From the NCBI RefSeq assembly GCF_010093345.1, contig NZ_PDWT01000003.1:248001-312000 (forward strand): a stretch of 64,000 bases of DNA. The letters are read 5' to 3'. The notes beneath the pieces are model-generated. The model did no database searches. It was not told where the DNA came from and was given only the letters and a program-made list of their open reading frames with translations. Below are positions 1 to 64,000 of this stretch, piece after piece. The position numbers were made by a program, and so were the translations under genes. Position 1 is the stretch's first letter. Each line of letters begins with the position of its first letter. The DNA is from Pseudoxanthomonas yeongjuensis. Lineage in GTDB: Bacteria > Pseudomonadota > Gammaproteobacteria > Xanthomonadales > Xanthomonadaceae.

Positions 1-490
1 GCCGGTTGTCCTGGCTGACGGCCCATTCGCCGACATTGAAGAAATCGTGGCCCTTGGCCATTGCGTTGACGTCGAGCAGCACTTCCTCCGGCCCGTCCAT
101 CGTGCCCTTGCGGCGCGCATGGATCGGATAGTCCTGGCCGGTCTCGAAACGCGTGTAGTACCAGTAGCCGCGCTCGCGGTACGGCACCGAGCTGTCGTCC
201 TGCTTGATCCGGGCGACGATCTCGGAGTAGAGCTTTTCCTGCAACGGTTTGGTCGGCGCCAGCACCGTATCGGCGTAGGCGTTCTCGGCCGCCAGGTAGG
301 CCAGCATCGCCGGATCCTTGCGCTCGTCGTCGCGCAACCAGTAGTAGTCGTCGTTGCGGGTCGCGCCGAACGGCGCCTTCACTTCGTGCGGTTTCCTGGC
401 CACATCCGGCGCGGTGGCGTCGAGCGCGAGGGCGGAACTGGAAGACGTGGTCATCAGGAGGGCAGCCGCGAACAGGAGGGAAGTCTTCAT
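1..490 (-). CDS. ptrB: Oligopeptidase B (S9A), N-terminal part, runs off the window
   Basis: The gene reads leftward from an ATG at 488-490 and is cut by the window start, leaving about 163 residues. A signal peptide (Lys then a hydrophobic stretch ending near SALA) suggests export. It is followed by the S9A propeller entry motif NDDYYWLRDD and the AENAY/YSEIVARIKQDD segment typical of oligopeptidase B (protease II), which cleaves short peptides after basic residues. The catalytic Ser/Asp/His region lies outside the window, so activity cannot be judged. A second S9A peptidase lies just upstream on the same strand with a 91-bp gap. The family is clear; choosing oligopeptidase B over prolyl oligopeptidase rests on the N-terminal motifs. 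Confidence 0.85.
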   Translation of the reverse strand, partial: MKTSLLFAAALLMTTSSSSALALDATAPDVARKPHEVKAPFGATRNDDYYWLRDDERKDPAMLAYLAAENAYADTVLAPTKPLQEKLYSEIVARIKQDDSSVPYRERGYWYYTRFETGQDYPIHARRKGTMDGPEEVLLDVNAMAKGHDFFNVGEWAVSQDNR

Positions 491-518
491 AGGTAGGTCC
501 GTTTTGCCGTGAAACAAT

Positions 519-545
519 GGATCGGGAACCCTCGTGGACCGATCC
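519..545 (-). terminator. Possible weak hairpin terminator between two S9A genes
   Basis: Seven-bp arms GGATCGG and CCGATCC enclose a 13-nt loop in the 91-bp gap downstream of the 582-2711 gene. Read leftward, the hairpin is followed by ATTGTTTC, which is only partly U-rich. It could attenuate read-through into ptrB or be incidental. Confidence 0.3.
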
Positions 546-581
546 CGGCGAGTGCCGGGACCGGAGTTGCCGCGACTCGCC

Positions 582-2711
582 TTACTCGGCCAGTTGCTGC
601 CACAGGAAGGTAAAGGCCAGCGCGCTCATGTGCGCCGACTGCGCATTGTTCGATGCGCCGCCATGGCCGCCCTCGATGTTCTCGTAGTAGCGCACGTCCT
701 TGCCCGCATCCAGCATCTTGGCCATCATCTTGCGCGCATGGCCGGGATGCACGCGATCGTCGCGCGTGGAGGTGGTGAACAGCGTCGGCGGATAGGTCCT
801 GGCCGGGTCGAACAGGTGGTACGGCGAGAACGTGCGGATGTAGTCCCAGTCGGCCGTGTCCGGATTGCCGTATTCGGCCATCCACGAGGCGCCGGCCAAC
901 AGGTGGCTGTAGCGCTTCATGTCCAGCAACGGCACCTGCACCACCACCGCGCCGAACAGTTCCGGATACTGGGTGAGCATGTTGCCCATCAGCAGGCCGC
1001 CATTGCTGCCGCCCTGGATGCCCAGGCGCCTGGCGGAAGTGATCTTGCGCGCGGCCAGGTCCTGCGCCACCGCGGCGAAGTCCTCGTAGGCCTTGTGCCG
1101 GTTCTGCTTCAGCGCCGCCTGGTGCCAACGCGGTCCGTATTCGCCGCCGCCGCGGATATTGGCCACCGCGTAGACGCCGCCCTTCTCGAGCCAGCCCATG
1201 CCGACGCCGCCGGAATAACCCGGGGTCAGCGAGATCTCGAAGCCGCCATAGCCGTACAGCAGGGTCGGTGCGCTGCCGTCGTACTTCAGGTCCTTCGGCC
1301 GCACCAGGAAGTAAGGCACCTTGGTGCCATCCTTGGAACTGGCGAAGTGCTGCTCGACCACGTCCCTGGAGCCGTCGAAGAACGCAGGCATGGTCTTCAG
1401 CACTTCGACGCTGCCGGCCTTGCCCGCTTCGGCCAGCATCAGCGTGGTCGGGGTCAGGTAATCGGTGACCGTCATCCACACGGCATCGCTGTCGTCGCTG
1501 TCGACCGCGCCGACGCCGATGGTGCCCAGGGCCGGCGCGCCGGCGAATGCGCTTTTCTTCCACCCTTCACCGGAAGGCGTCAGCACCGTCAGCTTGTTCT
1601 TGACGTCGTCCAGCACGTTCAACACGACGTGGTTCCTGGTCCAGGTGGTGCCGGCCAGCGAGGTGGAGTCGGTCGGCTCGAACAGGACTTCGAAGTCGCG
1701 CTTTCCGGCCATGAAATCGTCGAATTTCGCGACCAGCAGCGAGCCGGCCTTGTAGGTCCTGCCCTCGATTTCCCATGGCTCGCGCAGTTCCAGCGCCAGC
1801 CATTCGCGGACCACGCCCTTGTTCGTGGAATTGGGCACGTCGATCTTGACCAGCTTGCCGTCGCTGCCGCGCAGGTAAAGCTCGTCGTTGTAGAAGGCGA
1901 TGGTGCGGCTGACGAAATCGCGCTCGAAACCCGGCGTGTTGTCGTGGTACGCGGCGATGTACATGTCCGCGTTGCTGCCTTCGTAGACCACGCTGGCCGC
2001 GCTCATCGGGGTGCCGCGCTTCCATTCCTTGACGATGCGCGGATAGCCCGAAGGGGTCATGCTGCCGGGGCCGAAATCGGTGTAGACGTAGACCGTGTCC
2101 GCGTCCTTCCAGCCCAGCCCCCCCTTGGCCTCGGGACGCAGGAATCCGTCCTTCACCCATTGCTTGCTGGCCAGATCGAACTCGCGGGTGACGTCGGCAT
2201 CGGAGCCGCCGCGCGACAGCGCGACCAGGCAGCGGTCGTAATCGGGCTTGCGGCAGTCGGCGCCGTGCCAGACCCACTTCTTGTCGTCCTGCAGGCCTTC
2301 GGCCGCGTTCAGCGCATCCAGGTCGATGACCGTTTCCCACTGCGGCTGCGGCTTGCGGTATTCCTCCAGCGTGGTCCGGCGCCAGACGCCGCGCTCGTGG
2401 CTCTTGTCCTTCCAGAAGTTGTAGTAATACGCGCCGATCTTCTCCACGCCCGGGATCTTGGCATCGGAATCGAGCATGGTCAGGATCCGGCCTTCCAGCC
2501 GCTTGAATTCGGGCGTGGCCGCGATTTCCGCCTCGGCCTTCGCGTTCTGCGCCTTGACCCACTCCAGCGGCTTGTCGCCGGTGACGTCTTCCAGCCAGGC
2601 GTACTTGTCATCGGTCACGGCGGCGGGCTCCTCGGCGAAAGTGCTGCCGGTAGCGGCGGCGAGACCTGCGGCAACCACGATGGCCTGGCAGGCGTGGGCA
2701 AGCTTGGGCAT
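582..2711 (-). CDS. Secreted prolyl oligopeptidase family serine peptidase (S9A)
   Basis: A 709-aa prolyl oligopeptidase-type enzyme expected to cleave proline-containing oligopeptides in the periplasm. The chosen ATG (2709-2711) begins a signal peptide ending near FAEE; the reading frame is open further upstream but that part is low-complexity. The N-terminal half is a beta-propeller beginning with the DDKYAWLEDVTGD motif. The C-terminal half is an alpha/beta hydrolase with nucleophile Ser569 in GGSNGG, Asp in TRDDRVHPGH and His in EGGHGG. Length matches the family (about 700 aa). It sits 91 bp upstream of ptrB on the same strand, so two S9A paralogues may be co-transcribed. All catalytic motifs are intact. 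Confidence 0.93.
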   Translation of the reverse strand: MPKLAHACQAIVVAAGLAAATGSTFAEEPAAVTDDKYAWLEDVTGDKPLEWVKAQNAKAEAEIAATPEFKRLEGRILTMLDSDAKIPGVEKIGAYYYNFWKDKSHERGVWRRTTLEEYRKPQPQWETVIDLDALNAAEGLQDDKKWVWHGADCRKPDYDRCLVALSRGGSDADVTREFDLASKQWVKDGFLRPEAKGGLGWKDADTVYVYTDFGPGSMTPSGYPRIVKEWKRGTPMSAASVVYEGSNADMYIAAYHDNTPGFERDFVSRTIAFYNDELYLRGSDGKLVKIDVPNSTNKGVVREWLALELREPWEIEGRTYKAGSLLVAKFDDFMAGKRDFEVLFEPTDSTSLAGTTWTRNHVVLNVLDDVKNKLTVLTPSGEGWKKSAFAGAPALGTIGVGAVDSDDSDAVWMTVTDYLTPTTLMLAEAGKAGSVEVLKTMPAFFDGSRDVVEQHFASSKDGTKVPYFLVRPKDLKYDGSAPTLLYGYGGFEISLTPGYSGGVGMGWLEKGGVYAVANIRGGGEYGPRWHQAALKQNRHKAYEDFAAVAQDLAARKITSARRLGIQGGSNGGLLMGNMLTQYPELFGAVVVQVPLLDMKRYSHLLAGASWMAEYGNPDTADWDYIRTFSPYHLFDPARTYPPTLFTTSTRDDRVHPGHARKMMAKMLDAGKDVRYYENIEGGHGGASNNAQSAHMSALAFTFLWQQLAE

Positions 2712-2782
2712 GTTTACTCCGGTGCGTGGAACATAATTCTTCACGCTATCACACACCCGCGCCCCGCTCCCCCTGCCGAAGG

Positions 2783-3109
2783 TCAGGCCACGCGGGGCAG
2801 GCGCCGCAAGCCGGGAGCTACGCGACGCCGGGCCTGCGTGCCCGGGCGGCGGCGGCGCGCGCGTTTCGACGTTTCCTGCGCCGTGGCCTTGCGCAACGGC
2901 AGGTGGAACCGGTACAGCGACCACCACGCCACCGCCGGCATGCCCAGCAGCCACAGCGGCATCCAGCCCAGCCAGTCGCTATGCCCGCGCGCGGCGGGAA
3001 GCAGCAGCACCAGCGCCAATCCGGTGATGAACGCATTGCGCACGCCATGCAGCAGGCGTGGATCGACAAGTTCCTGTTGACGGAAAGGCGCGGAAACGAA
3101 CTTCGGCAT
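2783..3109 (-). CDS. Small membrane protein with an Arg-rich tail
   Basis: A 108-aa protein I do not recognise. From the ATG at 3107-3109 it has two hydrophobic segments (about residues 26-41 and 47-64), then a strongly basic C-terminal tail rich in Arg and Lys that would lie in the cytoplasm. The start fits the hydrophobic pattern; a longer in-frame opening upstream has no such features. It ends 71 bp before the S9A gene. The composition and 327-nt length make it a plausible but unproven small gene. Confidence 0.5.
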   Translation of the reverse strand: MPKFVSAPFRQQELVDPRLLHGVRNAFITGLALVLLLPAARGHSDWLGWMPLWLLGMPAVAWWSLYRFHLPLRKATAQETSKRARRRRPGTQARRRVAPGLRRLPRVA

Positions 3110-3181
3110 GTCGGCAGCTCCGGAAGGGTGGAACCGCAGCCTGCCGCCCGCCCATCTCACCGATTGCGACCCCGCGCTTTT

Positions 3182-3270
3182 GTAGGAGCGCCCATGGGCG
3201 CGAGCTTTTCGTCCCGCACCCAGGATCCCACCGAAGAGCTCGCGCCCATGGGCGCTCTTACGGGGATCGG
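3182..3270. repeat. REP-like inverted repeat, GTAG-headed (family A)
   Basis: An outward palindrome: GTAGGAGCGCCCATGGGCG at the left, its near-complement ending in GGGCGCTCTTACG at the right, with a non-conserved centre of about 35 bp. The same arms recur at 41120 and 49309. The GTAG head on both ends resembles REPIN/SMAG elements mobilised by RAYT transposases in Stenotrophomonas and relatives. No RAYT gene is in the window. It lies between the small membrane protein and the WYL regulator. Confidence 0.8.
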
Positions 3271-4239
3271 TCAATGGCCGTAGTTGCTCAGCGCCAGCTC
3301 CAGCAGCGACTTGGCCTGTTCGCGCAGCACTTGCGGCTCGATGATTTCCGCATCGGCGCCGTAGTGCAGGATGTCCATCAGCAACTCGCGCGAGACGCTG
3401 TACGGCACCTTCAATTCGTAGCGGCCATCGGCCAGGAAACGGCCTTCCTGCTTCGAATGCCACTGTTCGTCGGCGACCCAGCGCGCGGTCTTGGCGCTGA
3501 ACACGATGGTCGCCCAGCCCTTGGGCTCGCCGGAAAAAATGCCGTAACTGGAGGCCAGGTGCTGGTTGAGTTCGCTTTCGGGCAGGTCGCGCGCGGGCTC
3601 GTCCAGCGCCTTGGCGCTGCTGATGCGGTCCACGGCGAAGCTGCGCAGTCCGTTGCGCTCGTGGTCCCACGCATCCAGGTACCAGTTGTCGCGATAGTGG
3701 GTGATGCGCTGCGGCGACACCGTGCGCCGGGTGCGTTCGTCGGTGGAGCGCGCGCGGTATTCGAAATTGAGCCGCTTGCGCTCGAGCACCGCCGAGGCGA
3801 CGCTGCGGAAACTGGCTTCGTCCAGGCGCCGGCCGCGATGCGGGATCACCCGCACCCGCTCCACCGGCCAGTGATCGACGCCGGCGTGGTCGGCGAGCAG
3901 GCCTTCGATGCGCTTCTGCAACGGCGCCAGCGCACCGGCCAGCACGCCGCCGCCGGTGCGCATCAGCAGCTGTTGCGCGGCCAGCAGCGAATAGAGTTCT
4001 TCCGAACTCAGCCACAGGCCGGGCAGTTCGAAGCGCTCGCTTTCTCCCGCCACGTAGCGGAAACCCGCTTCGCCATCGCCCTCGATCGGCGCCATCAGCG
4101 CATCGCGCAGGTAGGCCAGGTCGCGGTAGGCGGTGGCGCGCGAGCAGCCCAGCTCCTCCTGCAGGCGCTTGACCGTGACCGGATAGCGGGCGGCCTTGAG
4201 GATGCGGTGCAGCGCGGTAATGCGTTCGATCTTGTCCAT
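3271..4239 (-). CDS. YafY-type HTH/WYL-domain transcriptional regulator
   Basis: A 322-aa DNA-binding regulator. The first 60 residues form a DeoR-like winged helix-turn-helix (MDKIERI…, LQEELGCSRATAYRDLAYLRD). Residues about 130-230 form the WYL domain (NFEYRA, ITHYRDNWYLDAWDHERNGLRSFAVDRI), which in this family senses a ligand such as a nucleotide or nucleic acid. A C-terminal WCX region follows. The ATG at 4237-4239 starts exactly at the HTH; a longer open frame upstream is low-complexity. The neighbours give no clue to its target. The stop abuts the REP-like repeat. Confidence 0.88.
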   Translation of the reverse strand: MDKIERITALHRILKAARYPVTVKRLQEELGCSRATAYRDLAYLRDALMAPIEGDGEAGFRYVAGESERFELPGLWLSSEELYSLLAAQQLLMRTGGGVLAGALAPLQKRIEGLLADHAGVDHWPVERVRVIPHRGRRLDEASFRSVASAVLERKRLNFEYRARSTDERTRRTVSPQRITHYRDNWYLDAWDHERNGLRSFAVDRISSAKALDEPARDLPESELNQHLASSYGIFSGEPKGWATIVFSAKTARWVADEQWHSKQEGRFLADGRYELKVPYSVSRELLMDILHYGADAEIIEPQVLREQAKSLLELALSNYGH

Positions 4240-4459
4240 GCGCCGATTATGGCCGAGCCGTGGCCGTTTTCGTGCTGCGGTCCGCGTTGGATCGATCATG
4301 GACCCCGCTGCGCCGGCAGCTTGGGCCCGTGCGGTGCCGGACCCCGCGACGCATCCCCCTGCGCCGCGACCCCCAACGCGCGGACCCAAGCTGCCGGCGT
4401 TTGCAGGAGAGCCCTTCCCCGGCCTTACCATCGCGCCAACCAGCCCCGGAGTTTCCCCC

Positions 4460-5140
4460 ATGTCGATCCGCCCGCTCGCGCTTGCCTGCCTGGTCATCGC
4501 CCTTGCCGCCTGCAAGCCTTCGACGCCCGCCGAAACCGACGCGCCCGCGCCAGCCGGACCGGCGGGCATGCTGGAGCAAGCCGCGTCCGCGCTGGATCCC
4601 TTGTCCAGCCCCGAAGACGAGATGAAGGCGTCGATGGACAAGTTCCTGAAAGCCAAGAGCTTCCATGCGGTCATGGACATGCAAGGCGCGCGGAGCATGG
4701 TCATCGAGATGGACTTCGTCGCCCCCGACCGCTATCGGATGAAAATGCCGACGGGGACCCAGGTGGTCATCGGCGACACCATGTACATGCAGGTCGATGG
4801 CCGTTCGATGAAAGCACCGCTGCCCCCGGGTACGCTGACCCAGTGGCGCGATCCGCTCAGGATCGAGGAGCACAAGGCCGGGATGAGCGTCGAATCGCTG
4901 GGTAACGACAGCGTCGACGGCCAACCGGCGAAGAAATACCTGGTCAGGCACACCGGACCCGGGCCCAGCCGGCCCCAGTCCAGCCAGCCCCAATCCAGTG
5001 AGTTCACTTTCTGGATCGGTGGCGATGGCCTGCCCTTGCAGCTGGTGAGCCAGGGCGAGTCGCAGGGCAAGCCCTATTCGATGACCCTGCGCTATTCGCG
5101 CTACGACGACCCGGGCATCGTCGTCGACGCGCCGCAATGA
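4460..5140 (+). CDS. Putative lipoprotein, LppX/LolA-like fold
   Basis: A 226-aa predicted lipoprotein with a signal peptide and lipobox LAAC (Cys17). After a short Ala/Pro linker there are features of the LolA/LppX-like beta half-barrel: repeated strands such as FHAVMDM, YRMKMPTG, TMYMQVDGRSM, and a late FTFWIGGDGLPLQL followed by MTLRYSRYDDP. Such proteins bind lipids or act in envelope assembly, but the function is not known for this one. It diverges from the WYL regulator across 220 bp. The fold assignment is by pattern only. Confidence 0.7.
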   Translation: MSIRPLALACLVIALAACKPSTPAETDAPAPAGPAGMLEQAASALDPLSSPEDEMKASMDKFLKAKSFHAVMDMQGARSMVIEMDFVAPDRYRMKMPTGTQVVIGDTMYMQVDGRSMKAPLPPGTLTQWRDPLRIEEHKAGMSVESLGNDSVDGQPAKKYLVRHTGPGPSRPQSSQPQSSEFTFWIGGDGLPLQLVSQGESQGKPYSMTLRYSRYDDPGIVVDAPQ

Positions 5141-5213
5141 ATTCCACAATGAATTTCTAACTGTGGTTTAACCCGGACCTCCGCAGACTCCCGCGCAATC
5201 AGCGGGGATCCGG

Positions 5214-5831
5214 ATGCGGACGAACGAACGGCAGGAACGCGCCACGCAGGCAGTGGCGTGGTTGTGCGTGGTGGCGGTGCATGCCGGACTGTTGTGGCTG
5301 CTGGTCCAGCCTCTCAGCCGCGGGCAAACGGACAGGGGCGAACAGGTGCGCTTGCGCCTGGTGTTCCTGGGACCCATCCGGCAACCGTCCCCGGCCGTAG
5401 TCGCGCCCTTGGCCCCGGTCGCGACGGCGCGCGCCCTATCCGCACGAACGGTGAGTCAGCCCAACCTTCTTCCTCGTAGTGCCGCATCGGCCACCGAGCC
5501 CGCGTCCAACTCCACCGTCTCGGCTGCGGAGTTGCTGGAACAGGGCCATCAGTGGGCGCGCGGACAGTCTCCGCCCGGCTTCCAGCCCACACCGTTACGC
5601 AGCCGCCGGGCGCAACTGCCGGGAGGCGATGGCGCGGACGCCTTCCGCATGCGCCCGCCACCGTCGCCGAAACGGGTGATGGACGCCATCGCCAGGGCAT
5701 TCGGCGATCCCGGTCCGCCCTGCCCGCGCATCCAGTCCAACATCGCGGGCCTGCTGGCCGCCACCTCGGAGCGGGAACGGGGACTGCTCCAAGAGGAACT
5801 GCGTCGCGACCGCGAGTTGTGCCGACCCTGA
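5214..5831 (+). CDS. Inner-membrane anchored Pro/Ala-rich protein, unknown
   Basis: A 205-aa protein with a short cytoplasmic N-terminus, one transmembrane helix (about residues 13-31) and a long periplasmic part rich in Ala, Pro and Arg. The layout resembles TonB-type energy transducers, but the TonB C-terminal domain is not evident. The end carries a conserved-looking segment (GPPCPRIQSNI, then a charged helix ending in ELCRP) with two Cys. It starts 73 bp after the lipoprotein gene. Function is unknown; co-transcription is possible. Confidence 0.6.
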   Translation: MRTNERQERATQAVAWLCVVAVHAGLLWLLVQPLSRGQTDRGEQVRLRLVFLGPIRQPSPAVVAPLAPVATARALSARTVSQPNLLPRSAASATEPASNSTVSAAELLEQGHQWARGQSPPGFQPTPLRSRRAQLPGGDGADAFRMRPPPSPKRVMDAIARAFGDPGPPCPRIQSNIAGLLAATSERERGLLQEELRRDRELCRP

Positions 5832-5975
5832 ACAAACGACCCTTGAATCTTCATAAACATGATCCATAACAAGCACTTGGACTATCATGGACAGGCGCTT
5901 ACGGATATCATGTAACCGTTTTCACGGCCGCTTCGGCTGTATTCCCTCTACCCTACAATCCCGAGGCCTGCCCCC

Positions 5976-6773
5976 ATGCCCCGCACTTCCCTGTTCCTCA
6001 TCCTGCTGGCCTTCCTGCCGGTCGCCCCTGCCGCCCTGGCCGAAGAAACCGCTCACAGCTGCGATGCGGATCCCCAGGAAGCGGAAACATCGCCCTGGGA
6101 CGGCGGCGGCGAACTGGGTTTCGCCGCCACCCGCGGCAACAGCGTCAGCGAAAGCCTCAACGGCCGGTTCAACGTGCAGTACACGCATGGCGACTGGATC
6201 CATGCCATGGACCTGTTCGGCCTGCGCTCCAGTGCCGAACACCTGGTCGATGACGGCAACGGCGGCACGGTGCGCGAACGCGGCACCACCGCCAACCGCT
6301 ACACGGCCGGGGCGAAGAGCGCATTGAAGCTGGGCGAGCATCGCCAGTTCACCACCGCACTACGCTATGAGCGCGACGATTTCGCCACCTACAGCTACCA
6401 GCAGAGCGCCAGCGTCGGCTACGGCACCCGGATCATGGACGGCGACCGGACCCGGCTCGACCTGCAGATCGGACCCGGTCTTCGCCGTGCGCACAATGTC
6501 GAGGAAGACCGTACCGAATCCGGATTGATCGGCCGCGGCTTCATCGGCCTGAAGTTCGACCTGACCGAGAACACCGAACTGGAAAACACCTTGCTGGTGG
6601 AATCGGGCACTTCCAACACCTTCGCCCAGAACGACCTCGGCGTGTCGGTGGCGATGAATTCGCACCTGGCGCTGAAGGCCGGGTTGCAGGCGCGCCACAA
6701 CAGCGACGTCAACACCGAACAGAAGAAGACCGACACGCTGACCACGATGAACGTGGTGTACCGCTTCAGATAG
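5976..6773 (+). CDS. DUF481 family outer-membrane beta-barrel protein (YdiY-like)
   Basis: A 265-aa protein with a signal peptide cleaved near ALAEE, then the DUF481 opening motif GGGELGFAATRGNS followed by alternating beta strands to a C-terminal VYRFR. Members such as E. coli YdiY are called salt-induced outer-membrane proteins, but their role is unclear. Length and strand pattern agree with the family. It is a single gene, with 144 bp upstream and a GTGG-headed repeat just downstream. Confidence 0.85.
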   Translation: MPRTSLFLILLAFLPVAPAALAEETAHSCDADPQEAETSPWDGGGELGFAATRGNSVSESLNGRFNVQYTHGDWIHAMDLFGLRSSAEHLVDDGNGGTVRERGTTANRYTAGAKSALKLGEHRQFTTALRYERDDFATYSYQQSASVGYGTRIMDGDRTRLDLQIGPGLRRAHNVEEDRTESGLIGRGFIGLKFDLTENTELENTLLVESGTSNTFAQNDLGVSVAMNSHLALKAGLQARHNSDVNTEQKKTDTLTTMNVVYRFR

Positions 6774-6789
6774 GCGGCGACGCCAACTT

Positions 6790-6853
6790 GCGGGAGGGGC
6801 GTCAGCCCCGACGAACGTAAGCTGGAAAGCATCGGGGCTAACGCCCCTCCCAC
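6790..6853. repeat. REP-like inverted repeat, GTGG-headed
   Basis: Arms GCGGGAGGGGCGTCAGCCCCG and, on the other strand, GTGGGAGGGGCGTTAGCCCCG flank about 22 bp. It lies between the convergent DUF481 and hemC genes and could act as a bidirectional terminator. Its head differs (GTGG rather than GTAG) from the family at 3182, 41120 and 49309. Confidence 0.75.
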
Positions 6854-6886
6854 AGCGGCGCCCTCCCCACATTCCTCAAGGTTTTC

Positions 6887-7792
6887 CTAGAGGAACTCGC
6901 CTGCTCCCATCGCCAGCAACTCCGTCGCAAGCCGCTGTCCCAGCGCTTCACCGGCATCGGCCGCGGCTTCGGCGGAACTACGCACCGCGCGCCCGTCGCT
7001 GGCCGACCCAACCAGGCCGGCGAGGTGCAACCGCGCACCATGCAGTTCCGCATAGGCCGCGACCGGCACGTGGCAACTGCCGTGCAACGCACGGTTCATC
7101 GCCCGCTCGGCCTCCACGCAGGTCCGCGTGGGCGCATGGTCGAGCACCGAGAACAGCGCCTGGGTAGCAGCGTCGTCGGCTCGGCACTCCACTGCGATCG
7201 CGCCTTGCGCGGGGGCCGGCAACCAGTCGGGCGCGGCCAGGCGCAGGCGGATGCGCGAACCGAAGCCGAGCCGCAGCAAGCCTGCGCAAGCCAGCACGAT
7301 GGCGTCGTATTCGCCCGCATCCAGTTTGGCCAGGCGGGTGTTGACGTTGCCGCGCAGGTCCAGCAGCACCAGATCCGGGCGCAGCGCGCGCAGCTGCGCC
7401 TGGCGGCGCAGGGACGAAGTCCCCACGCGCGCGCCGTGCGGCAACGCCTGCAGCGATGCATAGGTATTGGAGATGAAGGCATCGGCCGGATCCGCGCGTT
7501 CCAGGATCGCCGACAGCGCGAACGGCGGATCCAGGTCCATCGGCACGTCCTTGAGCGAATGCACCGCGCAATCGGCCTCGCCGCGCAGCATCGCCAATTC
7601 CAGTTCCTTGAGGAACAGGCCCTTGCCGCCGATCGCGGCCAGCGAACGGTCCAGCACGTCGTCGCCGCGCGTGCTCATCGGCACCAGCTCGACTTCAAGT
7701 CGCGGATGCGCTTCGCGCAGCCTGGCGGCGACGTGCTCGGTCTGCCAGAGGGCGAGCGGGCTCTTGCGGGTGGCGATGCGGATCGAATCCAT
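6887..7792 (-). CDS. hemC: Hydroxymethylbilane synthase (porphobilinogen deaminase)
   Basis: A 301-aa enzyme that polymerises four porphobilinogen units to hydroxymethylbilane in tetrapyrrole synthesis. The N-terminus [14 protein letters not shown], the segment [11 protein letters not shown], the Asp-containing SLKDVPMDL and the dipyrromethane-cofactor Cys in [12 protein letters not shown] are all present. Length agrees with the family. It lies downstream of the AlgR-type regulator in the same direction, the algR–hemC order known from pseudomonads, but 368 bp of repeat-bearing DNA separates them. Confidence 0.97.
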
Positions 7793-7898
7793 GCGCCATT
7801 ATGCGGGTGGTAGTTGGTGATGAGCCAGATATGCAGTCACGAACCACCCGTTTCGCCAAGGATGGTCTTATGTCTTGGAACTTCCGTAGCCTAAATAC

Positions 7899-7970
7899 CG
7901 AGAGCGGCGAGCCGGTAGCCGGAGAGCGGCTCTTGATTTCGGGCTACCGGCTACCCGTTACCGGCTCTCG
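7899..7970. repeat. Inverted repeat with GAGCCGGTAGCC arms
   Basis: GAGAGCGGCGAGCCGGTAGCC at the left is mirrored by GGCTACCGGCTAC…CCGGCTCTC at the right. It is one of two unrelated palindromes filling the hemC–algR gap. No other copy was found in the window, and no coding potential. Confidence 0.6.
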
Positions 7971-8023
7971 CAGGAGCTTCAACAGTCCAATGAACGCGAA
8001 AGAGGAAATTATTCGGAGCTTTT

Positions 8024-8101
8024 CTTAGACGCGGATCAGAGCGGAAAAGACAGATACAGCGGTTGCTTTATCCGTGGTTTCCGCTCTGATCCGTGTCTAA
8101 A
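8024..8101. repeat. Near-perfect 22-bp inverted repeat
   Basis: TTAGACGCGGATCAGAGCGG at 8025 onward is answered by CCGCTCTGATCCGTGTCTAA ending at 8100, with about 30 bp between. The arms match at all but one position. It could form a long hairpin in the algR-to-hemC transcript. A miniature mobile element is possible; no target-site duplication was recognised. Confidence 0.7.
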
Positions 8102-8160
8102 GGCTCCTGCCTTTCCCGCTTTGTGCAAGGGCGCAAAAGAGGGAATCATTCAGAGGTTCC

Positions 8161-8892
8161 TTAAAAATTCTTGACCGTATCGCGCAGCCCCGCCACGCAG
8201 CGGCGGCTGACTTCCAGCGGCTCCTTGCCATGGCGGAGCACGGCATGCACGCGGCCGTCGCTGCTGCGCTTGAGCTCGGTGATCTCGTGCCGCGCCACCA
8301 GGCAGTTGCGGTGGATGCGGACGAAGCGTGCGCTGAATTCGTCTTCCAGCGACTTCAGCGACTCCTCGATCAGATCCTCGCCGCGCGCATGGTGGACGAC
8401 GACGTATTTTTCCTCGGCCTGCAGGTAGTGCACGTCTTCCACCGGGATCAGGCGCAGGCTGCCGCGCAGGCGCGCGCACAGGTGGGTGCGCGGATGCTTG
8501 CCGGGCGCGGCCGGCGCCTGGGTCTCGCGGCCGGCGATGAAGGTGCGGGCGCGTCCCAGTGCGGCCGCAAGACGTTCGGCGCGCACCGGTTTCATCAGGT
8601 AGTCGATCGCGGCGGCGTCGAACGCGGACAGCGCGTGCTCGTCGTAGGCGGTGCAGAACACCACCGCCGGTCGCGGCTCGAACGCGGGGAGATGGCGCGC
8701 CGCTTCCAGCCCATCCACGCCGGGCATGGCGATATCCAGCAGCACCAGGTCCGGGCGGAATTCGGCGCAGGCCTGCAGGGCGGTCAGGCCGTTCTCGGCT
8801 TCGGCCACGATCTCGATGCCGGCATGCTCGCCCAGCAGCGAACGCAGTCGCTCGCGGGCCAGCGGTTCGTCATCGGCAATGACCACCTTCAC
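8161..8892 (-). CDS. algR: LytTR-family response regulator (AlgR-like)
   Basis: A 243-aa response regulator. The receiver domain (residues 1-120) has the acidic pair Asp7/Asp8, phospho-acceptor Asp53 in LLDIAMPG, and the CTAYDEHALSAF and YLMKPV motifs. Residues about 140-243 form the LytTR DNA-binding domain (VEDVHYLQAEEKYVVVH, FVRIHRNCLVA). In Pseudomonas AlgR controls alginate, motility and virulence genes and pairs with the kinase AlgZ/FimS. No such kinase gene is next to this one: an esterase gene is immediately upstream (89 bp). The symbol follows domain layout and the hemC context, so the regulon is unknown. Confidence 0.85.
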   Translation of the reverse strand: MKVVIADDEPLARERLRSLLGEHAGIEIVAEAENGLTALQACAEFRPDLVLLDIAMPGVDGLEAARHLPAFEPRPAVVFCTAYDEHALSAFDAAAIDYLMKPVRAERLAAALGRARTFIAGRETQAPAAPGKHPRTHLCARLRGSLRLIPVEDVHYLQAEEKYVVVHHARGEDLIEESLKSLEDEFSARFVRIHRNCLVARHEITELKRSSDGRVHAVLRHGKEPLEVSRRCVAGLRDTVKNF

Positions 8893-8981
8893 GGCGCCTG
8901 CATCCTCGATTCAAGGGAAAGGAATTGCGGGCCCATGGTAGCGGTGGCGCCGGCCAGCGTCACCTTGGGACGCGGCGCACA

Positions 8982-9665
8982 CTAGGCTTGTGCGAAACGC
9001 TGCGTCATCCAGTCGCCCAGGTCGCGTATTTCCTCGGCGCAGACCTGGTGCGCCATCGGGTAGCGATGCCATTCCACTGCGAAGCCCAGGGATCGCAGCA
9101 GTTGCGCGCTTTGCTCGGCATGGATCAGCGGGATCACCGGATCGCTGCCGCCATGGGCCATGAACACCGGTTGTTTCGCCGCTGCTCCGCTCTTGGCTTC
9201 AGCGGCGGTGCCGGCGCCGGGAAGATAGGTCGACAAGGCGATCAATCCCGCCAGCGGCGTCTTCCGTCGCAGGCCCGCGGCGAGGGCGATCGCCCCGCCC
9301 TGGGAAAACCCGGCCAGCAGGATCCGTTGCGGGCCGATGCCGCGCGCATGCTCGCGGTCGATCAGCGCGCCGGCCTGCAGGATCGACTGGTCCACGCCTT
9401 CGCTGTCGGCGCGGGTCGGGAAGTCCATGCCCACGATGTCGTACCACGCGCGCATGCGCACGCCGTTGTTGATGGTGACCGCGCGCACCGGCGCATGCGG
9501 GAACACGAAGCGGATGTCCGGCCAGCCTTCGCGCACCAGTTCCGGCACCAGCGGGGCGAAGTCGTGGCCGTCGGCGCCCAGGCCATGCAGCCAGATCACC
9601 GCCCACTGCGGCGAAGGGCCGGTTTCCTGTTCCACGGTTTCAAGCAGGTCGGTCGCGTTGTCCAT
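8982..9665 (-). CDS. Carboxylesterase / phospholipase family alpha/beta hydrolase
   Basis: A 227-aa cytoplasmic esterase of the Pseudomonas carboxylesterase II / acyl-protein thioesterase family. The sequence shows the oxyanion segment LHGLGADGHD, RAWYDI, nucleophile Ser121 in GFSQGG, Asp in GGSDPVIP and His in YPMAHQV. No signal peptide. The start at 9663-9665 gives the family length; another ATG three codons upstream is possible. Members hydrolyse short-chain esters or lysophospholipids; the physiological substrate is unknown. It precedes algR on the same strand. Confidence 0.9.
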   Translation of the reverse strand: MDNATDLLETVEQETGPSPQWAVIWLHGLGADGHDFAPLVPELVREGWPDIRFVFPHAPVRAVTINNGVRMRAWYDIVGMDFPTRADSEGVDQSILQAGALIDREHARGIGPQRILLAGFSQGGAIALAAGLRRKTPLAGLIALSTYLPGAGTAAEAKSGAAAKQPVFMAHGGSDPVIPLIHAEQSAQLLRSLGFAVEWHRYPMAHQVCAEEIRDLGDWMTQRFAQA

Positions 9666-9718
9666 GCCTTGCATTGTGGCCGACAACCCGGTTGTCGGCC
9701 ACTGCACGGCTTGCGGAC

Positions 9719-10222
9719 TCAGGTCGCCGGTACCGCGACGCCACCCGCACGCCGCAGGCGCATGACCTGCAGGAAGGCTCCCGCCAGGAACAACAGGAAG
9801 ACCACGCCGATCACCTTCTGCAAGGTGGGATCGTCCGGACCCGAAAAGACCGGCGCGCCCGCCGGCAACCGGGTCAAGGATTCGGTGAAGCCCGGGATCA
9901 TGTGGAAGAAGAACGTCAGCGAATACGAAACCGTCTCGATGTAGCGGCCCGCCCGGCCGAACAACTTCGTGGAGCCGGCGACCCACGCAAGCGCGAGCAC
10001 CAGCAGGGTGATGATGCCCAACGCATGCGGCTTGCCGAAACCGCCGTGCTGGAAGATGAAGAACCCGGTGAGGCAGGTAAGCACCGTCGTCCAGAGGTAA
10101 ACCCTGCCCAGGCCGTTGCGCGGCGATATTTCCTTGTCGCGGAAGAAAGCGTAGATGCCCGCGGCGACAGCGACCAGGCTGATGGCGGTATGCACGACAC
10201 CGATCGTAGTCAAACCCAACAT
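9719..10222 (-). CDS. Small four-helix membrane protein (DUF2306-like)
   Basis: A 167-aa protein with about four hydrophobic helices and conserved-looking features such as an early VHTAIS, GRVYLWTTVLTC, a histidine in GKPHALGI and FFFHMIPGF. These resemble the DUF2306 type of predicted membrane proteins, but I am not sure of the family. The histidines in helices could bind haem or metal; that is conjecture. The ATG at 10220-10222 begins directly with the first helix. It lies 53 bp upstream of the esterase. Confidence 0.65.
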   Translation of the reverse strand: MLGLTTIGVVHTAISLVAVAAGIYAFFRDKEISPRNGLGRVYLWTTVLTCLTGFFIFQHGGFGKPHALGIITLLVLALAWVAGSTKLFGRAGRYIETVSYSLTFFFHMIPGFTESLTRLPAGAPVFSGPDDPTLQKVIGVVFLLFLAGAFLQVMRLRRAGGVAVPAT

Positions 10223-10358
10223 GGAGTTCTCCCGGATACAGATTGCATGGTTCCGCGCTCAGGCGGTGCGGACCGCGTCCCCTGCCACAGCCATCCTGCC
10301 GGCGAATATGCCACGCCGTGGAACCGCGTGCAGCAGCCCGTTGCCTGGACGCTTCCCC

Positions 10359-10386
10359 AAAAAAAGGCCCCGGCATTGCCGGGGCC
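10359..10386 (-). terminator. Rho-independent terminator of the leftward TonB-receptor operon
   Basis: Read leftward: a 10-bp GC-rich stem (GGCCCCGGCA / TGCCGGGGCC) with almost no loop, followed by seven U. It lies 30 bp after the stop of the TonB-dependent receptor gene and marks the end of the iclR-to-receptor operon. Confidence 0.9.
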
Positions 10387-10415
10387 CTGTGCGGCGACTT
10401 GCGGCTTCGCGCGGC

Positions 10416-12962
10416 TCAGAACTTCTGCGAGAAACGCACGCCGAACATCCGTGGCTGGTTGGTGACCGTATAGATCTGGCCGTTCGGATACTCCGGGACG
10501 ACGCCGGCCGCACCGCAGACGCTCTCCGCGCATTGGGCGAACCGCGAGATCACCGCGCGCTCGTCGAACGCATTGCTCAGGAACAGGTCCACCGCCCAGC
10601 TGCCCTTGGCGATACCGGCCGAGAAATCGGCCGTCGTGTACGCCGGCAGGCTGCCGAGGATTTCCCGTTCGGCCAGGCGCAGGTCCGAGGTGCGCTGGCC
10701 GACGTGCACCACCGCGCCCTGGACATAGGCATCGAAGCCGCCGAGGTTGAAGTTGTAGCGCGCGGTCAGGTTGCCCTTGAACTTGGGCGTGACCGGCAGG
10801 CGGGTGCCGCTGGGCGCCTCGGGACCAGCGAACTCCTCGCCGGTATCGGGATTGATCACGCCGACCGGGCAATCGGTGATCGGCGTGCCCTCGGCGTCGG
10901 TCAGGCCGCAGAAGTTCTCGGTCAGCTTGGCGTCGTAGAACGCGGCGCCGCCGGAGATGTTGAGGTTGTAGGTGGCGGCCCAGTTCAATTCCATTTCCAT
11001 GCCGTTGATCCGGGCCTGGTTGGCGTTCTTGATCTCGGTCAGGCCGTTGGCGCCGAGGATCGCGAACTGGAAGTCCTTCCATTCCTGGCGGAAGACCGAG
11101 CCGTTGAAGGAAAGGCTGTTGTCGAACCAGGTGGTCTTCCAGCCCAGCTCGTAGTTGGTCAGGTAATCGGACATGTACGGCGGCAGGCTGCCGCGGCGGT
11201 TGTTGCCGCCGGGGCGATAGCCTTCCGACCAGGTGGCGTAGACCATCTTGCTGTCGTCGAAATGGTAGGTCAGGTTGAACTTGCCGATGGTGTCGTGCTC
11301 GCGCACGCCCTTGTCGATGTTGACGCAGGGCGAATTCATGAACGGCGTATCCGGGTTCGCGCAGAATGCGTCGGTATCGCTGTCGGGGTCGTCCTCGATG
11401 TAGCTGCGGAAACCATGGAAACCCTTCAACGTGTTGTCGACCCTGAACGAGCGGAAGCCCGCGGTGGCGGTCAGCTTGTCGGTGAAGTCGAAAGACAGTT
11501 CGCCGAACACGGCTTCGTCGTGGTCTTCGCGGATCTGCTTGGTCAGCCACAGCGTCCCCGGCCAACCCGGCACCGACGAATCCGTGGCCAGGCCGTCGAT
11601 GATGTAGTCCTGCTGGATGTCGTGGCGCTGGTCCTGCCAGAACAGGCCGCCGACGAAGCGCAGGCGGTTCTCCTGCGGCGAGGCGATGCGCAATTCGTGG
11701 CTGGTCTTCTTGTAGCCGTCCTTGCCCTTGATGTATTGCGACGGGTTGATCAGGTCGCCGTTGTCGTTGTAGATCGAGCCGCCGTAGGCGTACAGGGTGT
11801 CGTACCAGAACGAATAGTCGCTGTAGTCCGAATCGACCTCGTCGTCGCGCTTGAGGTGGGCGAAGGCGTAGGTGACGTCGAAGTTGCCGATCTTGCCCTC
11901 CACCGTCAGCGCCGCCTGCACCCACTTGTCCTCGCTGCGCTCGCGATAGGCGTGGGATACGGCCAGGTCGCCCACGTTCTCGTCGAAGGCGAAGCTGCCG
12001 TTGGCGGTCGCGGTCTGTCCCATCACCGTCGGGCTGATGGTCCAGTTGTCGTTGAGGTTCACCTTCAGCGCCAGGCGCGCGCCGGTGGTGTCGACGTCGT
12101 TGTAGTTGTCTTTCGCCCGCCCGGTACAGACCAGCAGGTCGGTCGAAGTGCAGTCGCGGTTGCTGACCACCCCGCCCCAGCTGGGCACCGCATCGGGATC
12201 GGCTTCGGTATCGCGGATCGGGAATTGCCGGTCGCCTTCGCGGTTGTCGATATAGCCGGCGTCATGCTGGTTCCAGCCCACCAGGCGGATCGCCGCCGTG
12301 TCGGTGACGGGGATATTGACGAAGCCTTCGGCGATGTGGCCGATGCCGCCATGACTGACGCTGTTCGCCTCCAGGCTGTAACCGGCTTCGAAACCGCTGG
12401 GGTCGGGCTTGTTGGTGATGATGCGCATGGTCCCGGCCTGCGAGCTGGCGCCGTACAGGGTGCCTTGCGGCCCGGCCAGCACTTCGACGCGGGCGACATC
12501 GTAGATATGGATGTCCAGCGGCCCCTGGATGGTGGTGACCGGTTGCTCGTCCAGGTACACGCCGACGCTGGGCAGCGGACCGGAATGGTTGCCGTCGCCG
12601 CCGCTGGAGACGCCGCGCATGTAGATCTGGGCGAAGCCGGGGCCGAACGTCTGGTAGGAGACGCTGGGCAGGTACTTCACGTAATCCTCGAAATCGGTGA
12701 CGTTGAGCTCTTCGAGTTTCTCGTTGCCCAGCACCTGGATGCTGATCGGCACCTTCTGCAGGTTCTCGGTGCGCTTCTGCGCGGTCACCGTGATCGTGTC
12801 CAGGGTCGCGGCCTCGGTGTTCTTCTGCGGCGCGGGGGCCGGCGCGGCCTCCTGCGCGAACGCGGCCGAACCCACCGCCAGGTAGATCGCCGCGGCCAGC
12901 GGCAAGCGGGCGAAGGTCGACGGAATTCGTCGGCCACCTCGTTTCGTGTCGTGCCTCTTCAT
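10416..12962 (-). CDS. TonB-dependent outer-membrane receptor
   Basis: An 848-aa receptor for active import across the outer membrane. A signal peptide ends near AFAQE, a TonB-box-like LDTITVTAQKR follows, then the plug domain (RGVSSGGDG, VEVLAGPQGTLYGASSQAGTMRI) and a 22-strand type barrel ending in aromatic Phe (FSQKF), the usual BAM signal. The ATG at 12960-12962 has GAGAGGTGA just upstream. It follows the TPR-sulfotransferase by 53 bp and ends in a strong terminator. The plug begins like siderophore-type receptors of Sphingomonas and Caulobacter that import diverse compounds. The context (peptidases, aminotransferases) suggests a peptide- or amine-related ligand, which is inference. Confidence 0.93.
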   Translation of the reverse strand: MKRHDTKRGGRRIPSTFARLPLAAAIYLAVGSAAFAQEAAPAPAPQKNTEAATLDTITVTAQKRTENLQKVPISIQVLGNEKLEELNVTDFEDYVKYLPSVSYQTFGPGFAQIYMRGVSSGGDGNHSGPLPSVGVYLDEQPVTTIQGPLDIHIYDVARVEVLAGPQGTLYGASSQAGTMRIITNKPDPSGFEAGYSLEANSVSHGGIGHIAEGFVNIPVTDTAAIRLVGWNQHDAGYIDNREGDRQFPIRDTEADPDAVPSWGGVVSNRDCTSTDLLVCTGRAKDNYNDVDTTGARLALKVNLNDNWTISPTVMGQTATANGSFAFDENVGDLAVSHAYRERSEDKWVQAALTVEGKIGNFDVTYAFAHLKRDDEVDSDYSDYSFWYDTLYAYGGSIYNDNGDLINPSQYIKGKDGYKKTSHELRIASPQENRLRFVGGLFWQDQRHDIQQDYIIDGLATDSSVPGWPGTLWLTKQIREDHDEAVFGELSFDFTDKLTATAGFRSFRVDNTLKGFHGFRSYIEDDPDSDTDAFCANPDTPFMNSPCVNIDKGVREHDTIGKFNLTYHFDDSKMVYATWSEGYRPGGNNRRGSLPPYMSDYLTNYELGWKTTWFDNSLSFNGSVFRQEWKDFQFAILGANGLTEIKNANQARINGMEMELNWAATYNLNISGGAAFYDAKLTENFCGLTDAEGTPITDCPVGVINPDTGEEFAGPEAPSGTRLPVTPKFKGNLTARYNFNLGGFDAYVQGAVVHVGQRTSDLRLAEREILGSLPAYTTADFSAGIAKGSWAVDLFLSNAFDERAVISRFAQCAESVCGAAGVVPEYPNGQIYTVTNQPRMFGVRFSQKF

Positions 12963-13015
12963 CTGCGTCACCTCTCTCTCCAGTGGTTGTTCAATGGTTC
13001 GTGACTTGTCTTCGC

Positions 13016-15037
13016 CTATGGGAACCCGGGTACTTCCGGATAGTTTTCGAGGACCGGGCCCAGCGCCCGCTTCAATGGCCCCAGCCAGGGTTCGAAATGG
13101 CGCCAGTGGTCGACGCCCTCGCGGTAGATCGGTTTGCGCACCTGTTCGGAGCTGGCGGTGCGCACCGCGCGCGTGTTCTCGAAGAAACGCAGGCAGCGTT
13201 CCTCGAACGGCAGGCCGCAGTATTCGAGCAGGCGCCGTACTTCGGTTTCGGTGTCGTCGACCATGCGTTCGTAGAAGACGCGATGGATGCGCCCCGGCAG
13301 CGCCTGGTCGAAATGCGCCATCAGTTCGACGTAATCGGCGTAGTAGCGGCCGATGTCGTCCAGGTCGTAGGTGAAGCTCTGGCCGCGGGCGAAGTGCTGC
13401 TTGAAACCGGAGAAACAGCAGGCCAGCGGATGCCGGCGCGCATCGATGATCTTCGCGTTGGGCAGGATCAGCTGGATCAGGCCGATGTGCAGGAAGTTGT
13501 TCGGCATCTTGTCGATGAAGAACGGCGCATCGGTCTTGCGCTGGATCCGCGTGTGCTGCAGATAACGTTCGCCGAGGACGCGCAGCGCTTCGGCGTCCAT
13601 CCCTTCCAGCACATCGTGGTAGGGCATGGCCTGCCCGGCCGTGGCCTGACCGCGCAGTTCGCGGGTGATCGAGGTGATCTCCGGCAACTCCATGGTGCCT
13701 TCGACCGCGGAGTGGCTGGACAGGATCTGCTCCAGCAGGGTGGAACCGGCGCGCGGCAGGCCGACGATGAAGATCGGATCGGGCGCGGCGGCGCCGAAGC
13801 CGGCGCGCCGTTCGAAGAACCCGCGGGTATAACCGCGCTTGATCCGCGCCACCCGCGCCGTGGTGTCGTTCGCGCTGTACGACAATGTCGCGCGGCGCAG
13901 TTCGTTGCCATGCCGGTAGTGTTGAAACGAGGCTTGGTATTCGCCCTCGTCCTCCAGCGCCTTGCCGATCGCGAACTCCAGGTGCTGGCGGTCCTCGGAG
14001 GCGAGCCGCGGCTGGTCGAGTTGCCGCCGCATCGCGGACAGGTCGTCGTCGGAAAACCGGAAAGTCTTCAGGTTGGCCAGGCTCCACCAGACCTCGCCCG
14101 AACCCGGCTCCAGGCGCAGGCTGCGGCGATACGCGTCGATGGCGCGATCCTGGTGGCCGGCGGTCTTCAGCGCATGGCCGTAGCTCATCCAGATCCTCGG
14201 GTGCTGTGGATAGACCTGGAGGATCTTTTCGTAGAGTCCGATGGCGGGTTCGTAATCACCGATACGGCATAACACCACCGCCTTGAGATTGCGATAACCG
14301 GGATTGTCGGGTTCGTCCGCGAGCAGTCGGTCGATCTGGACCAGCGCCTCGGCCGGCTTGTTGGAACGATGCAGCACCAGCGCGTAGTTCTGGCGCGCGG
14401 CATGGAAGCCGGGGGCCAGCTCGAGGCAGCGCGCCAGCAGGTTCTCGGCGTCCTCGTTGCGGCCCAGGCGCAGGGCGATTTCGGCCAGCATGCGGATCGC
14501 GGCGACGTCGGTCGGCGCGCGCCTGAGGTGTTCGCGCAGCGATGCTTCGGCTTCGGGGATGCGGTTTTCGCACAGCGCGGTGGCCGCGGCCAGCAGTTGC
14601 GGATCGCGGGTGGAGTAGCGCACGTGGTTGGCATAGGCCAGGTCCGCGCCTTCGGCATCGTCCATCGCCATCAGGTGGTCGCCCAGCGCCAGCCAGGCCT
14701 GCGGAAGGTCGGGCTTGAGCGCCACCGCGCGGCGCAACGCCGACGCCGCCGCATCGCCCTGGCCTGCCCGGCCCAGGGTGATGCCCAGTTCGAGCTGGGT
14801 CGCCGCCGAATTCGCCTGCGTGGCGGCCAGCGGCTGCAGGATCCGCAACGCGCCTTCGAGGTCGCCGCGCGCGCGCCGGGAAACGCCGAGCACCAGCAGC
14901 GCGGCCGGATGTTCGCCGACGGCCTTGATGATTTCCGTCGCCTGTTCGCCGGCCAGCGTCGGATCGGTCGTCAGCAGGCGCGAAGCATGCGCGAGCGCGG
15001 TGTCCAGGTCGGCGGTCGGCGCGACGGCGCTGTTCAT
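13016..15037 (-). CDS. TPR-repeat sulfotransferase family protein
   Basis: A 673-aa protein. Residues about 20-330 are tetratricopeptide repeats (for example YRNLKAVVLCRIGDYEPAIGL). Residues about 420-660 are a sulfotransferase domain with the PAPS 5'-phosphosulfate loop GLPRAGSTLLEQIL and later DARRHPLACCFS, the usual 3'-phosphate region. No signal peptide, so it should act in the cytoplasm. Start: ATG at 15035-15037; an in-frame GTG five codons upstream is possible and neither has a clear ribosome site. Such proteins recur next to TonB receptors in xanthomonads and sphingomonads, but their acceptor substrate is not known to me. Confidence 0.85.
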   Translation of the reverse strand: MNSAVAPTADLDTALAHASRLLTTDPTLAGEQATEIIKAVGEHPAALLVLGVSRRARGDLEGALRILQPLAATQANSAATQLELGITLGRAGQGDAAASALRRAVALKPDLPQAWLALGDHLMAMDDAEGADLAYANHVRYSTRDPQLLAAATALCENRIPEAEASLREHLRRAPTDVAAIRMLAEIALRLGRNEDAENLLARCLELAPGFHAARQNYALVLHRSNKPAEALVQIDRLLADEPDNPGYRNLKAVVLCRIGDYEPAIGLYEKILQVYPQHPRIWMSYGHALKTAGHQDRAIDAYRRSLRLEPGSGEVWWSLANLKTFRFSDDDLSAMRRQLDQPRLASEDRQHLEFAIGKALEDEGEYQASFQHYRHGNELRRATLSYSANDTTARVARIKRGYTRGFFERRAGFGAAAPDPIFIVGLPRAGSTLLEQILSSHSAVEGTMELPEITSITRELRGQATAGQAMPYHDVLEGMDAEALRVLGERYLQHTRIQRKTDAPFFIDKMPNNFLHIGLIQLILPNAKIIDARRHPLACCFSGFKQHFARGQSFTYDLDDIGRYYADYVELMAHFDQALPGRIHRVFYERMVDDTETEVRRLLEYCGLPFEERCLRFFENTRAVRTASSEQVRKPIYREGVDHWRHFEPWLGPLKRALGPVLENYPEVPGFP

Positions 15038-15128
15038 GCGGGATCGCGCCACGACTGCGATGCGCGTTGCGGCACTGAAATCGGAATTACGGATTCATCC
15101 TGCATGCGCATCGCTTGAACCCCGATCT

Positions 15129-16538
15129 TCATAACGCCTGCAACAATCTATAGTTGAACTGCAGCGATTGATAGTAGGACTCCACGCGCATGCGTTCGTC
15201 CTGTCCGTGGGCGCGATCATCGTCGACGTCATAGGCGATACCGTTGAAGACATAGACCGGCATGCCCGCCGCGCGCAAGAACACGCTGTCGGTGGCGCCC
15301 GCGGACATGTAGGGCGAAACCGGGATTTCACTCCACATGTCTTTCGCCACCTCGGCGATGCGGGCGAAGAGTTCGGGATTCACCGGCGAAGGCGGGCTGG
15401 GCATCGGCTCGGCGACGCGCGCGAATTCGATGGCGGGATCGGCGACGGCCTGCTTCAGTGCGGCTTCGACCGCGGCAGGATCCTCGCCCGGCAGCACGCG
15501 GCAATTCACCGTGGCCTGGGCCATCTGCGGCAGGGCGTTCTCGGCATGTCCGCCTTTCAGCAAAGTGGGGATGCAGGTGGTGCGCAACTGCGCGTTGTTG
15601 TAAGTGGAGGTGGCGGCCAGCCGGGCCAGCGCCACGACGTCCTGCGGCTCCGTGGCGGCGGCGCGCATGTCTTCGGCGACCTGCCCGGAATACAACGAGG
15701 CCAGGCCCTTGTAGTAGCCGCGCGTGGCGGAGTTGGTCCGCAACGGGAACTGGTACGAAGCCAGCCGCGACAAACCTTGCGCCAGCCGGTAGATGGCGTT
15801 GTCCGGCGTGGGCAACGAACTGTGCCCGCCCGGATTGCGCGCGGTCAGGGTGAAGCTGAGATAGACCTTCTCCGCGGTTTCCACCGACAGCACCGCCGGC
15901 TTGCCGTTGCGGATCTCCGGACCACCGCCATCGACGTTGATGCCGTAGGCCGCCTCGACCAGTTCCGGACGATGCGCCAGCAGCCATTGCACACCGTTGT
16001 CGCCGCCGTCTTCCTCGCCTGCGGTCAGGGCGAGCACGTAATCGCCGCGCGGCACGATTTTTTCCGCATGCAGGCGCAACAGCGTCGCGACCAGGCCGGC
16101 CGCGCCGCCCTTGATGTCGGAGGTTCCGCGTCCGTAGAAATACCCGTCGCTCTCGGTCAGCTTGTAGGGATCGAAATGCCAGTCCTCGCGCCGCGCCTCG
16201 ACCACGTCCAGGTGCGCCAGCAGCAGGATCGGCTCGCGCTCGCCGCGGCCGCGCAGGCGCACGACCAGATTGCGCTTGAGCGGGTGGTCGCCGACTACCA
16301 GCACGTCGGCCGGATCGAAACCGGCGGCGAGGAAGCGCCTGGCCAGCGATTCCGCGGCTGCGGTGGTGCTGCCGTGGTCCGGAGTGGTGTCGGTTTCGAT
16401 CAGTTCCTGCAGCAACTCGCGGCCCAGCACCCGCTGCGCTTGCGGCGTCCGCTCGGTCGCCGCCACGTTGGCGAGCGGAAGCATGGCCAACGCGGCCGTA
16501 ACGGCAAGGCGCAACCCGATGGGACGTTGCTGCTTCAT
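15129..16538 (-). CDS. Secreted M20 family metallopeptidase
   Basis: A 469-aa di-zinc peptidase (carboxypeptidase/dipeptidase family M20). Signal peptide ending near VAATE. Metal and catalytic motifs are in order: HLDVVEA, GRGTSDIKGG, TAGEEDGG, a dimerisation domain with NPGGHSSLPT, and a late histidine region in AHGQDERM. I chose the second Met (16536-16538) because GAGGA lies just before it; another ATG is four codons upstream. Family members include carnosinase-type dipeptidases and N-acyl amino-acid hydrolases. It starts 33 bp after the thiolase gene in the same operon, consistent with a role in releasing a substrate in the periplasm. Confidence 0.92.
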   Translation of the reverse strand: MKQQRPIGLRLAVTAALAMLPLANVAATERTPQAQRVLGRELLQELIETDTTPDHGSTTAAAESLARRFLAAGFDPADVLVVGDHPLKRNLVVRLRGRGEREPILLLAHLDVVEARREDWHFDPYKLTESDGYFYGRGTSDIKGGAAGLVATLLRLHAEKIVPRGDYVLALTAGEEDGGDNGVQWLLAHRPELVEAAYGINVDGGGPEIRNGKPAVLSVETAEKVYLSFTLTARNPGGHSSLPTPDNAIYRLAQGLSRLASYQFPLRTNSATRGYYKGLASLYSGQVAEDMRAAATEPQDVVALARLAATSTYNNAQLRTTCIPTLLKGGHAENALPQMAQATVNCRVLPGEDPAAVEAALKQAVADPAIEFARVAEPMPSPPSPVNPELFARIAEVAKDMWSEIPVSPYMSAGATDSVFLRAAGMPVYVFNGIAYDVDDDRAHGQDERMRVESYYQSLQFNYRLLQAL

Positions 16539-16571
16539 GTATTTCCTCATTCGGACTTCATGCGAAAGACT

Positions 16572-17774
16572 TCATGGAATTTCCAATGCCAGCGCCACGC
16601 CCTGGCCAACGCCGACGCACAGGCTGACCAATGCGCGTCGTTGTCCATGCCGGCGCAGCGCATAGGCCGCGGTCATGGCCAGGCGCGCGCCGCTGGCGCC
16701 GAGCGGATGGCCCAGCGCGATCGCGCCGCCATTGGCGTTGACCTGCGCCGCATCGTCGGCCAGTCCCAGCGCGCGGGTGCAGGCCAGCACCTGCGCGGCG
16801 AAGGCTTCGTTGATCTCGATCCGGTCGAAGTCGGCCAGGTCCAGTCCGGTGCGCGCCAGCAGCTTGTGGATGGCGGGTACCGGGCCGATGCCCATCAGCC
16901 GCGGCGCGACCCCGGCCGAGGCCATGCCGATGATCCGCGCCAGCGGTTCCAGGCCGTGCGTTTCGAGCGCTTCTTGCGAAGCGAGCAACACCGCGGCCGC
17001 GCCATCGTTGATGGCGGAGGCGTTGCCGGCGGTGATGCTGGTATCCGCGCCGAGCAAGGGCTTCAACGACGCGAGACGCTCCAGATCGGTATCGGGACGC
17101 GGTTGTTCGTCATGTTCGAAATCGATCGATCCGGTTTCCTGTGCGATGGAAACCGGAACGATCTCCTCGTCGAACCAGCCTTGCCGTCGCGCATGCGCCG
17201 CGCGCTGCTGGCTGCGCAAGGCATACGCATCCTGGTCGGCGCGGGCGATGCCGTGTTCGCGCGCCAGGTTCTCCGCGGTCCGGGTCATCGAATCGACGCC
17301 GAACCCCGCCTGCATGCGCGGATTGACGAAACGCCAGCCCAGCGTGGTGTCGGCCAGTTGCTGGTCGCGGTCGAATCCGTTGCCGGCCTTGGCCATGACG
17401 TAGGGCGCACGGGTCATGCTCTCGACGCCGCCGGCGACAATGAGGTCCGCTTCCCCGCAGGCGATCGCACGGGCGCCCTGCCCGATCGCCTCCAGCCCGG
17501 AGGCGCAGAGCCGGTTGACCGTCACCGCGGGCACGGTTTCCGGCAGGCCCGACAACAGGGCGGCCATGCGCGCGACATTGCGGTTGTCCTCGCCGGACTG
17601 GTTGGCGCAACCCAGGATCACTTCGTCCAGCGCGGTCCAGTCCAGCGCGGGGTGGCGCTGCCTCAACGCGATCAGCGGCAGGGCGGCCAGGTCGTCGCAG
17701 CGTACCCCGGCGAGTGCGCCGCCGTAGCGCCCGAAGGGCGTACGCGTCGCATCGACGAGGTAGGCGCGGTTCAC
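16572..17774 (-). CDS. pcaF: 3-oxoadipyl-CoA thiolase-type acetyl-CoA acyltransferase
   Basis: A 400-aa thiolase. The segment [17 protein letters not shown] is characteristic of 3-oxoadipyl-CoA thiolases (PcaF/PaaJ), which split 3-oxoadipyl-CoA into succinyl-CoA and acetyl-CoA. Nucleophile Cys90 lies in [15 protein letters not shown] carries the catalytic His and LCVGVGQG the second Cys. Start is GTG (17772-17774), preceded by AGGAG, and overlaps the iclR stop by 4 bp (GTGA), suggesting translational coupling. No ring-cleavage genes are nearby. The partner CoA-transferase lies in the divergent operon, so the substrate is probably 3-oxoadipate or a close analogue. Confidence 0.9.
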
Positions 17775-18586
17775 AGGCCCTGTCTCCTGTACACATGCGG
17801 CGCCCAACCGCCCTGCCGGATCGCTTGCTCGATTTGCGGCTGCGCCGCGCGCAGCGCGGGCAGGATTTCCTTGATGGCGCGGTCGTGCGCCTTGTCGTTG
17901 TACTGCATGCTCACGTTCAGGCCGGCCACCACGCAGCCGTTGCCGGCGCGGATCGGCACGGCGATGGAACACAGTCCAAGCTCGAGTTCCTGCGAGACCC
18001 GCGCATAGCCCTGCTTGCGCACGTTCTGAAGTTCGGTCTTCAGCGCGCGCGCATTGCGCAGCGTCTTCGGCGTGTAGGCCTGGAACGTGTTGCCCTGCAT
18101 CCAGGCGTCGAGTTCGGCCTCGGGCAGGTCGGCCAGCATCACCCGCCCCATCGAGGCGGCGAAGGCGGGCAGGCGCGCGCCCACGCCCAGGCCGATGCTC
18201 ATCACCCGGCGCACCGGCACCCGCAGCACGTAGACGATGTCGCTGCCGTCCAGCACTGCCATCGAACACGATTCGCCCACCTTCTGCGCCAGCTGCTCCA
18301 TGGTCTGCTGGGCCAGCTCGGTCAGGTCCAGCGAGGACAGGTAGCTGAAGCCGAGTTCCAGCACGCGCGGGGTCAGGAAGAAACTGCGCCCGCGCATGCC
18401 CACGTAGCCCAGGTGCTGCAGGGTCAGCAGGATCCGCCGCACCACGGCGCGCGAAAGATCGGTGCGCGTGGCGAGTTCGGACAGGCTGGGAGTGGGCAGG
18501 TCGTGGCCGAACGCGCGCAGCACCTGCAGGCTGCGCGCCAGCGATTGCACATAGTCGGGACTTTCTTCGAAACGCTCGCTCGCCAT
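17771..18586 (-). CDS. IclR-family regulator, PcaR/PobR-like
   Basis: A 271-aa regulator with an N-terminal winged HTH (residues 15-75: SLARSLQVLRAFG…LSELATRTDLSRAVVRRILLTLQHLGYV) and a C-terminal IclR ligand-binding domain (GESCSMAVLDGSDIVYVLRV, RQGYARVSQELELGLCSIAVPI). The sequence style is that of the PcaR/PcaU/PobR group controlling beta-ketoadipate pathways. The start at 18584-18586 places the HTH at the usual distance; a longer frame begins at 18643. It is divergent from the aminotransferase operon, and two PcaR-like palindromes lie in the gap, so it probably controls both directions. Confidence 0.9.
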   Translation of the reverse strand: MASERFEESPDYVQSLARSLQVLRAFGHDLPTPSLSELATRTDLSRAVVRRILLTLQHLGYVGMRGRSFFLTPRVLELGFSYLSSLDLTELAQQTMEQLAQKVGESCSMAVLDGSDIVYVLRVPVRRVMSIGLGVGARLPAFAASMGRVMLADLPEAELDAWMQGNTFQAYTPKTLRNARALKTELQNVRKQGYARVSQELELGLCSIAVPIRAGNGCVVAGLNVSMQYNDKAHDRAIKEILPALRAAQPQIEQAIRQGGWAPHVYRRQGL

Positions 18587-18635
18587 GCGCCGCTGCAGGT
18601 GGATTGACAGGTCGAGCGTAGAAGGTTTCCAATGG

Positions 18636-18669
18636 GTTCGCAATACGAATTAGCGTGCGATTACCGCAC
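18636..18669. promoter_or_regulatory. Tandem PcaR/PcaU-like operator palindromes
   Basis: Two 15-bp palindromes: GTTCGCAATACGAAT (18636-18650) and GTGCGATTACCGCAC (18655-18669), with centres 19 bp apart, about two helical turns. The second matches the PcaR site known from Pseudomonas putida (GTTCGATAATCGCAC, from memory) at 12 of 15 positions. They lie in the 105-bp gap between iclR and the aminotransferase gene. An upstream ATG for the latter (18632) would put the operator inside the coding region, so the GTG at 18692 is preferred. Confidence 0.65.
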
Positions 18670-18691
18670 AAAACAACTTTGGAATGCATGC

Positions 18692-20038
18692 GTGACGAGC
18701 GAGCGCGACAACGTCCTGCACAGCTGGTGCGTGCAGTCGGAATGGCGGGCGCCGACGATCGTCGGCGGCCACGGCGCGCGTCTGCGCGACGAGGAAGGCC
18801 GCGAATACCTGGACATGAGCAGCCTGGCCGAATGCAGCAACCTGGGCCACCAGCATCCGCACGTCGTCGCCGCGATCCGCACCCAGGCCGAGCGCCTGTG
18901 CTTCGTCACTTCGGCCTGGGGGGCGCAGCCGCGCGCGGAGCTGGCCGTGGCCCTGCTGGAGAAATCCGGCTTCGACGGCGGCCGCGTGTTCTTCACCCTG
19001 GGGGGCGCCGATGCCAACGAAAACGCAGTCAAGTTCGCGCGCCAGGCGCGCGGCCTGCCGCGCGGCAAGGTGATCGCACGCGACCGCTCCTATCACGGCG
19101 CCAGCTATGCCGCGATGGCCCTGTCCGGCGATGCGCGCACCCAGGCCCAGGTCGATGCGCAGGCCTGGGGCGTGCTGCACGTTGCGCCGCCGTATGCGTA
19201 CCGCTGCCCGTTCGGCAGCGACGGCGATGTGCAGTGCGGGCAACGCGCGGCGGCGGCGGTCGAAACCGAAATCATCCGCCAGGGTGCGGCGAACGTGGCC
19301 GCGGTGCTGATGGAACCCGACGCCGGCACCAACGGCATCGTCGCCCCCGACAACTACTGGCCGCGGTTGCGTGCGATCACCCGCGACCACGGCATCCCCC
19401 TGATCGCCGATGAAGTCATGAGCGGCTTCGGCCGCTGCGGCGAGTGGTTCGCCTGGCAGCGCCACGGCGAAGCGGCCCGGCCGGACCTGATGACCCTGGC
19501 CAAGGGCCTGACCGGCGCGCATCTGCCGTTGGGCGCGGTGGTGGTGTCGGCGGAGATCGCCGCGCGCCTGGAAAACGAAATGCTCCCTACCGGCCTGACC
19601 TATTGCGGGCATCCCTTGTCCTGCGCCGCGGGCGTGGCCGCGCTGCAGGCCTATGAAGACGGAAACCTGATCGGACGTTCGCGCCTGCTCGGCCAGCGGA
19701 TGTTCGCCGCGTTGAAGGACATGCAATCGCGGCAGCCGCTGATCGGCGACGTGCGCGGCGGCCATGGCCTGTTCGCCGTCATCGAACTGGTCGCCGACCG
19801 CGAAACCCGCGCGCCGCTGGCACCCTGGCCGCAGATGGTGCCGTCGTTGAAGCATCTGCTGCAGAAGGCGATGGAACTGGGCGTGTCGTTCGCCGCCCGC
19901 GGCAACCTGCTGATCCTGGCGCCACCACTGGTGATAGCCGAGAACGAACTGGACGATGCGCTGGCGTTGCTGGATCGCCTGCTCGGCGAAATGGCGCAGG
20001 CCGAAGGCAAGCAGGTCGAAGTGAGCGTGCCGAAGTGA
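18692..20038 (+). CDS. Class III PLP aminotransferase (taurine/omega-amino acid type)
   Basis: A 448-aa omega-transaminase. Fold-type I class III motifs: LGHQHPHVVAAI, GGADANENAVKFAR, RSYHGASYAAMALSGD, DEVMSGFGRCGEWFA, and the Schiff-base lysine Lys271 in LAKGLTGAHLP. The ANENAVK and RSYHGA segments resemble taurine:pyruvate aminotransferases and related enzymes acting on terminal amines. Start is taken as GTG (18692-18694) because the upstream ATG at 18632 precedes the operator. First gene of the rightward operon, 22 bp before the aldehyde dehydrogenase. Amino donor unknown; the downstream dehydrogenase implies that an aldehyde is made. Confidence 0.88.
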   Translation: MTSERDNVLHSWCVQSEWRAPTIVGGHGARLRDEEGREYLDMSSLAECSNLGHQHPHVVAAIRTQAERLCFVTSAWGAQPRAELAVALLEKSGFDGGRVFFTLGGADANENAVKFARQARGLPRGKVIARDRSYHGASYAAMALSGDARTQAQVDAQAWGVLHVAPPYAYRCPFGSDGDVQCGQRAAAAVETEIIRQGAANVAAVLMEPDAGTNGIVAPDNYWPRLRAITRDHGIPLIADEVMSGFGRCGEWFAWQRHGEAARPDLMTLAKGLTGAHLPLGAVVVSAEIAARLENEMLPTGLTYCGHPLSCAAGVAALQAYEDGNLIGRSRLLGQRMFAALKDMQSRQPLIGDVRGGHGLFAVIELVADRETRAPLAPWPQMVPSLKHLLQKAMELGVSFAARGNLLILAPPLVIAENELDDALALLDRLLGEMAQAEGKQVEVSVPK

Positions 20039-20060
20039 AGTCCGCCGGAGGAGAGCCCGC

Positions 20061-21629
20061 ATGAGCTACAAACTCACCTACGCGACCATGTTCGATCCGC
20101 CGGCGGACCTGCACGCGCGCTTCGATGCCGCGCTGGCCGAAACCGAAAGCGCGCTCGGCGCCGAACATCTCCTGCATATCGACGGCATGGATCGCGCCGG
20201 CGCCGATTCCGAATTGCGGCATGGGCCGATCGACCGGCGCCGGATACTGGGCCGCTTCGCCCTGGCCGATGCAGCGCAGGCGGCGCAGGCGATGGAAGCG
20301 GCGCATGCGGCGTTCCCGGCCTGGCGCGCGACGCCGATGGCCGAGCGCGTGCGCCTGCTCAAGCGGGTGGCGGCGCTGATCGAGGAGCGCGTCTACCCGA
20401 TCGGCGCGGCGCTGGCCCTGGAGGTCGGCAAGAACCGGATGGAAGCGCTGGGCGAAGTGCAGGAAACGGCCGACTTCTTCCGCCATTACGCCGAGGATTT
20501 CGAGCGCCACGAGGGCTTCGACCATGCCCTGCCGGACGATCCGCTGCCCGGTTTCAAATCCCGCAACCGCAGCGTGATGCGCCCCTACGGCGCCTGGGTG
20601 GTGATCGCGCCGTACAACTTCCCGTTCGCCCTCGCCGGCGGCCCGGTCGCGGCGGCGCTGGTCACCGGCAACACGGTGGTGTTCAAGAGCGCCAGCGACA
20701 CGCCGTGGTCGGGCCGCTTGCTGGCCGACTGCCTGCGCGATGCGGGCCTGCCGGCCGGCGTCTTCAATTACCTCAACGGCAGCGGCAACGAAGTCGGTGA
20801 AGTGCTGGTCTGGCATCCACGGACCGCCGGGGTGACCTTCACCGGCTCGTTCGAGGTCGGCATGCACATCTACCGCGGCATGGCAGCGGGAGTCTATCCG
20901 CGGCCGTGCATCGCCGAAATGGGCGGCAAGAACGCCTGCGTGGTCACCGCCAACGCCGACCTGGAACGCGCCGCGACCGGCATCGTGCGCTCGGCCTTCG
21001 GCATGAGCGGGCAGAAGTGCTCGGCGTTGTCGCGCGTGTACGTGGACGAAGCCGTCGCCGATGCGCTGATCGAAACACTGCTGGCGAAGATCCGGGCATT
21101 GCGCATCGGCGACCCCTGCCTGCAGGAAAACTGGATGGGTCCGGTGACCACGGCCAAGGCGCTGCAGAACTATGCGCGCTGCTCGGCGCTGCTTTCCGCA
21201 CATGGCGGACGCGTGCTGGCCGGCGCGCAACGTCTTGAGGAAGGCGAACTCGCGCATGGGAACTTCGTCGCCCCGACCCTGGCCGAAGCGCCGGCCGGGC
21301 ACCCGCTGTTCGCCGAGGAAATGTTCCTGCCCATCGTCATGCTCTGCCGGGTCGGGGATCGCGAGGAAGCATTGCGCCTGGCCAACGATTCTCCGGTCGG
21401 GCTGACCGCCGGTTGCTACGGCAACGACGACGATCTGGCGTATTTCTTCGACCACATCGAAGCCGGCGTCACCTACGCCAACCGTCCGCAGGGCGCCACC
21501 ACCGGCGCCTGGCCCGGCTACCAGCCGTTCGGCGGCTGGAAGGGTTCGGGCACGACGGGCAAGGCCATCGCCTCGTTCTATTACCTGGCCCAGTACCTGC
21601 GCGAGCAATCGCGCACGGTGGTGGAATGA
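20061..21629 (+). CDS. Aldehyde dehydrogenase (P5C-dehydrogenase-like)
   Basis: A 522-aa NAD(P)-dependent aldehyde dehydrogenase. Motifs: APYNFPFALAGGP, TFTGSFEVG, general base Glu286 in AEMGGKNA, and nucleophile Cys320 in SGQKCSALSR. The GKNA/GQKCSA style and long N-terminal arm resemble the 1-pyrroline-5-carboxylate/glutamate-semialdehyde dehydrogenase branch. It would oxidise a semialdehyde formed by one of the two aminotransferases to a dicarboxylic acid. Ribosome site GGAGGAGA before the ATG. Its stop overlaps the next start by 4 bp (ATGA). Confidence 0.9.
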   Translation: MSYKLTYATMFDPPADLHARFDAALAETESALGAEHLLHIDGMDRAGADSELRHGPIDRRRILGRFALADAAQAAQAMEAAHAAFPAWRATPMAERVRLLKRVAALIEERVYPIGAALALEVGKNRMEALGEVQETADFFRHYAEDFERHEGFDHALPDDPLPGFKSRNRSVMRPYGAWVVIAPYNFPFALAGGPVAAALVTGNTVVFKSASDTPWSGRLLADCLRDAGLPAGVFNYLNGSGNEVGEVLVWHPRTAGVTFTGSFEVGMHIYRGMAAGVYPRPCIAEMGGKNACVVTANADLERAATGIVRSAFGMSGQKCSALSRVYVDEAVADALIETLLAKIRALRIGDPCLQENWMGPVTTAKALQNYARCSALLSAHGGRVLAGAQRLEEGELAHGNFVAPTLAEAPAGHPLFAEEMFLPIVMLCRVGDREEALRLANDSPVGLTAGCYGNDDDLAYFFDHIEAGVTYANRPQGATTGAWPGYQPFGGWKGSGTTGKAIASFYYLAQYLREQSRTVVE

Positions 21630-22480
21630 GCGCGCGCTTCCTGTCGCTGGCCGATGCGGTCGCCGAGCACGTGCAGGACGGCGACTGCGTGGCGCTGGAA
21701 GGTTTCACCCATCTGATTCCCTTCGCCGCCGGCCACGAGATCATCCGCCAGCGCCGCCATGACCTGCACCTGGTGCGGATGACCCCGGACCTGGTCTACG
21801 ACCAGATGATCGGCATGGGCTGCGCGCGCAAGCTGACCTTCTCGTGGGGCGGCAACCCGGGCGTCGGCTCCCTGCACCGGCTGCGCGATGCGGTGGAACG
21901 GCGATGGCCGCATCCGCTGCAACTGGACGAACACAGCCACGCCGGCATGGCCGCGGCCTTCTGCGCGGGTGCGGCGCGGCTGCCGTTCGGCGTCCTGCGC
22001 GGTTATCTGGATACCGACCTGCCGGCGCACAACTCCAATATCCGCCGCGTCCAGTGCCCGTTCACCGGCGAATCCTTGGCCGCCGTGCCCGCGATCAATC
22101 CCGACGTCACTATCCTGCATGCGCAATGCGCCGACCGCCAGGGCAACGTCGCCCTGCACGGCATCGTCGGTGCCGCGCGCGAGGCGGCACTGGCCGCGAA
22201 GTCGCTGCTGGTCACGGTGGAAGAGATCGTCGAGAGCCTGTCGCCGGCGATGAACGGCATGCTGCTGCCGCATTGGGTGGTCGATGCGGTCGCGCATTGC
22301 CCGGGTGGCGCCTATCCCTCGTATGCGCAGGGTTATTACGAACGCGACAACGCCTTCTACCGCGACTGGGATGCGATCGCGCGCGATCGCGAGGTTTTCC
22401 TGGCATGGATGGGCGAGCACGTGTTGAATAGCGCCGACCATCGCGGCTTCCTCGGCAGCCTGCTGGAAAGAGCCGCTTGA
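21626..22480 (+). CDS. catI: CoA-transferase subunit A (CatI-type 3-oxoadipate CoA-transferase)
   Basis: A 284-aa alpha subunit of a heteromeric class I CoA-transferase. The early LEGFTHLIPFAAGHEIIRQ, VRMTPDLVYDQMIG, FSWGGNPGVGSLHRLRDAVE and the late YAQGYYERDN match CatI/GctA-type subunits rather than the PcaI type. It moves CoA from succinyl-CoA to a dicarboxylate such as 3-oxoadipate. The start ATG (21626-21628) overlaps the dehydrogenase stop by 4 bp. Works with the next gene and with the thiolase in the divergent operon. Glutaconate or another dicarboxylate remains possible. Confidence 0.87.
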   Translation: MSARFLSLADAVAEHVQDGDCVALEGFTHLIPFAAGHEIIRQRRHDLHLVRMTPDLVYDQMIGMGCARKLTFSWGGNPGVGSLHRLRDAVERRWPHPLQLDEHSHAGMAAAFCAGAARLPFGVLRGYLDTDLPAHNSNIRRVQCPFTGESLAAVPAINPDVTILHAQCADRQGNVALHGIVGAAREAALAAKSLLVTVEEIVESLSPAMNGMLLPHWVVDAVAHCPGGAYPSYAQGYYERDNAFYRDWDAIARDREVFLAWMGEHVLNSADHRGFLGSLLERAA

Positions 22481-23262
22481 GCGCCTGCACCCGCGACGAA
22501 TGGATGACCATCGCCGCGGCGCGCCTGCTGTGGGACGGCTGCGTCTGCTTCGTCGGCATCGGCCTGCCCAGCGCGGCCTGCAACCTGGCCCGGCTGACCC
22601 ATGCGCCGGACATCGTGCTGGTCTACGAATCCGGCACGATCGGCACCCGCCCGGAAGTGTTGCCGTTGTCCATCGGCGATGGCGAACTGGCCCAGACCGC
22701 CGCCTACGTGGTGCCGTTGCCGGAAATATTCAGCTACTACCTGCAGGCCGGGCGGGTCGATGTCGGTTTCCTCGGCGCCGCGCAGATCGACCGTTTCGGC
22801 AACCTCAACAGCACCGTGATCGGTTCCTACGATGCGCCGGAGACTCGCCTGCCGGGCGCCGGCGGCGCGCCCGAGATCGCCACGCACGCGCGCCAGACCT
22901 TCGTCATGCTCAAGGCCACGCCGCGCAGCTTCGTCGAACGCCTGGATTTCCGCACCAGCGCCGGTTACCTCGGCGGATCGGGCGCACGCGCGCGCACCAC
23001 CGCACCCGGCGGCGGCCCGTGCGTGGTGATCAGCGACTTCGGCACGCTGGTCCCGCACCCACGCACCCAGGAATTGCAGTTGAGCGCGCTGTTTTCCGGC
23101 GTCGGCGTGGAAGAAGCCCGCGCCGCGGTCGGCTGGCCGCTGACGCTGGCCGAGCATGTCGGCCTCATCGACCCGCCCACCCCAAACGAACTCGAAACCC
23201 TGCGTGCACTGCACGCACGAACGCGCGCGGCGCACGCACGACCGATGCCACTACCCCTGTAA
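22477..23262 (+). CDS. catJ: CoA-transferase subunit B (CatJ-type)
   Basis: A 261-aa beta subunit. VCFVGIGLPSAACNLARLTHAP and LVYESGTIGTRP carry the catalytic glutamate Glu51 that forms the CoA thioester; GAAQIDRFGNLNSTVIG and LPGAGGAPEIA complete the CatJ/GctB pattern. The start is an unusual TTG (22477-22479) overlapping the catI stop (TTGA), consistent with strict coupling for 1:1 subunit synthesis. A 57-bp gap separates it from the second aminotransferase. Confidence 0.88.
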   Translation: MSACTRDEWMTIAAARLLWDGCVCFVGIGLPSAACNLARLTHAPDIVLVYESGTIGTRPEVLPLSIGDGELAQTAAYVVPLPEIFSYYLQAGRVDVGFLGAAQIDRFGNLNSTVIGSYDAPETRLPGAGGAPEIATHARQTFVMLKATPRSFVERLDFRTSAGYLGGSGARARTTAPGGGPCVVISDFGTLVPHPRTQELQLSALFSGVGVEEARAAVGWPLTLAEHVGLIDPPTPNELETLRALHARTRAAHARPMPLPL

Positions 23263-23319
23263 TCCCCACCCCACTCGTTCCTCGTTCCTCATCTCTCGTT
23301 TCTCATCCCAGGCTCCCCC

Positions 23320-24660
23320 ATGCACGACGCTTCCCCCACCCGTCCGCACCTCAAGACCGAACTTCCCGGCCCCAAGGCGCGCGCCATGATCGCCCGCGAT
23401 GCCGAAGTCATCTCGCCCTCGTACCCGCGCGACTATCCGTTCGTCATGTCGCACGGCCGCGGCACCGAGGTGTGGGACGTGGACGGCAACCGCTTCCTCG
23501 ATTTCGCCGCCGGCATCGCAGTCTGCGCCACCGGCCATGCGCATCCGCAGGTGGTGGCGGCGGTGAAGGCGGCGGCGGACGATTTCCTGCACATCTCCAG
23601 CGACTACTGGCACGAGAACATGACCGCGCTGGGCGAACGCCTGGCCGCGGTCGCGCCGATGAACGAACCGGCGATGAGCTTCCTGTGCCAGTCCGGCACC
23701 GAAGCGGTGGAAGGCGCGCTGAAACTGGCGCGCTACGTGACGAAACGCCCGCGTTTCATCGGTTTCCTCGGCGGTTTCCATGGCCGGACCATGGGTTCGC
23801 TGTCCTTCACTTCCAGCAAGTACACCCAGCAACTCGGTTTCGCGCCGACCATGCCGGGCGTGACCCACGTGCCCTACCCTAATCCTTACCGGCCGTTGTT
23901 CGCCGGCGACGACCAGGGCAAGGCGGTGCTCGATTACCTGCGCATGCTGTTCGAACGCAACGTGCCGGCGACGGAAGTGGCGGCGATCCTGGTCGAGCCG
24001 CTGCAGGGCGAAGGCGGTTACGTGGTGCCACCGCCGGGATTCCTGGCCGGCCTGCGCGCATTGTGCGACGAGCACGGCATCCTGCTGGTCTTCGATGAAG
24101 TGCAGTCGGGCGTCGGCCGTACCGGGAAGATGTTCGCTTGCGAACATTCCGGCGTTGCCCCCGACATCATGACCCTGGCCAAGGGCCTGGGCTCGGGCCT
24201 GCCGATCGGCGCGGTGGTGGCCAGGAAATCGCTGATGTCGCAGTGGAAACGCGGCGCGCACGGCAACACCTACGGCGGCAATCCGCTGGCCTGCGCCGCG
24301 GCCAATGCGACCCTGGACCTGGTGCGTGGCGGGCTTGTCGACAACGCGGCCACGGTCGGCGCGCATTTCATACGGCGCTTGCACGAACTGAAGCGCGACT
24401 ATCCGTGCATCGGCGAGGTCCGCGGCCAAGGCCTGATGATCGGCATGGAACTGGTCGAAGGCGACGAAGCGAAGACCCCGGCGCGCAGCCTGTGCGACGA
24501 CGTCATCACCCGCGCCTTCCACAACGGCCTGCTGCTGCTGTCCTGCGGCGCCAGCACGGTACGCTTCATGCCGCCGTTGAACGTCAGCGTGGCCGAGGTG
24601 GACGAAGCGATGGACCTGCTCGGGACTAGCCTGCACCAGGCCTTGCGCGGCACGCGATGA
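23320..24660 (+). CDS. Class III aminotransferase (4-aminobutyrate transaminase-like)
   Basis: A 446-aa PLP aminotransferase of the GabT/acetylornithine group. Motifs: GHAHPQVVAAVKAAADDFLH, QSGTEAVEGALKLAR, GGFHGRTMGSLSFTSSK, DEVQSGVGRTGKMFA and Schiff-base Lys288 in LAKGLGSGLP. Its likely substrates are omega-amino acids such as GABA, 5-aminovalerate or beta-alanine. Having two class III aminotransferases in one operon suggests two different amino groups or two related substrates. Its stop overlaps the next start by 4 bp. Confidence 0.88.
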   Translation: MHDASPTRPHLKTELPGPKARAMIARDAEVISPSYPRDYPFVMSHGRGTEVWDVDGNRFLDFAAGIAVCATGHAHPQVVAAVKAAADDFLHISSDYWHENMTALGERLAAVAPMNEPAMSFLCQSGTEAVEGALKLARYVTKRPRFIGFLGGFHGRTMGSLSFTSSKYTQQLGFAPTMPGVTHVPYPNPYRPLFAGDDQGKAVLDYLRMLFERNVPATEVAAILVEPLQGEGGYVVPPPGFLAGLRALCDEHGILLVFDEVQSGVGRTGKMFACEHSGVAPDIMTLAKGLGSGLPIGAVVARKSLMSQWKRGAHGNTYGGNPLACAAANATLDLVRGGLVDNAATVGAHFIRRLHELKRDYPCIGEVRGQGLMIGMELVEGDEAKTPARSLCDDVITRAFHNGLLLLSCGASTVRFMPPLNVSVAEVDEAMDLLGTSLHQALRGTR

Positions 24661-27212
24661 GGGCGCTGCGCCGGCTTCCGCTACTGCTGTTGGCCACGCT
24701 GTCGCTGGCCGGCACCGCGCAAGCCGGACGCGAACCCGTGCTCAAGCAGGTCGATCTGCCGCACAACTACTACTGGCGCGAGCTTTATATTCCACAGCTG
24801 ACCAGCGGACCTTCGTCGTTGAGCTTCATGCCCGACGGCCAGTCCCTGGTCTACAGCATGGCCGGTTCGCTGTGGCGCCAACGGATGGGCGAAACCAGCG
24901 CGACGGAACTGACCCACGCGACCGGCGCCTACGATCACCAGCCCGATGTCGCCCGCGACGGACGCAGCGTGGTGTTCGCGCGCTACGACGGCGCTGCGCT
25001 GGAACTGTGGCGGCTGGACCTGGCCAGCGGCCGCGAACAGGCGCTGACTTCCGGTGGCGCGGTCAACCTGGAGCCGCGCCTGTCGCCGGACGGCAAGCGC
25101 ATCGCCTGGGTCTCGACCCAGGGCAGCGGGCATTTCAACCTGTTAATCGCCGACATCGATGCCGATGGCCTGCATCGCGCACGGCCGTTGCTGGGCGAAC
25201 GCAAGAGCAGGCTCGATCGTTACTACTATTCGGCGTTCGACCACGCGATCAATCCTTCGTGGTCGCCGGATGGAAAGACGATTTACTACCTCACCAATCC
25301 CGAGATCGCCTGGGGCACCGGCGACCTGTGGTCGGTGGAGGTGGACCATCCCTCGCGACGCAGAAAGATCCTCAGCGAGGAAACCAGCTGGAACGCACGG
25401 CCGGAGCTGGCGCCGGATGGCAAGCGCCTGCTGTTCGGCAGCTACCACGGTCGCCAATGGCAGCAGCTGTGGCTGACCACGCCGGCGGGAGCGGTGCCGT
25501 TGCCGCTGACTTTCGGCGAGTACGACCGCCGCAACGCGCGCTGGTCGCCGGACGGCAAGCGCATCGCCTTCATCGACAACCGCGATGGCAACACCGCCTT
25601 GCGGGTGATGGACGTGATCGGTGGTGCGACGCAAACCATCGCCGCCACGAGCCGCGCCTACAGGACCGCAAGTTCGCGCCTGCTGCTGGATATCGTCGAT
25701 GAGCATGGCAAGCGCACGCCTGCGCGCGTGGCAGTTCTCGGCAGCGATGGACGCGCACATGCGTCGGCGGACGCGTGGATCCAGGCCGACGACGGTTTCG
25801 ATCGCGCGCTGCAATCGGCCGAAACGCATTACTTCCGATGCGCGCCGCCGTGCGCGCTGGACGTCCCGGTCGGCACGACGAAGGTGACGGTGCAACACGG
25901 TTTCGCTTATTCGCCATGGCAGCAACGGATCGAGGTGAAGGCAGGCGCCGACTCGAGCGTGCAGGCGAAACTCGTGCCGCAACGCCTGCCCGCGGCCTTC
26001 GGCGACTGGATCAGCGCCGACCTGCACGTGCACATGAACTACGGTGGCCACTACCGCAACACGCCGGACAACCTGGCTCGCCAGGCACGGGCCGAGGACC
26101 TGGACGTGGTCTTCAACACCATCGTCAACAAGGAAGAACGCATCCCGGACATCGGCTATTTCCGCACCGATGCCGATCCGGCCAGCACCGCGGCCACCAC
26201 GGTCCTGCAGGCACAGGAATACCACACCAGCTTCTGGGGCCACCTGGGCCTGCTGCAACTGGACGACCACTATCTCACTCCCGATTTTTCCGCCTACCGC
26301 CACACCGCACTGGCCAGCCCGTATCCGCACAACGGCGTGATCGCCGACCTCGCGCACGCACAGCATGGCGTGGTCGGCTACGTGCATCCCTTCGATACCT
26401 ATCCCGATCCGGGCAGGGATCCGCTGCTGAGCAATGCTTTGCCGGCCGATGTCATCAACGGCAAGATCGATTACATCGAAGTGGTCGGCTTCTCCGACCA
26501 CAAGTCCACGGCAGCGGTCTGGTACCGCCTGTTGAACCTGGGATTCCCGCTGGCCACCGGCGCAGGCACCGATGCGATGGCCAACTACGCTTCGCTGCGC
26601 GGGCCGGTCGGCATGAACCGGGTGTTCCTGGATACCGGCGGCAGGCGCGATGGGCCATCGCTGGCCGCTGCACTCAAGGGCGGGCATGGCTTCGCCAGCA
26701 ACGGACCGCTATTGGGATTGCTGGTCGACGGCGCCAAGCCGGGAGAAACCACCCAAGTCGCCTCCGGCAAGCATCGCTACCGCATCGCCCTGCGTTCGCC
26801 GGTGGCCATCGATCATCTGGAACTGGTGCACAACGGCCAGGTGGTCGAATCGTTCGCGCTGGGCGGCGACCGCCGCAGCCTCGACGACGACGGCGTACTG
26901 GAACTGGACGGCGGCTGGTTGCTGCTGCGCGCCTGGAACGACGCCGCCGATCCGCTGGTGCTGGATATCCATCCCTACGCCACCACCAATCCGGTCTGGC
27001 TGGGCGCGCCACAACCCACTGCGAGCGCGCACCAGGATGCGGCCTATTTTTCGGATTGGCTGGGACGCGTGATCGAAGCCGCTTCCGCACGCGACGATTA
27101 CAACGACGAAGCCGAGCGCAAGGCCACGCTCGATTATTTCCGCGAAGCCCGCGAACGCTATCAGGCGATCGCCGACGGCCGCGCCAACGTACAGGGGAAA
27201 ACCAGCGAATGA
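24657..27212 (+). CDS. Secreted TolB-like propeller plus CehA/McbA (PHP-type) metallohydrolase
   Basis: An 851-aa exported fusion. A signal peptide (to about AQAG) is followed by WD/TolB-like propeller repeats (LSPDGKRIAWVS, WSPDGKTIYYLT, WSPDGKRIAFID; residues 40-320). The C-terminal part begins with the metal site SADLHVHMNYGGHY near residue 455 and has VGYVHPFD, GTDAMANY and a terminal helical region. CehA/McbA enzymes hydrolyse carbamate or amide bonds (carbaryl hydrolases) and belong to the PHP superfamily. Placed between an aminotransferase and a peptidase with 4-bp overlaps on both sides, it may open an amide in the imported substrate. The natural substrate is unknown. Confidence 0.85.
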   Translation: MRALRRLPLLLLATLSLAGTAQAGREPVLKQVDLPHNYYWRELYIPQLTSGPSSLSFMPDGQSLVYSMAGSLWRQRMGETSATELTHATGAYDHQPDVARDGRSVVFARYDGAALELWRLDLASGREQALTSGGAVNLEPRLSPDGKRIAWVSTQGSGHFNLLIADIDADGLHRARPLLGERKSRLDRYYYSAFDHAINPSWSPDGKTIYYLTNPEIAWGTGDLWSVEVDHPSRRRKILSEETSWNARPELAPDGKRLLFGSYHGRQWQQLWLTTPAGAVPLPLTFGEYDRRNARWSPDGKRIAFIDNRDGNTALRVMDVIGGATQTIAATSRAYRTASSRLLLDIVDEHGKRTPARVAVLGSDGRAHASADAWIQADDGFDRALQSAETHYFRCAPPCALDVPVGTTKVTVQHGFAYSPWQQRIEVKAGADSSVQAKLVPQRLPAAFGDWISADLHVHMNYGGHYRNTPDNLARQARAEDLDVVFNTIVNKEERIPDIGYFRTDADPASTAATTVLQAQEYHTSFWGHLGLLQLDDHYLTPDFSAYRHTALASPYPHNGVIADLAHAQHGVVGYVHPFDTYPDPGRDPLLSNALPADVINGKIDYIEVVGFSDHKSTAAVWYRLLNLGFPLATGAGTDAMANYASLRGPVGMNRVFLDTGGRRDGPSLAAALKGGHGFASNGPLLGLLVDGAKPGETTQVASGKHRYRIALRSPVAIDHLELVHNGQVVESFALGGDRRSLDDDGVLELDGGWLLLRAWNDAADPLVLDIHPYATTNPVWLGAPQPTASAHQDAAYFSDWLGRVIEAASARDDYNDEAERKATLDYFREARERYQAIADGRANVQGKTSE

Positions 27213-29218
27213 AACGACTCGCCTGCCTGTTGCTGGCCATGTTCGCCTGCGACGCCAATGCGGCGATGCCCGAGGATCGCTTCCAGCCGTCCGACCTGGC
27301 GCGCCTGGCCGACCTGACCGAGCCCGGTTTTTCGGCCGATGGCGAACGCCTGGTGTACACGGTCACCACCGCCAATCTGGCCGAGGACAAGGCACAGTCC
27401 GATCTCTGGCGCGTGGACTACACCGGCGCCCGGCGCACCCGATTGACCAGCACCCCGGACAGCAGCGAGTGGCGGGGGCAATGGTCGGCGGATGGACGCT
27501 GGATCGCCTTTCTCTCGGACCGCAAGCAAGCTGGTGAAGACGAGGAAGACGCGACCACGCAGGTATGGACGATGCCCGCAACCGGCGGAAAAGCGCGCCG
27601 CGTGACCGATTTCGCCGATGGCGTCGAGGACTTCGCGTGGTCGCCGGATGGCAAGCGTCTTGCGGTGATCGCACTGGATCCGCAATTCCCGGCCGGCACG
27701 CCGAAACCGAAGAACCCGCCGCCGATCGTCACCGACCGCTACCAGTTCAAGGAAGACGGCAGCGGCTACCTGGGCTCGCGACGCAAACACCTGTACCTGT
27801 TCGACCTGGCCAGCGGCAAGGTCGAACAACTCACTTCCGGCGCGCACGACGAGCAACTTCCGGCGTGGTCGCCGGACGGAAAACTGATCGCCTACGTGAC
27901 CAAGCGTGGCCAGGATCCGGATCGCCACCTCGACTTCGACATCTACGTGATCGAACCGGAAGCCGGCGCCGGCGAGCGCCAGCTGACCACCTTCCCCGGT
28001 TCCGACCTGGACCCGTACTGGGAAACGCGCCCGGCCTGGAGCCCGGACAGCACGCGCATCGCCTACCTGCAGAGCGGCGAGGACCAATGGATCTATTACG
28101 CGCCGTGGCAACTGGCGGTGGTGGACGTCGCCAGCGGCAAGGCCACGATCCCCGCACCGATCGACCGCTGTTTCACCAAGCCGCGCTGGTCGGCCGATGG
28201 CAACAGCGTCTACGCCTTGATCGAACAGAGCCTGGTCACCCACCTGTCGCGCATCGACCTGGCCGACGGCAAGGTCACCGACCTGACCCATGGCGACCGC
28301 TTCGACTACGACCTGGACGTTTCACCCGGCGGACGCATCGTCGTGCTCGGCGGCGGCGACCACCATCCCTATGAAATCTCCGCCGTGGAGCCGGGGGGAT
28401 TGCGCGCGCTCGGCAGGCACAACGAATGGCTGGCCGGCAAGCGACTCGCGGACGTGGAGAAGATCCGCTTCGAGGCCAGGGACGGGACGCCGCTGGAAGG
28501 CCTGCTGGTGAAACCGGTCGGCTACGAACCGGGCAAGCGCTACCCCACCCTGCTGCGCCTGCATGGCGGACCGGTCTACGAATTCAGCCACGAGTTCATG
28601 CCCGACTGGCAGGCCTACGCCGCGCAAGGCTACGCCGTCGTCGCGGTGAATCCGCGCGGCAGTTCCGGCCGCGGCTTCGATTTCGCCAAGGCGATCCATG
28701 CCGACTGGGGCAACAAGGACGCGGACGATGTGCTGGCCGGCGTCGACCATGTGGTGGAGATGGGCATCGCCGATCCACAGCACCTCGGTATCGGCGGCTG
28801 GAGCTACGGCGCCATCCTGACCAACGCGGTGATCGCGCGCGACACCCGCTTCAAGGCCGCGATCAGCGGCGCCGGCGCCTCCAACATGTACGCGATGTAC
28901 GGCCACGACCAGTACATCCGCGAGTACGAGATCGAACTGGGCACGCCCTGGGAAGACCGCACGCAATACGACCGCGCCAGTTATCCGTTCCTGCACGCGG
29001 ACCGGATCAAGACCCCGACCCTGTTCCAGTGCGGCGAAGCGGACTACAACGTGCCCTGCCTGGGCGCCGAGCAGATGTACCAGGCGCTGCGCTCGCTCGA
29101 AATACCGACCCAGTTGGTGATCTATCCGGGCGAGAACCACGGCCTGACCGTGCCCAGCTACCTGCGCGACCGGCTGGAGCGGAACCTGGCTTGGTACGAC
29201 AAGTATTTGAAGCCGTGA
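27209..29218 (+). CDS. Secreted S9C family prolyl-oligopeptidase-like serine peptidase
   Basis: A 669-aa peptidase with signal peptide (DANAA), a TolB-like propeller (WSADGRWIAFLSDRKQ, WSPDGKLIAYVTKRG) and an alpha/beta hydrolase C-terminus with nucleophile Ser532 in GGWSYGA, Asp in GEADYNVP and His in PGENHGL. Family S9C includes acylaminoacyl peptidases and dipeptidyl peptidases. The start overlaps the CehA-type gene by 4 bp; it is the last gene of the rightward operon, followed by an inverted repeat. Confidence 0.93.
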   Translation: MKRLACLLLAMFACDANAAMPEDRFQPSDLARLADLTEPGFSADGERLVYTVTTANLAEDKAQSDLWRVDYTGARRTRLTSTPDSSEWRGQWSADGRWIAFLSDRKQAGEDEEDATTQVWTMPATGGKARRVTDFADGVEDFAWSPDGKRLAVIALDPQFPAGTPKPKNPPPIVTDRYQFKEDGSGYLGSRRKHLYLFDLASGKVEQLTSGAHDEQLPAWSPDGKLIAYVTKRGQDPDRHLDFDIYVIEPEAGAGERQLTTFPGSDLDPYWETRPAWSPDSTRIAYLQSGEDQWIYYAPWQLAVVDVASGKATIPAPIDRCFTKPRWSADGNSVYALIEQSLVTHLSRIDLADGKVTDLTHGDRFDYDLDVSPGGRIVVLGGGDHHPYEISAVEPGGLRALGRHNEWLAGKRLADVEKIRFEARDGTPLEGLLVKPVGYEPGKRYPTLLRLHGGPVYEFSHEFMPDWQAYAAQGYAVVAVNPRGSSGRGFDFAKAIHADWGNKDADDVLAGVDHVVEMGIADPQHLGIGGWSYGAILTNAVIARDTRFKAAISGAGASNMYAMYGHDQYIREYEIELGTPWEDRTQYDRASYPFLHADRIKTPTLFQCGEADYNVPCLGAEQMYQALRSLEIPTQLVIYPGENHGLTVPSYLRDRLERNLAWYDKYLKP

Positions 29219-29255
29219 GTGAAAGTGATATTTCCCAACCGCGATAAAAGTAAAT

Positions 29256-29340
29256 CGTCATTCCCGCGAAGGCGGGAACCCAACGACTTTCGCGCATTAA
29301 GAGCAAAGGCGCTGGATCCCCGCCTTCGCGGGGACGACGA
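29256..29340. repeat. Inverted repeat with CGTCATTCCCGCGAAGGCGGG arms
   Basis: The left arm CGTCATTCCCGCGAAGGCGG is mirrored by CCGCCTTCGCGGGGACGACG at the right. It is a common dispersed palindrome of proteobacteria by appearance. It lies between the convergent S9C and DmpA-type genes and may terminate both. Only one copy in the window. Confidence 0.75.
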
Positions 29341-29368
29341 TTCGAGAAAATTCGCGCCGGATGAAGCA

Positions 29369-30529
29369 TCAACGCTTCGGCACGTAACGCCCGAACCGCT
29401 TCAACAGCTTCACCAGTTCCGCATGCGGGATCGCCTTCGCGTAATGTCCGTCGTTGCCCTGCATGTCGCGCGCCGCGACCATCGCGTTGACGATGGCCTC
29501 CTCGGTGGCCTGCACCGTGGCCTCGAACAACCCGTCGAGGTGATCCAGGCCGACGAAGCTGGCCTGCGACAGCGCATCGCCCTTCAGCGATCCCGCATTG
29601 GCGGTGGAGAACGCCAGGAAAATGTCGCCGGAACCGTTGCCGGCGTAGCTGCCCATCCGCGCCAGGCCCATGCCAGCGCGCTTGGCGATGCGCTTGAGCT
29701 GGTGCGGCAGCAACGGTGCGTCGGTGGCGACCACGATGATGATCGATCCGGTGTCGCCCTTGGGCGCGGGAGGCTGGCTGTAGCTCCCGTCGTCGCGCAG
29801 ATACTGCCCGACCGGAACACCGGCGATGCGCAGGCTGTCGCGCACGCCGTAGTTGGCCTGGACCAGCACGCCGACGGTGTAGTCGCCGCCGGCATCGGAC
29901 TCGACCACTCGGGAAGCGGTGCCGATGCCGCATTTGAATTCGTGGCAGACCATGCCGGTGCCGCCACCGACGTTGCCTTCGGCGACCGGCCCGCCTTTCG
30001 CATCGGCCAATGCCTTGGCCACATGCTCCGGGCGCACATGGAATCCGTTGATGTCGTTGAGCTCGCCATCCCAGGTTTCCGCCACCACCGGCAGCGACCA
30101 CCAGTAACCCGAAGGATCGGCCGTGCCGGAGCGCACGCGTTCGACGATCACCGCATCGCGGACCACGCCCACGCTGTGGGTATTGGTCAGCATCACCGGA
30201 CCTTCCACCTGCCCCGATTCGTCGATCCATGCGGTGCCGGTCATCTCGCCATTGCCGTTGAGCGCGAACCAGGCGCCGAACACCGGGGTGTCGAAGGTGG
30301 CGCGGCCGCGCGGCAGGATCGCGGTGACGCCGGTGCGCACCTTCCTGCCATCGGCGAGGTCCTCGATCAGGGTGACCTGGCCGACGCTGATGCCGGCGAC
30401 ATCGGTGATCGCATCGAGCGGGCCGGGCGAACCTTCGAACGGGACGCCGAGGTCGCGTGCGCGGGGTTCGGCGGCGGACGCCAGCGCGCAGAACGCGCAC
30501 AATGCGACGGCAATGAGGAAACGGATCAT
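29369..30529 (-). CDS. DmpA-type P1 family aminopeptidase, exported
   Basis: A 386-aa N-terminal-nucleophile hydrolase of the DmpA/BapA family. Signal peptide to about ASAAE, then ARDLGVPFEGSPGPLDAITDVAGISVG, LTNTHSVGVV, NVGGGTGMVCHEFK and the self-cleavage site at Gly261/Ser262 (GDTGSIIIVVATDAPLLP). Maturation would give alpha and beta chains with Ser262 as nucleophile. Family members are D-aminopeptidases and beta-peptidyl aminopeptidases, some of which cleave N-terminal beta-alanine (for example carnosine). It is transcribed away from the Rieske oxygenase gene with 55 bp between starts. Confidence 0.93.
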   Translation of the reverse strand: MIRFLIAVALCAFCALASAAEPRARDLGVPFEGSPGPLDAITDVAGISVGQVTLIEDLADGRKVRTGVTAILPRGRATFDTPVFGAWFALNGNGEMTGTAWIDESGQVEGPVMLTNTHSVGVVRDAVIVERVRSGTADPSGYWWSLPVVAETWDGELNDINGFHVRPEHVAKALADAKGGPVAEGNVGGGTGMVCHEFKCGIGTASRVVESDAGGDYTVGVLVQANYGVRDSLRIAGVPVGQYLRDDGSYSQPPAPKGDTGSIIIVVATDAPLLPHQLKRIAKRAGMGLARMGSYAGNGSGDIFLAFSTANAGSLKGDALSQASFVGLDHLDGLFEATVQATEEAIVNAMVAARDMQGNDGHYAKAIPHAELVKLLKRFGRYVPKR

Positions 30530-30584
30530 GGATGCTCCACGACAGGCCGGATGGCCTTGCAGCTTACAACCTCGGAGAAAGGCA

Positions 30585-31652
30585 ATGCAGGCAGTTGATG
30601 CGGCAAAAGCGCTGGAGCTGGCGAGCGCATTGCCGGCCCGTTATTACTTCGGCGAAGACATGCTGGCGATGGAACAGCGTGCGGTATTCGCACGCAGCTG
30701 GCAGTTGGTCGCGCAGCACGCGCAACTGGCCGAGCCCGGCGACCACGTGGTCGAAAGGATCGGCGAAGTGCCCGTCATCGTCGTCCGCGGCCAGGACGGC
30801 GTGCTGCGCGCCTTCCCCAACGTCTGCCGCCATCGGGCCGGACCGCTGGCGCTGTGCAACGGCAAGGGCGCGCGCGCCCTGCACTGCAAGTACCACGGCT
30901 GGACCTATACCCTGGAAGGCCAGCTGCGCAGCGCGCCGGAAATGCAGGCCGCGCAGGATTTCAGGGTCGAGGACATCCGCCTGCCGCCGTTGCGCGTGCA
31001 CGAGTGGCAGGGACTGGTGTTCGTCGCACTGGACGATTCGGTGCCGGATTTCGACGACGTCTACGGCGGCATCGTCGAACGCATCGCCCCGATCGACCTG
31101 TCGGCGATGCGCTACCTGCGCCGCGATTCCTACGACATCGACTGCAACTGGAAGGTCTACATCGACAACTTCCTCGAGGGCTACCACCTGCCGCACGTGC
31201 ATCCCGGCCTGTCCAAGGTGCTGGACTATCGCGCCTACGATACCGAACTGTTCCCCTGGTATTCGCTGCAGAACTCGCCGCTGCGCGACAGCGGCGGCGC
31301 CTATGGCGAAGGCGAGGCGTTCTATTACCACGTCTATCCCAACGTGATGCTCAACATCATGCCCGGGCGCCTGCAGACCAACCGCATCCTGCCGCTGGGA
31401 CCGGGGCGCTGCCGGGTGGAATTCGACTACTACTACGCCCAGGACGAACAGGCGATGGCCCGGATCGCGGCCGACCAGTCCTTCAGCGACGAAGTGCAGG
31501 CCGAGGACATCACCATCTGCGAATCGGTGCAGAAGGGACTGGCTTCCGGCTTCTACGACGCCGGCCGTCTCTGCCCGAAACGGGAAAGCGGCGTCTGGCA
31601 TTTCCAGAATTTATTGCGTGCGGCCTATGCCGGCGCCGGAGCGACTCCATGA
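30585..31652 (+). CDS. Rieske non-haem iron oxygenase, alpha subunit (quaternary-amine oxygenase-like)
   Basis: A 355-aa oxygenase. Rieske [2Fe-2S] ligands are Cys81/His83 (CRH) and Cys101/His104 (CKYH). The mononuclear iron site lies in NFLEGYHLPHVHP: His201 and His206, with Glu198 where most family members have the bridging Asp. A bridging Glu is known from carnitine monooxygenase CntA. The NWKV…DNFLEGYH context resembles choline monooxygenase and glycine-betaine demethylases. It may hydroxylate or demethylate a quaternary ammonium compound. No reductase gene is in the window. GGAGAAAGG precedes the start; its stop overlaps the next start. Confidence 0.85.
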   Translation: MQAVDAAKALELASALPARYYFGEDMLAMEQRAVFARSWQLVAQHAQLAEPGDHVVERIGEVPVIVVRGQDGVLRAFPNVCRHRAGPLALCNGKGARALHCKYHGWTYTLEGQLRSAPEMQAAQDFRVEDIRLPPLRVHEWQGLVFVALDDSVPDFDDVYGGIVERIAPIDLSAMRYLRRDSYDIDCNWKVYIDNFLEGYHLPHVHPGLSKVLDYRAYDTELFPWYSLQNSPLRDSGGAYGEGEAFYYHVYPNVMLNIMPGRLQTNRILPLGPGRCRVEFDYYYAQDEQAMARIAADQSFSDEVQAEDITICESVQKGLASGFYDAGRLCPKRESGVWHFQNLLRAAYAGAGATP

Positions 31653-32941
31653 GTTTCCGCAGCACCTCCCTGTTCGCCGCTCTGGCCTTGTCGCTGTCGG
31701 CGTCCGCCGCCCACGGCGCCGAACGCAGCACCGTGCATGCCGGCCACGTGATCGACGTCGAGACCGGCAAGGTGCTGGCCGATCAGGCCATTGGCACCGA
31801 GGACGGCAGGATCGTTTCCATTTCGGCGTGGAACGCATCGACCGCCAGCGGACACGTGATCGACTGGTCCGCCTATACCGTGGTGCCGGGCCTGATGGAC
31901 ATGCACACGCATATCGCCGACGAAGGTCCGTACGCCGACCCGGCCACGCCGCTGAAGAGCAATCCCGGCCGCGATGCGCTGATCGGCGCGAAGAACGCAC
32001 GCGCGACCCTGCAGGCCGGCTTCACCACGGTGCGCGATGTCGGCGTGTTCCGCGGCCTGTCGGACGTGATCCTGCGCGATGCGATCAACGCCGGACTGGT
32101 GCCGGGACCGCGCATGTACGTGGCCGGCGCCTACATCACCATCGATGGCGGTGGCGGCGAGATCACCGGCCTGCCCGCCGGAACCGTGGTCGCGCCCGAG
32201 TTCCGCCTCGGTGTTTCCGACGACGAAGCCGAAATCCGCGAGCACGTGGACTACCTGCTGGACCACGGCGCGGATTTCATCAAGATCATCGCCACCGGCG
32301 CGGTGCTCGCTGCCGGCACCGAGCCGGGCGAATCGGAGTACACCGAAGCCGAGATCCGCGCCGCCGTCGAGGAGGCCGCCAAGCGCGGCACCTTCGTCGC
32401 CGCCCATGCGCACGGCGCCGAAGGCATCAAGCGCGCGATCCGCGCCGGGGTGCGTTCGATCGAACATGGCTCGCTGATGGACGACGAAGCCATCGCGATG
32501 ATGAAGGAACACGGCACCTGGCTGGTCGCCGACATCTACGACGGCGACTACATCGATTCCGTCGGACGCGCGGACGGCTGGTCGGAAGAGATCCTGCGCA
32601 AGAACCTGGACACCACCGACGCGCAGCGCGAGGGCTTCCGCAAAGCGGTCAAGCTGGGCGTCAATCTGGCCTTCGGCACCGATTCCGGCGTCTACCCGCA
32701 CGGCGACAACGCCCGCCAGTTCGCCTACATGGTGAAGTACGGCATGACCCCGCTGCAGGCCCTGCAATCGGCGACGATCAGCTCGGCGCGGCTGCTGGGC
32801 AAGGAAAAGGAGACCGGCTCGATAGCGGTGGGCAAGTCCGCGGACCTGGTCGCGGTAGGTTGCGATCCACTGCAGGACATCGAATGCCTGCGCAAGGTGC
32901 GCGGAGTGGTGAAGGCCGGACAGCCGGTCGCGCTGGATTGA
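31649..32941 (+). CDS. Secreted metal-dependent amidohydrolase (prolidase-like)
   Basis: A 430-aa amidohydrolase-superfamily enzyme with signal peptide (AAHGAE). The metal site begins with DMHTHIAD; later features are FIKIIATGAV (the carboxylated Lys region), AAHAHGAEGIKRAI, SIEHGSLMDD and FGTDSGVYPHGDN. This pattern fits the Xaa-Pro/Xaa-Arg dipeptidase group of exported amidohydrolases. The start overlaps the oxygenase stop by 4 bp, so the two are co-expressed. It may release the amine or amino acid that the oxygenase then attacks. Confidence 0.88.
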   Translation: MSFRSTSLFAALALSLSASAAHGAERSTVHAGHVIDVETGKVLADQAIGTEDGRIVSISAWNASTASGHVIDWSAYTVVPGLMDMHTHIADEGPYADPATPLKSNPGRDALIGAKNARATLQAGFTTVRDVGVFRGLSDVILRDAINAGLVPGPRMYVAGAYITIDGGGGEITGLPAGTVVAPEFRLGVSDDEAEIREHVDYLLDHGADFIKIIATGAVLAAGTEPGESEYTEAEIRAAVEEAAKRGTFVAAHAHGAEGIKRAIRAGVRSIEHGSLMDDEAIAMMKEHGTWLVADIYDGDYIDSVGRADGWSEEILRKNLDTTDAQREGFRKAVKLGVNLAFGTDSGVYPHGDNARQFAYMVKYGMTPLQALQSATISSARLLGKEKETGSIAVGKSADLVAVGCDPLQDIECLRKVRGVVKAGQPVALD

Positions 32942-33533
32942 TGCGGACGGCCATCGGCGCCTTGGCTACGACAGGCGAGCTTCGGTTTTCCACCTCTCCC
33001 CTTGTGGGAGAGGTCGACGTGCGCAGCACGGCGGGAGAGGGGAAGCCGGAGCCCGATGGCCTGGCACGCGACCAGAGCATCAAGTGCGGGATATGTCCCT
33101 TTATTGCGCTCGACACGCCCGCTGATCGTGAAACTTCACAGCTCCGCCACCCCCTCTTCCGGCGCTGCGCGCCACCTTCTCCCACAAGGGGAGAAGACAA
33201 CTCGCGGCTTTCCACCTCTCACGCAATGAGAGGAGAGAGCCTTGGGCCTTCCACCTCTCCCTTCGTGGGAGAGGTCGACGTGCGCAGCACGGCGGGAGAG
33301 GGCAAGCCGGAGCCCGGGAATTTGGCCCGCGACCGGAGCATCGAGTGCGGGATACGTCCTTCCATTGCGCTCGAAACGCCCGCTGATCGCGAAACTCCAC
33401 AGCTCCGCCAACCCCTCTTCCGGCGCTACGCGCCACCCCGTATCGAGTACGGGACAGGCTCTTCTCCCACAAGGGGAGAAGGAATCCACGGCAACTCACC
33501 CCACATCACCAACCTTCATTTCCCAGAGGCCGC
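32942..33533. other. Repeat-filled gap without a credible gene
   Basis: This 592-bp gap between the amidohydrolase and the permease is occupied mostly by two diverged copies of one inverted-repeat unit. Open frames crossing it are made of repeat sequence and show no family features. The permease ribosome site probably lies in the last 15 bp (GAGGCCGC before the ATG). Confidence 0.7.
32990..33484. repeat. Tandem diverged copies of an imperfect inverted-repeat element
   Basis: Unit 1 begins at 32990 and unit 2 at 33251, a 261-bp period. Each starts with CCACCTCTCCC…GTGGGAGAGGTCGACGTGCG and ends with CTTCTCCCACAAGGGGAGAAG, so each unit also has inverted ends. Unit 2 carries an extra 20-bp piece near 33430. 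A short truncated piece (CCACCTCTCACGCAATGAGAGG) lies between them near 33210. The structure suggests a MITE-like element that duplicated in tandem. Confidence 0.75.
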
Positions 33534-34847
33534 ATGAACGACACCCGGAAGATCGGCTTCTGGACCTGCACCGCGCTGGTGGTGGGCAACACCATCGGCA
33601 TGGGCATTTTCCTGCTGCCCGCCTCGCTGGCGCCGTACGGTTTCAACGCAACCATCGGCTGGGGCATCACCGTGCTGGGCTGCATCTGCTTGGCCCGGGT
33701 CTTCGCCAGGCTGGCGCGCGAACTGGCCCACGCCGACGGCCCGTACGGGTATGTGCGCAGCACCCTGGGCGACCTGCCCGCCTTCCTTGCCATGTGGTGC
33801 TACTGGGTGTCGGTGTGGATCACCAACGCGGCCCTGGCCACCGGCGTGGTCGCTTACATCCGTGCCGCATTCCCGGAACTCGCCCCCCTGCAGCCCTCCT
33901 TGTTCGCCTTGGGCCTGCTGTGGACCTTCGTGGCCATCAACCTGCTCGGGGTACGCAGCGGGGGCGGCGTGCAGCTGGTGACCACCGCGCTGAAACTGCT
34001 GCCGATGCTGGCCATCGCCCTGCTCGGCGCATGGATGCTGGTGAACTCGCCGCACGCCTACGTGGCGCATCCGCCGACCCAGCCGATCACCCTGGCCGAT
34101 TCGATGGCCGCCGGGACCATCGCCCTGTTCGCGATGCTCGGCATCGAGTCGGCCACGGTGCCCGCGTCCAAGGTCGAGAATCCGGGGCGCACCATTCCGC
34201 GCGCGACCCTCGTCGGCACCCTGCTGACCGCGGCGATCTACCTGATCGTCTCGACCGTGCCGCTGTTGCTGATCCCGTCGCAGGAACTGGCTGCTTCGCC
34301 GGCGCCGTTCGCGTTGCTGATGGACCGCTTCGCAGGCGACGGCTTCGGCCGCTGGCTGGCCCTGTTCGTGGTGGTCAGCGGGCTCGGCGCATTGAACGGC
34401 TGGACCCTGCTGGGCGGCGAAATGACCCGGACCATGGCCGACAACGGCACGCTGCCCGCTTTCCTGTCGCGCAACAACCGCCACGGCGCGCCGGTCTTCG
34501 CCCTGGTCATCACCGGGCTGCTGGCCAGCGCCATGATCCTGATGAACTACAGCAAGTCGCTGGTGAACGGCTTCACCGTGATGAGCCAGGTGGTCACCGC
34601 GGCCAACCTGCCGCTGTACCTGTGCTGCTCGATCGCACTGGCGGTGCTGTGGAAGCGCGGCAAGCGCCTGGACGACAAAGGCGTGCGCGGCCTGCTGACG
34701 ATCGCGGTGCTGGGAACCGCCTACGCCATCTTCGCCTTCGTCGGCATGGGCCACGAGGCCTTCGTGATGGCGCTGGTGTTGGCCGCCTGTGGCTTGCCGC
34801 TCTATATCTTCATGCGCATCCTGCGCACCCGCCTCAACCGGTCCTGA
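33534..34847 (+). CDS. APC-superfamily amino acid/amine permease
   Basis: A 437-aa inner-membrane transporter with about 12 helices. The first helix TALVVGNTIGMGIFLLPASLAPYG carries the unwound GxG(I)G substrate-binding motif of the APC family; FAMLGIESATVPASKVENPGRTIPRAT is the typical helix 6 region. Closest in style to arginine/agmatine- and ornithine-type antiporters (AdiC/PotE branch), which move basic amino acids and amines. Its stop is 3 bp from the amine-dehydrogenase-like gene, so it probably imports that enzyme's substrate. Confidence 0.88.
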   Translation: MNDTRKIGFWTCTALVVGNTIGMGIFLLPASLAPYGFNATIGWGITVLGCICLARVFARLARELAHADGPYGYVRSTLGDLPAFLAMWCYWVSVWITNAALATGVVAYIRAAFPELAPLQPSLFALGLLWTFVAINLLGVRSGGGVQLVTTALKLLPMLAIALLGAWMLVNSPHAYVAHPPTQPITLADSMAAGTIALFAMLGIESATVPASKVENPGRTIPRATLVGTLLTAAIYLIVSTVPLLLIPSQELAASPAPFALLMDRFAGDGFGRWLALFVVVSGLGALNGWTLLGGEMTRTMADNGTLPAFLSRNNRHGAPVFALVITGLLASAMILMNYSKSLVNGFTVMSQVVTAANLPLYLCCSIALAVLWKRGKRLDDKGVRGLLTIAVLGTAYAIFAFVGMGHEAFVMALVLAACGLPLYIFMRILRTRLNRS

Positions 34848-34850
34848 TCC

Positions 34851-36926
34851 ATGCCCCGCGATCCACGCTACGACATCCTCTTCACTCCGATCCGGATCGG
34901 GCCGGTGACGGCCAAGAACCGTTTCTTCCAGGTCCCGCACTGCAATGGCATGGGCCATGCGATGCCGCTGGCGCACGCGGCGATGCGCGAGATGAAGGCC
35001 GAAGGCGGCTGGGCGGTGGTGTCCACGGAAGAATGCGAAATCCACCCGAGCAGCGACCTCACTCCATACGTGGAAGCGCGCCTGTGGGACGACCGCGACA
35101 TCCCCGCGCTGGCGTTGATGTGCGACAAGGTCCATGCGCATGGCGCGCTGGCCGCACTCGAGCTTTCGCACAACGGCCCGACCGCGTCCAACCTGTATTC
35201 GCGCGAAGTGCTGCTGGCGCCGTCGCACCAGCCGTCCAAGTACGGCTATCCCTCGCAGGCGCGGGCCATGGACCTGCACGACATCCGCGAGTACCGGCGC
35301 TGGCACCGCGAGGCCGCGGTCCGCGGCAAGCGCGCGGGCATGGACATCATCTACGTCTACGCCGGCCACGACCTGTCGCTGGCCATGCATTTCCTGCAGC
35401 GCCGCCGCAACCAGCGCAGCGACGAGTACGGCGGCTCGCTGGAAAACCGCGTGCGCCTGCTGCGCGAGGTACTGCAGGACACGAAGGAGGCGGTCGGCGA
35501 TACCTGTGCGGTCGCCCTGCGTTTCGCCACCGAGGAACTGCTGGGACCCGGTGGTGTGGAATTGAACGAGGCGCGCGACATCGTCGGCATGCTCGCCGAG
35601 CTGCCCGACCTGTGGGACGTCAACGTCGCCGCCTGGTACAACGATTCGGTTCCCTCGCGCTTCGCCGCCGAAGGCGCGCAGGAACCGTTCATCGATTTCG
35701 TCAAGAAGACCACGAGCAAGCCGGTGGTCGGCGTCGGCCGCTTCACTTCGCCGGACACCATGGTGTCGCAACTCAAGCGTGGCGTGCTGGACATGATCGG
35801 CGCCGCGCGTCCTTCCATCGCCGATCCCTTCCTGCCGAAGAAGATCGAGGAAGGCCGCATCGACGACATCCGCGAATGCATCGGCTGCAACATCTGCGTG
35901 TCCGGCGACATGACCATTTCGCCGATCCGCTGCACCCAGAACCCGACCATGGGCGAGGAGTGGCGCAAGGACTGGCATCCGGAAAAGATCGCGCCGCGCG
36001 CCTCGCAGTCGCGTGTGCTGGTGGTCGGCGCCGGCCCGGCGGGACTGGAAGCGGCGCGCGCGCTGGGCCAGCGCGGCTACGAAGTGAACCTGGCCGAGGG
36101 CCGCAAGGAACTCGGCGGCCGGGTGAGCCGCGAATCGCGCCTGCCCGGACTGTCCGAATGGGCGCGGGTGCGCGACTGGCGTGTCGGCCAGATCGGCAAG
36201 CTCTCCAATGTCGGCGTCTATCTGGACTCGCGACTGACCGCTCAGGACGTGCTCGATTTCGGCGCCGAACACGTGGCCCTGGCCACCGGCTGCCATTGGC
36301 GCCGCGATGGCTTCGGCCGCAGCAATGGCCTGGGCATCGCCGGATTCGAGAACAACGAACGCGTTTTCACGCCCGACGACATCCTCGATGGCCGCATTCC
36401 CAAGGGCCGGGTGGCGATCTTCGACGACGACTATTTCTACCTGGGCAGCGTGATCGCCGAAGCGCTGCGCAAGCAGGGGTGCGAGGTGGTCTATGTCACC
36501 GCCGACGACACCATCGCCTCGTGGAGCGTGCACACGCTGGACTACCGGCACATCCAGAAGCGGATGGCGGCACTGGACGTGGAGCAGGTCGTTTCCCACA
36601 ACATCGCCGGTTTCGACGATGCCGGCCTGTTGTTGGAAAACGTCTGGAGCGGCAAGCCGCGCACGCTGGCCTGCGATGCGCTGGTGGCGATCACCGCGCG
36701 CGTTCCCGACGATGCGCTGTACCAGGAATTGCGCTTGCGCGAACCCGAATGGGCCGATGCGGGCGTGCGCACGGTCCGTTGCCTGGGCGACGCGCTCGCC
36801 CCCGGCCTGATCGTGCACGCGGTCTACGAAGGCCATCGCTACGCGCGCGAACTGGAAACCGCTCCGCTCGGCGAAGTCGCATTCAAGCGCCATTTCCATG
36901 GCGCCGGGGTCGCGGCACCGACTTGA
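34851..36926 (+). CDS. Trimethylamine/histamine dehydrogenase-family iron-sulfur flavoprotein
   Basis: A 691-aa oxidoreductase collinear with trimethylamine dehydrogenase (TMADH, 729 aa): an N-terminal TIM barrel of the old-yellow-enzyme type, a 4Fe-4S site and a C-terminal ADP/NAD-like domain (VLVVGAGPAGLEAARALG). Cys31 (QVPHC) matches the Cys that binds FMN covalently. Tyr170, His173 and Asp265 match the TMADH catalytic residues, and Trp262 one wall of its aromatic bowl. Cluster ligands are Cys343, 346, 349 and 361. The other bowl residues are changed: TMADH Tyr60 is Glu61 and Trp355 is Asp353. An Asp at the latter place is known in histamine dehydrogenase. This predicts a substrate with an additional positive charge. 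Confidence 0.9.
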   Translation: MPRDPRYDILFTPIRIGPVTAKNRFFQVPHCNGMGHAMPLAHAAMREMKAEGGWAVVSTEECEIHPSSDLTPYVEARLWDDRDIPALALMCDKVHAHGALAALELSHNGPTASNLYSREVLLAPSHQPSKYGYPSQARAMDLHDIREYRRWHREAAVRGKRAGMDIIYVYAGHDLSLAMHFLQRRRNQRSDEYGGSLENRVRLLREVLQDTKEAVGDTCAVALRFATEELLGPGGVELNEARDIVGMLAELPDLWDVNVAAWYNDSVPSRFAAEGAQEPFIDFVKKTTSKPVVGVGRFTSPDTMVSQLKRGVLDMIGAARPSIADPFLPKKIEEGRIDDIRECIGCNICVSGDMTISPIRCTQNPTMGEEWRKDWHPEKIAPRASQSRVLVVGAGPAGLEAARALGQRGYEVNLAEGRKELGGRVSRESRLPGLSEWARVRDWRVGQIGKLSNVGVYLDSRLTAQDVLDFGAEHVALATGCHWRRDGFGRSNGLGIAGFENNERVFTPDDILDGRIPKGRVAIFDDDYFYLGSVIAEALRKQGCEVVYVTADDTIASWSVHTLDYRHIQKRMAALDVEQVVSHNIAGFDDAGLLLENVWSGKPRTLACDALVAITARVPDDALYQELRLREPEWADAGVRTVRCLGDALAPGLIVHAVYEGHRYARELETAPLGEVAFKRHFHGAGVAAPT

Positions 36927-36962
36927 TACCGTGCCTGGAACCGGGCCCGCCGCCCTACCCGC

Positions 36963-37982
36963 TCAGCGCTTCACATCGAAACCGTTGCCGCTCAGGAACG
37001 CTTCCACTTCGGCGGTCCCGAGCAGGTTGAAGTCGCCCGGCAACGAATGCTTCAGGCAGGCCGCGGCCAGTCCGAAATGCAGCCCGTCCGCATCGTCCAT
37101 GCCGGTGATCGCGCCATGCAGCACACCGGCGGCGAAGGCGTCGCCGGTGCCGATGCGGTCGACGATGGACGGAAGTTCATGCACCGGGGTGGCATGGCTG
37201 GTTCCATCGCGTCTCGCGTCGATGGCCGACAGCGCATGGTGGTCGACGCTGCGTTGCACGCGGATCGTCGCCGCCATCCTGTGCAGTCGCGGGAAGGCGG
37301 CGAAGGCGGCCTGGGCGCCGGCCAGGAAGCGCTCTCCGGCGGTGGCTTGCGCGAACGACTGGCCCAGCACGACCTCGATATCGCGATGGCTGGCGAACAG
37401 CAGGTCGGCCTCGGCCATGATCGCGCGCAGGATGCCGGCGGCATCGCCGTCCCAGCTTTTCCACAATTGCGGGCGGAAGTTGCCATCGAAGGACACCCGG
37501 ACCCCCGCCGCGCGTGCGGCGCGCACCGCCTGCAGGGTGCGGTCGGCCGCGACCTGGCCCAGGGCGGGGCTGATTCCGGACACATGTAGCCAGTCCGCGC
37601 CCTGCAGCAGGGATCTCCAATCGTGGTCGCCGCCACCGGCGCGGACGAAGGCGGAGTCGGCGCGGTCGTACAGGACCTCGCTCGGACGCTGGATGGCTCC
37701 CGGTGTCAAAAAGTACAGACCCATGCGCCCCGGCACAGTCTGCAGGGCGTCCGTGTCGACCCCGTGGCGACGCAGTTCTCCGGTCGCCGCGGCGCCTAGC
37801 GCATTGTCGGCCACCGCTCCGGCCATCCGCGCGCGATGGCCGAACCTGGACAGCGAAACCGCGACATTGGCTTCGGCGCCCCCGACGCAGACCTCGAAAC
37901 CGGGCGATTGCAGCAATAACTGCCTTCCTGGTGCGCTCAGGCGCAGCAACAGTTCCCCGAAACAGACGACGTGTCCCCGCAT
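36963..37982 (-). CDS. kdgK: 2-keto-3-deoxygluconate kinase (PfkB family)
   Basis: A 339-aa sugar kinase that phosphorylates 2-keto-3-deoxygluconate to KDPG. PfkB signatures: GFEVCVGGAEANVAVSLSRFG near the N-terminus and the ATP/anion-hole DRIGTGDAFAAGVLHGA near the C-terminus with catalytic Asp. VRVSFDGNFRPQLW is typical of KDG kinases. The ATG at 37980-37982 matches the family start; the frame is open further upstream. It is divergent from a TonB receptor across 238 bp containing the shared pectin-locus operator motif. No KDPG aldolase gene is present in the window. Confidence 0.9.
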   Translation of the reverse strand: MRGHVVCFGELLLRLSAPGRQLLLQSPGFEVCVGGAEANVAVSLSRFGHRARMAGAVADNALGAAATGELRRHGVDTDALQTVPGRMGLYFLTPGAIQRPSEVLYDRADSAFVRAGGGDHDWRSLLQGADWLHVSGISPALGQVAADRTLQAVRAARAAGVRVSFDGNFRPQLWKSWDGDAAGILRAIMAEADLLFASHRDIEVVLGQSFAQATAGERFLAGAQAAFAAFPRLHRMAATIRVQRSVDHHALSAIDARRDGTSHATPVHELPSIVDRIGTGDAFAAGVLHGAITGMDDADGLHFGLAAACLKHSLPGDFNLLGTAEVEAFLSGNGFDVKR

Positions 37983-38109
37983 TCTTGTCACTCCCTCACC
38001 TGATGTCCGCCGCTCCGGATGGAGGCCGGCACTGGATTGTCCCGGGGACACCATACGGCCCCGCAACGAATAGTTGTTGTTGCACCGCACACTCTGTTAC
38101 GGTTTTTTT

Positions 38110-38125
38110 GACCAGCGGTGTCATT
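38110..38125. promoter_or_regulatory. Putative LacI-type operator between kdgK and the TonB receptor
   Basis: Read on the minus strand the site is AATGACACCGCTGGTC, sharing AATGACACCG with the sites at 44341 and 49412. It sits about 95 bp before the receptor start and 128 bp before the kdgK start, so it could control both. The right half-site is weaker than in the other two copies. Confidence 0.55.
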
Positions 38126-38220
38126 TTACCTCTGGAGGCAGTCCCGAGGTAGGTGAATTCAATTCGATCCAACGTGAAAAGCGCCCTAGAGCGATCATGT
38201 GCCCTTGAGGAGGGGAATCC

Positions 38221-41019
38221 ATGCAAACTCGCAACAACCGCCGGAAGACACCGGTTACCGTACTCGCCCTGTCGATCGGGCTGGCCCTGCAATTCAATGC
38301 CCTTGCCGCCCTTGCCCAGGAGGCGACTCCGGCTGCCGCCGACAGTACCGCGCAAGCGGCGCCACCGGAACCGGTCGACACCCTGGAAACCATCACCGTC
38401 ACCGGCTACCGCGCCAGCCTGGAGAAGGCGCTGGACATCAAGCGCAGCGAGAAGGGCGTGGTCGATGCCATCGTCGCCGAGGACATCGGCAAGTTCCCCG
38501 ATCTCAATCTGGCCGAATCGCTGCAGCGCATCCCCGGCGTGGTGATCACCCGCGATGCCGGCGAGGGCCGCAACATCACCGTGCGCGGCCTCGGCCCGCA
38601 ATTCACCCGCGTGCGCCTCAACGGGCTGGAGGCAATGAGTTCGGTCGGCAGCAGCGACGGCCAGGGCGGCGCCAACCGCAGCCGGAATTTCGACTTCAAC
38701 GTCTTCGCTTCCGACCTGTTCTCGCAGCTGATCGTGCGCAAGACCGCCTCGGCCGATGTCGACGAAGGCTCGCTCGGCGCCACCGTCGACCTGCGCACTG
38801 CGCGACCCTTCGATTATGACGGCTTCACCGCAGCGGCCAGCCTGCAGGGCAGCTTCAACGATGTGACCGACACCACCGATCCGCGCTTCGCCGGACTGAT
38901 CGCCAACAGCTGGGCCGACGGCAAGTTCGGCGCACTGGTGTCGCTTGCCTATTCCGAGCGCCAGGCCCTGGACGAGGGCAGCGGCACCGTGCGCTGGTCG
39001 GGCGGCACGACCAATGGCGGCTTCGATCCCGCCTCGCCATTCCAGCCGGCGCTCGCCGCCGATGTCTATGCGCCACGCTTCCCGCGCTACACGCTGATGG
39101 AACACGACCAGAAGCGCTTGGGCGTCACCGCGTCACTGCAGTTCAAGCCCAGCGATCGTACCCAGTTCAGCCTGGACGCGATGTATTCCAAGATCGACGC
39201 GGAGCGCAACGAGAAATACATCGAGGCCAACGGCCTCAGCAAGACCGGCGCCACCGGCAAGCCGCAGATCCTGGTCATGGACGGCGTGGTCGAGGATGGC
39301 GCGCTGGTCTACGGCGTGTTCGACAATGTCGACATACGCTCCGAGCACCGCCATGACGAATGGAGCACGACCTTCAAGCAGCTCAGCCTCGATGGCGAGC
39401 ACCGCTTCACCGACGATTTCCGGGTAACCGGGAAGATCGGCACGTCGAAATCGGAATTCCGCAACCCGGTCCAGGCGACGGTAATGATGGACAAGCTCGA
39501 TGTCGATGGCTACAGCTACGACTATCGCGGCAATCCGAACGAGCCGGTATTCGACTACGGGTTCGATCCGACCGACCCCGCCGGCTGGGCTCTCTCCACG
39601 ATCCGCCTGCGCGAAAATTCCGTCACCAACGACTTCGACACCGGGCAGCTGGACTTCAAATGGCTGGTGAGTCCGTCGTTCACCCTGACCGGTGGCGTCC
39701 AGGCCAAGAACTACGGCTACGCCTCTTCCGAGCGGCGCCGCACCGCGAACGAATCCACCGCGAACCCGACCTTTGCCGACGGCACCTCCAACGTGCCGAC
39801 CGACATGACCGAGCTGGCCAGCCTGACCGGACTGAGCGGGGCGCCCGGGACCTGGCGGGTCCTCGACTTCAACGCCATCGCCAACCTGTTCGGCATCTTC
39901 AGCGACAGCGGCACGTTCGCCATGGGCGACTACGCGCCGAGCCACACCAGCGTGAACGAGAAGGATCGCAGCGGTTACCTGATGGGCGAATTCTCGACCG
40001 ACCTCGGCTCGATTCCGTTCTCCGGCAACTTCGGTGTGCGCTACGTCCGTACCAGCCAGACCTCGAGCGGCATCGCCCAGGCCAGCGGTACGCCCACGCC
40101 GACCACGGTGACCCGCGACTACAACGACACCCTGCCGTCGATCAACCTGGTCGCCGAGGTCGCCCCGGATTTCCTGATCCGCTTCGCAGCGGCAAAGGTG
40201 ATGTCGCGGGCGCCGCTGGCCAGCCTGACACCCGGCGTCAACGTCAGCGTCAGCGGCAGCGCGCGCACGGTCAGCGGCGGCAACCCGTTCCTCGATCCGG
40301 TCCGGGCCAAGACCGCCGACCTGGGCTTCGAATGGTATTTCAACGAAGGCGCCATGCTCGGCGTGGGACTGTTCTACAAGGACATCGACAGCTTCATCCA
40401 GAACACGCGCGAGACCCGCGTCTATGCCGACAGCGGCCTGCCCGCCAACCTGCTGGACGGCACCGGCGCCACGGTCAGCGACGAGTTCGTGTTCTCGGTC
40501 CCGGTCAATACCCCCGGTGGCGAACTGACCGGCCTCGAGTTCAACTACACCCAGCCGTTCACCTTCCTGCCCGGCGCCTGGAGCAACTTCGGCACGCAGG
40601 TGAATTACACCTACGTCGATTCGCAGATCCAATACCTGCAGTCGAACGGCAATCCTGCGCAGAAGACCGACCTGCTGGGGCTGTCCAAGCATTCGTGGAA
40701 CGCGACGCTGTTCTATGAAGGCAAGCGCTTCTCCGGACGCCTCTCGGCGACCAATCGCGACGACTACCTGATCCAGGTGCCCGGCACCGAAGTCGGCTTC
40801 AACAGCGACGCCAATGGCGTGCACGGACAGAGTGGCGCCACCATCCTGGACGCATCCGTCCGCTGGAAGATCAACGACCATTTCGAGCTGAGCCTGGAAG
40901 GCAACAACCTCACCAACGAGGCGCAGGAATCCTGGGTCGCCAACCCCGCCGTGCAGCTGCCGCTGGAATACAGCCAGACCGGCCGCCAGTACCTGTTGGG
41001 CGTGCGCTACAAGTTCTGA
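38221..41019 (+). CDS. TonB-dependent receptor, probably for oligogalacturonides
   Basis: A 932-aa outer-membrane receptor of the large TIGR01782-type subfamily common in xanthomonads. Signal peptide to about ALAQE, TonB-box-like LETITVTGYRASLEKALDIKR, plug domain (VVDAIVAEDIGKFPDLNLAESLQRIPGV, NITVRGLGPQFTRVRLNGLEA) and a barrel ending in Phe (VRYKF). Members of this subfamily often import plant-derived oligosaccharides. Its neighbours (kdgK, pectate lyase, kdu genes) and the shared operator motif point to pectin oligomers; the ligand is inferred. AGGAGGGG precedes the start. Confidence 0.92.
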   Translation: MQTRNNRRKTPVTVLALSIGLALQFNALAALAQEATPAAADSTAQAAPPEPVDTLETITVTGYRASLEKALDIKRSEKGVVDAIVAEDIGKFPDLNLAESLQRIPGVVITRDAGEGRNITVRGLGPQFTRVRLNGLEAMSSVGSSDGQGGANRSRNFDFNVFASDLFSQLIVRKTASADVDEGSLGATVDLRTARPFDYDGFTAAASLQGSFNDVTDTTDPRFAGLIANSWADGKFGALVSLAYSERQALDEGSGTVRWSGGTTNGGFDPASPFQPALAADVYAPRFPRYTLMEHDQKRLGVTASLQFKPSDRTQFSLDAMYSKIDAERNEKYIEANGLSKTGATGKPQILVMDGVVEDGALVYGVFDNVDIRSEHRHDEWSTTFKQLSLDGEHRFTDDFRVTGKIGTSKSEFRNPVQATVMMDKLDVDGYSYDYRGNPNEPVFDYGFDPTDPAGWALSTIRLRENSVTNDFDTGQLDFKWLVSPSFTLTGGVQAKNYGYASSERRRTANESTANPTFADGTSNVPTDMTELASLTGLSGAPGTWRVLDFNAIANLFGIFSDSGTFAMGDYAPSHTSVNEKDRSGYLMGEFSTDLGSIPFSGNFGVRYVRTSQTSSGIAQASGTPTPTTVTRDYNDTLPSINLVAEVAPDFLIRFAAAKVMSRAPLASLTPGVNVSVSGSARTVSGGNPFLDPVRAKTADLGFEWYFNEGAMLGVGLFYKDIDSFIQNTRETRVYADSGLPANLLDGTGATVSDEFVFSVPVNTPGGELTGLEFNYTQPFTFLPGAWSNFGTQVNYTYVDSQIQYLQSNGNPAQKTDLLGLSKHSWNATLFYEGKRFSGRLSATNRDDYLIQVPGTEVGFNSDANGVHGQSGATILDASVRWKINDHFELSLEGNNLTNEAQESWVANPAVQLPLEYSQTGRQYLLGVRYKF

Positions 41020-41076
41020 CTGCCTGGGCCGGGACGGGGCTCTCCACCCGTCCCGGTCGTCGCCAGGAACCCGCGA

Positions 41077-41110
41077 AAGAAAAGCCCGGCGCAAGCCGGG
41101 CTTTTCTTTA
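41077..41110. terminator. Bidirectional Rho-independent terminator
   Basis: AAGAAAAGCCCGGC–GCAA–GCCGGGCTTTTCTTT forms a 12-14 bp stem with a run of U on either strand. It lies 58 bp after the TonB receptor stop and also faces the carboxylesterase gene coming from the right. Confidence 0.88.
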
Positions 41111-41119
41111 TGGCTTTCT

Positions 41120-41198
41120 GTAGGAGCGCCCATGGGCGCGAGCTCTCCGATCGGATCGCGAAACAAGTCAAGAGCTCGCGCCCATGGAAACTCCCACG
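41120..41198. repeat. REP-like inverted repeat (family A), right arm decayed
   Basis: The left arm GTAGGAGCGCCCATGGGCG is intact and identical to the copy at 3182. The right arm AGAGCTCGCGCCCATGG then reads AAACTCCCAC instead of GCGCTCCTAC, so it is partly degraded. Located between the terminator and the carboxylesterase stop. Confidence 0.75.
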
Positions 41199-41262
41199 CC
41201 CCTGAAGAAGTCCCCTCGGGGGATACGGCAGGGTTCGCAACGGAGATGGATCGACTGTCTTC

Positions 41263-42894
41263 CTACATCGTCCCGCGCTGGATGAAAGGCGCGCGCTCAT
41301 AGAGTTTTCGTTCGCCGCCACGCGGGTCGCTCTCGAGATGCGGCGGCAGGTCGAACAGCATCGTCTGGCGCCGTTGCAGCGAATAAGGCGCCCAGTGCGG
41401 GATGCCGGCGTGGTTGGGATCGCCCTGCCGCGCCAGGGCCAGCAGCATGCCGCTCATCTGCTCGGCCAGCCGTTGCGCATCGGCACCCGTGCCGGTACGC
41501 GAACCCGGTTGGGCGATGTTGTCGAACACCAGCGGGATGTCGAGCGTGTGCATGGCGCCGAACTTGCCATCGTCCAGCGGCGATCCCCAATCCAGCTGGT
41601 AGGCCCAGGTCGGTGAACCCTGTCGCGCGCGCGCCTCCGCTTCCTCGATCGCGCCGCGCCAGGAGCGCCCGGCGGTGGTCGCGGCGAAGAACACCTGCGA
41701 AGGCGTGTAGTCGGGATACAGGCGCCGATATTCGGCGATCACCGTTTCCGGCAGCAGGTCGGTGTACTGCTGCGCCTGCAACCGGGCAGGCAATTGTTCC
41801 CAGGTCAGGGTGAAGTTGTCCGGATCGTTGCCCAGGAACGCGCGCGTCTCGTCGCGGGTGTTGCCGATGATCATCGGGATATGCGCCGACTGCGCCGGCG
41901 CATCGGGATAGAACGGATGCCGATGCAGACTGCGCGCGTCCATCACCGGGCCGAAGTACAGGCTGGTGTCCTCGATGCGCGAGGGATCACGGGTGCGCGC
42001 GGCCTCGAGGATTTTCGCCATCGGCAGCGTGCGCAGGCGATCGAGCTGGTCGGGCGCTATCCGCAGCGCATCCAGCAGCAGGCGCGTGCGCTGGGTCGCC
42101 GCGCGCGGACCGGCGGCGGTGACCTGCTGGCCGCTCATGGTCAGGGCCCGATGGAAAAGCCCGGCTGCGGCCGGCATCGCCATCAGCGTCGCGATCTTGG
42201 CGCCGCCGCCGGACTGGCCGAACACGGTGACGTTGCCGGCGTCGCCGCCGAACTCATGCGCATGCTCGCGCACCCATTGCAGCGCCTGGACCAGGTCCAG
42301 CTGGCCGACGTTGCCGGACCATTGCAGGTCTTCGCCACCGAGCTCGCCCAGATAGAGATAGCCGAACGCATTGAGCCGATGGTTGACCGTGACCACGACC
42401 ACGTCGCCGCGCCGGCACAGGTTGACACTGTCGTAGAGCGGACTGCTGCCGGAGCCGTTGTTGTAGCCGCCGCCATGGAGGTAGAACAGGATCGGCCGCG
42501 CGCCGCCATCGCCCAGCCCCGGGGTGTACACATTGAGGAACAGGCAGTCTTCGCTGATCGATTCCTCCGTGCCCGATTGCGGAGCGGACGCGCCATGCGC
42601 GAGTGTTTCGCGCACGCCTCGCCATGGCGTTTCCCGCAGCGCCGGCATGAACCTGCGCGTGGAAGTGTCAGCGCCGTAGGGAATGCCCTTGAATACGCGC
42701 ACCCCGCGGTCCAGGTAACCGCGGATCTTGCCGCTGCGTGTCGTCGCGACATCCGATGCAGACGACGCCGGCGCTGCGAGCACCTGCGGCCATGGCGATG
42801 CGAGCGCGCCGGCACCGATCCCCAGCCAAGCGGCTTGCTTGAGGAAATCACGACGGCTGTTCGCGCCGCCGCCGTCGCTGTGGTTACCTGGCAT
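41263..42894 (-). CDS. Tat-exported type B carboxylesterase
   Basis: A 543-aa alpha/beta hydrolase of the carboxylesterase/cholinesterase family. The N-terminus has a twin-arginine signal (NSRRDFLKQAAWLG). Motifs: VFKGIPYGADT, SEDCLFLNVYTP, oxyanion hole YLHGGGYNNG, nucleophile Ser in FGQSGGG and His in AMHTLDIPLVFDN. It starts 27 bp after the pectate lyase gene, in the same operon. In this context it may remove methyl, acetyl or feruloyl esters from pectin; the specificity is not visible in the sequence. Confidence 0.9.
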   Translation of the reverse strand: MPGNHSDGGGANSRRDFLKQAAWLGIGAGALASPWPQVLAAPASSASDVATTRSGKIRGYLDRGVRVFKGIPYGADTSTRRFMPALRETPWRGVRETLAHGASAPQSGTEESISEDCLFLNVYTPGLGDGGARPILFYLHGGGYNNGSGSSPLYDSVNLCRRGDVVVVTVNHRLNAFGYLYLGELGGEDLQWSGNVGQLDLVQALQWVREHAHEFGGDAGNVTVFGQSGGGAKIATLMAMPAAAGLFHRALTMSGQQVTAAGPRAATQRTRLLLDALRIAPDQLDRLRTLPMAKILEAARTRDPSRIEDTSLYFGPVMDARSLHRHPFYPDAPAQSAHIPMIIGNTRDETRAFLGNDPDNFTLTWEQLPARLQAQQYTDLLPETVIAEYRRLYPDYTPSQVFFAATTAGRSWRGAIEEAEARARQGSPTWAYQLDWGSPLDDGKFGAMHTLDIPLVFDNIAQPGSRTGTGADAQRLAEQMSGMLLALARQGDPNHAGIPHWAPYSLQRRQTMLFDLPPHLESDPRGGERKLYERAPFIQRGTM

Positions 42895-42921
42895 CGGACT
42901 GCGCTCCGCTTCGGGGGATGC

Positions 42922-44277
42922 TTATTTCAACGGATCGCGATGCTTGAGCGGCTTCAGCGGCTCCATCGTGTCCAGGTTCCAGTCTTCGGGCACGAAGGCC
43001 TGGCGGGTTTCGGCATGCTTCGGGTAGCCGCGTACTTCATCCTGGCTGTCGAGGATGTGGCCGCGGCCTTCGATCGTGTTCTCGAGGATGCGGCGGTCGA
43101 TGTCGTCGCGGTCCCACGGGCGGGCGCCGACAGCGGCGATCACCGCATCCTGCACCTGCGTGGCCGGAATCGGCTTGACCCCGAACGGCAGCGGCGGCGG
43201 ATCCTTCATCATCCGCGGCGCGACCGCGGCGGTGGTGTAGCGGCCCAGCATCGGCAACGGATCGCCGATGCGGTCCACCGCGATGTTGTCGTGCAGGTAG
43301 AGATCGAGATCGCCGGAACCGCCGAACATGAAGAAGGCCGCCCGGGTCGGCGTGTCGGGGCCGGCGCGCATCACGTTACCGACCACCGCCATGCGGCCGT
43401 CCTGATAGGGATGCCCCGCCCATTCGGCGGCGATCAGGTTGTACATGACGCCGCGCTGGCCCGGGTTGTAGATCAGGTTGTTGACCACCCAGCCCTGGGT
43501 GCCGCCCTTGAAGAACGGGTTGCGCTCGTAGTTCTGCGCATACAGGTTGCCGACGATCAGGATGTCGCGGGCGTTGTCGTGGATCAGCGAGCCTTTCGAA
43601 TGCTCGCCCTTGGCGTGGTTGGCGTGGGCCAGGCCCTCGGCGATGAGGTTGTTGCTGAAGGTGATGCGGTGCGAGGTGCCTTCGCGCCATTGCTCCGGGG
43701 TATCGCCGGCGAAGCGGGTGCCCGACGCCGACAGGTTCTCGTCGGTGGCCCAGGTCAGCGAGCAGTGGTCGACGATCACGTCGTGCGCGCCGACGGTACT
43801 GATCGCGTCGAAATCGTTGCCGCTCATCTTCGGCAGGCCTGCGTCGCCGGGACGCACGCGGAGGTGCTGGACGATCACGTCGTGGGCGAAGATGTCCAGG
43901 CCGCCGCGGATCAGGGTGATGCCCGGTTGCGGCGCGGTCTGCCCGGCGATGGTCAGGTATGGCTCGCGGATGTTCACCGTTTTCACGCCGAGGTCGATCA
44001 CCCCGCCAACCTCGAATACGACGATGCGCGGTCCCTTGCTGTTGACCGCCTCGACGAACGAACCCGGGCCGTCCCCCGCCAGGGTGGTGACGCGGATGAT
44101 CCTGCCGCCACGGCCGCCGGGGGTATGCGCGGCCCAGCCCTGCGCGCCGGGGAAGGCCAAAGGCGCGGTGGTTTCCGCGGCGATCGCGGCCGTGGTCAGG
44201 CCGCAAAGCAGGACGGCGCAGGTCGCGAGGATCGGTCGGCGACGCTTGGCCGCGCGCGAGGCGCTGATGGATTGCAT
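42922..44277 (-). CDS. Secreted pectate lyase-like polysaccharide lyase
   Basis: A 451-aa secreted parallel beta-helix protein. Signal peptide to about AIAAE; the mature start AFPGAQGWAAHTPGGRGGRIIRVTTL is typical of the pectate lyase (PL1-like) superfamily. VIVDHCSLTWATDENLS carries the conserved DHCS-W core, and ITFSNNLIAEGL plus NNLIYNPG are helix rungs. It would cleave polygalacturonate by beta-elimination, giving 4,5-unsaturated oligomers for KduI/KduD. I chose the ATG at 44275-44277 because GGGAGGGA precedes it. Transcribed from the bidirectional promoter/operator at 44335-44365 and followed by the esterase gene. Confidence 0.88.
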   Translation of the reverse strand: MQSISASRAAKRRRPILATCAVLLCGLTTAAIAAETTAPLAFPGAQGWAAHTPGGRGGRIIRVTTLAGDGPGSFVEAVNSKGPRIVVFEVGGVIDLGVKTVNIREPYLTIAGQTAPQPGITLIRGGLDIFAHDVIVQHLRVRPGDAGLPKMSGNDFDAISTVGAHDVIVDHCSLTWATDENLSASGTRFAGDTPEQWREGTSHRITFSNNLIAEGLAHANHAKGEHSKGSLIHDNARDILIVGNLYAQNYERNPFFKGGTQGWVVNNLIYNPGQRGVMYNLIAAEWAGHPYQDGRMAVVGNVMRAGPDTPTRAAFFMFGGSGDLDLYLHDNIAVDRIGDPLPMLGRYTTAAVAPRMMKDPPPLPFGVKPIPATQVQDAVIAAVGARPWDRDDIDRRILENTIEGRGHILDSQDEVRGYPKHAETRQAFVPEDWNLDTMEPLKPLKHRDPLK

Positions 44278-44334
44278 ATGGCTCCCTCCCAGGAACGGAT
44301 GGTGACGCATGCCGTCCGGTTTGCGGCACTGCGT

Positions 44335-44365
44335 ATTGTAAATGACACCGGTTTACCATATACAA
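44335..44365. promoter_or_regulatory. Bidirectional promoter with embedded LacI-type operator
   Basis: On the plus strand TTGTAA (44336-44341), a 17-bp spacer and TATACA (44359-44364) form a good sigma-70 promoter for the hydratase/TRAP operon. On the minus strand TTGTAT (44365-44360) and TACAAT (44340-44335) with a 19-bp spacer could drive the pectate lyase. The operator motif AATGACACCGGTTTACC (44341-44357) fills the shared spacer, so one bound repressor would block both. Confidence 0.7.
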
Positions 44366-44423
44366 GCCATCGACCCCTGCTGTCCATCGGCAGTGCAGCA
44401 AACCAGACCATTGGAGAGGCCGA

Positions 44424-45281
44424 TTGGGCACTCGCGAAAGTGTTGAGGAAACTGTTCCCGGATCCCCGGATCTGGCGGCGATCGCCGTCGGTTTCGTGCA
44501 GGCGCGCCTGCAGGGAAGCTCCCTGGCCGGGTTTCCCGGCGACATCCCGGCGGACCTGGTTACCGCCTATCAAGTGCAGGATCTGGCCATCGCGCGCTGG
44601 CCGGACCGCCTCGTCGGCTGGAAGGTCGGCTACATCGCCGCCGAGCGCCGCGATGCTTCCGGCGACGAACGCCTGCTCGGCCCGATCTTCGCCCGCGGCT
44701 TGCTGCCCGCCTTCGACGGCGAAGTGCAGATCCCGGTCTTCGCCGGCGGTTTCGCCGCGATCGAAGCCGAGTACGTGCTGCAACTGCTGGCCGATGCGCC
44801 CACGGACAAGACCGACTGGACCCCCGAAGAAGCCGCATCGCTGCCGGCGACGCTGCATGTCGGCATTGAGATAGCCAGCAGCCCGCTGGCGACGATCAAC
44901 GTGCTGGGACCGCGCGTGGTGGTTTCCGATTTCGGCAACAACAACGGCCTGGTCCTGGGCCGGGAAATTCCGGACTGGAAATCGATACCCGAGGATCAAC
45001 TGACCTGCACGACCTTCATCGAAGGCCAACAGGTCGGCAGCGGTGGCGCGACCACACTGCCCGGCGGCTTGCGTGCGGCCTTCGCCTTCGCGCTTTCGCG
45101 CTCGGCGCGACGCGGTCGCCCGTTGAAAGCGGGCGAGCTGATCGCCACCGGCAACGCCACCGGCATCCACGACATCGTCGCCGGGCAACAGGGACGGATC
45201 AGCTTCGGCGGTTTCGGCGACATCCAATGCCGCGCACGGCCTGCGGCGCCTTTGCAGATGCAGGCAGAGACCGGCGCATGA
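44424..45281 (+). CDS. Fumarylacetoacetase-family hydratase/hydrolase (2-keto-4-pentenoate hydratase-like)
   Basis: A 285-aa protein of the 2-keto-4-pentenoate hydratase/MhpD-like branch of the FAH superfamily. LVGWKVGY, GPIFARGLL, IEAEYVLQLL (metal-binding acid residues), HVGIEIA and LIATGNATGIHDI follow the family order. The start is an unusual TTG (44424-44426) with GGAGAGG just upstream. Its stop overlaps the TRAP binding-protein start by 4 bp. In a uronate locus it might act on a keto-acid breakdown product; its true substrate is unknown. Confidence 0.8.
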   Translation: MGTRESVEETVPGSPDLAAIAVGFVQARLQGSSLAGFPGDIPADLVTAYQVQDLAIARWPDRLVGWKVGYIAAERRDASGDERLLGPIFARGLLPAFDGEVQIPVFAGGFAAIEAEYVLQLLADAPTDKTDWTPEEAASLPATLHVGIEIASSPLATINVLGPRVVVSDFGNNNGLVLGREIPDWKSIPEDQLTCTTFIEGQQVGSGGATTLPGGLRAAFAFALSRSARRGRPLKAGELIATGNATGIHDIVAGQQGRISFGGFGDIQCRARPAAPLQMQAETGA

Positions 45282-46273
45282 TCAACCGACGCCAATTCAT
45301 CGGCGCGGGCATCGCCGCCGCATGCGCCACGCCGCTGGCTTCGCTGCCGGCCAATGCCAACGTCGCCGATGGCGTGCTCACCGCGACCGACGTGCATGTC
45401 AGCGACTACCCCACGGTGCAGGCGGTGCGCTGGATAGGCCAGACCCTGGAGCGCGAGACCGCCGGGCGCCTGCGCATCCGCCTCTATCATTCCGGCCAGC
45501 TCGGGCGCGAAGCCGAATCGATCGACATGGCCCGCTACGGCGCCATCGACATGACCCGGGTGTATGCGGGCGCGTTGAACAACGCCTTCCCGCTGACCCA
45601 GGCCCTGTGCCTGCCCTACGTCTTCGATTCGGTCGCGCACATGCGCCGGGCCATGGACGAAGGCGTGGGCGATGCGGTGCTGCGCGGCTTCGAAAGCCGC
45701 GAACTGGTCGGGCTGGCGATCTACGATTCGGGCGCGCGCTGCTTCTACAACGCGCGCCGGCCGATCGTCGAGCCGGCCGACCTGCACGGCATGAAGATCC
45801 GCGTGCCGGCCTCCGACATCTTCATCGAGATGCTGCGCCTGTTCGGCGCCAACCCCACGCCGCTGTCGCTGGGCGAGGTGTTCTCGGGCATGGAGACGCA
45901 CATGATCGACGGCGCGGAAAACAACCTGCGCAGTTTCCATTCCAGCCGCCATTTCGAAGCGGCGAAATACTGGTCGCAGAGCGAGCATTCCTACGCCCCC
46001 GACGTGCTGCTGGTGTCGCGGCGCAGCCTGGAGGCGATGGCGCCCGGCGACCGCCGGCTGCTGATCGACACAGCGCGACAGTCGGTCAAGGTGATGCGCG
46101 AACTGTGGGACGAATCGGAGAACGCCGCGCGCAAGGCGATCCTGGCCCACGGCGTGCACTTCAACGCCGTCGACATGGCCGCGTTCCGGCGCGCTGCGCA
46201 GCCATTGCTGGACGAATACCTGCGCCATCCCGACCTCGATTCCCTCTACCGTCGCATCCGCGACCTCGCCTGA
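45278..46273 (+). CDS. TRAP transporter solute-binding protein (DctP family)
   Basis: A 331-aa periplasmic binding protein. It carries a twin-arginine-like signal (MINRRQFIGAGIAAACATP). Family features: LYHSGQLGREAESIDMARYGAIDMTRVY, FYNARRPIVEPADLHGMKIRVP with the conserved Arg that clamps the ligand carboxylate, and LSLGEVFSGMETHMIDGAENN. It would bind an acidic sugar such as an unsaturated galacturonide or uronate and hand it to the Q/M permease. First of three TRAP genes, overlapping the hydratase gene. Confidence 0.92.
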   Translation: MINRRQFIGAGIAAACATPLASLPANANVADGVLTATDVHVSDYPTVQAVRWIGQTLERETAGRLRIRLYHSGQLGREAESIDMARYGAIDMTRVYAGALNNAFPLTQALCLPYVFDSVAHMRRAMDEGVGDAVLRGFESRELVGLAIYDSGARCFYNARRPIVEPADLHGMKIRVPASDIFIEMLRLFGANPTPLSLGEVFSGMETHMIDGAENNLRSFHSSRHFEAAKYWSQSEHSYAPDVLLVSRRSLEAMAPGDRRLLIDTARQSVKVMRELWDESENAARKAILAHGVHFNAVDMAAFRRAAQPLLDEYLRHPDLDSLYRRIRDLA

Positions 46274-46283
46274 GCGCACCGCG

Positions 46284-46811
46284 ATGTCCGCAGCCACGCC
46301 GAATCCTCCTTCCCGCAGCCTGCCGCGACGCGCCATCGGCCTGCTCTCCGCCATCGCCATCGGCATCGCCGCCGCCGCGCTGGTCGGCCTGGTCATCGTG
46401 CAGGGCTGGCAGGTGATCGCCCGCTACGTGCTCAACGATTCGCCGAGCTGGACCGAGCCGGTCACCGTGCTGCTGCTGAGCACCGCGATGAGCCTGGGCG
46501 CCGCCGCGGGCGTGCATACCCGGCGCCATTTCAGTTTCCACCTGTTCGCCGACGCGGCGGGTCCGGCGGCGCGGCGCCTGTTGCAGGTGGTGCCGGCCGC
46601 GGTGATCGCGGCGATCGGCGCGACCCTGGCCTACTGGGGCTGGATATTGCTGCTGGATGGATGGGACATACCGACTGCCGGCGCCGACATCCCGCTGAGC
46701 ATCAACTACCTGCCGCTTTCGATCGGCGGCCTGCTGATGGCGGCGTTCGCGCTCGAGCAACTGTTCGACGCGCTGGCCGGCACCGACTCCGCCATCGAAG
46801 GAGCCCGCTGA
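46284..46811 (+). CDS. TRAP transporter small permease (DctQ family)
   Basis: A 175-aa protein with four transmembrane helices, including GWQVIARYVLNDSPSWTEPVTVLLL, the hallmark of DctQ subunits. It pairs with the large permease (3-bp gap) for sodium-driven uptake of the ligand brought by the binding protein. Confidence 0.92.
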   Translation: MSAATPNPPSRSLPRRAIGLLSAIAIGIAAAALVGLVIVQGWQVIARYVLNDSPSWTEPVTVLLLSTAMSLGAAAGVHTRRHFSFHLFADAAGPAARRLLQVVPAAVIAAIGATLAYWGWILLLDGWDIPTAGADIPLSINYLPLSIGGLLMAAFALEQLFDALAGTDSAIEGAR

Positions 46812-46814
46812 GCC

Positions 46815-48098
46815 ATGGGCATCACGATCCTGTTCTCGCTGTTCGCCGTGCTCCTGCTGATCGGCGTGCCGGTCGCCTATGCGCTGGCCGCCGCTTCGCT
46901 GGCGACCCTGTGGTATCTGGACCTGCCCGCCATCGTGCTGGTCCAGCAGATCTCGGCCGGCAGCGGTTCGGCCGCGCTGATCGCGATCCCGCTTTTCATC
47001 TTCGCCGGCGAGATCATGATGCGCGGCGGCATATCCGAGCGCCTGATCAGCCTGGCCTCGTCGCTGGTCGGGCGCCTGCGCGGCGGCCTGGGCCAGGTCA
47101 GCATCCTGTCCTCGCTGTTCTTCGGCGGCGTGTCCGGTTCGGCCATCGCCGATGTCTCGGCGATCGGCGGAACCATGATCCCGCAGATGGTCAAGCGCGG
47201 TTACGACCGCGACTTCGCCGTCAACGTCAGCATCACCGCGGCGCTGGTGGCGCTGCTGGTGCCGCCTTCGCACAACCTGATCCTGTTTTCGGCCGCGGCC
47301 GGCGGCGGCCTGTCCATCGCCGACCTGTTCGCCGCCGGCATCGTCCCGGCGTTGTTGATGACGGTGGTGCTGATGTTCACCGGCTGGGTCGTGGCGCGCC
47401 GTCGCGGCTACGGCGTGGAGCCCTTCCCCGGCCTGCGCGTGGTGATGCTGCGGACGGTGTCCGCGCTGCCCGGCCTGGGGCTGGTGGCGTTGATCTTCAT
47501 CGGCATCCGCGCCGGCGTCTTCACCGCGGTGGAGAGCGCGGCGATCGCCGTGGTCTATGCGCTGCTGGTGACCAGCGCGCTGTACCGGCAACTGGGCCTG
47601 CGCGAATTCTTCGCCACGGTCACCCATGCGGCGCGGACCACCGGCGTGATCCTGTTCGTGATCGCCACCGCGGCCGCGTTCGGCTGGCTGCTGGCCTACC
47701 TGGAAGTCCCCACCGCCGCGGTGCAGGCGCTGCAGTCGATCGCCCACAACAAATACCTGGTCCTGTTGCTGATCATCGTGGTCCTGCTGCTGCTGGGCAC
47801 CTTCATGGACCTGGCGCCGATGATCCTGATCTGCACGCCGATCTTCCTGCCCGTGGCCAAGGCCTACGGCATCGACCCGATCCAGTTCGGGCTGGTGCTG
47901 GTGCTGACCGGCGGCATCGGCCTGGTCACCCCGCCGGTGGGATCGGTGCTGTTCATCGGCACCGCCATCGGCAAGATCACCGTGGCCGAAAGCATGAAGA
48001 GCATCTGGCCATTCTGGCTGGCCGGGCTGGCGGTACTGCTGCTGGTCGCGTTCTTCCCCGGCCTGTCGCTGTGGCTGCCCGCGCTGCTCAGGGCCTGA
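46815..48098 (+). CDS. TRAP transporter large permease (DctM family)
   Basis: A 427-aa integral membrane protein with about 12 helices. Motifs: PLFIFAGEIMMRGGI, FFGGVSGSAIADVSAIGGTMIPQMVKRGYD, LVPPSHNLILF and the C-terminal GLVTPPVGSVLFIGTAIGKI, all typical of DctM. It forms the sodium-coupled transport channel with the small permease. Followed by 104 bp and then the LacI regulator gene. Confidence 0.95.
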   Translation: MGITILFSLFAVLLLIGVPVAYALAAASLATLWYLDLPAIVLVQQISAGSGSAALIAIPLFIFAGEIMMRGGISERLISLASSLVGRLRGGLGQVSILSSLFFGGVSGSAIADVSAIGGTMIPQMVKRGYDRDFAVNVSITAALVALLVPPSHNLILFSAAAGGGLSIADLFAAGIVPALLMTVVLMFTGWVVARRRGYGVEPFPGLRVVMLRTVSALPGLGLVALIFIGIRAGVFTAVESAAIAVVYALLVTSALYRQLGLREFFATVTHAARTTGVILFVIATAAAFGWLLAYLEVPTAAVQALQSIAHNKYLVLLLIIVVLLLLGTFMDLAPMILICTPIFLPVAKAYGIDPIQFGLVLVLTGGIGLVTPPVGSVLFIGTAIGKITVAESMKSIWPFWLAGLAVLLLVAFFPGLSLWLPALLRA

Positions 48099-48202
48099 CG
48101 CCCGCCCTGCGCGCCGGGAACGTGGACTTTCCGCACGGCGCGCTGCGCCGGCGATACGCAAGCTAGAATCAATCCATCCACCCTCTCCAGACACTGACGT
48201 CC

Positions 48203-49258
48203 ATGCCCGCGCGCAAGAAGCCAGAAACGCCCGTTCCGCCCTCCGCCCCGGGCAAGGCATCGACGATCAACGACATCGCGCGGCTGTCCGGGGTTTCCAA
48301 GAAGACCGTGTCGCGGATCATCAACCACTCGCCGCTGGTGCGTAAGGACACGCGCGAGAAAGTGGAAGCGCTGATGCGCCAGGTCGGTTATGCGCCGGAC
48401 CCGATGGCGCGCGGCCTGGCCTTCCGCAAGTCGTTCCTGATCGGCATGGTCTACGACAACCCGACCGCGCAGTACATCGTCAACATGCAGTACGGGGCGC
48501 TGGACGCGATCCGCGATTCGGGCTTCGAGCTGGTCGTGCATCCCTGCGACAGCCGCAATCCCAACTACATCGACGGGGTGCGCCGCTTCGTCCAGCAACA
48601 GAAACTGCACGGGGTGATGCTGGTGCCGCGCGTCTCCGAGGACCAGGCCCTGGCCGACACGCTGCTGGAAATCGGCTGCCGCTACGTGCGCATCGCCCCG
48701 GTGGCGATGGACGACATGTCGCGCATGGTCGTGACCCACGACCGCGACGGCGCCGCCGAAGCGGCCGATTACCTGCACATGCTCGGCCATCGCGACATCG
48801 CCCTGATCACCGGCCCCAACAACTACCGTTCTGCGCTGGAACGCACTTCCGGTTTCGTCGAAGCGCTAGGGCGCCACGGCGTCGAGCCGCCGAAGTCGCG
48901 CATCATCGAAGCCGGCTACACCTTCGAATCCGGCGTCGCCGCCGCGGAAAAACTCCTGGCCGGCAGGCAGCGTCCCACCGCGATCTTCACCGGCAACGAC
49001 GAAATGGCCGCCGGCGTGTACAAGGTCGCGCTGCGTTCGGGGATCAGCATCCCGCAGCAGTTGTCGGTGGTCGGCTTCGACGACAGCTCGCTGGCTTCGC
49101 GCCTATGGCCCTCGTTGACCAGCGTGCGCCGCCCGACCCGCGATACCGGGCGCCTGGCCGCGTCGATGCTGGTCCAGCCCGATGCCTCCGCGGTCGTTTC
49201 CTCGGCCAGCGTGCGTCCGCACCTGGTGATCCGCGATTCCTGCCAGCCGCCGGGCTGA
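48203..49258 (+). CDS. LacI-family regulator, probable repressor of the pectin locus
   Basis: A 351-aa regulator. The HTH lies at residues about 21-45 (STINDIARLSGVSKKTVSRIINHSP) with a hinge around GYAPDPMARGLA, and a periplasmic-binding-protein-like effector domain follows (GMVYDNPTAQY, HDRDGAAEAADYL, FTGNDEMAAGVYKVALRSGI, LSVVGFDDSSLA). The Asp, Arg and aromatic residues of the sugar-binding pocket appear intact. It lies inside the uronate locus, so the shared AATGACACCGG-type motif is its likely operator. The effector may be KDG, KDPG or a galacturonide. A basic, Pro-rich 20-residue N-terminal extension precedes the HTH. Confidence 0.9.
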   Translation: MPARKKPETPVPPSAPGKASTINDIARLSGVSKKTVSRIINHSPLVRKDTREKVEALMRQVGYAPDPMARGLAFRKSFLIGMVYDNPTAQYIVNMQYGALDAIRDSGFELVVHPCDSRNPNYIDGVRRFVQQQKLHGVMLVPRVSEDQALADTLLEIGCRYVRIAPVAMDDMSRMVVTHDRDGAAEAADYLHMLGHRDIALITGPNNYRSALERTSGFVEALGRHGVEPPKSRIIEAGYTFESGVAAAEKLLAGRQRPTAIFTGNDEMAAGVYKVALRSGISIPQQLSVVGFDDSSLASRLWPSLTSVRRPTRDTGRLAASMLVQPDASAVVSSASVRPHLVIRDSCQPPG

Positions 49259-49308
49259 ATCGATGGCGGGAAATGCATTTCCCGAATTGCCGCGAAAGAC
49301 CGCACCCC

Positions 49309-49390
49309 GTAGGAGCGCCCCTTGGGCGCGAGCTCTCCGTCAGGTATCGGCAACCTGGAAGAAGAGCTCGCGCCCAAGGGGCGCTCCTAC
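49309..49390. repeat. REP-like inverted repeat (family A variant)
   Basis: GTAGGAGCGCCCCTTGGGCG at the left and its complement CGCCCAAGGGGCGCTCCTAC at the right, perfectly paired, with about 35 bp of centre. Compared with the 3182 copy the inner bases changed together on both arms (CCCATGGG to CCCCTTGGG), a compensated change. It lies between the lacI stop and the kduI promoter. Confidence 0.85.
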
Positions 49391-49411
49391 GGCACCTCTG
49401 CCGCAGCGCGA

Positions 49412-49441
49412 AATGACACCGGTTACCGCAAAGGCTAGACT
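49412..49441 (+). promoter_or_regulatory. kduI: kduI promoter with LacI-type operator
   Basis: The operator AATGACACCGGTTACC (49412-49427) overlaps a -35 element ATGACA (49413-49418). After 17 bp comes TAGACT (49436-49441) as -10. It lies 75 bp before the kduI start. Repressor binding would occlude the -35 box. Confidence 0.65.
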
Positions 49442-49515
49442 GCCTGCTTCCAGCCCCTGGCGAAGCGACTGATTCTGACTGGACTGTCCCCGCCGATTCC
49501 TGCACGGAGCCTGCC

Positions 49516-50364
49516 ATGTACTGCAAGACCTACCACGCCACCCACCCCGACATGATGGCCGGCGCCAGCAACGACCAGTTGCGCGACCGTTACCTGGTCA
49601 GCGGCCTGTTCGTGGCCGACAGCGTGCAGCTCAACTATTCGCACAACGAACGCTTCGTGATCGGCGGCGCCGCGCCGGTGTCCGGGCCCGTGCAACTGCC
49701 GAAGCAGACCGAGCCCGCCTCGGCCGCCGGCCGTCCCTTCCTGGAACGCCGCGAACTGGGCGTGATCAATGTCGGCGCCGGCGCCGGCAAGGTCAGCGTC
49801 GATGGCACCGCCTACGCACTGGGGCCGAAGGACGGCCTGTACGTGGCGATGGGCAGTGCCGAGGTCTCGTTCGAATCCGACGATGCGGCCAATCCGGCGA
49901 AGTTCTACCTGACGTCCACGCCGGCGCATGCGCGCTTCGAGACCAGGGCCCTGGCGATCAAGGATGCGGTGGCGCTGGAACGCGGCTCGCTGGAGACCAG
50001 CAACGAACGCACCATCTACCAGTACATCGTGCCGGCCACCTGTCAGTCCTCGCAGTTGCTGCTGGGCCTGACCGTGCTCAAGACCGGCAGCGTCTGGAAC
50101 ACCATGCCCCCGCACCTGCACGACCGCCGCAGCGAGGTCTATTTCTACTTCGACCTGGGCGACAACGACCGCGTCTACCACTTCATGGGCGAACCCGACG
50201 CGCAACGCCACATCGTGGTCGCCGATGGCGAAGCGGTGGTGTCGCCGCCGTGGTCGATCCACATGGGCTCGGGCACCAGCAACTACTGCTTCATCTGGGC
50301 GATGGGCGGCGAGAACCTGGACTACACCGACATGAACGTCCTCGACATCTGCCAGTTGAAGTGA
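49516..50364 (+). CDS. kduI: 5-dehydro-4-deoxy-D-glucuronate isomerase
   Basis: A 282-aa cupin-fold zinc isomerase that converts 5-keto-4-deoxyuronate, made from unsaturated galacturonides, into 2,5-diketo-3-deoxygluconate. The metal ligands His200, His202 and Glu207 ([12 protein letters not shown]) and His249 (SIHMGSGT) are present. The C-terminus [11 protein letters not shown] fits KduI. Length matches E. coli KduI (278 aa). First gene of the kduI-kduD operon, 8 bp before kduD. Confidence 0.96.
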
Positions 50365-50372
50365 GCGCGGAC

Positions 50373-51131
50373 ATGGCCAATCCCTTCGATCTGAGCGGTC
50401 GCGTCGCGCTGGTCACCGGCGCCAACACCGGTCTGGGCCAGGGCATCGCGGTCGCGCTGGCGCAGGCCGGCGCCGACATCGTGGCCGTCGGCCGCAGTGC
50501 CCCGACCGACACCGACACCGCCGTGCGCGCCGCTGGCCGTCGCCTGCTGTGGGTGGAGGCGACGCTGGACAGCATCGCCCCGGTCGGCGAGATAGTGCGG
50601 CGCGCGGTCGTCGAATTCGGCGCCATCGACATCCTGGTCAACAACGCCGGCATCATCCGCCGCAACGACTCGCTCGACTTCAGCGAGGAAGACTGGGACG
50701 CGGTGATGGACGTGAACCTGAAATCGGTGTTCTTCCTGGCCCAGGCTGCGGCGCGCTGGTGGGTGGCCAACGAGCGCGGCGGCAAGATCGTCAACATCGC
50801 CTCGATGCTGTCCTTCCAGGGCGGCATCCGCGTGCCTTCCTACACCGCCAGCAAGTCCGGCGTGCTCGGCATCACCCGCCTGCTGGCCAACGAGTGGGCG
50901 AGCAAGGGCATCAACGTCAACGCGATCGCGCCCGGTTATTTCGCCACCAACAACACCGAGGCGCTGCGCAACGACGAAGCGCGCAATCAGTCGATCCTGG
51001 AACGCATCCCCGCCGGCCACTGGGGCAAGCCCTCGGACCTGGGCGGCGCGGCGGTGTTCCTGTCGTCCGCGGCCTCCGACTACGTGCACGGCGCGGTCCT
51101 GCCGGTGGATGGCGGCTGGCTGGCGCGTTAG
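50373..51131 (+). CDS. kduD: 2-dehydro-3-deoxy-D-gluconate 5-dehydrogenase
   Basis: A 252-aa short-chain dehydrogenase/reductase that reduces 2,5-diketo-3-deoxygluconate to 2-keto-3-deoxygluconate, the KdgK substrate. NAD-binding TGANTGLGQGIA, NNAG, and catalytic Tyr157/Lys161 (YTASKSG) are intact; the final VDGGWLAR is typical. KduI lies directly upstream. Confidence 0.95.
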   Translation: MANPFDLSGRVALVTGANTGLGQGIAVALAQAGADIVAVGRSAPTDTDTAVRAAGRRLLWVEATLDSIAPVGEIVRRAVVEFGAIDILVNNAGIIRRNDSLDFSEEDWDAVMDVNLKSVFFLAQAAARWWVANERGGKIVNIASMLSFQGGIRVPSYTASKSGVLGITRLLANEWASKGINVNAIAPGYFATNNTEALRNDEARNQSILERIPAGHWGKPSDLGGAAVFLSSAASDYVHGAVLPVDGGWLAR

Positions 51132-51145
51132 CAACCTCCGCTTTC

Positions 51146-51209
51146 GTAGGAGCGACGTGAGTCGCGAATTGTTTTCCGAGAGTTCATTCGCGACTCACGT
51201 CGCTCCTAC
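51146..51209. repeat. REP-like inverted repeat, GTAG-headed (family B)
   Basis: GTAGGAGCGACGTGAGTCGCGAAT and its complement ATTCGCGACTCACGTCGCTCCTAC are perfectly paired around a 16-bp centre. The first nine bases are the same as family A. A decayed half-copy lies near 52404. It separates kduD from the acetylesterase-cupin gene. Confidence 0.85.
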
Positions 51210-51252
51210 GGATACGACCTCCATCCGCAACCCTTGGAATTGGAGAATCTGC

Positions 51253-52371
51253 ATGTCGAAGTGGCTTGTCCTGCTGACCCTTTCATTCGCGACGTGGCGG
51301 ATCTCGGCCGCCGAACCCGCGCATCGCGTGTTCATCGCCGGCGATTCCACCGCCAGCGCCTACGGCCCGGAACGCGCACCACGCACCGGCTGGGGCCAGG
51401 CGCTGCCGGGCTTCCTCGACAGTAGCTGGGAAGTACGCAACCACGCGCAGAGCGGACGCAGCTCGCGCAGTTTCATCGAACAGGGCTGGCTGGACGGCAT
51501 CGCCAGGGAGTTGCGCAAGGGCGACGTGTTGCTGGTCCAGTTCGGCCACAACGACGAGAAGATCGAAGACCCGACGCGCTACAACGAACCGCTGCACGAT
51601 TTCCCGCAGTGGCTGCTGCGCTATGTCGCGCTGGCGCGCGAACGCGGCGCCACCCCGATCCTGGTCACGCCGGTGGCGCGGCGCGAGTTCGACAAGACCC
51701 AGCTGCTGGACACGCATGGCCTGTATGCGCAGGCGGTGCGCGACCTGGCCGCGCGCGAACGGGTCGGCCTGATCGACCTCACCGCCAGCAGCATGGACTG
51801 GCTGCGAGCGCTGGGCGATGAGCCGTCGAAAGCCTTCTACATGCACGTGCCGGAACAGGGCCAGGCCGACGATACGCATTTCCAGACCAGCGGCGCGACC
51901 GCGGTCGCCTGCCTGGTGGTGGCCGCCTGGATCAAGCTCGACCCGTCGATGAAAGCGCACGTGGTCCGCGATACCGATTGCGGCGCGCGCGCCACCGCGC
52001 TGGCCGACCTCAAGGCGCAGGCGCATCCCTCGTCGGTGATCGACGAACGCGAACTGGCGGTGCTCCAACCCGGTCCGCATGGCGGCACCGGCGAAACCAC
52101 GGCCTATCCGTTCTTCGCCGATGCGCCGGACATGCCCTTCGTATTCCGCAAGCGCATGCTGCATCGTGGCGCCAGCACCGGCCTGCACCAGCACGACAAG
52201 GACGAGATCTATTACGTGCTCGCCGGCCGCGGCATCTACACCCTGGACGGCAAGACCCATGAAGTGCACGCCGGCAACGCCATGCTCACCCGCCCCGGCA
52301 GCACCCATTCGATCCGCCAGGCCGGCGACGAAGATCTGCAGCTGTTGATCATGTACGGACGCAACCCATAG
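51253..52371 (+). CDS. SGNH rhamnogalacturonan acetylesterase-like enzyme fused to a cupin
   Basis: A 372-aa exported protein. Signal peptide to about ISAAE. Residues 25-250 form an SGNH hydrolase: Ser32 in AGDST, GRSSRSF, FGHND and the Asp206/His209 pair in DDTHF, as in rhamnogalacturonan acetylesterases that deacetylate pectin side chains. Residues about 290-372 form a cupin with His312, His314, Glu318 (LHQHDKDEIYYVLAG) and a later His in PGSTHSI. The two domains are joined by about 50 residues. The catalytic metal site of the cupin looks complete, so it may bind metal or sugar. Last gene of the pectin locus. Confidence 0.87.
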   Translation: MSKWLVLLTLSFATWRISAAEPAHRVFIAGDSTASAYGPERAPRTGWGQALPGFLDSSWEVRNHAQSGRSSRSFIEQGWLDGIARELRKGDVLLVQFGHNDEKIEDPTRYNEPLHDFPQWLLRYVALARERGATPILVTPVARREFDKTQLLDTHGLYAQAVRDLAARERVGLIDLTASSMDWLRALGDEPSKAFYMHVPEQGQADDTHFQTSGATAVACLVVAAWIKLDPSMKAHVVRDTDCGARATALADLKAQAHPSSVIDERELAVLQPGPHGGTGETTAYPFFADAPDMPFVFRKRMLHRGASTGLHQHDKDEIYYVLAGRGIYTLDGKTHEVHAGNAMLTRPGSTHSIRQAGDEDLQLLIMYGRNP

Positions 52372-52606
52372 CGGTGAAGTCGTCGCGATAGAGCCTTATT
52401 GATGTGGATTCCGCGACTGGCATCGCTCCTGCGCACCAGACGAGACGCACGGGGCTTGCCTGGATTGTGGTGGTGCAGCCAGAATCTAGGTAGCCAATAA
52501 CGGATCCGGGAAAGCCATCAGGACATTGCGGATGAGGAACAGACCGGGTTCCGTCAAAAACTAGGGCGTGGGCTGGAGCAGTGTGCCGACCATGCCGACA
52601 TACTCC
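52372..52606. other. Intergenic stretch with a decayed repeat
   Basis: This 235-bp gap between convergent genes holds a degraded half of the family B repeat (GATTCCGCGACTGGCATCGCTCCTGCG, split here: GATTCCGCGACTG then GCATCGCTCCTGCG, near 52408-52434). No gene or convincing terminator was recognised. It separates the pectin locus from the surface-protein region. Confidence 0.5.
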
Positions 52607-53863
52607 TTATGCGCCAACTTCCTTCTGGGATTCGGTTTCGAAGGTGATCAGGTCGCGGATCTCCGGGGTACGCAGCCCCACCATCATCGGGTTGCGCACG
52701 TTCGGCAGGAAACACAGGTCGAAGACCTCGCTGATATCCCCATCGAAACGTATCCAGTGCTGCACATCGCCATTGGTGAGCGAGACGATCTGCACGCCGC
52801 ACCAGGGCTCGACATCGCGCTTGCTCAGTGCTTCATCCAGCTGCAGGCCCTCGAAACGCTGGTTCCTGGGCTTGGACAAACCCACCGCAGCCGTATTGCC
52901 GATGATCGACAGGCCGCGAGCGAAGCCGGGCAGGAAGGTCAGCGGCACGAATGACTTTTTCTCGAAGTCCACCCAGCCCAGCTCGCCGGTGCCGGCATTG
53001 AGCACCCACAGCTTGCCGTTCGCCCAGCGCGGTGAGTGCGGCATGGACAGGCCTTCGCAGACGATCTCGTTGCTCTCGATGTCGATCACCACCCCGCCGT
53101 CCTTGCGCCGGTCGCGCCAGCCGTCCACCGCATCGGACTTGCATACGGCAGTGACGTACTTCGGCTCACCATCGACCATGGCCAGGCCGTTGAGGTGGCA
53201 GCGGTCCTCGGGGGCGAGCTTACTTATGAAGTCCGGCTTCCAGATCGCCTTGAAGCTGTGGGTCATGCTGAGCTCGGCCAGGCAGGAATACTTGGTGTTG
53301 ATGAAGACCACCTTGCCGTTCTTGCGGATGCCCAGCTCATGGATGTCCAGGTCGCCGATGGTCTGGGCGTTGCGCGGCACGTAGCACTTGTCGAACTGGC
53401 CATGGATGACCTCGTTCGGGCGAAGCACGTTCTCGAAGCGCCACAGCTGGTACAGCCCGCCCAGGTACAGGCGCTGGGCGTTGCCGACAATGCCCATGGC
53501 GCGTTCGAAGATGCGTTCGAAGAAGGACACCCGTCCGGCCTTGTCGCTGCCAACCAGATAGACCCGTCCGGTCTGGTAGGAAGAGATCGCCAGGGACAGG
53601 CGATTGCCGGCCAGCCAGGCGGCCAGCCCGCGCGAACAGCTCTTCTCTACTTTGAGCTGGGTGATGTCCAGCGGCGCCTTGGGCGAAGACCCCGCAGTGC
53701 CCTCGGGCGAGGGGCCGTCGGGCGTACCGGAGGGCTCCGGCGCCGGGATCGGCGCCTCGGCGGTCACCGGCTCCAGGCCTATCTCGCCTTCGACGCTTGC
53801 CGCGGGGATCACGGCTCCCGCATCGGGGATGCTGTTTTTCCTGCTTGCCACGGAGTTCTCCAC
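52607..53863 (-). CDS. TIGR03032 family protein (DUF4915), function unknown
   Basis: A 418-aa protein whose residues about 70-400 match the TIGR03032 pattern: SRGLAAWLAGNRLSLAISSYQTGRVYLVG, LYQLWRFENVL, DLDIHELG, DRCHLNGLAMVDGEPKYVTA and GLSMPHSPRW. These proteins look like beta-propellers; their function is not established, though many occur next to TPR or sulfotransferase proteins. The first 65 residues are a Pro/Ala/Glu-rich low-complexity arm. No signal peptide. It lies 54 bp downstream of the M4 protease gene stop in the same direction. Confidence 0.8.
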   Translation of the reverse strand: MENSVASRKNSIPDAGAVIPAASVEGEIGLEPVTAEAPIPAPEPSGTPDGPSPEGTAGSSPKAPLDITQLKVEKSCSRGLAAWLAGNRLSLAISSYQTGRVYLVGSDKAGRVSFFERIFERAMGIVGNAQRLYLGGLYQLWRFENVLRPNEVIHGQFDKCYVPRNAQTIGDLDIHELGIRKNGKVVFINTKYSCLAELSMTHSFKAIWKPDFISKLAPEDRCHLNGLAMVDGEPKYVTAVCKSDAVDGWRDRRKDGGVVIDIESNEIVCEGLSMPHSPRWANGKLWVLNAGTGELGWVDFEKKSFVPLTFLPGFARGLSIIGNTAAVGLSKPRNQRFEGLQLDEALSKRDVEPWCGVQIVSLTNGDVQHWIRFDGDISEVFDLCFLPNVRNPMMVGLRTPEIRDLITFETESQKEVGA

Positions 53864-53917
53864 TGATGAGCGTCGCCAAACCTATTCTCACCGCATTTCG
53901 CGATGAAGAACCGTGCG

Positions 53918-55558
53918 TCAGTTGACCTTGACGGCCGACCAGGTCGCAGCCACTGCTTTGGACTCAATGGAATTGACCCCGTAGAGGTCGTTGGATGCGC
54001 TGATGGTGGCTGCGCGCGCGGCTGCGTAGCCGGTGTTGGAGGTGAAGTACACGGTCAGTGCGCGATACCAGATCTTCTCGGCCTTGGCGCGGGTGATGCC
54101 GGCAAGCGACGAGCCATTGCAGGTCGGCGAGGTGTGGTTCACACCGCTGAACGTCTTGGAACCGCTGCCTTCGGCGAGCAGGTAGTAAAAATGGTTGGCG
54201 ACTCCAGAGGAGAAATGCACGTCCAGCTTGCCGATGTTGCTGGAGTAGCAGTTGGGCGAAAGGCCATCGAGGTCGGGCTTGAACATCCAGCGCAAGGCCT
54301 TGGTGTTGCCGGGGTTGGAGATGAAGATCTTTTCGCCGATCAGGTAATCGGGGGTATCGAGCGGGTTGTTCGCTCGGAACTCGACCATGGTGCCCAGGAT
54401 GTCGGAATTGGCCTCGTTCAACGCGCCCGATTCGCCCGAATAGATCAACCTGGCCGTACGGCTGGTCACGCCGTGGGAAATCTCGTGGCCGGCGATGTCC
54501 AGAGCCACCAGTGGGCCGATATTGACGCCATCGCCATCGCCATAGGTCATGCAGAAACAGGCGTCGCTCCAGTTGGCGTTGGCATAACCCTGGCCGGCAT
54601 GCACGCGATTCAAGGCGCCGACGCCGTCGTTGTTGATACCGAGGCGGCCGTGGACATCGCGGTAATAGTCCCAGGTCCTCTCCGCGCCATACAAGGCATC
54701 GACCGCCGCGGAAGCGCGATCGGTGTCGGCATTGTTGCCGAATACGTTGTCGAGGTCGTTGAAGATCTTGCCCTTGCCGACAGCCGCATTGCCCAGGTCG
54801 GTGACGTAGTTGCGGCCGCGCGACTGGTCCTTCAGGTCGAAACTGGTGCCGCAAGCCGTGGTGCCGATGGCCACGTTGCCCGAATAGAGCGTCTTGCCGG
54901 TACCCGTTGCCGGAGTATTGTCGGTGCTCAGGCAGACGGCCCCGCGTACGCGCGTGGTTTCGATGGTGCTCCAGCGATCGAGCACCTTGCCGTTGTTGGC
55001 ATCGACGATGTACACGGAATCAATCGCCCCCCCGGTCTTGTCGAAGCCAACGAACGCGACCTGCCATGCCAGTTTCGGCGCATTTTCGTCACGTGCGTAG
55101 ACCGCCAGCGAGGCGGTCGGCCTGCCGACGAAACCGCTGCCAAATTCAACGCCTGCACTCACGATCGCATCGGTGGCCGCGACCCGGGCGCGCGTGCTCA
55201 GGCTCAATGCCGAACGCTGCGTCTGCGACGCCGCCTTGAGCTGTCCGTTGCGCGAGTGCACCACGAAGTCGCCGCCGATCACCGGCAGACCCGCATAGGT
55301 GCGGTTGAAGCGCACGTGCTCGGTGCCGTCCCGGTCCACGGTCACATCGCGGGCGATGAAGCGGTCGTTCTGCGAGACACGCGCCGTAGAGATTCCCTTG
55401 CTTGTACCCAACAGTCCCAGGGCGCGACCTACCGCCGGACTTTTCTGCAGGGCGAGCTGCTTGCTCGCGATCGTTGCGCTGTCCAGCTCTGCGGCAACCG
55501 TGTTGCCGGTGAGCGCCATCAACACGGCCAGCGACAGGATCTTGGGATTGAACGACAT
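53918..55558 (-). CDS. Secreted M4 (thermolysin-like) zinc metalloprotease
   Basis: A 546-aa preproenzyme. Signal peptide to about TVAAE; residues 30-210 are the FTP/PepSY-type propeptide. The catalytic domain has zinc motif His358-Glu359-x-x-His362 (HEISHG), third ligand Glu382 in NEANSD and the late active-site His in DVHFSSGVANHFYYLL. The YGDGDGVNIGPLVALDI segment precedes the zinc helix as in thermolysin relatives. No C-terminal pre-peptidase domain is seen. It would be secreted as a broad protease. It sits between the TIGR03032-type and autotransporter genes, all leftward. Confidence 0.95.
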   Translation of the reverse strand: MSFNPKILSLAVLMALTGNTVAAELDSATIASKQLALQKSPAVGRALGLLGTSKGISTARVSQNDRFIARDVTVDRDGTEHVRFNRTYAGLPVIGGDFVVHSRNGQLKAASQTQRSALSLSTRARVAATDAIVSAGVEFGSGFVGRPTASLAVYARDENAPKLAWQVAFVGFDKTGGAIDSVYIVDANNGKVLDRWSTIETTRVRGAVCLSTDNTPATGTGKTLYSGNVAIGTTACGTSFDLKDQSRGRNYVTDLGNAAVGKGKIFNDLDNVFGNNADTDRASAAVDALYGAERTWDYYRDVHGRLGINNDGVGALNRVHAGQGYANANWSDACFCMTYGDGDGVNIGPLVALDIAGHEISHGVTSRTARLIYSGESGALNEANSDILGTMVEFRANNPLDTPDYLIGEKIFISNPGNTKALRWMFKPDLDGLSPNCYSSNIGKLDVHFSSGVANHFYYLLAEGSGSKTFSGVNHTSPTCNGSSLAGITRAKAEKIWYRALTVYFTSNTGYAAARAATISASNDLYGVNSIESKAVAATWSAVKVN

Positions 55559-55668
55559 GGATAAGTCCTCTTGGGAAGGTGGCTGGCGGGCGACCGAATT
55601 GCTCCGGTGATCCGCCGTCAATCGGTACAAGGACCCTGGCGCCACCTGGCGACGGGGTTTCTGCAGTC

Positions 55669-58600
55669 TTACCAGGCGAAGCGCACGCCCACCTGTCCGG
55701 TGACGATGCTTTCCAGCGCGCCGCCGTCCTGCCAGTTCGCGCTGCCGAACACCGACAGGCGGCCGATGTCGACGTTCAGGCCCGCCTCGACCAGCGCGTT
55801 GGTACCCTCGGCATGAGTCTCCCCGGAAAAATCCTCGTTGATGGAGAACCCGTTCTTGCCGTCGAACTCGCGCACCGCGTTGACCGACGCATACGGCGTC
55901 CATACCGCACTGCCGCTGCCGAAGCCCTTGCGGAACATCACGCCGATCCGGCCGCGCGAGGAATCGCCGCCTTCGGACTGGAAGCTGGCCAGTTGACCCG
56001 ACAGCGCGTCGATGTCGTCGACCGTGATGCGGGTGTACTGCACCTGCGGCTCGATCTTCAGGCCGTTGTCCAGCGTCCAGGCGTATCCGCCTTCCAGGCT
56101 CAACGCATTGGCATTGCCGCTGGTGCGGATCTCGCCTGCCGAGGTCTTGAGCTTGGCGTCCAAACTCATGTGCCGGTACGAGGCATCCACGTAGAAACCG
56201 ATGGGTGAGATCCAGGTGGCGTAGGCGCCGTAGGTATCGCCCTCGATCGTGCTCGTGCCCAGGCCGGTGCCCTGCAGGCGCTGGCGGGCATCGGACTTGC
56301 CGGCCAACAGGCCGACACTGAGCGCATCGGAGATCGCAAAATCGGCGCCCACTTCGGTGCCGGAGTTACGCTGGTCGAAGGCAAAGTTGCCGTCCTGGCC
56401 GAAATTGCTCGCCGTGTGCTGCGGACTGACCACGCCGCTGTCCTGGAACAGACGCGCCCAGAGAGCCACGCCACCCTGGCGGAACTTGTCGATCACGCCC
56501 ATGCGCTGGCGCCAGGTACCGACCTGGCTGCTCAGCAGGCTCTGCGCGCCCGGGGCGATGGTGGCGGCCAGAGTGCCCGAGTCGCTCAGGCCCGATACCT
56601 TCATCCCCAGGGAGAACACGTCGAGGGTTGCGTTGGTCGTGTCGATGGCCGCTTCCAGATCGACGTTGTAGGTCAGGGTCAGGAAGTTCTGGTCCGGGTC
56701 GTAGCGCACTTCCCCCAACTGGAAGGAAGTGGCCGTGGAGTCACCCGATACATAGACCAGCGGCATGCTGGCCGTCTGCGTGGTCGGCAAGGCCATCAGG
56801 GACACGTTGATCGTGCTGGTGCTGCCTGCAGCGATATTGCCGTTGACGTAGAGCAGGTCGCTGCTGGTGTTCAGCCCGCTGACATCCAGGTTGATCGCAC
56901 CGCTGCCGCCGAAGTCTCCATTGATCGTCAGGATGTCGTCGGCCGCGCCGTCGCGGAAGTCTAGGATGCCGCTGTTGGAGAACGCCAGGGTATTCTGCGC
57001 GCCCAGGTCGATCGTGTTGTCGCCCGACACCCGGATCAGGCCATTGCTGGTAAAGGCGTTGTCGAAGGTCGCCGAATCGCCCAGGGTGATGGCGGCGTTG
57101 TCCAGGAAGATTGTGCCCGCATTGGTGATCGTATCGGTGCCGGATCCGAAATCCGACGAACCGATCGCATGCCACACGCCGCCCAGGCCGTTATCCAGAG
57201 TGTCGTTGCCGCCATTGGTGACCAGCGCGCCGTTCAAGGTGCCGGTGTTCTGGATGAGGTCGGTCGAGTCGCCGGTGCGCACGGCGATACCTCTTCCCGC
57301 TGCGGAGAACGCATTGATCGTGCCGCTGTTGATCAGGGTGGTGGAAGTCAGGCTGTCGAGCTGTACGCCCACCGCCAGGTCGGCATCGGTGGCGTTGATC
57401 GTGCCGCTGTTGCTGAAGTCCGCGGCGCCCGTGGTCGAGGCAATGTGCGCGCCGTAAGTGCTGCCGTCCGCACCGATGAACTCGGCCTGCAGGATACCGG
57501 CATTGCTGGCAGTGATGGACCCGCCGCTGAGCGACAGGCCGGTCGCAGTGCCGTCCGCACCTGTGGCTGTCGCGGTGATCACACTGTCTGGGCCTAGATC
57601 GATGGTGATCTCGGCGGCCGAGGCAAACAGACCAATGGCGGTAGCCGTGCCGGTCGTGGTGGCTTCGGCGTTGAGTCGACCGGTGTTGCTTACATCAGCG
57701 AACCCTTGCGTCGAACCGTTGGCCGCGGAGATACCGGTGGCAGTTGCCGTACCCGTTGCGCCTTCGCCGGTGACGGCGATCGCCGAGACCAGGCCTGTAT
57801 TGTCGATGGTGATGCCGTGACCGGCGCTGGCCAGCAGGGAACCGTAAGTACCGACCGAAACCAAGGCGGAAATGCCGGTAGCAATGATGACGCTCTCGCC
57901 GATGTCGGCCTGCGAATGGGCGCGGATCGAACCGGTGGCGGCATTGGCCACCGTGAGGTCGCCTAGGTCGAAGTCGCGCTCGGTACCGGTTCCAACCTTG
58001 CTCAGCACGGAGATGCCGCTGGCGCGGGTGACGCCGGCATCGGCGTTGTAATCGGATAACGCGCTTGCATTGATGGAACCTGCATTGATCACGTCCACAT
58101 CGCCATAAGTGGCGCGTGCGTGGACGCCTGCCGTGTAGGCACCCGAGTAGTAAAGGAATGTAAAGGGGGACACCGCGTCGTTCGAGGTGACCGACGTTTC
58201 GATGGAGCCGGTGTTGCTGATGCCGATATCGCCGAACGAAGTGCCGTACCCGTTCTTCACGAAAACGCCCAGGGCAGAACCGGCCGTTGGACCTGTTGCC
58301 GCCAACTCGGCCAGGATCGAACCGGCGTTGCTCACGTCGATGTCGTTGCCGTATGTGAACACCTTGACGCCATGGGCATGGGCGCCGCGGAAGCCGGGGT
58401 TGCTGTCGCCGATGTCGGCGATGGCGCTGATCGAGCCCGTGTTGTCGACCGTTACGACACCGCCATCCCCGAACGCATACCTCCGGGCGAAAACGCCGAT
58501 GGCCCCATACGCATAACCATAAGGATTCGCCGGACTGATGGCGGTGGCATCGATGTCGCCGGAATTGGTGATATGGATGTCGCCAACGCTGCTGGCCTGC

Positions 58601-61386
58601 CCCACGCGCATGCCCCGCGCATCGGTACCGGTGACCGTAATATTGCCGGTATTGTCGACAATCGTGTCGCCATCGTATTTCCACAGCATGGTGTCGACAC
58701 CCCATGCATTACCCACGGCTGCCAGGGTGATATCGCCGACATTGCTTACGGTGACGTTGCCCGTCCCCAGCAAGCCGGCATCCGCATGAACGCCAAACGC
58801 GGTAAACGCACCGTCGATGATGATATCGCCGGTGTTGACGACGCTGGCGTCGCCCGCCGCATATAGAGAAAGTGCCGACGCGTCGAGGCCGGTGGCGACA
58901 TCGGCGGCAGACAAGGCGCTCGACAATATGGTGATACCGCTGCTATTGACGAGGGAGATGTCACCTGTAACGGAAACCCCCTCGATACCGTAGGAAGAAT
59001 TCGAGCCGGAGCCGGTGATGGCGATGCTGCCGGAATTGGTCACCAACACCTCGCCGACTGTGTCGGCGTGTATTCCCTTACCGACACCTGCGGCATCGAT
59101 GGAGATGCTGCCCGAGTTGGTGATCGTGACGTCTTCGCCGTGGAAGAGAAAAGCGTCGATGCCTATCGCATTTCCCAGGAAAGCATAGCCAGCGGGATCG
59201 GTGATTTCGCCGGTGGTGGTCACCGAGATACTGCCGGCGTTGTCGATCAGCGCGGCATTGGTGTAAGGGTCGCGACCGAAGGAGTCAACAAAAGTGCTGA
59301 TACCGGTAGCGGTTCGGCTGCCGGTCACGTTGATCGTACCAGCCTCGCCATTGCTCACTGACACCAGGCCGTCGTCCGCACGCACCTCGATGCCCAGGGC
59401 CTGCCAGCCGCCGTCGACGGTGATGCTGCCCGAGTTGGTGACTGTCGACAGATCTTCGCTGCCCGCGTAGATCCCAGTTGCATAGTCAAGATCGGTAGTG
59501 AATTGCACTACGCCCATCGGCGTGGTCGCGACGTCGATATCGCCGGAGTTGTCGACCGTAGTCGAACCGTTCTGCGATAGCGCCATCACTCCGTACGCGG
59601 TTCCGGAAAGTCCGGCTGTTGCCGAGACGGTACCGGAGGTCACGACGAATGAATCGCCATCGTTGGCATACGCACTGATGCCCTGGGCAAAACCGTGGTC
59701 TCCGCCGGCGGCCGCATCGACACTGCCGCTGCTGAGGACGTAGGAGCTGGAGATGCTGGCATCGGTCTGGACGCCGATGCCCGTGGCCGCGCCCTGGCTC
59801 GATGCCGCCGACACCGACCCTGAGTTGTAGACCACGGCGAACGGCAGGTCTGCCGTCAGTTGGATACCGCTGGCGTCGCCGATATTGCTCGTTGCAGAAA
59901 TGCTGCCCGAGTTGTCCACGACGGCGTTCTCGTAGGCATAGGGGCCACCCAGCACCTCGGCAATCACGCCGGCCGCGTTGCCGTACTCGGCGCTGGCGGT
60001 GATTGTGCCGGAGTTGCCCACATGGGTGCCGAAAAGCGACGCGGCGATGATGCCGGTCGCATTGTTGGCTCCGTCCACCGAAATCGCCCCGGTGTTGTCC
60101 ACCGCCACCAACAGCGCGGTGGACGCATCCACGCCCACTGCGTCTCCAAACAGCGACGTCGCGTGTATGCCGCCGTCGCTGCTTATGTTGCTGGAGTAAT
60201 AGTCCTGCGCCAGGATGCCACTCGCCGTGCCGTTAGCGGCGCTGGCGGTAACGGCGCCGGAATTGTCGATATCGCCTCGATAGCCAGCAGAGAGGATAGC
60301 CGCCGCCGCGTTGCTTCCGTCGGCGGAAATATCACCCGAATTGACGATACTTATGCTGTCCCAATCCGACGCGGCCGATATGCCGAAGGCGTCGCCGGCA
60401 ATGGCCGTGACCGCAATCGTGCCGGAGCTGTCGATGGCCGTGGTGCCGGTGGCGTAGGTACTTATGCCTACCGCTAGGCCATAACCGGTGGCGGTGATCG
60501 TGCCGGCATTGTCTATCGCCGCCGAAGTGCTGCCGGCATAAGCCGATATGCCGATGGCCTGCGAATTGGTCGATGAGACATCGATGCTGCCGGTGTTGCT
60601 GGCGTCGGCGATGCCGCCGCCCAGCGCGTCGGCGAAAGCTTCCACGAATACCCCGGTGGCGGTGCCGTTCACTGACGTGCCGACAATCGCACCATCGTTA
60701 TTGACTACGGATCCGTAAAAGCCGAACGCACTGACCGCCAGTGCATTCCCGTCGCTGGCGTTAGCGGCGATAGTGCCCGTGGCCAGGTTGTCGATGGTGG
60801 TAACTCCCTCGACCGAATAGGCGGCGACCGTTGTAACGTCGTAACTGCCAGCGCCGTTGGCCGCCAGGTCGCTCGCATTGGCGATGGTCACATCGCCATA
60901 TGCATCGATGTCGACCGCATTGGCGCCATCCAGGGTAACGCTAGTGTCGACGCTGCCGAGGTTCTCGAATGTAGCGCCCGCACCAGGAGTCGATCCATAG
61001 ACATGCACGCCATCGCCACCGTCGGTAGTGATGTCGGCGTTGCTCACGATGCCGATGCTGCCGCTCCATGTCGCATCCACGCCGATCTCGCCCATCGCCG
61101 TGGTCACGCTCGTCGGCGCCGCATCGCCCAACACCAGTGTCATGTCGATGGGCGGTACGAACAGGGTACCCGGGAGCGTCTCGGTGATATCTCCGTTGCA
61201 GGAAACTGTAGTGGCGTCCGTCGAAAGGCATGTGCCCGCATAGGCGACGCCATTGCCGGCCAGCGCCAGTGCCCAAAAGGTGGCCGAGCCTGCGAGCACG
61301 GCACGGACGGCGCGGGTAGTTGGCGCCAGCTTGTAAATTCGTGCTCCGCGCGCTTTGCGCAGCCGGCCGTTGGTGTTGCCTCTCAT
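55669..61386 (-). CDS. Giant repetitive autotransporter (type Va)
   Basis: A 1905-aa surface protein. The long basic signal (first 50 residues) ends near VAYAG. The passenger is built of imperfect repeats of about 30-45 residues, each containing a variant of xxNSGSI(S/T)A/VxAxGxAxGI (DNSGSI, ISNTGSI, VTNSGDI), as in parallel beta-helix adhesins. No catalytic motif was seen. From about residue 1600 a linker leads to an autotransporter beta-domain with VWARLFQDSG and final aromatic Trp (VRFAW). AAGGA lies 9 bp before the ATG. Likely an adhesin or biofilm protein. It is divergent from the propeller sensor across 561 bp. Confidence 0.88.
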   Translation of the reverse strand: MRGNTNGRLRKARGARIYKLAPTTRAVRAVLAGSATFWALALAGNGVAYAGTCLSTDATTVSCNGDITETLPGTLFVPPIDMTLVLGDAAPTSVTTAMGEIGVDATWSGSIGIVSNADITTDGGDGVHVYGSTPGAGATFENLGSVDTSVTLDGANAVDIDAYGDVTIANASDLAANGAGSYDVTTVAAYSVEGVTTIDNLATGTIAANASDGNALAVSAFGFYGSVVNNDGAIVGTSVNGTATGVFVEAFADALGGGIADASNTGSIDVSSTNSQAIGISAYAGSTSAAIDNAGTITATGYGLAVGISTYATGTTAIDSSGTIAVTAIAGDAFGISAASDWDSISIVNSGDISADGSNAAAAILSAGYRGDIDNSGAVTASAANGTASGILAQDYYSSNISSDGGIHATSLFGDAVGVDASTALLVAVDNTGAISVDGANNATGIIAASLFGTHVGNSGTITASAEYGNAAGVIAEVLGGPYAYENAVVDNSGSISATSNIGDASGIQLTADLPFAVVYNSGSVSAASSQGAATGIGVQTDASISSSYVLSSGSVDAAAGGDHGFAQGISAYANDGDSFVVTSGTVSATAGLSGTAYGVMALSQNGSTTVDNSGDIDVATTPMGVVQFTTDLDYATGIYAGSEDLSTVTNSGSITVDGGWQALGIEVRADDGLVSVSNGEAGTINVTGSRTATGISTFVDSFGRDPYTNAALIDNAGSISVTTTGEITDPAGYAFLGNAIGIDAFLFHGEDVTITNSGSISIDAAGVGKGIHADTVGEVLVTNSGSIAITGSGSNSSYGIEGVSVTGDISLVNSSGITILSSALSAADVATGLDASALSLYAAGDASVVNTGDIIIDGAFTAFGVHADAGLLGTGNVTVSNVGDITLAAVGNAWGVDTMLWKYDGDTIVDNTGNITVTGTDARGMRVGQASSVGDIHITNSGDIDATAISPANPYGYAYGAIGVFARRYAFGDGGVVTVDNTGSISAIADIGDSNPGFRGAHAHGVKVFTYGNDIDVSNAGSILAELAATGPTAGSALGVFVKNGYGTSFGDIGISNTGSIETSVTSNDAVSPFTFLYYSGAYTAGVHARATYGDVDVINAGSINASALSDYNADAGVTRASGISVLSKVGTGTERDFDLGDLTVANAATGSIRAHSQADIGESVIIATGISALVSVGTYGSLLASAGHGITIDNTGLVSAIAVTGEGATGTATATGISAANGSTQGFADVSNTGRLNAEATTTGTATAIGLFASAAEITIDLGPDSVITATATGADGTATGLSLSGGSITASNAGILQAEFIGADGSTYGAHIASTTGAADFSNSGTINATDADLAVGVQLDSLTSTTLINSGTINAFSAAGRGIAVRTGDSTDLIQNTGTLNGALVTNGGNDTLDNGLGGVWHAIGSSDFGSGTDTITNAGTIFLDNAAITLGDSATFDNAFTSNGLIRVSGDNTIDLGAQNTLAFSNSGILDFRDGAADDILTINGDFGGSGAINLDVSGLNTSSDLLYVNGNIAAGSTSTINVSLMALPTTQTASMPLVYVSGDSTATSFQLGEVRYDPDQNFLTLTYNVDLEAAIDTTNATLDVFSLGMKVSGLSDSGTLAATIAPGAQSLLSSQVGTWRQRMGVIDKFRQGGVALWARLFQDSGVVSPQHTASNFGQDGNFAFDQRNSGTEVGADFAISDALSVGLLAGKSDARQRLQGTGLGTSTIEGDTYGAYATWISPIGFYVDASYRHMSLDAKLKTSAGEIRTSGNANALSLEGGYAWTLDNGLKIEPQVQYTRITVDDIDALSGQLASFQSEGGDSSRGRIGVMFRKGFGSGSAVWTPYASVNAVREFDGKNGFSINEDFSGETHAEGTNALVEAGLNVDIGRLSVFGSANWQDGGALESIVTGQVGVRFAW

Positions 61387-61947
61387 TGACGGATCCTTGG
61401 TTGTACAACCGATGATGGCGGGTGTCGGCTAGCGCCATCAGGCCTGGCCACGTGTACTCAGGTGCTTCGGATGTTTCTAAGCGCTGCGACAAGTCCAGGC
61501 CGGCAGGTTCGCGCCGGATTTCGTTGGTAGGAGTGGATGGCAATGGCCATGCGCGAAAGATCTGCCGCACCAGGACGGCCGTAGTTCGCTTCCTTGCGTT
61601 AATACATGCGACTGACAGGCCATATCGCACGTCGCTCTTTGTCCTGGATGCGTCGCGGTCCGATCATGCACCGCTTACATATGCACAGAACACCCTCGCA
61701 CGGATAGTAGAAGACCTACCCGAAGTGGTGGCTTTGCAGCGGCATCTCGCCGGTACGTGAAAGTGAACAGGGAAATCCTGCAACGATATGACGCTTCTGG
61801 CGACCAGACGGAAATTACGCGAGGAAAGAAATATGCGGATGCATTCGCGGCGCCTGTCGCATTCGATGCGAATCCAATCCCACATTGCATCGCAGTCCCG
61901 GCGTACCATGTGGATGAGATTTCATTGCGCATGGCGCAAGGCCATTG
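61387..61947. other. Divergent intergenic region, no gene recognised
   Basis: A 561-bp gap between the autotransporter and sensor genes. Its base composition is lower in GC than the coding DNA on either side. Short open frames here have no family features. It should contain both promoters; I could not assign -35/-10 boxes with confidence. A stop at 61915-61917 limits the upstream extension of the sensor gene. Confidence 0.5.
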
Positions 61948-64000
61948 ATGTGCCGGCGAACAACTTGGATGGCCCAGCTCACGTTCGGCCTGCTGTGCAT
62001 TGTGGCGCCCTTGCCGGCGGCGCTCGCGCTGGATCCGGAAAAAGCGCTTACCCAGTATGTGCACACTGTGTGGAGAATGGAGGATGGTTTGCCGCAAAGC
62101 GCGGTGACCAAGATCCTCGAGACCTCGGATGGATACTTGTGGGTAGGCACACAAGGCGGCCTTGCCCGTTTCGATGGCGTGCGATTCACCGTATTCGACC
62201 ACACCAACACTCCCGCACTGCATGATGATTTCGTTTCGGATCTGGCCGAGGACAGCCATGGCACGCTATGGATCGCCACTGCCAACGGTGGCGTCACGTC
62301 TTTCCGCAACGATGTCTTTTCCCATCTGGACAGCGTTGGTCCGAGGGCCGGCATAAGCGTTGCGGCAACCCCCGATGGCAGCGTGTGGGTGGGCGGCCAT
62401 GGCGGCCTGGTGCATGTCCGCGACGGGAGCGTGGTGCGGATATACACCGCCTCCGATGGGCTCTGGACCGATCTCATCCGGCGCCTGGCGACCGCCGCGG
62501 ACGGTTCGGTCTGGATCGCGACTTCCGGTGGTCTGAACCGCATGGCGCAAGGCAGAATCTTGCCTTATCCAAGTCAGGGCGATGCGGCTGGCAAAGACGT
62601 GTCCGACCTGTTCCTCGATCTCGACGACAACCTGTGGGCTCGCACGCGCGACACCCGCATCACGCGACGTTCGCGCGAAGGCATCCAGCCCTGGAACATC
62701 GACGGGTTCCCCTTCGGCACCGTCAGCGACACCCTCATGGATCGCGACCGAAACCTCTGGTTCGCCAGCGCGGGCGAAGGCCTGTTGCGGGTCAAGGGAC
62801 AGCAGGTCGACCGTTTCACCGCCAAGCAAGGACTCAGCAGCGATCAGGTGAACACACTTTATGAGGACCGCACCGGAAACCTGTGGGTAGGCACCATGGG
62901 TGGAGGACTGGACCGTTTCCAAGATGGCGCATTCACCACATACGCCACGGAGGAAGGACTGGCCGCCGACCCAGTCCAGTCGGTTCTCCAGGATTCCAAG
63001 GGCGATGTGTGGGTAGCCACGGGCGCCGGGCTCAGCCGCATACGTGATCACAAAGTGCGTACCTTCACCATCGTCGACGGATTGCCTTCGAACGAGATGA
63101 TCTCGCTACTCGAAGACCGCGCGCAGAACCTTTGGGTGGGAACCGGAGACGGACTGGTCCGGATCAGGGACGAGCGCGTAACGGAAACCGTCGCCGGACC
63201 ACAAGGCATGCCTCATTACCAGATCACCGGAATATACGAAGACGATCATCGCCGGCTCTGGCTCTCCACCAGGGGCGGAGGGATCGTGCGTTATGCCGCC
63301 GGAAAAGTCCGCTCTTACGCCAAGGCTGATGGATTGCTGGACGACTTCGTGTTCGCTCTGATCGGAGGCCCGCGCGGCACCATCTGGGCCGGCACCCGCT
63401 ATGGCCTGGACACCATCCAAGACGATCGCATCAGCAGCGACGCCACCAAGAGCGACCTCAGCGACGTGCTCATTCTGTCGCTGTATTACGACGCCGGGAA
63501 GACCCTGTGGATAGGCACGAACGGTCATGGCCTGTTTCGACGCAAGAATGGCTTGCTCGAACGATTCACTACCCATCAGGGGCTGATTGACGATACCATC
63601 AACAACATCATGGAGGACGCCACGGGTAACCTCTGGATCGGTTCCAACAAAGGCGTTCTGCGCATCCTCCGTTCGGATCTGGAGGCGGTTTCCGCCGGCA
63701 AGAAACGGCAACTGAATCCGCTTGTGTTCGGCAAAGCGGACGGCATGAAAAGCAGCGAGACCACTGCCGGTTCGCAACCGGCCGGATGGAAGGGGCGCGA
63801 CGGCAGACTCTGGTTCCCCACGATCCGCGGCGTATCGGTGATCGATCCCACTCGCCTTTCCTTGGGCACGCTGAAACCACAGGCCCGCATAGAGCAGGTG
63901 CTCGCCGACGAAATCCCAGTCACCCTGGGCGTGGCGGTGAAGCTGCTGCCGGGAACGGGTCGACTCGAGATCCATTTCACCGCACCGAATCTTTCCGCTC
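61948..64000 (+). CDS. Propeller-type sensor protein (Reg_prop repeats), 3' end outside the window
   Basis: At least 684 residues; the gene runs off the end. A signal peptide ends near ALALD. Then 14 Reg_prop-type repeats (LWVGTQGGLARF, LWIATANGG, VWVGGHGGL … LWIGSNKGV, LWFPTIRGV), enough for two seven-bladed propellers. The last residues (LEIHFTAPNLSA) look like the start of a Y_Y_Y domain. Such periplasmic sensors normally continue into a membrane helix and a histidine kinase or GGDEF output, not visible here. Start: ATG 61948-61950, or the in-frame ATG at 61969. It may regulate the neighbouring autotransporter; that is inference. Confidence 0.9.
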   Translation, partial: MCRRTTWMAQLTFGLLCIVAPLPAALALDPEKALTQYVHTVWRMEDGLPQSAVTKILETSDGYLWVGTQGGLARFDGVRFTVFDHTNTPALHDDFVSDLAEDSHGTLWIATANGGVTSFRNDVFSHLDSVGPRAGISVAATPDGSVWVGGHGGLVHVRDGSVVRIYTASDGLWTDLIRRLATAADGSVWIATSGGLNRMAQGRILPYPSQGDAAGKDVSDLFLDLDDNLWARTRDTRITRRSREGIQPWNIDGFPFGTVSDTLMDRDRNLWFASAGEGLLRVKGQQVDRFTAKQGLSSDQVNTLYEDRTGNLWVGTMGGGLDRFQDGAFTTYATEEGLAADPVQSVLQDSKGDVWVATGAGLSRIRDHKVRTFTIVDGLPSNEMISLLEDRAQNLWVGTGDGLVRIRDERVTETVAGPQGMPHYQITGIYEDDHRRLWLSTRGGGIVRYAAGKVRSYAKADGLLDDFVFALIGGPRGTIWAGTRYGLDTIQDDRISSDATKSDLSDVLILSLYYDAGKTLWIGTNGHGLFRRKNGLLERFTTHQGLIDDTINNIMEDATGNLWIGSNKGVLRILRSDLEAVSAGKKRQLNPLVFGKADGMKSSETTAGSQPAGWKGRDGRLWFPTIRGVSVIDPTRLSLGTLKPQARIEQVLADEIPVTLGVAVKLLPGTGRLEIHFTAPNLSA

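Follow-up and report, generated by a model that had tools for sequence, protein, structure and literature searches.

A conserved gene cluster in Pseudoxanthomonas yeongjuensis that may join diamino acid catabolism to 3-oxoadipate

The window analysed here is a stretch of 64,000 nucleotides from P. yeongjuensis (NZ_PDWT01000003.1, positions 248,001 to 312,000), in which a conserved unit was identified at 10416–36926. This is larger than first described. All eleven genes named in a preliminary description of the region are present, as supported by family-model matches. That description ended the cluster at 29218 and missed an IclR regulator and five downstream genes, encoding an S58 peptidase, a Rieske oxygenase, an M38 peptidase, an amino acid permease, and a histamine-dehydrogenase-like flavoprotein. 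These five genes travel with the cluster in relatives, therefore the end of the unit is placed at 36926.

The reverse strand carries a TonB-dependent receptor (10416–12962; PF00593 and PF07715), the position of which is kept in Lysobacterales loci and the likely start of which is the ATG at 12962, within a listed open reading frame extending to 14087. Next to it are a TPR-sulfotransferase (13016–15037; PF13469 and TPR repeats), an M20 peptidase (15129–16550; PF01546; NF006596, 561.3 bits, cut-off 349) with an N-terminus that looks by eye like a signal peptide, and a 3-oxoadipyl-CoA thiolase (PcaF; 16572–17774; TIGR02430, 634.6 bits, cut-off 597). Between the thiolase and the first forward gene lies the IclR-type regulator of the PcaR/PcaU/PobR family (17771–18586, reverse strand; TIGR02431, 308.6 bits, cut-off 284.75), for which a start is predicted inside an open reading frame reaching 18643. 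The divergent promoter contains two operator-like inverted repeats (18636–18669), GTTCGCAATACGAA at 18636–18649 and GTGCGATTACCGCAC at 18655–18669.

The forward strand begins with a class III aminotransferase (AT1; 18692–20038; PF00202), with a GTG start predicted from orthologues and a taurine:2-oxoglutarate aminotransferase as its best solved relative. It is followed by a P5C-dehydrogenase-like ALDH (20061–21629; PF00171), which has P5C dehydrogenases as best solved relatives, the CatI-type A (21626–22480; PF01144) and CatJ-type B (22477–23262; PF01144; Glu51 in an ESG motif) subunits of a CoA-transferase, and a second class III, ornithine-aminotransferase-like enzyme (AT2; 23320–24660; NF004426, 582.8 bits, cut-off 552; best solved relative Pyrococcus 7vno). 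A CehA/McbA-type metallohydrolase with propeller repeats (24657–27212; NF038032, 224.5 bits, cut-off 80) and an S9 peptidase of the prolyl oligopeptidase/DPP5-like kind (27209–29218; PF00326) complete the set.

Beyond these, the S58 peptidase is on the reverse strand (29369–30529; PF03576, 393.4 bits, cut-off 23.9). It belongs to the DmpA/BapA type, a family of beta-peptidyl and D-aminopeptidases that includes solved beta-peptidyl aminopeptidases; its relatives of solved structure are 1b65 and 3n2w. The last four genes are on the forward strand. The Rieske oxygenase (30585–31652), just beyond 29218, has a carnitine monooxygenase (6y8j, 163 bits) and not a ring dioxygenase as its best solved relative. 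The M38 peptidase (31649–32941; NF051886, 506.6 bits, cut-off 500) is related to the Arg carboxypeptidase Cc2672 (3mtw, 325.8 bits), and the APC permease (33534–34847; PF13520) is nearest to the basic amino acid/polyamine antiporter group, at 278.6 bits with TIGR00905 and thus below the cut-off of 409. The final gene encodes a histamine-dehydrogenase-like FMN/Fe-S amine dehydrogenase (34851–36926), which matches 6de6 (785 bits), 3k30 (778 bits), and trimethylamine dehydrogenase (576 bits).

In all 12 well-covered relatives, the IclR gene is divergent from AT1, ALDH, CoA-transferase A and B, and AT2, and these five genes stand in identical order in 47 of the 54 loci with ample room around them. 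This conservation is far beyond chance, and the records of core-bearing loci are titled Proteobacteria, Acidobacteria, Gemmatimonadetes, and Verrucomicrobia. The regulator (32), thiolase (27), CehA/McbA hydrolase (34), and S58 peptidase (27) recur less regularly among the 54. Where such loci lack a Lysobacterales title, the TonB receptor is present in 3 out of 37, the TPR-sulfotransferase in 7, and the M20 peptidase in 4. The gene set first described is conserved in relatives, but its eleven genes are not the natural unit; the portable core is AT1–ALDH–CoA-transferase A–CoA-transferase B–AT2.

The core is not invariant. ALDH is absent from three of the 54 loci. Eight loci lack the CoA-transferase yet retain AT1 and AT2, and none of these eight genomes has a CatI-type homologue elsewhere (E≤1e-20), therefore either another enzyme does the CoA step there or the product differs. 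One Holophagae locus has a more distant set of CoA-transferase A, B, and thiolase (54–58 % identical) directly upstream of AT1 and ALDH, in a different order; this genome has no PF00775 match and no AT2 at E≤1e-120.

The divergent promoter is also conserved. The motif T[TG]CG-N5-CG[AC]A is present in 41 of the 44 divergent IclR–AT1 promoters of other loci, with 65 copies in 6,896 bases of divergent promoters against 0.27 per kb across the same loci, and a related 14-mer occurs in 35 out of 45 divergent regions against at most 3 out of 45 after plain shuffling. Within the whole window, a loose search for the operator pattern gave 25 matches where 26.8 were expected, and another search 2 where 1.45 were expected. 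As neither is above chance, only the position and conservation of the motif count, and a second exact match at 30679, within the Rieske gene, is taken for chance. The motif presumably resembles the known PcaR/PcaU/PobR boxes. The regulator, perhaps sensing 3-oxoadipate, would act at this putative operator.

The thiolase and regulator pass their curated cut-offs, in keeping with the end steps of the beta-ketoadipate pathway (PcaIJ/CatIJ, PcaF, PcaR/PcaU). CoA-transferase A and thiolase are 62–66 % identical to their counterparts in four fetched pca-type relatives (CoA-transferase A alone, 64–66 %), and Glu51 of CoA-transferase B is Glu in 80 out of 80 orthologues (some genomes are counted twice in this and the other orthologue counts). 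Dioxygenase genes lie about 3 kb away in the three of these four relatives that were tested. Unlike that pathway, the cluster combines CoA-transferase and thiolase with a pair of transaminases, an ALDH, and peptidases, in a genome that has no match to PF00775.

In agreement with the reported lack of ring-cleavage genes, none is present among those annotated in the cluster, and the one family searched genome-wide (PF00775, intradiol ring-cleavage dioxygenase) has no match. There is no PF00775 match in 13 of the 14 cluster genomes of the order, that is, in this genome and in 12 of the 13 others; the fourteenth has a match of 40 bits. An aromatic feed into the 3-oxoadipate steps, from genes elsewhere in the genome, is therefore unlikely there. 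In a wider set, 7 out of 28 cluster genomes have a match, 6 above cut-off, including one Lysobacterales genome, Lysobacter gilvus (125.7 bits). A PcaF-type thiolase above cut-off is found somewhere in 20 out of 27 cluster genomes, this one included, and in 0 out of 14 controls. However, several non-local PcaF genes adjoin phenylacetate genes (neighbouring open reading frames judged by eye), so this count is weak support and is given little weight.

For the transaminases and ALDH, the closest solved relatives point to ornithine catabolism. In AT2, the Asp at position 93 of 7vno, which we take to be the Pyrococcus ornithine aminotransferase, is retained in 82 out of 82 orthologues and aligns with a Gln in the GABA aminotransferase PuuE. 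In ALDH, 79 out of 79 orthologues keep each of the presumed glutamate-semialdehyde contacts of P5C dehydrogenase, namely Glu135, the Gly-Ala anchor, and the Ser that follows the catalytic Cys. Ornithine or lysine derivatives would fit the AT2 Asp and the ALDH anchor residues as well. In contrast to ornithine aminotransferase and P5C dehydrogenase themselves, ALDH falls under the P5C dehydrogenase cut-off (TIGR01237, 370.9 bits, cut-off 659.65) and the cluster extends the two reactions by a third, which would yield a 3-oxo acid.

It is likely that the cluster encodes a genuine pathway from an amine to 3-oxoadipate. The substrate may be a C6 diamino acid freed from peptides or amides, most likely beta-lysine (3,6-diaminohexanoate), an assignment drawn from homology and chemistry that is tentative and falls just short of probable. 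We infer here a beta,omega-diamino acid, narrowing the earlier suggestion of an omega-amino or diamino acid. Beta-lysine is beta3-homoornithine, the beta-homologue of ornithine, so that an ornithine-type transaminase, a P5C dehydrogenase-type ALDH, a beta-amino transaminase, and a 3-oxoadipate thiolase make a closed scheme. Predicted periplasmic peptidases would free the diamino acid and the APC permease would import it. AT2, as a candidate beta-lysine omega-transaminase, would transfer the terminal amino group onto a keto acid, yielding 3-amino-6-oxohexanoate, which would cyclise to a homologue of pyrroline-5-carboxylate. ALDH, as a candidate 3-aminoadipate semialdehyde dehydrogenase, would oxidize this to 3-aminoadipate (beta-homoglutamate), from which AT1, as a 3-aminoadipate transaminase, would remove the beta-amine to give 3-oxoadipate. 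The CoA-transferase would then form 3-oxoadipyl-CoA and the thiolase would cleave it to succinyl-CoA and acetyl-CoA. Overall, this would be the route from ornithine through glutamate to its keto acid, one carbon longer. The Rieske oxygenase and flavoprotein would stand outside the main steps, on an accessory branch dealkylating or deaminating modified forms of the substrate. The order of events first proposed (amide or peptide hydrolysis, deamination, a dicarboxylate, CoA transfer, and thiolysis) stands as far as it is testable, with the gene set conserved in relatives and no PF00775 match in the genome, although not as an eleven-gene unit.

Catabolism of protein-derived methylated lysine is an unlikely alternative, in which the Rieske oxygenase and flavoprotein would demethylate the substrate, AT2 and ALDH would lead to 2-aminoadipate and AT1 to 2-oxoadipate, with CoA-transferase and thiolase acting further down. 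The carnitine-monooxygenase-like Rieske oxygenase, amine-dehydrogenase flavoprotein, basic-amino-acid-like permease, and Cc2672-type peptidase fit basic N-alkylated amino acids, but a CoA-transferase of the 3-oxoadipate type and a 3-oxoadipyl-CoA thiolase would have no evident role after 2-oxoadipate. Both oxygenase and flavoprotein are also sparse in the 25 cluster genomes without a Lysobacterales title, while the core persists: a Rieske orthologue at 61 % is present in one (others 48 % or less), and a flavoprotein orthologue of at least 70 % in four, with 61–62 % in four more. Although families are shared with carnitine/glycine-betaine Rieske monooxygenases and trimethylamine dehydrogenase-type enzymes, the Rieske oxygenase scores low with the GbcA model (139.3 bits, cut-off 670). 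Of the presumed aromatic bowl of trimethylamine dehydrogenase (Tyr60, Trp264, and Trp355), the flavoprotein keeps Trp264 in 12 out of 12 orthologues; Tyr60 is Glu in all 12, and Trp355 aligns with a gap that is flanked by an Asp conserved in all 12. With two of the three positions lost, trimethylamine was rejected as its substrate.

Beta-lysine might instead be degraded in acetylated form, which is rather improbable. Barker's group reportedly described this route in biochemical work on a Pseudomonas from soil, with 6-acetamido-3-oxohexanoate as the thiolysis substrate, and to our knowledge its N6-acetyl-beta-lysine transaminase (EC 2.6.1.65) has no known gene. Here AT1 would act on N6-acetyl-beta-lysine, CoA-transferase and thiolase would give 4-acetamidobutyryl-CoA, a deacylase 4-aminobutyrate, and AT2 and ALDH would be the GABA transaminase and succinate-semialdehyde dehydrogenase. 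The route likewise calls for a pair of transaminases along with a CoA-transferase, thiolase, and ALDH, and it has in common with the cluster a transamination followed by transfer of CoA to a 3-oxo acid and its thiolysis. With the GABA transaminase model, AT2 does score 379.5 bits, though below the cut-off of 506.65. However, no acetyltransferase is present among the annotated cluster genes, the thiolase and CoA-transferase are of the dicarboxylate (pca) type, and ALDH is P5C dehydrogenase-like, has putative carboxylate-anchor residues, and scores 233.7 bits with the succinate-semialdehyde dehydrogenase model (cut-off 646). These enzymes point to 3-aminoadipate and 3-oxoadipate. Cytoplasmic deacylation of the CoA ester by the M20 peptidase is also unlikely, given its signal-peptide-like N-terminus.

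Catabolism of omega-amino acids or nylon-type 6-aminohexanoate via adipate matches an omega-aminotransferase, ALDH, and CoA-transferase in outline, but is very unlikely: no acyl-CoA dehydrogenase, enoyl-CoA hydratase, or 3-hydroxyacyl-CoA dehydrogenase is present among the annotated cluster genes, making conversion of adipate to 3-oxoadipyl-CoA impossible within the cluster, and one transaminase would be spare. An aromatic beta-ketoadipate remnant beside unrelated peptidase genes, suggested by the pca-like thiolase, CoA-transferase, and regulator, is exceedingly improbable and was rejected, mainly for the absence of PF00775 from 13 of the 14 cluster genomes of the order, and also because the AT1–ALDH–CoA-transferase–AT2 order is kept across several phyla (by record titles) and the divergent promoter carries a conserved motif.

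Returning to the beta-lysine route to 3-oxoadipate, an in-cell source of beta-lysine was considered. Matches to KamA-type lysine 2,3-aminomutase (TIGR00238) were found in 16 out of 30 cluster genomes (15 above cut-off), that of P. yeongjuensis being on another contig than the cluster. A KamA-type enzyme has a role in EF-P modification (PMC2821294). This role fits and 14 out of 30 cluster genomes have no match, therefore KamA was rejected as the source. A broader proposal, which is doubtful, is that the cluster would be a complete route for beta-lysine-bearing soil peptide natural products (streptothricin- or viomycin-like), with TonB uptake, release of beta-lysine by the beta-aminopeptidase, conversion to 3-oxoadipate along a counterpart of the ornithine–glutamate route, and the Rieske oxygenase and amine dehydrogenase acting on modified forms.

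No description of a pathway from a diamino acid to 3-oxoadipate was found among the matches listed in open-licence literature, covering titles and abstract openings, and print may differ. If correctly read, the module would provide candidates for the genes of aerobic beta-lysine breakdown, none of which are known to us. 3-Oxoadipate would then be a diamino acid product also, and not solely an intermediate of aromatic catabolism, with amino acid and aromatic catabolism converging on it. Genes annotated as 'PcaF/CatI' need not then mean aromatic degradation, which would call for caution by annotators, and a nutrient role would be indicated for beta-amino-acid peptides. As the five-gene core is small, the proposal is directly testable.

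In an even draw of 398 genomes from the phylum, with at most four candidates per genome and among the matches listed, AT1 was found at E≤1e-130 in only one, that of the window itself, therefore the module is rare. Carriers of the cluster, which include Rhodanobacter, Dyella, and Povalibacter, are patchily distributed, and many of their records are from soil and freshwater.

The catabolic module is real, rare, and widely scattered. Its enzyme families are ordinary and it is their combination that stands out; no description of such a gene combination was found in the literature searched. All eleven genes named in the preliminary description are present in the window (positions 248001-312000 of its contig, in a 3.94 Mb genome), as judged by family or profile matches. 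The minus strand carries the genes for the IclR regulator (17771-18586), thiolase, M20 peptidase, TPR-sulfotransferase (13016-15037), and TonB receptor (10416-12962). The plus strand carries those for a class III aminotransferase (AT1, 18692-20038), the P5C-dehydrogenase-like enzyme (ALDH), both CatI/CatJ-type CoA-transferase subunits (CoAT A and CoAT B), a second class III aminotransferase (AT2), CehA, and the S9 peptidase; the four boundaries given here were corrected using ORF translation and orthologue starts. Overlaps of 4 bases join IclR/thiolase, ALDH/CoAT A, CoAT A/CoAT B, AT2/CehA, and CehA/S9.

The set as first described holds for presence but not for extent, the natural unit being larger, judging by the surroundings of CoAT A in the 12 relatives whose available sequence was long enough. 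Divergent IclR and AT1-ALDH-CoAT A-CoAT B-AT2 are found in all 12, as is an M38 peptidase after these core genes, where a Rieske oxygenase (11 of 12) and an APC permease (11 of 12) also lie. CehA follows the core in eight and, within the DNA fetched, an S58 peptidase and a flavoprotein do so in 10 each; thiolase is present in 11. In one relative (G310), S58 is flipped in orientation and the Rieske gene is absent; in two further relatives, G003 and G090, with contigs of 3.2 and 4.9 kb, the cluster is visible only in part. Between the M38 peptidase and permease genes of the window there is a long intergenic stretch (32960-33500) with repeated elements, by eye.

Distribution of the cluster is patchy. 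Of 61 genomes, the window's own included, 7 have CoAT A at E<=1e-30, and one of the 7 (G060) has a CoAT A just 41 % identical and lacks the other cluster genes. At E<=1e-60, CoAT A occurs in 19 of 299 genomes sampled from the order, again with the window's own included; seven of the 19 form group g24 (65-67 % identical). G026 is of the same genus as the genome that holds the window. Scanning GTDB genomes with an AT1 alignment matched 178 stretches, 129 of them encoding relatives, from which the best 80 were kept. By record title, these 80 come from Proteobacteria (Lysobacterales, Steroidobacteraceae, Sphingomonas), Acidobacteria including Holophagae, Gemmatimonadetes, and Verrucomicrobia, although MAG titles can mislead (one says Klebsiella pneumoniae). 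The module is present in MAGs titled Klebsiella pneumoniae (L126) and Rhizobium sp. (L060), probably through mislabelling or misbinning. Matches to ALDH (76), AT2 (69), CoAT A (64), IclR (47), CehA (40), thiolase (38), and S58 (33) occur in these best 80 of 129 loci, counts that include some distant paralogues and many loci cut by contig ends.

Among the 54 of these loci that have ≥3 kb of upstream and ≥9 kb of downstream sequence, matches at ≥38 % identity were counted: AT2 53, ALDH 51, CoAT A 50, CoAT B 50, IclR 32, and S58 27. Of the co-occurrence expected for the eleven genes, the five-gene core is borne out, complete and in the order AT1-ALDH-CoAT A-CoAT B-AT2 in 47 of 54; CehA (34), thiolase (27), and S9 (27) are less constant. 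The other seven comprise four without CoAT (one also without ALDH), two without ALDH, and one without AT2. Several of these loci belong to genomes also compared within the order, so neighbourhood, locus, residue, and gene-order counts are not independent. Histidine-utilisation genes (urocanase, N-formylglutamate amidohydrolase, HutF/HutI-like amidohydrolases, and a GntR-UTRA regulator; families assigned on one representative each) lie upstream of AT1 in six loci (L062, L081, L083, L101, L103, and L109). Beside the Povalibacter uvarum cluster is a DAO-family gene (L064:8605-9882), D-amino acid dehydrogenase-like by eye.

The motif T[TG]CG-N5-CG[AC]A, presumably resembling PcaU/PobR boxes, occurs in 41 of 44 divergent IclR-AT1 regions from the best 80 of 129 loci, at least twice in 23 of the 41; 20 of the 23 have their first two copies spaced at 19 bases. 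The window has the same spacing (18636-18649 and 18655-18669). There are 65 copies in 6,896 bases of divergent regions, against 0.27 per kb over whole loci. In a separate test, GTTCGCAATACGAA (≤2 mismatches) was found in 35 of 45 regions, the window's counted, whereas any 14-mer reaches at most 3 of 45 in a plain-shuffle control.

The thiolase scores over the curated cut-off for PcaF and the regulator over that for the PcaR/PcaU/PobR family. Searched through the PF00775 ring-cleavage dioxygenase family only, 13 of 14 cluster-bearing genomes of the order have zero matches; the fourteenth (G049) has one over cut-off (40 bits). In a second set of 28 cluster genomes, at least three shared with the first, PF00775 is absent from 21 and over cut-off, one match each, in six, including Lysobacter gilvus (G336). 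Each of the three pca-type relatives examined for it gives two matches. Genomes G096, G210, G283, and G291 have CoAT A, CoAT B, and thiolase 60-66 % identical without AT1, and PF00775 genes lie near CoAT/thiolase in the three tested (G096, G210, and G291). A Holophagae locus (L098) has AT1 and ALDH immediately after CoAT A, CoAT B, and thiolase (54-58 % identical); genes for an S9 peptidase, an M28 peptidase, and an amino acid permease are close by. The genome of this locus lacks PF00775 matches and, at E<=1e-120, any AT2. The locus looks like another link of 3-oxoadipate genes with AT1-ALDH, in an arrangement of its own.

The substrate class is probably an amine-bearing acid converted to 3-oxoadipate; beta-lysine, by a direct route, is proposed tentatively. 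The best solved relative of AT2 is Pyrococcus 7vno (382 bits), which we take to be an ornithine aminotransferase contacting substrate through Thr92 and Asp93; Asp93 is conserved in 82 of 82 AT2 orthologues and Thr92 is Ser in 77. The best solved relatives of ALDH are P5C dehydrogenases, and Ser321, Glu135, Gly482, and Ala483, presumably substrate-contact positions, are each conserved in 79 of 79; three residues are inserted beside the anchor loop. Taurine, a beta-amino sulfonate, is the substrate of the best solved relative of AT1. Since beta-lysine differs from ornithine by one more CH2 ahead of the carboxyl, AT2, ALDH, and AT1, acting on the beta-homologues, would yield exactly 3-oxoadipate. 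Such a scheme would employ each core enzyme once. The S58 family includes solved beta-peptidyl aminopeptidases.

Eight loci without CoAT, with no CatI-type homologue elsewhere in their genomes at E<=1e-20, do not fit the beta-lysine proposal well. Reduced modules were seen as AT1-ALDH-AT2 without CoA-transferase (L085, L091, and L099; APC permease in the first two) and as AT1-AT2, with ALDH and CoA-transferase both missing (L115 and L120). Catabolism of methyl-lysine is kept alive as an alternative by the Rieske oxygenase, near carnitine monooxygenase among solved relatives, and the flavoprotein, near histamine dehydrogenase. Orthologues of both are uncommon among 25 cluster genomes not titled Lysobacterales: the flavoprotein has them in four at 70-73 % and four more at 61-62 %, and the Rieske oxygenase in one at 61 %. 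Both look like an accessory branch, which may serve N-alkylated or more highly aminated forms.

The region 3′ of the cluster (36963-44310) has a sugar-acid kinase-like gene, a TonB receptor, and a PelZ-like pectate lyase (402.5 bits, under the cut-off of 840), and is probably an unrelated pectin locus. Further along, the minus strand holds one ORF of 1905 aa (55669-61386).
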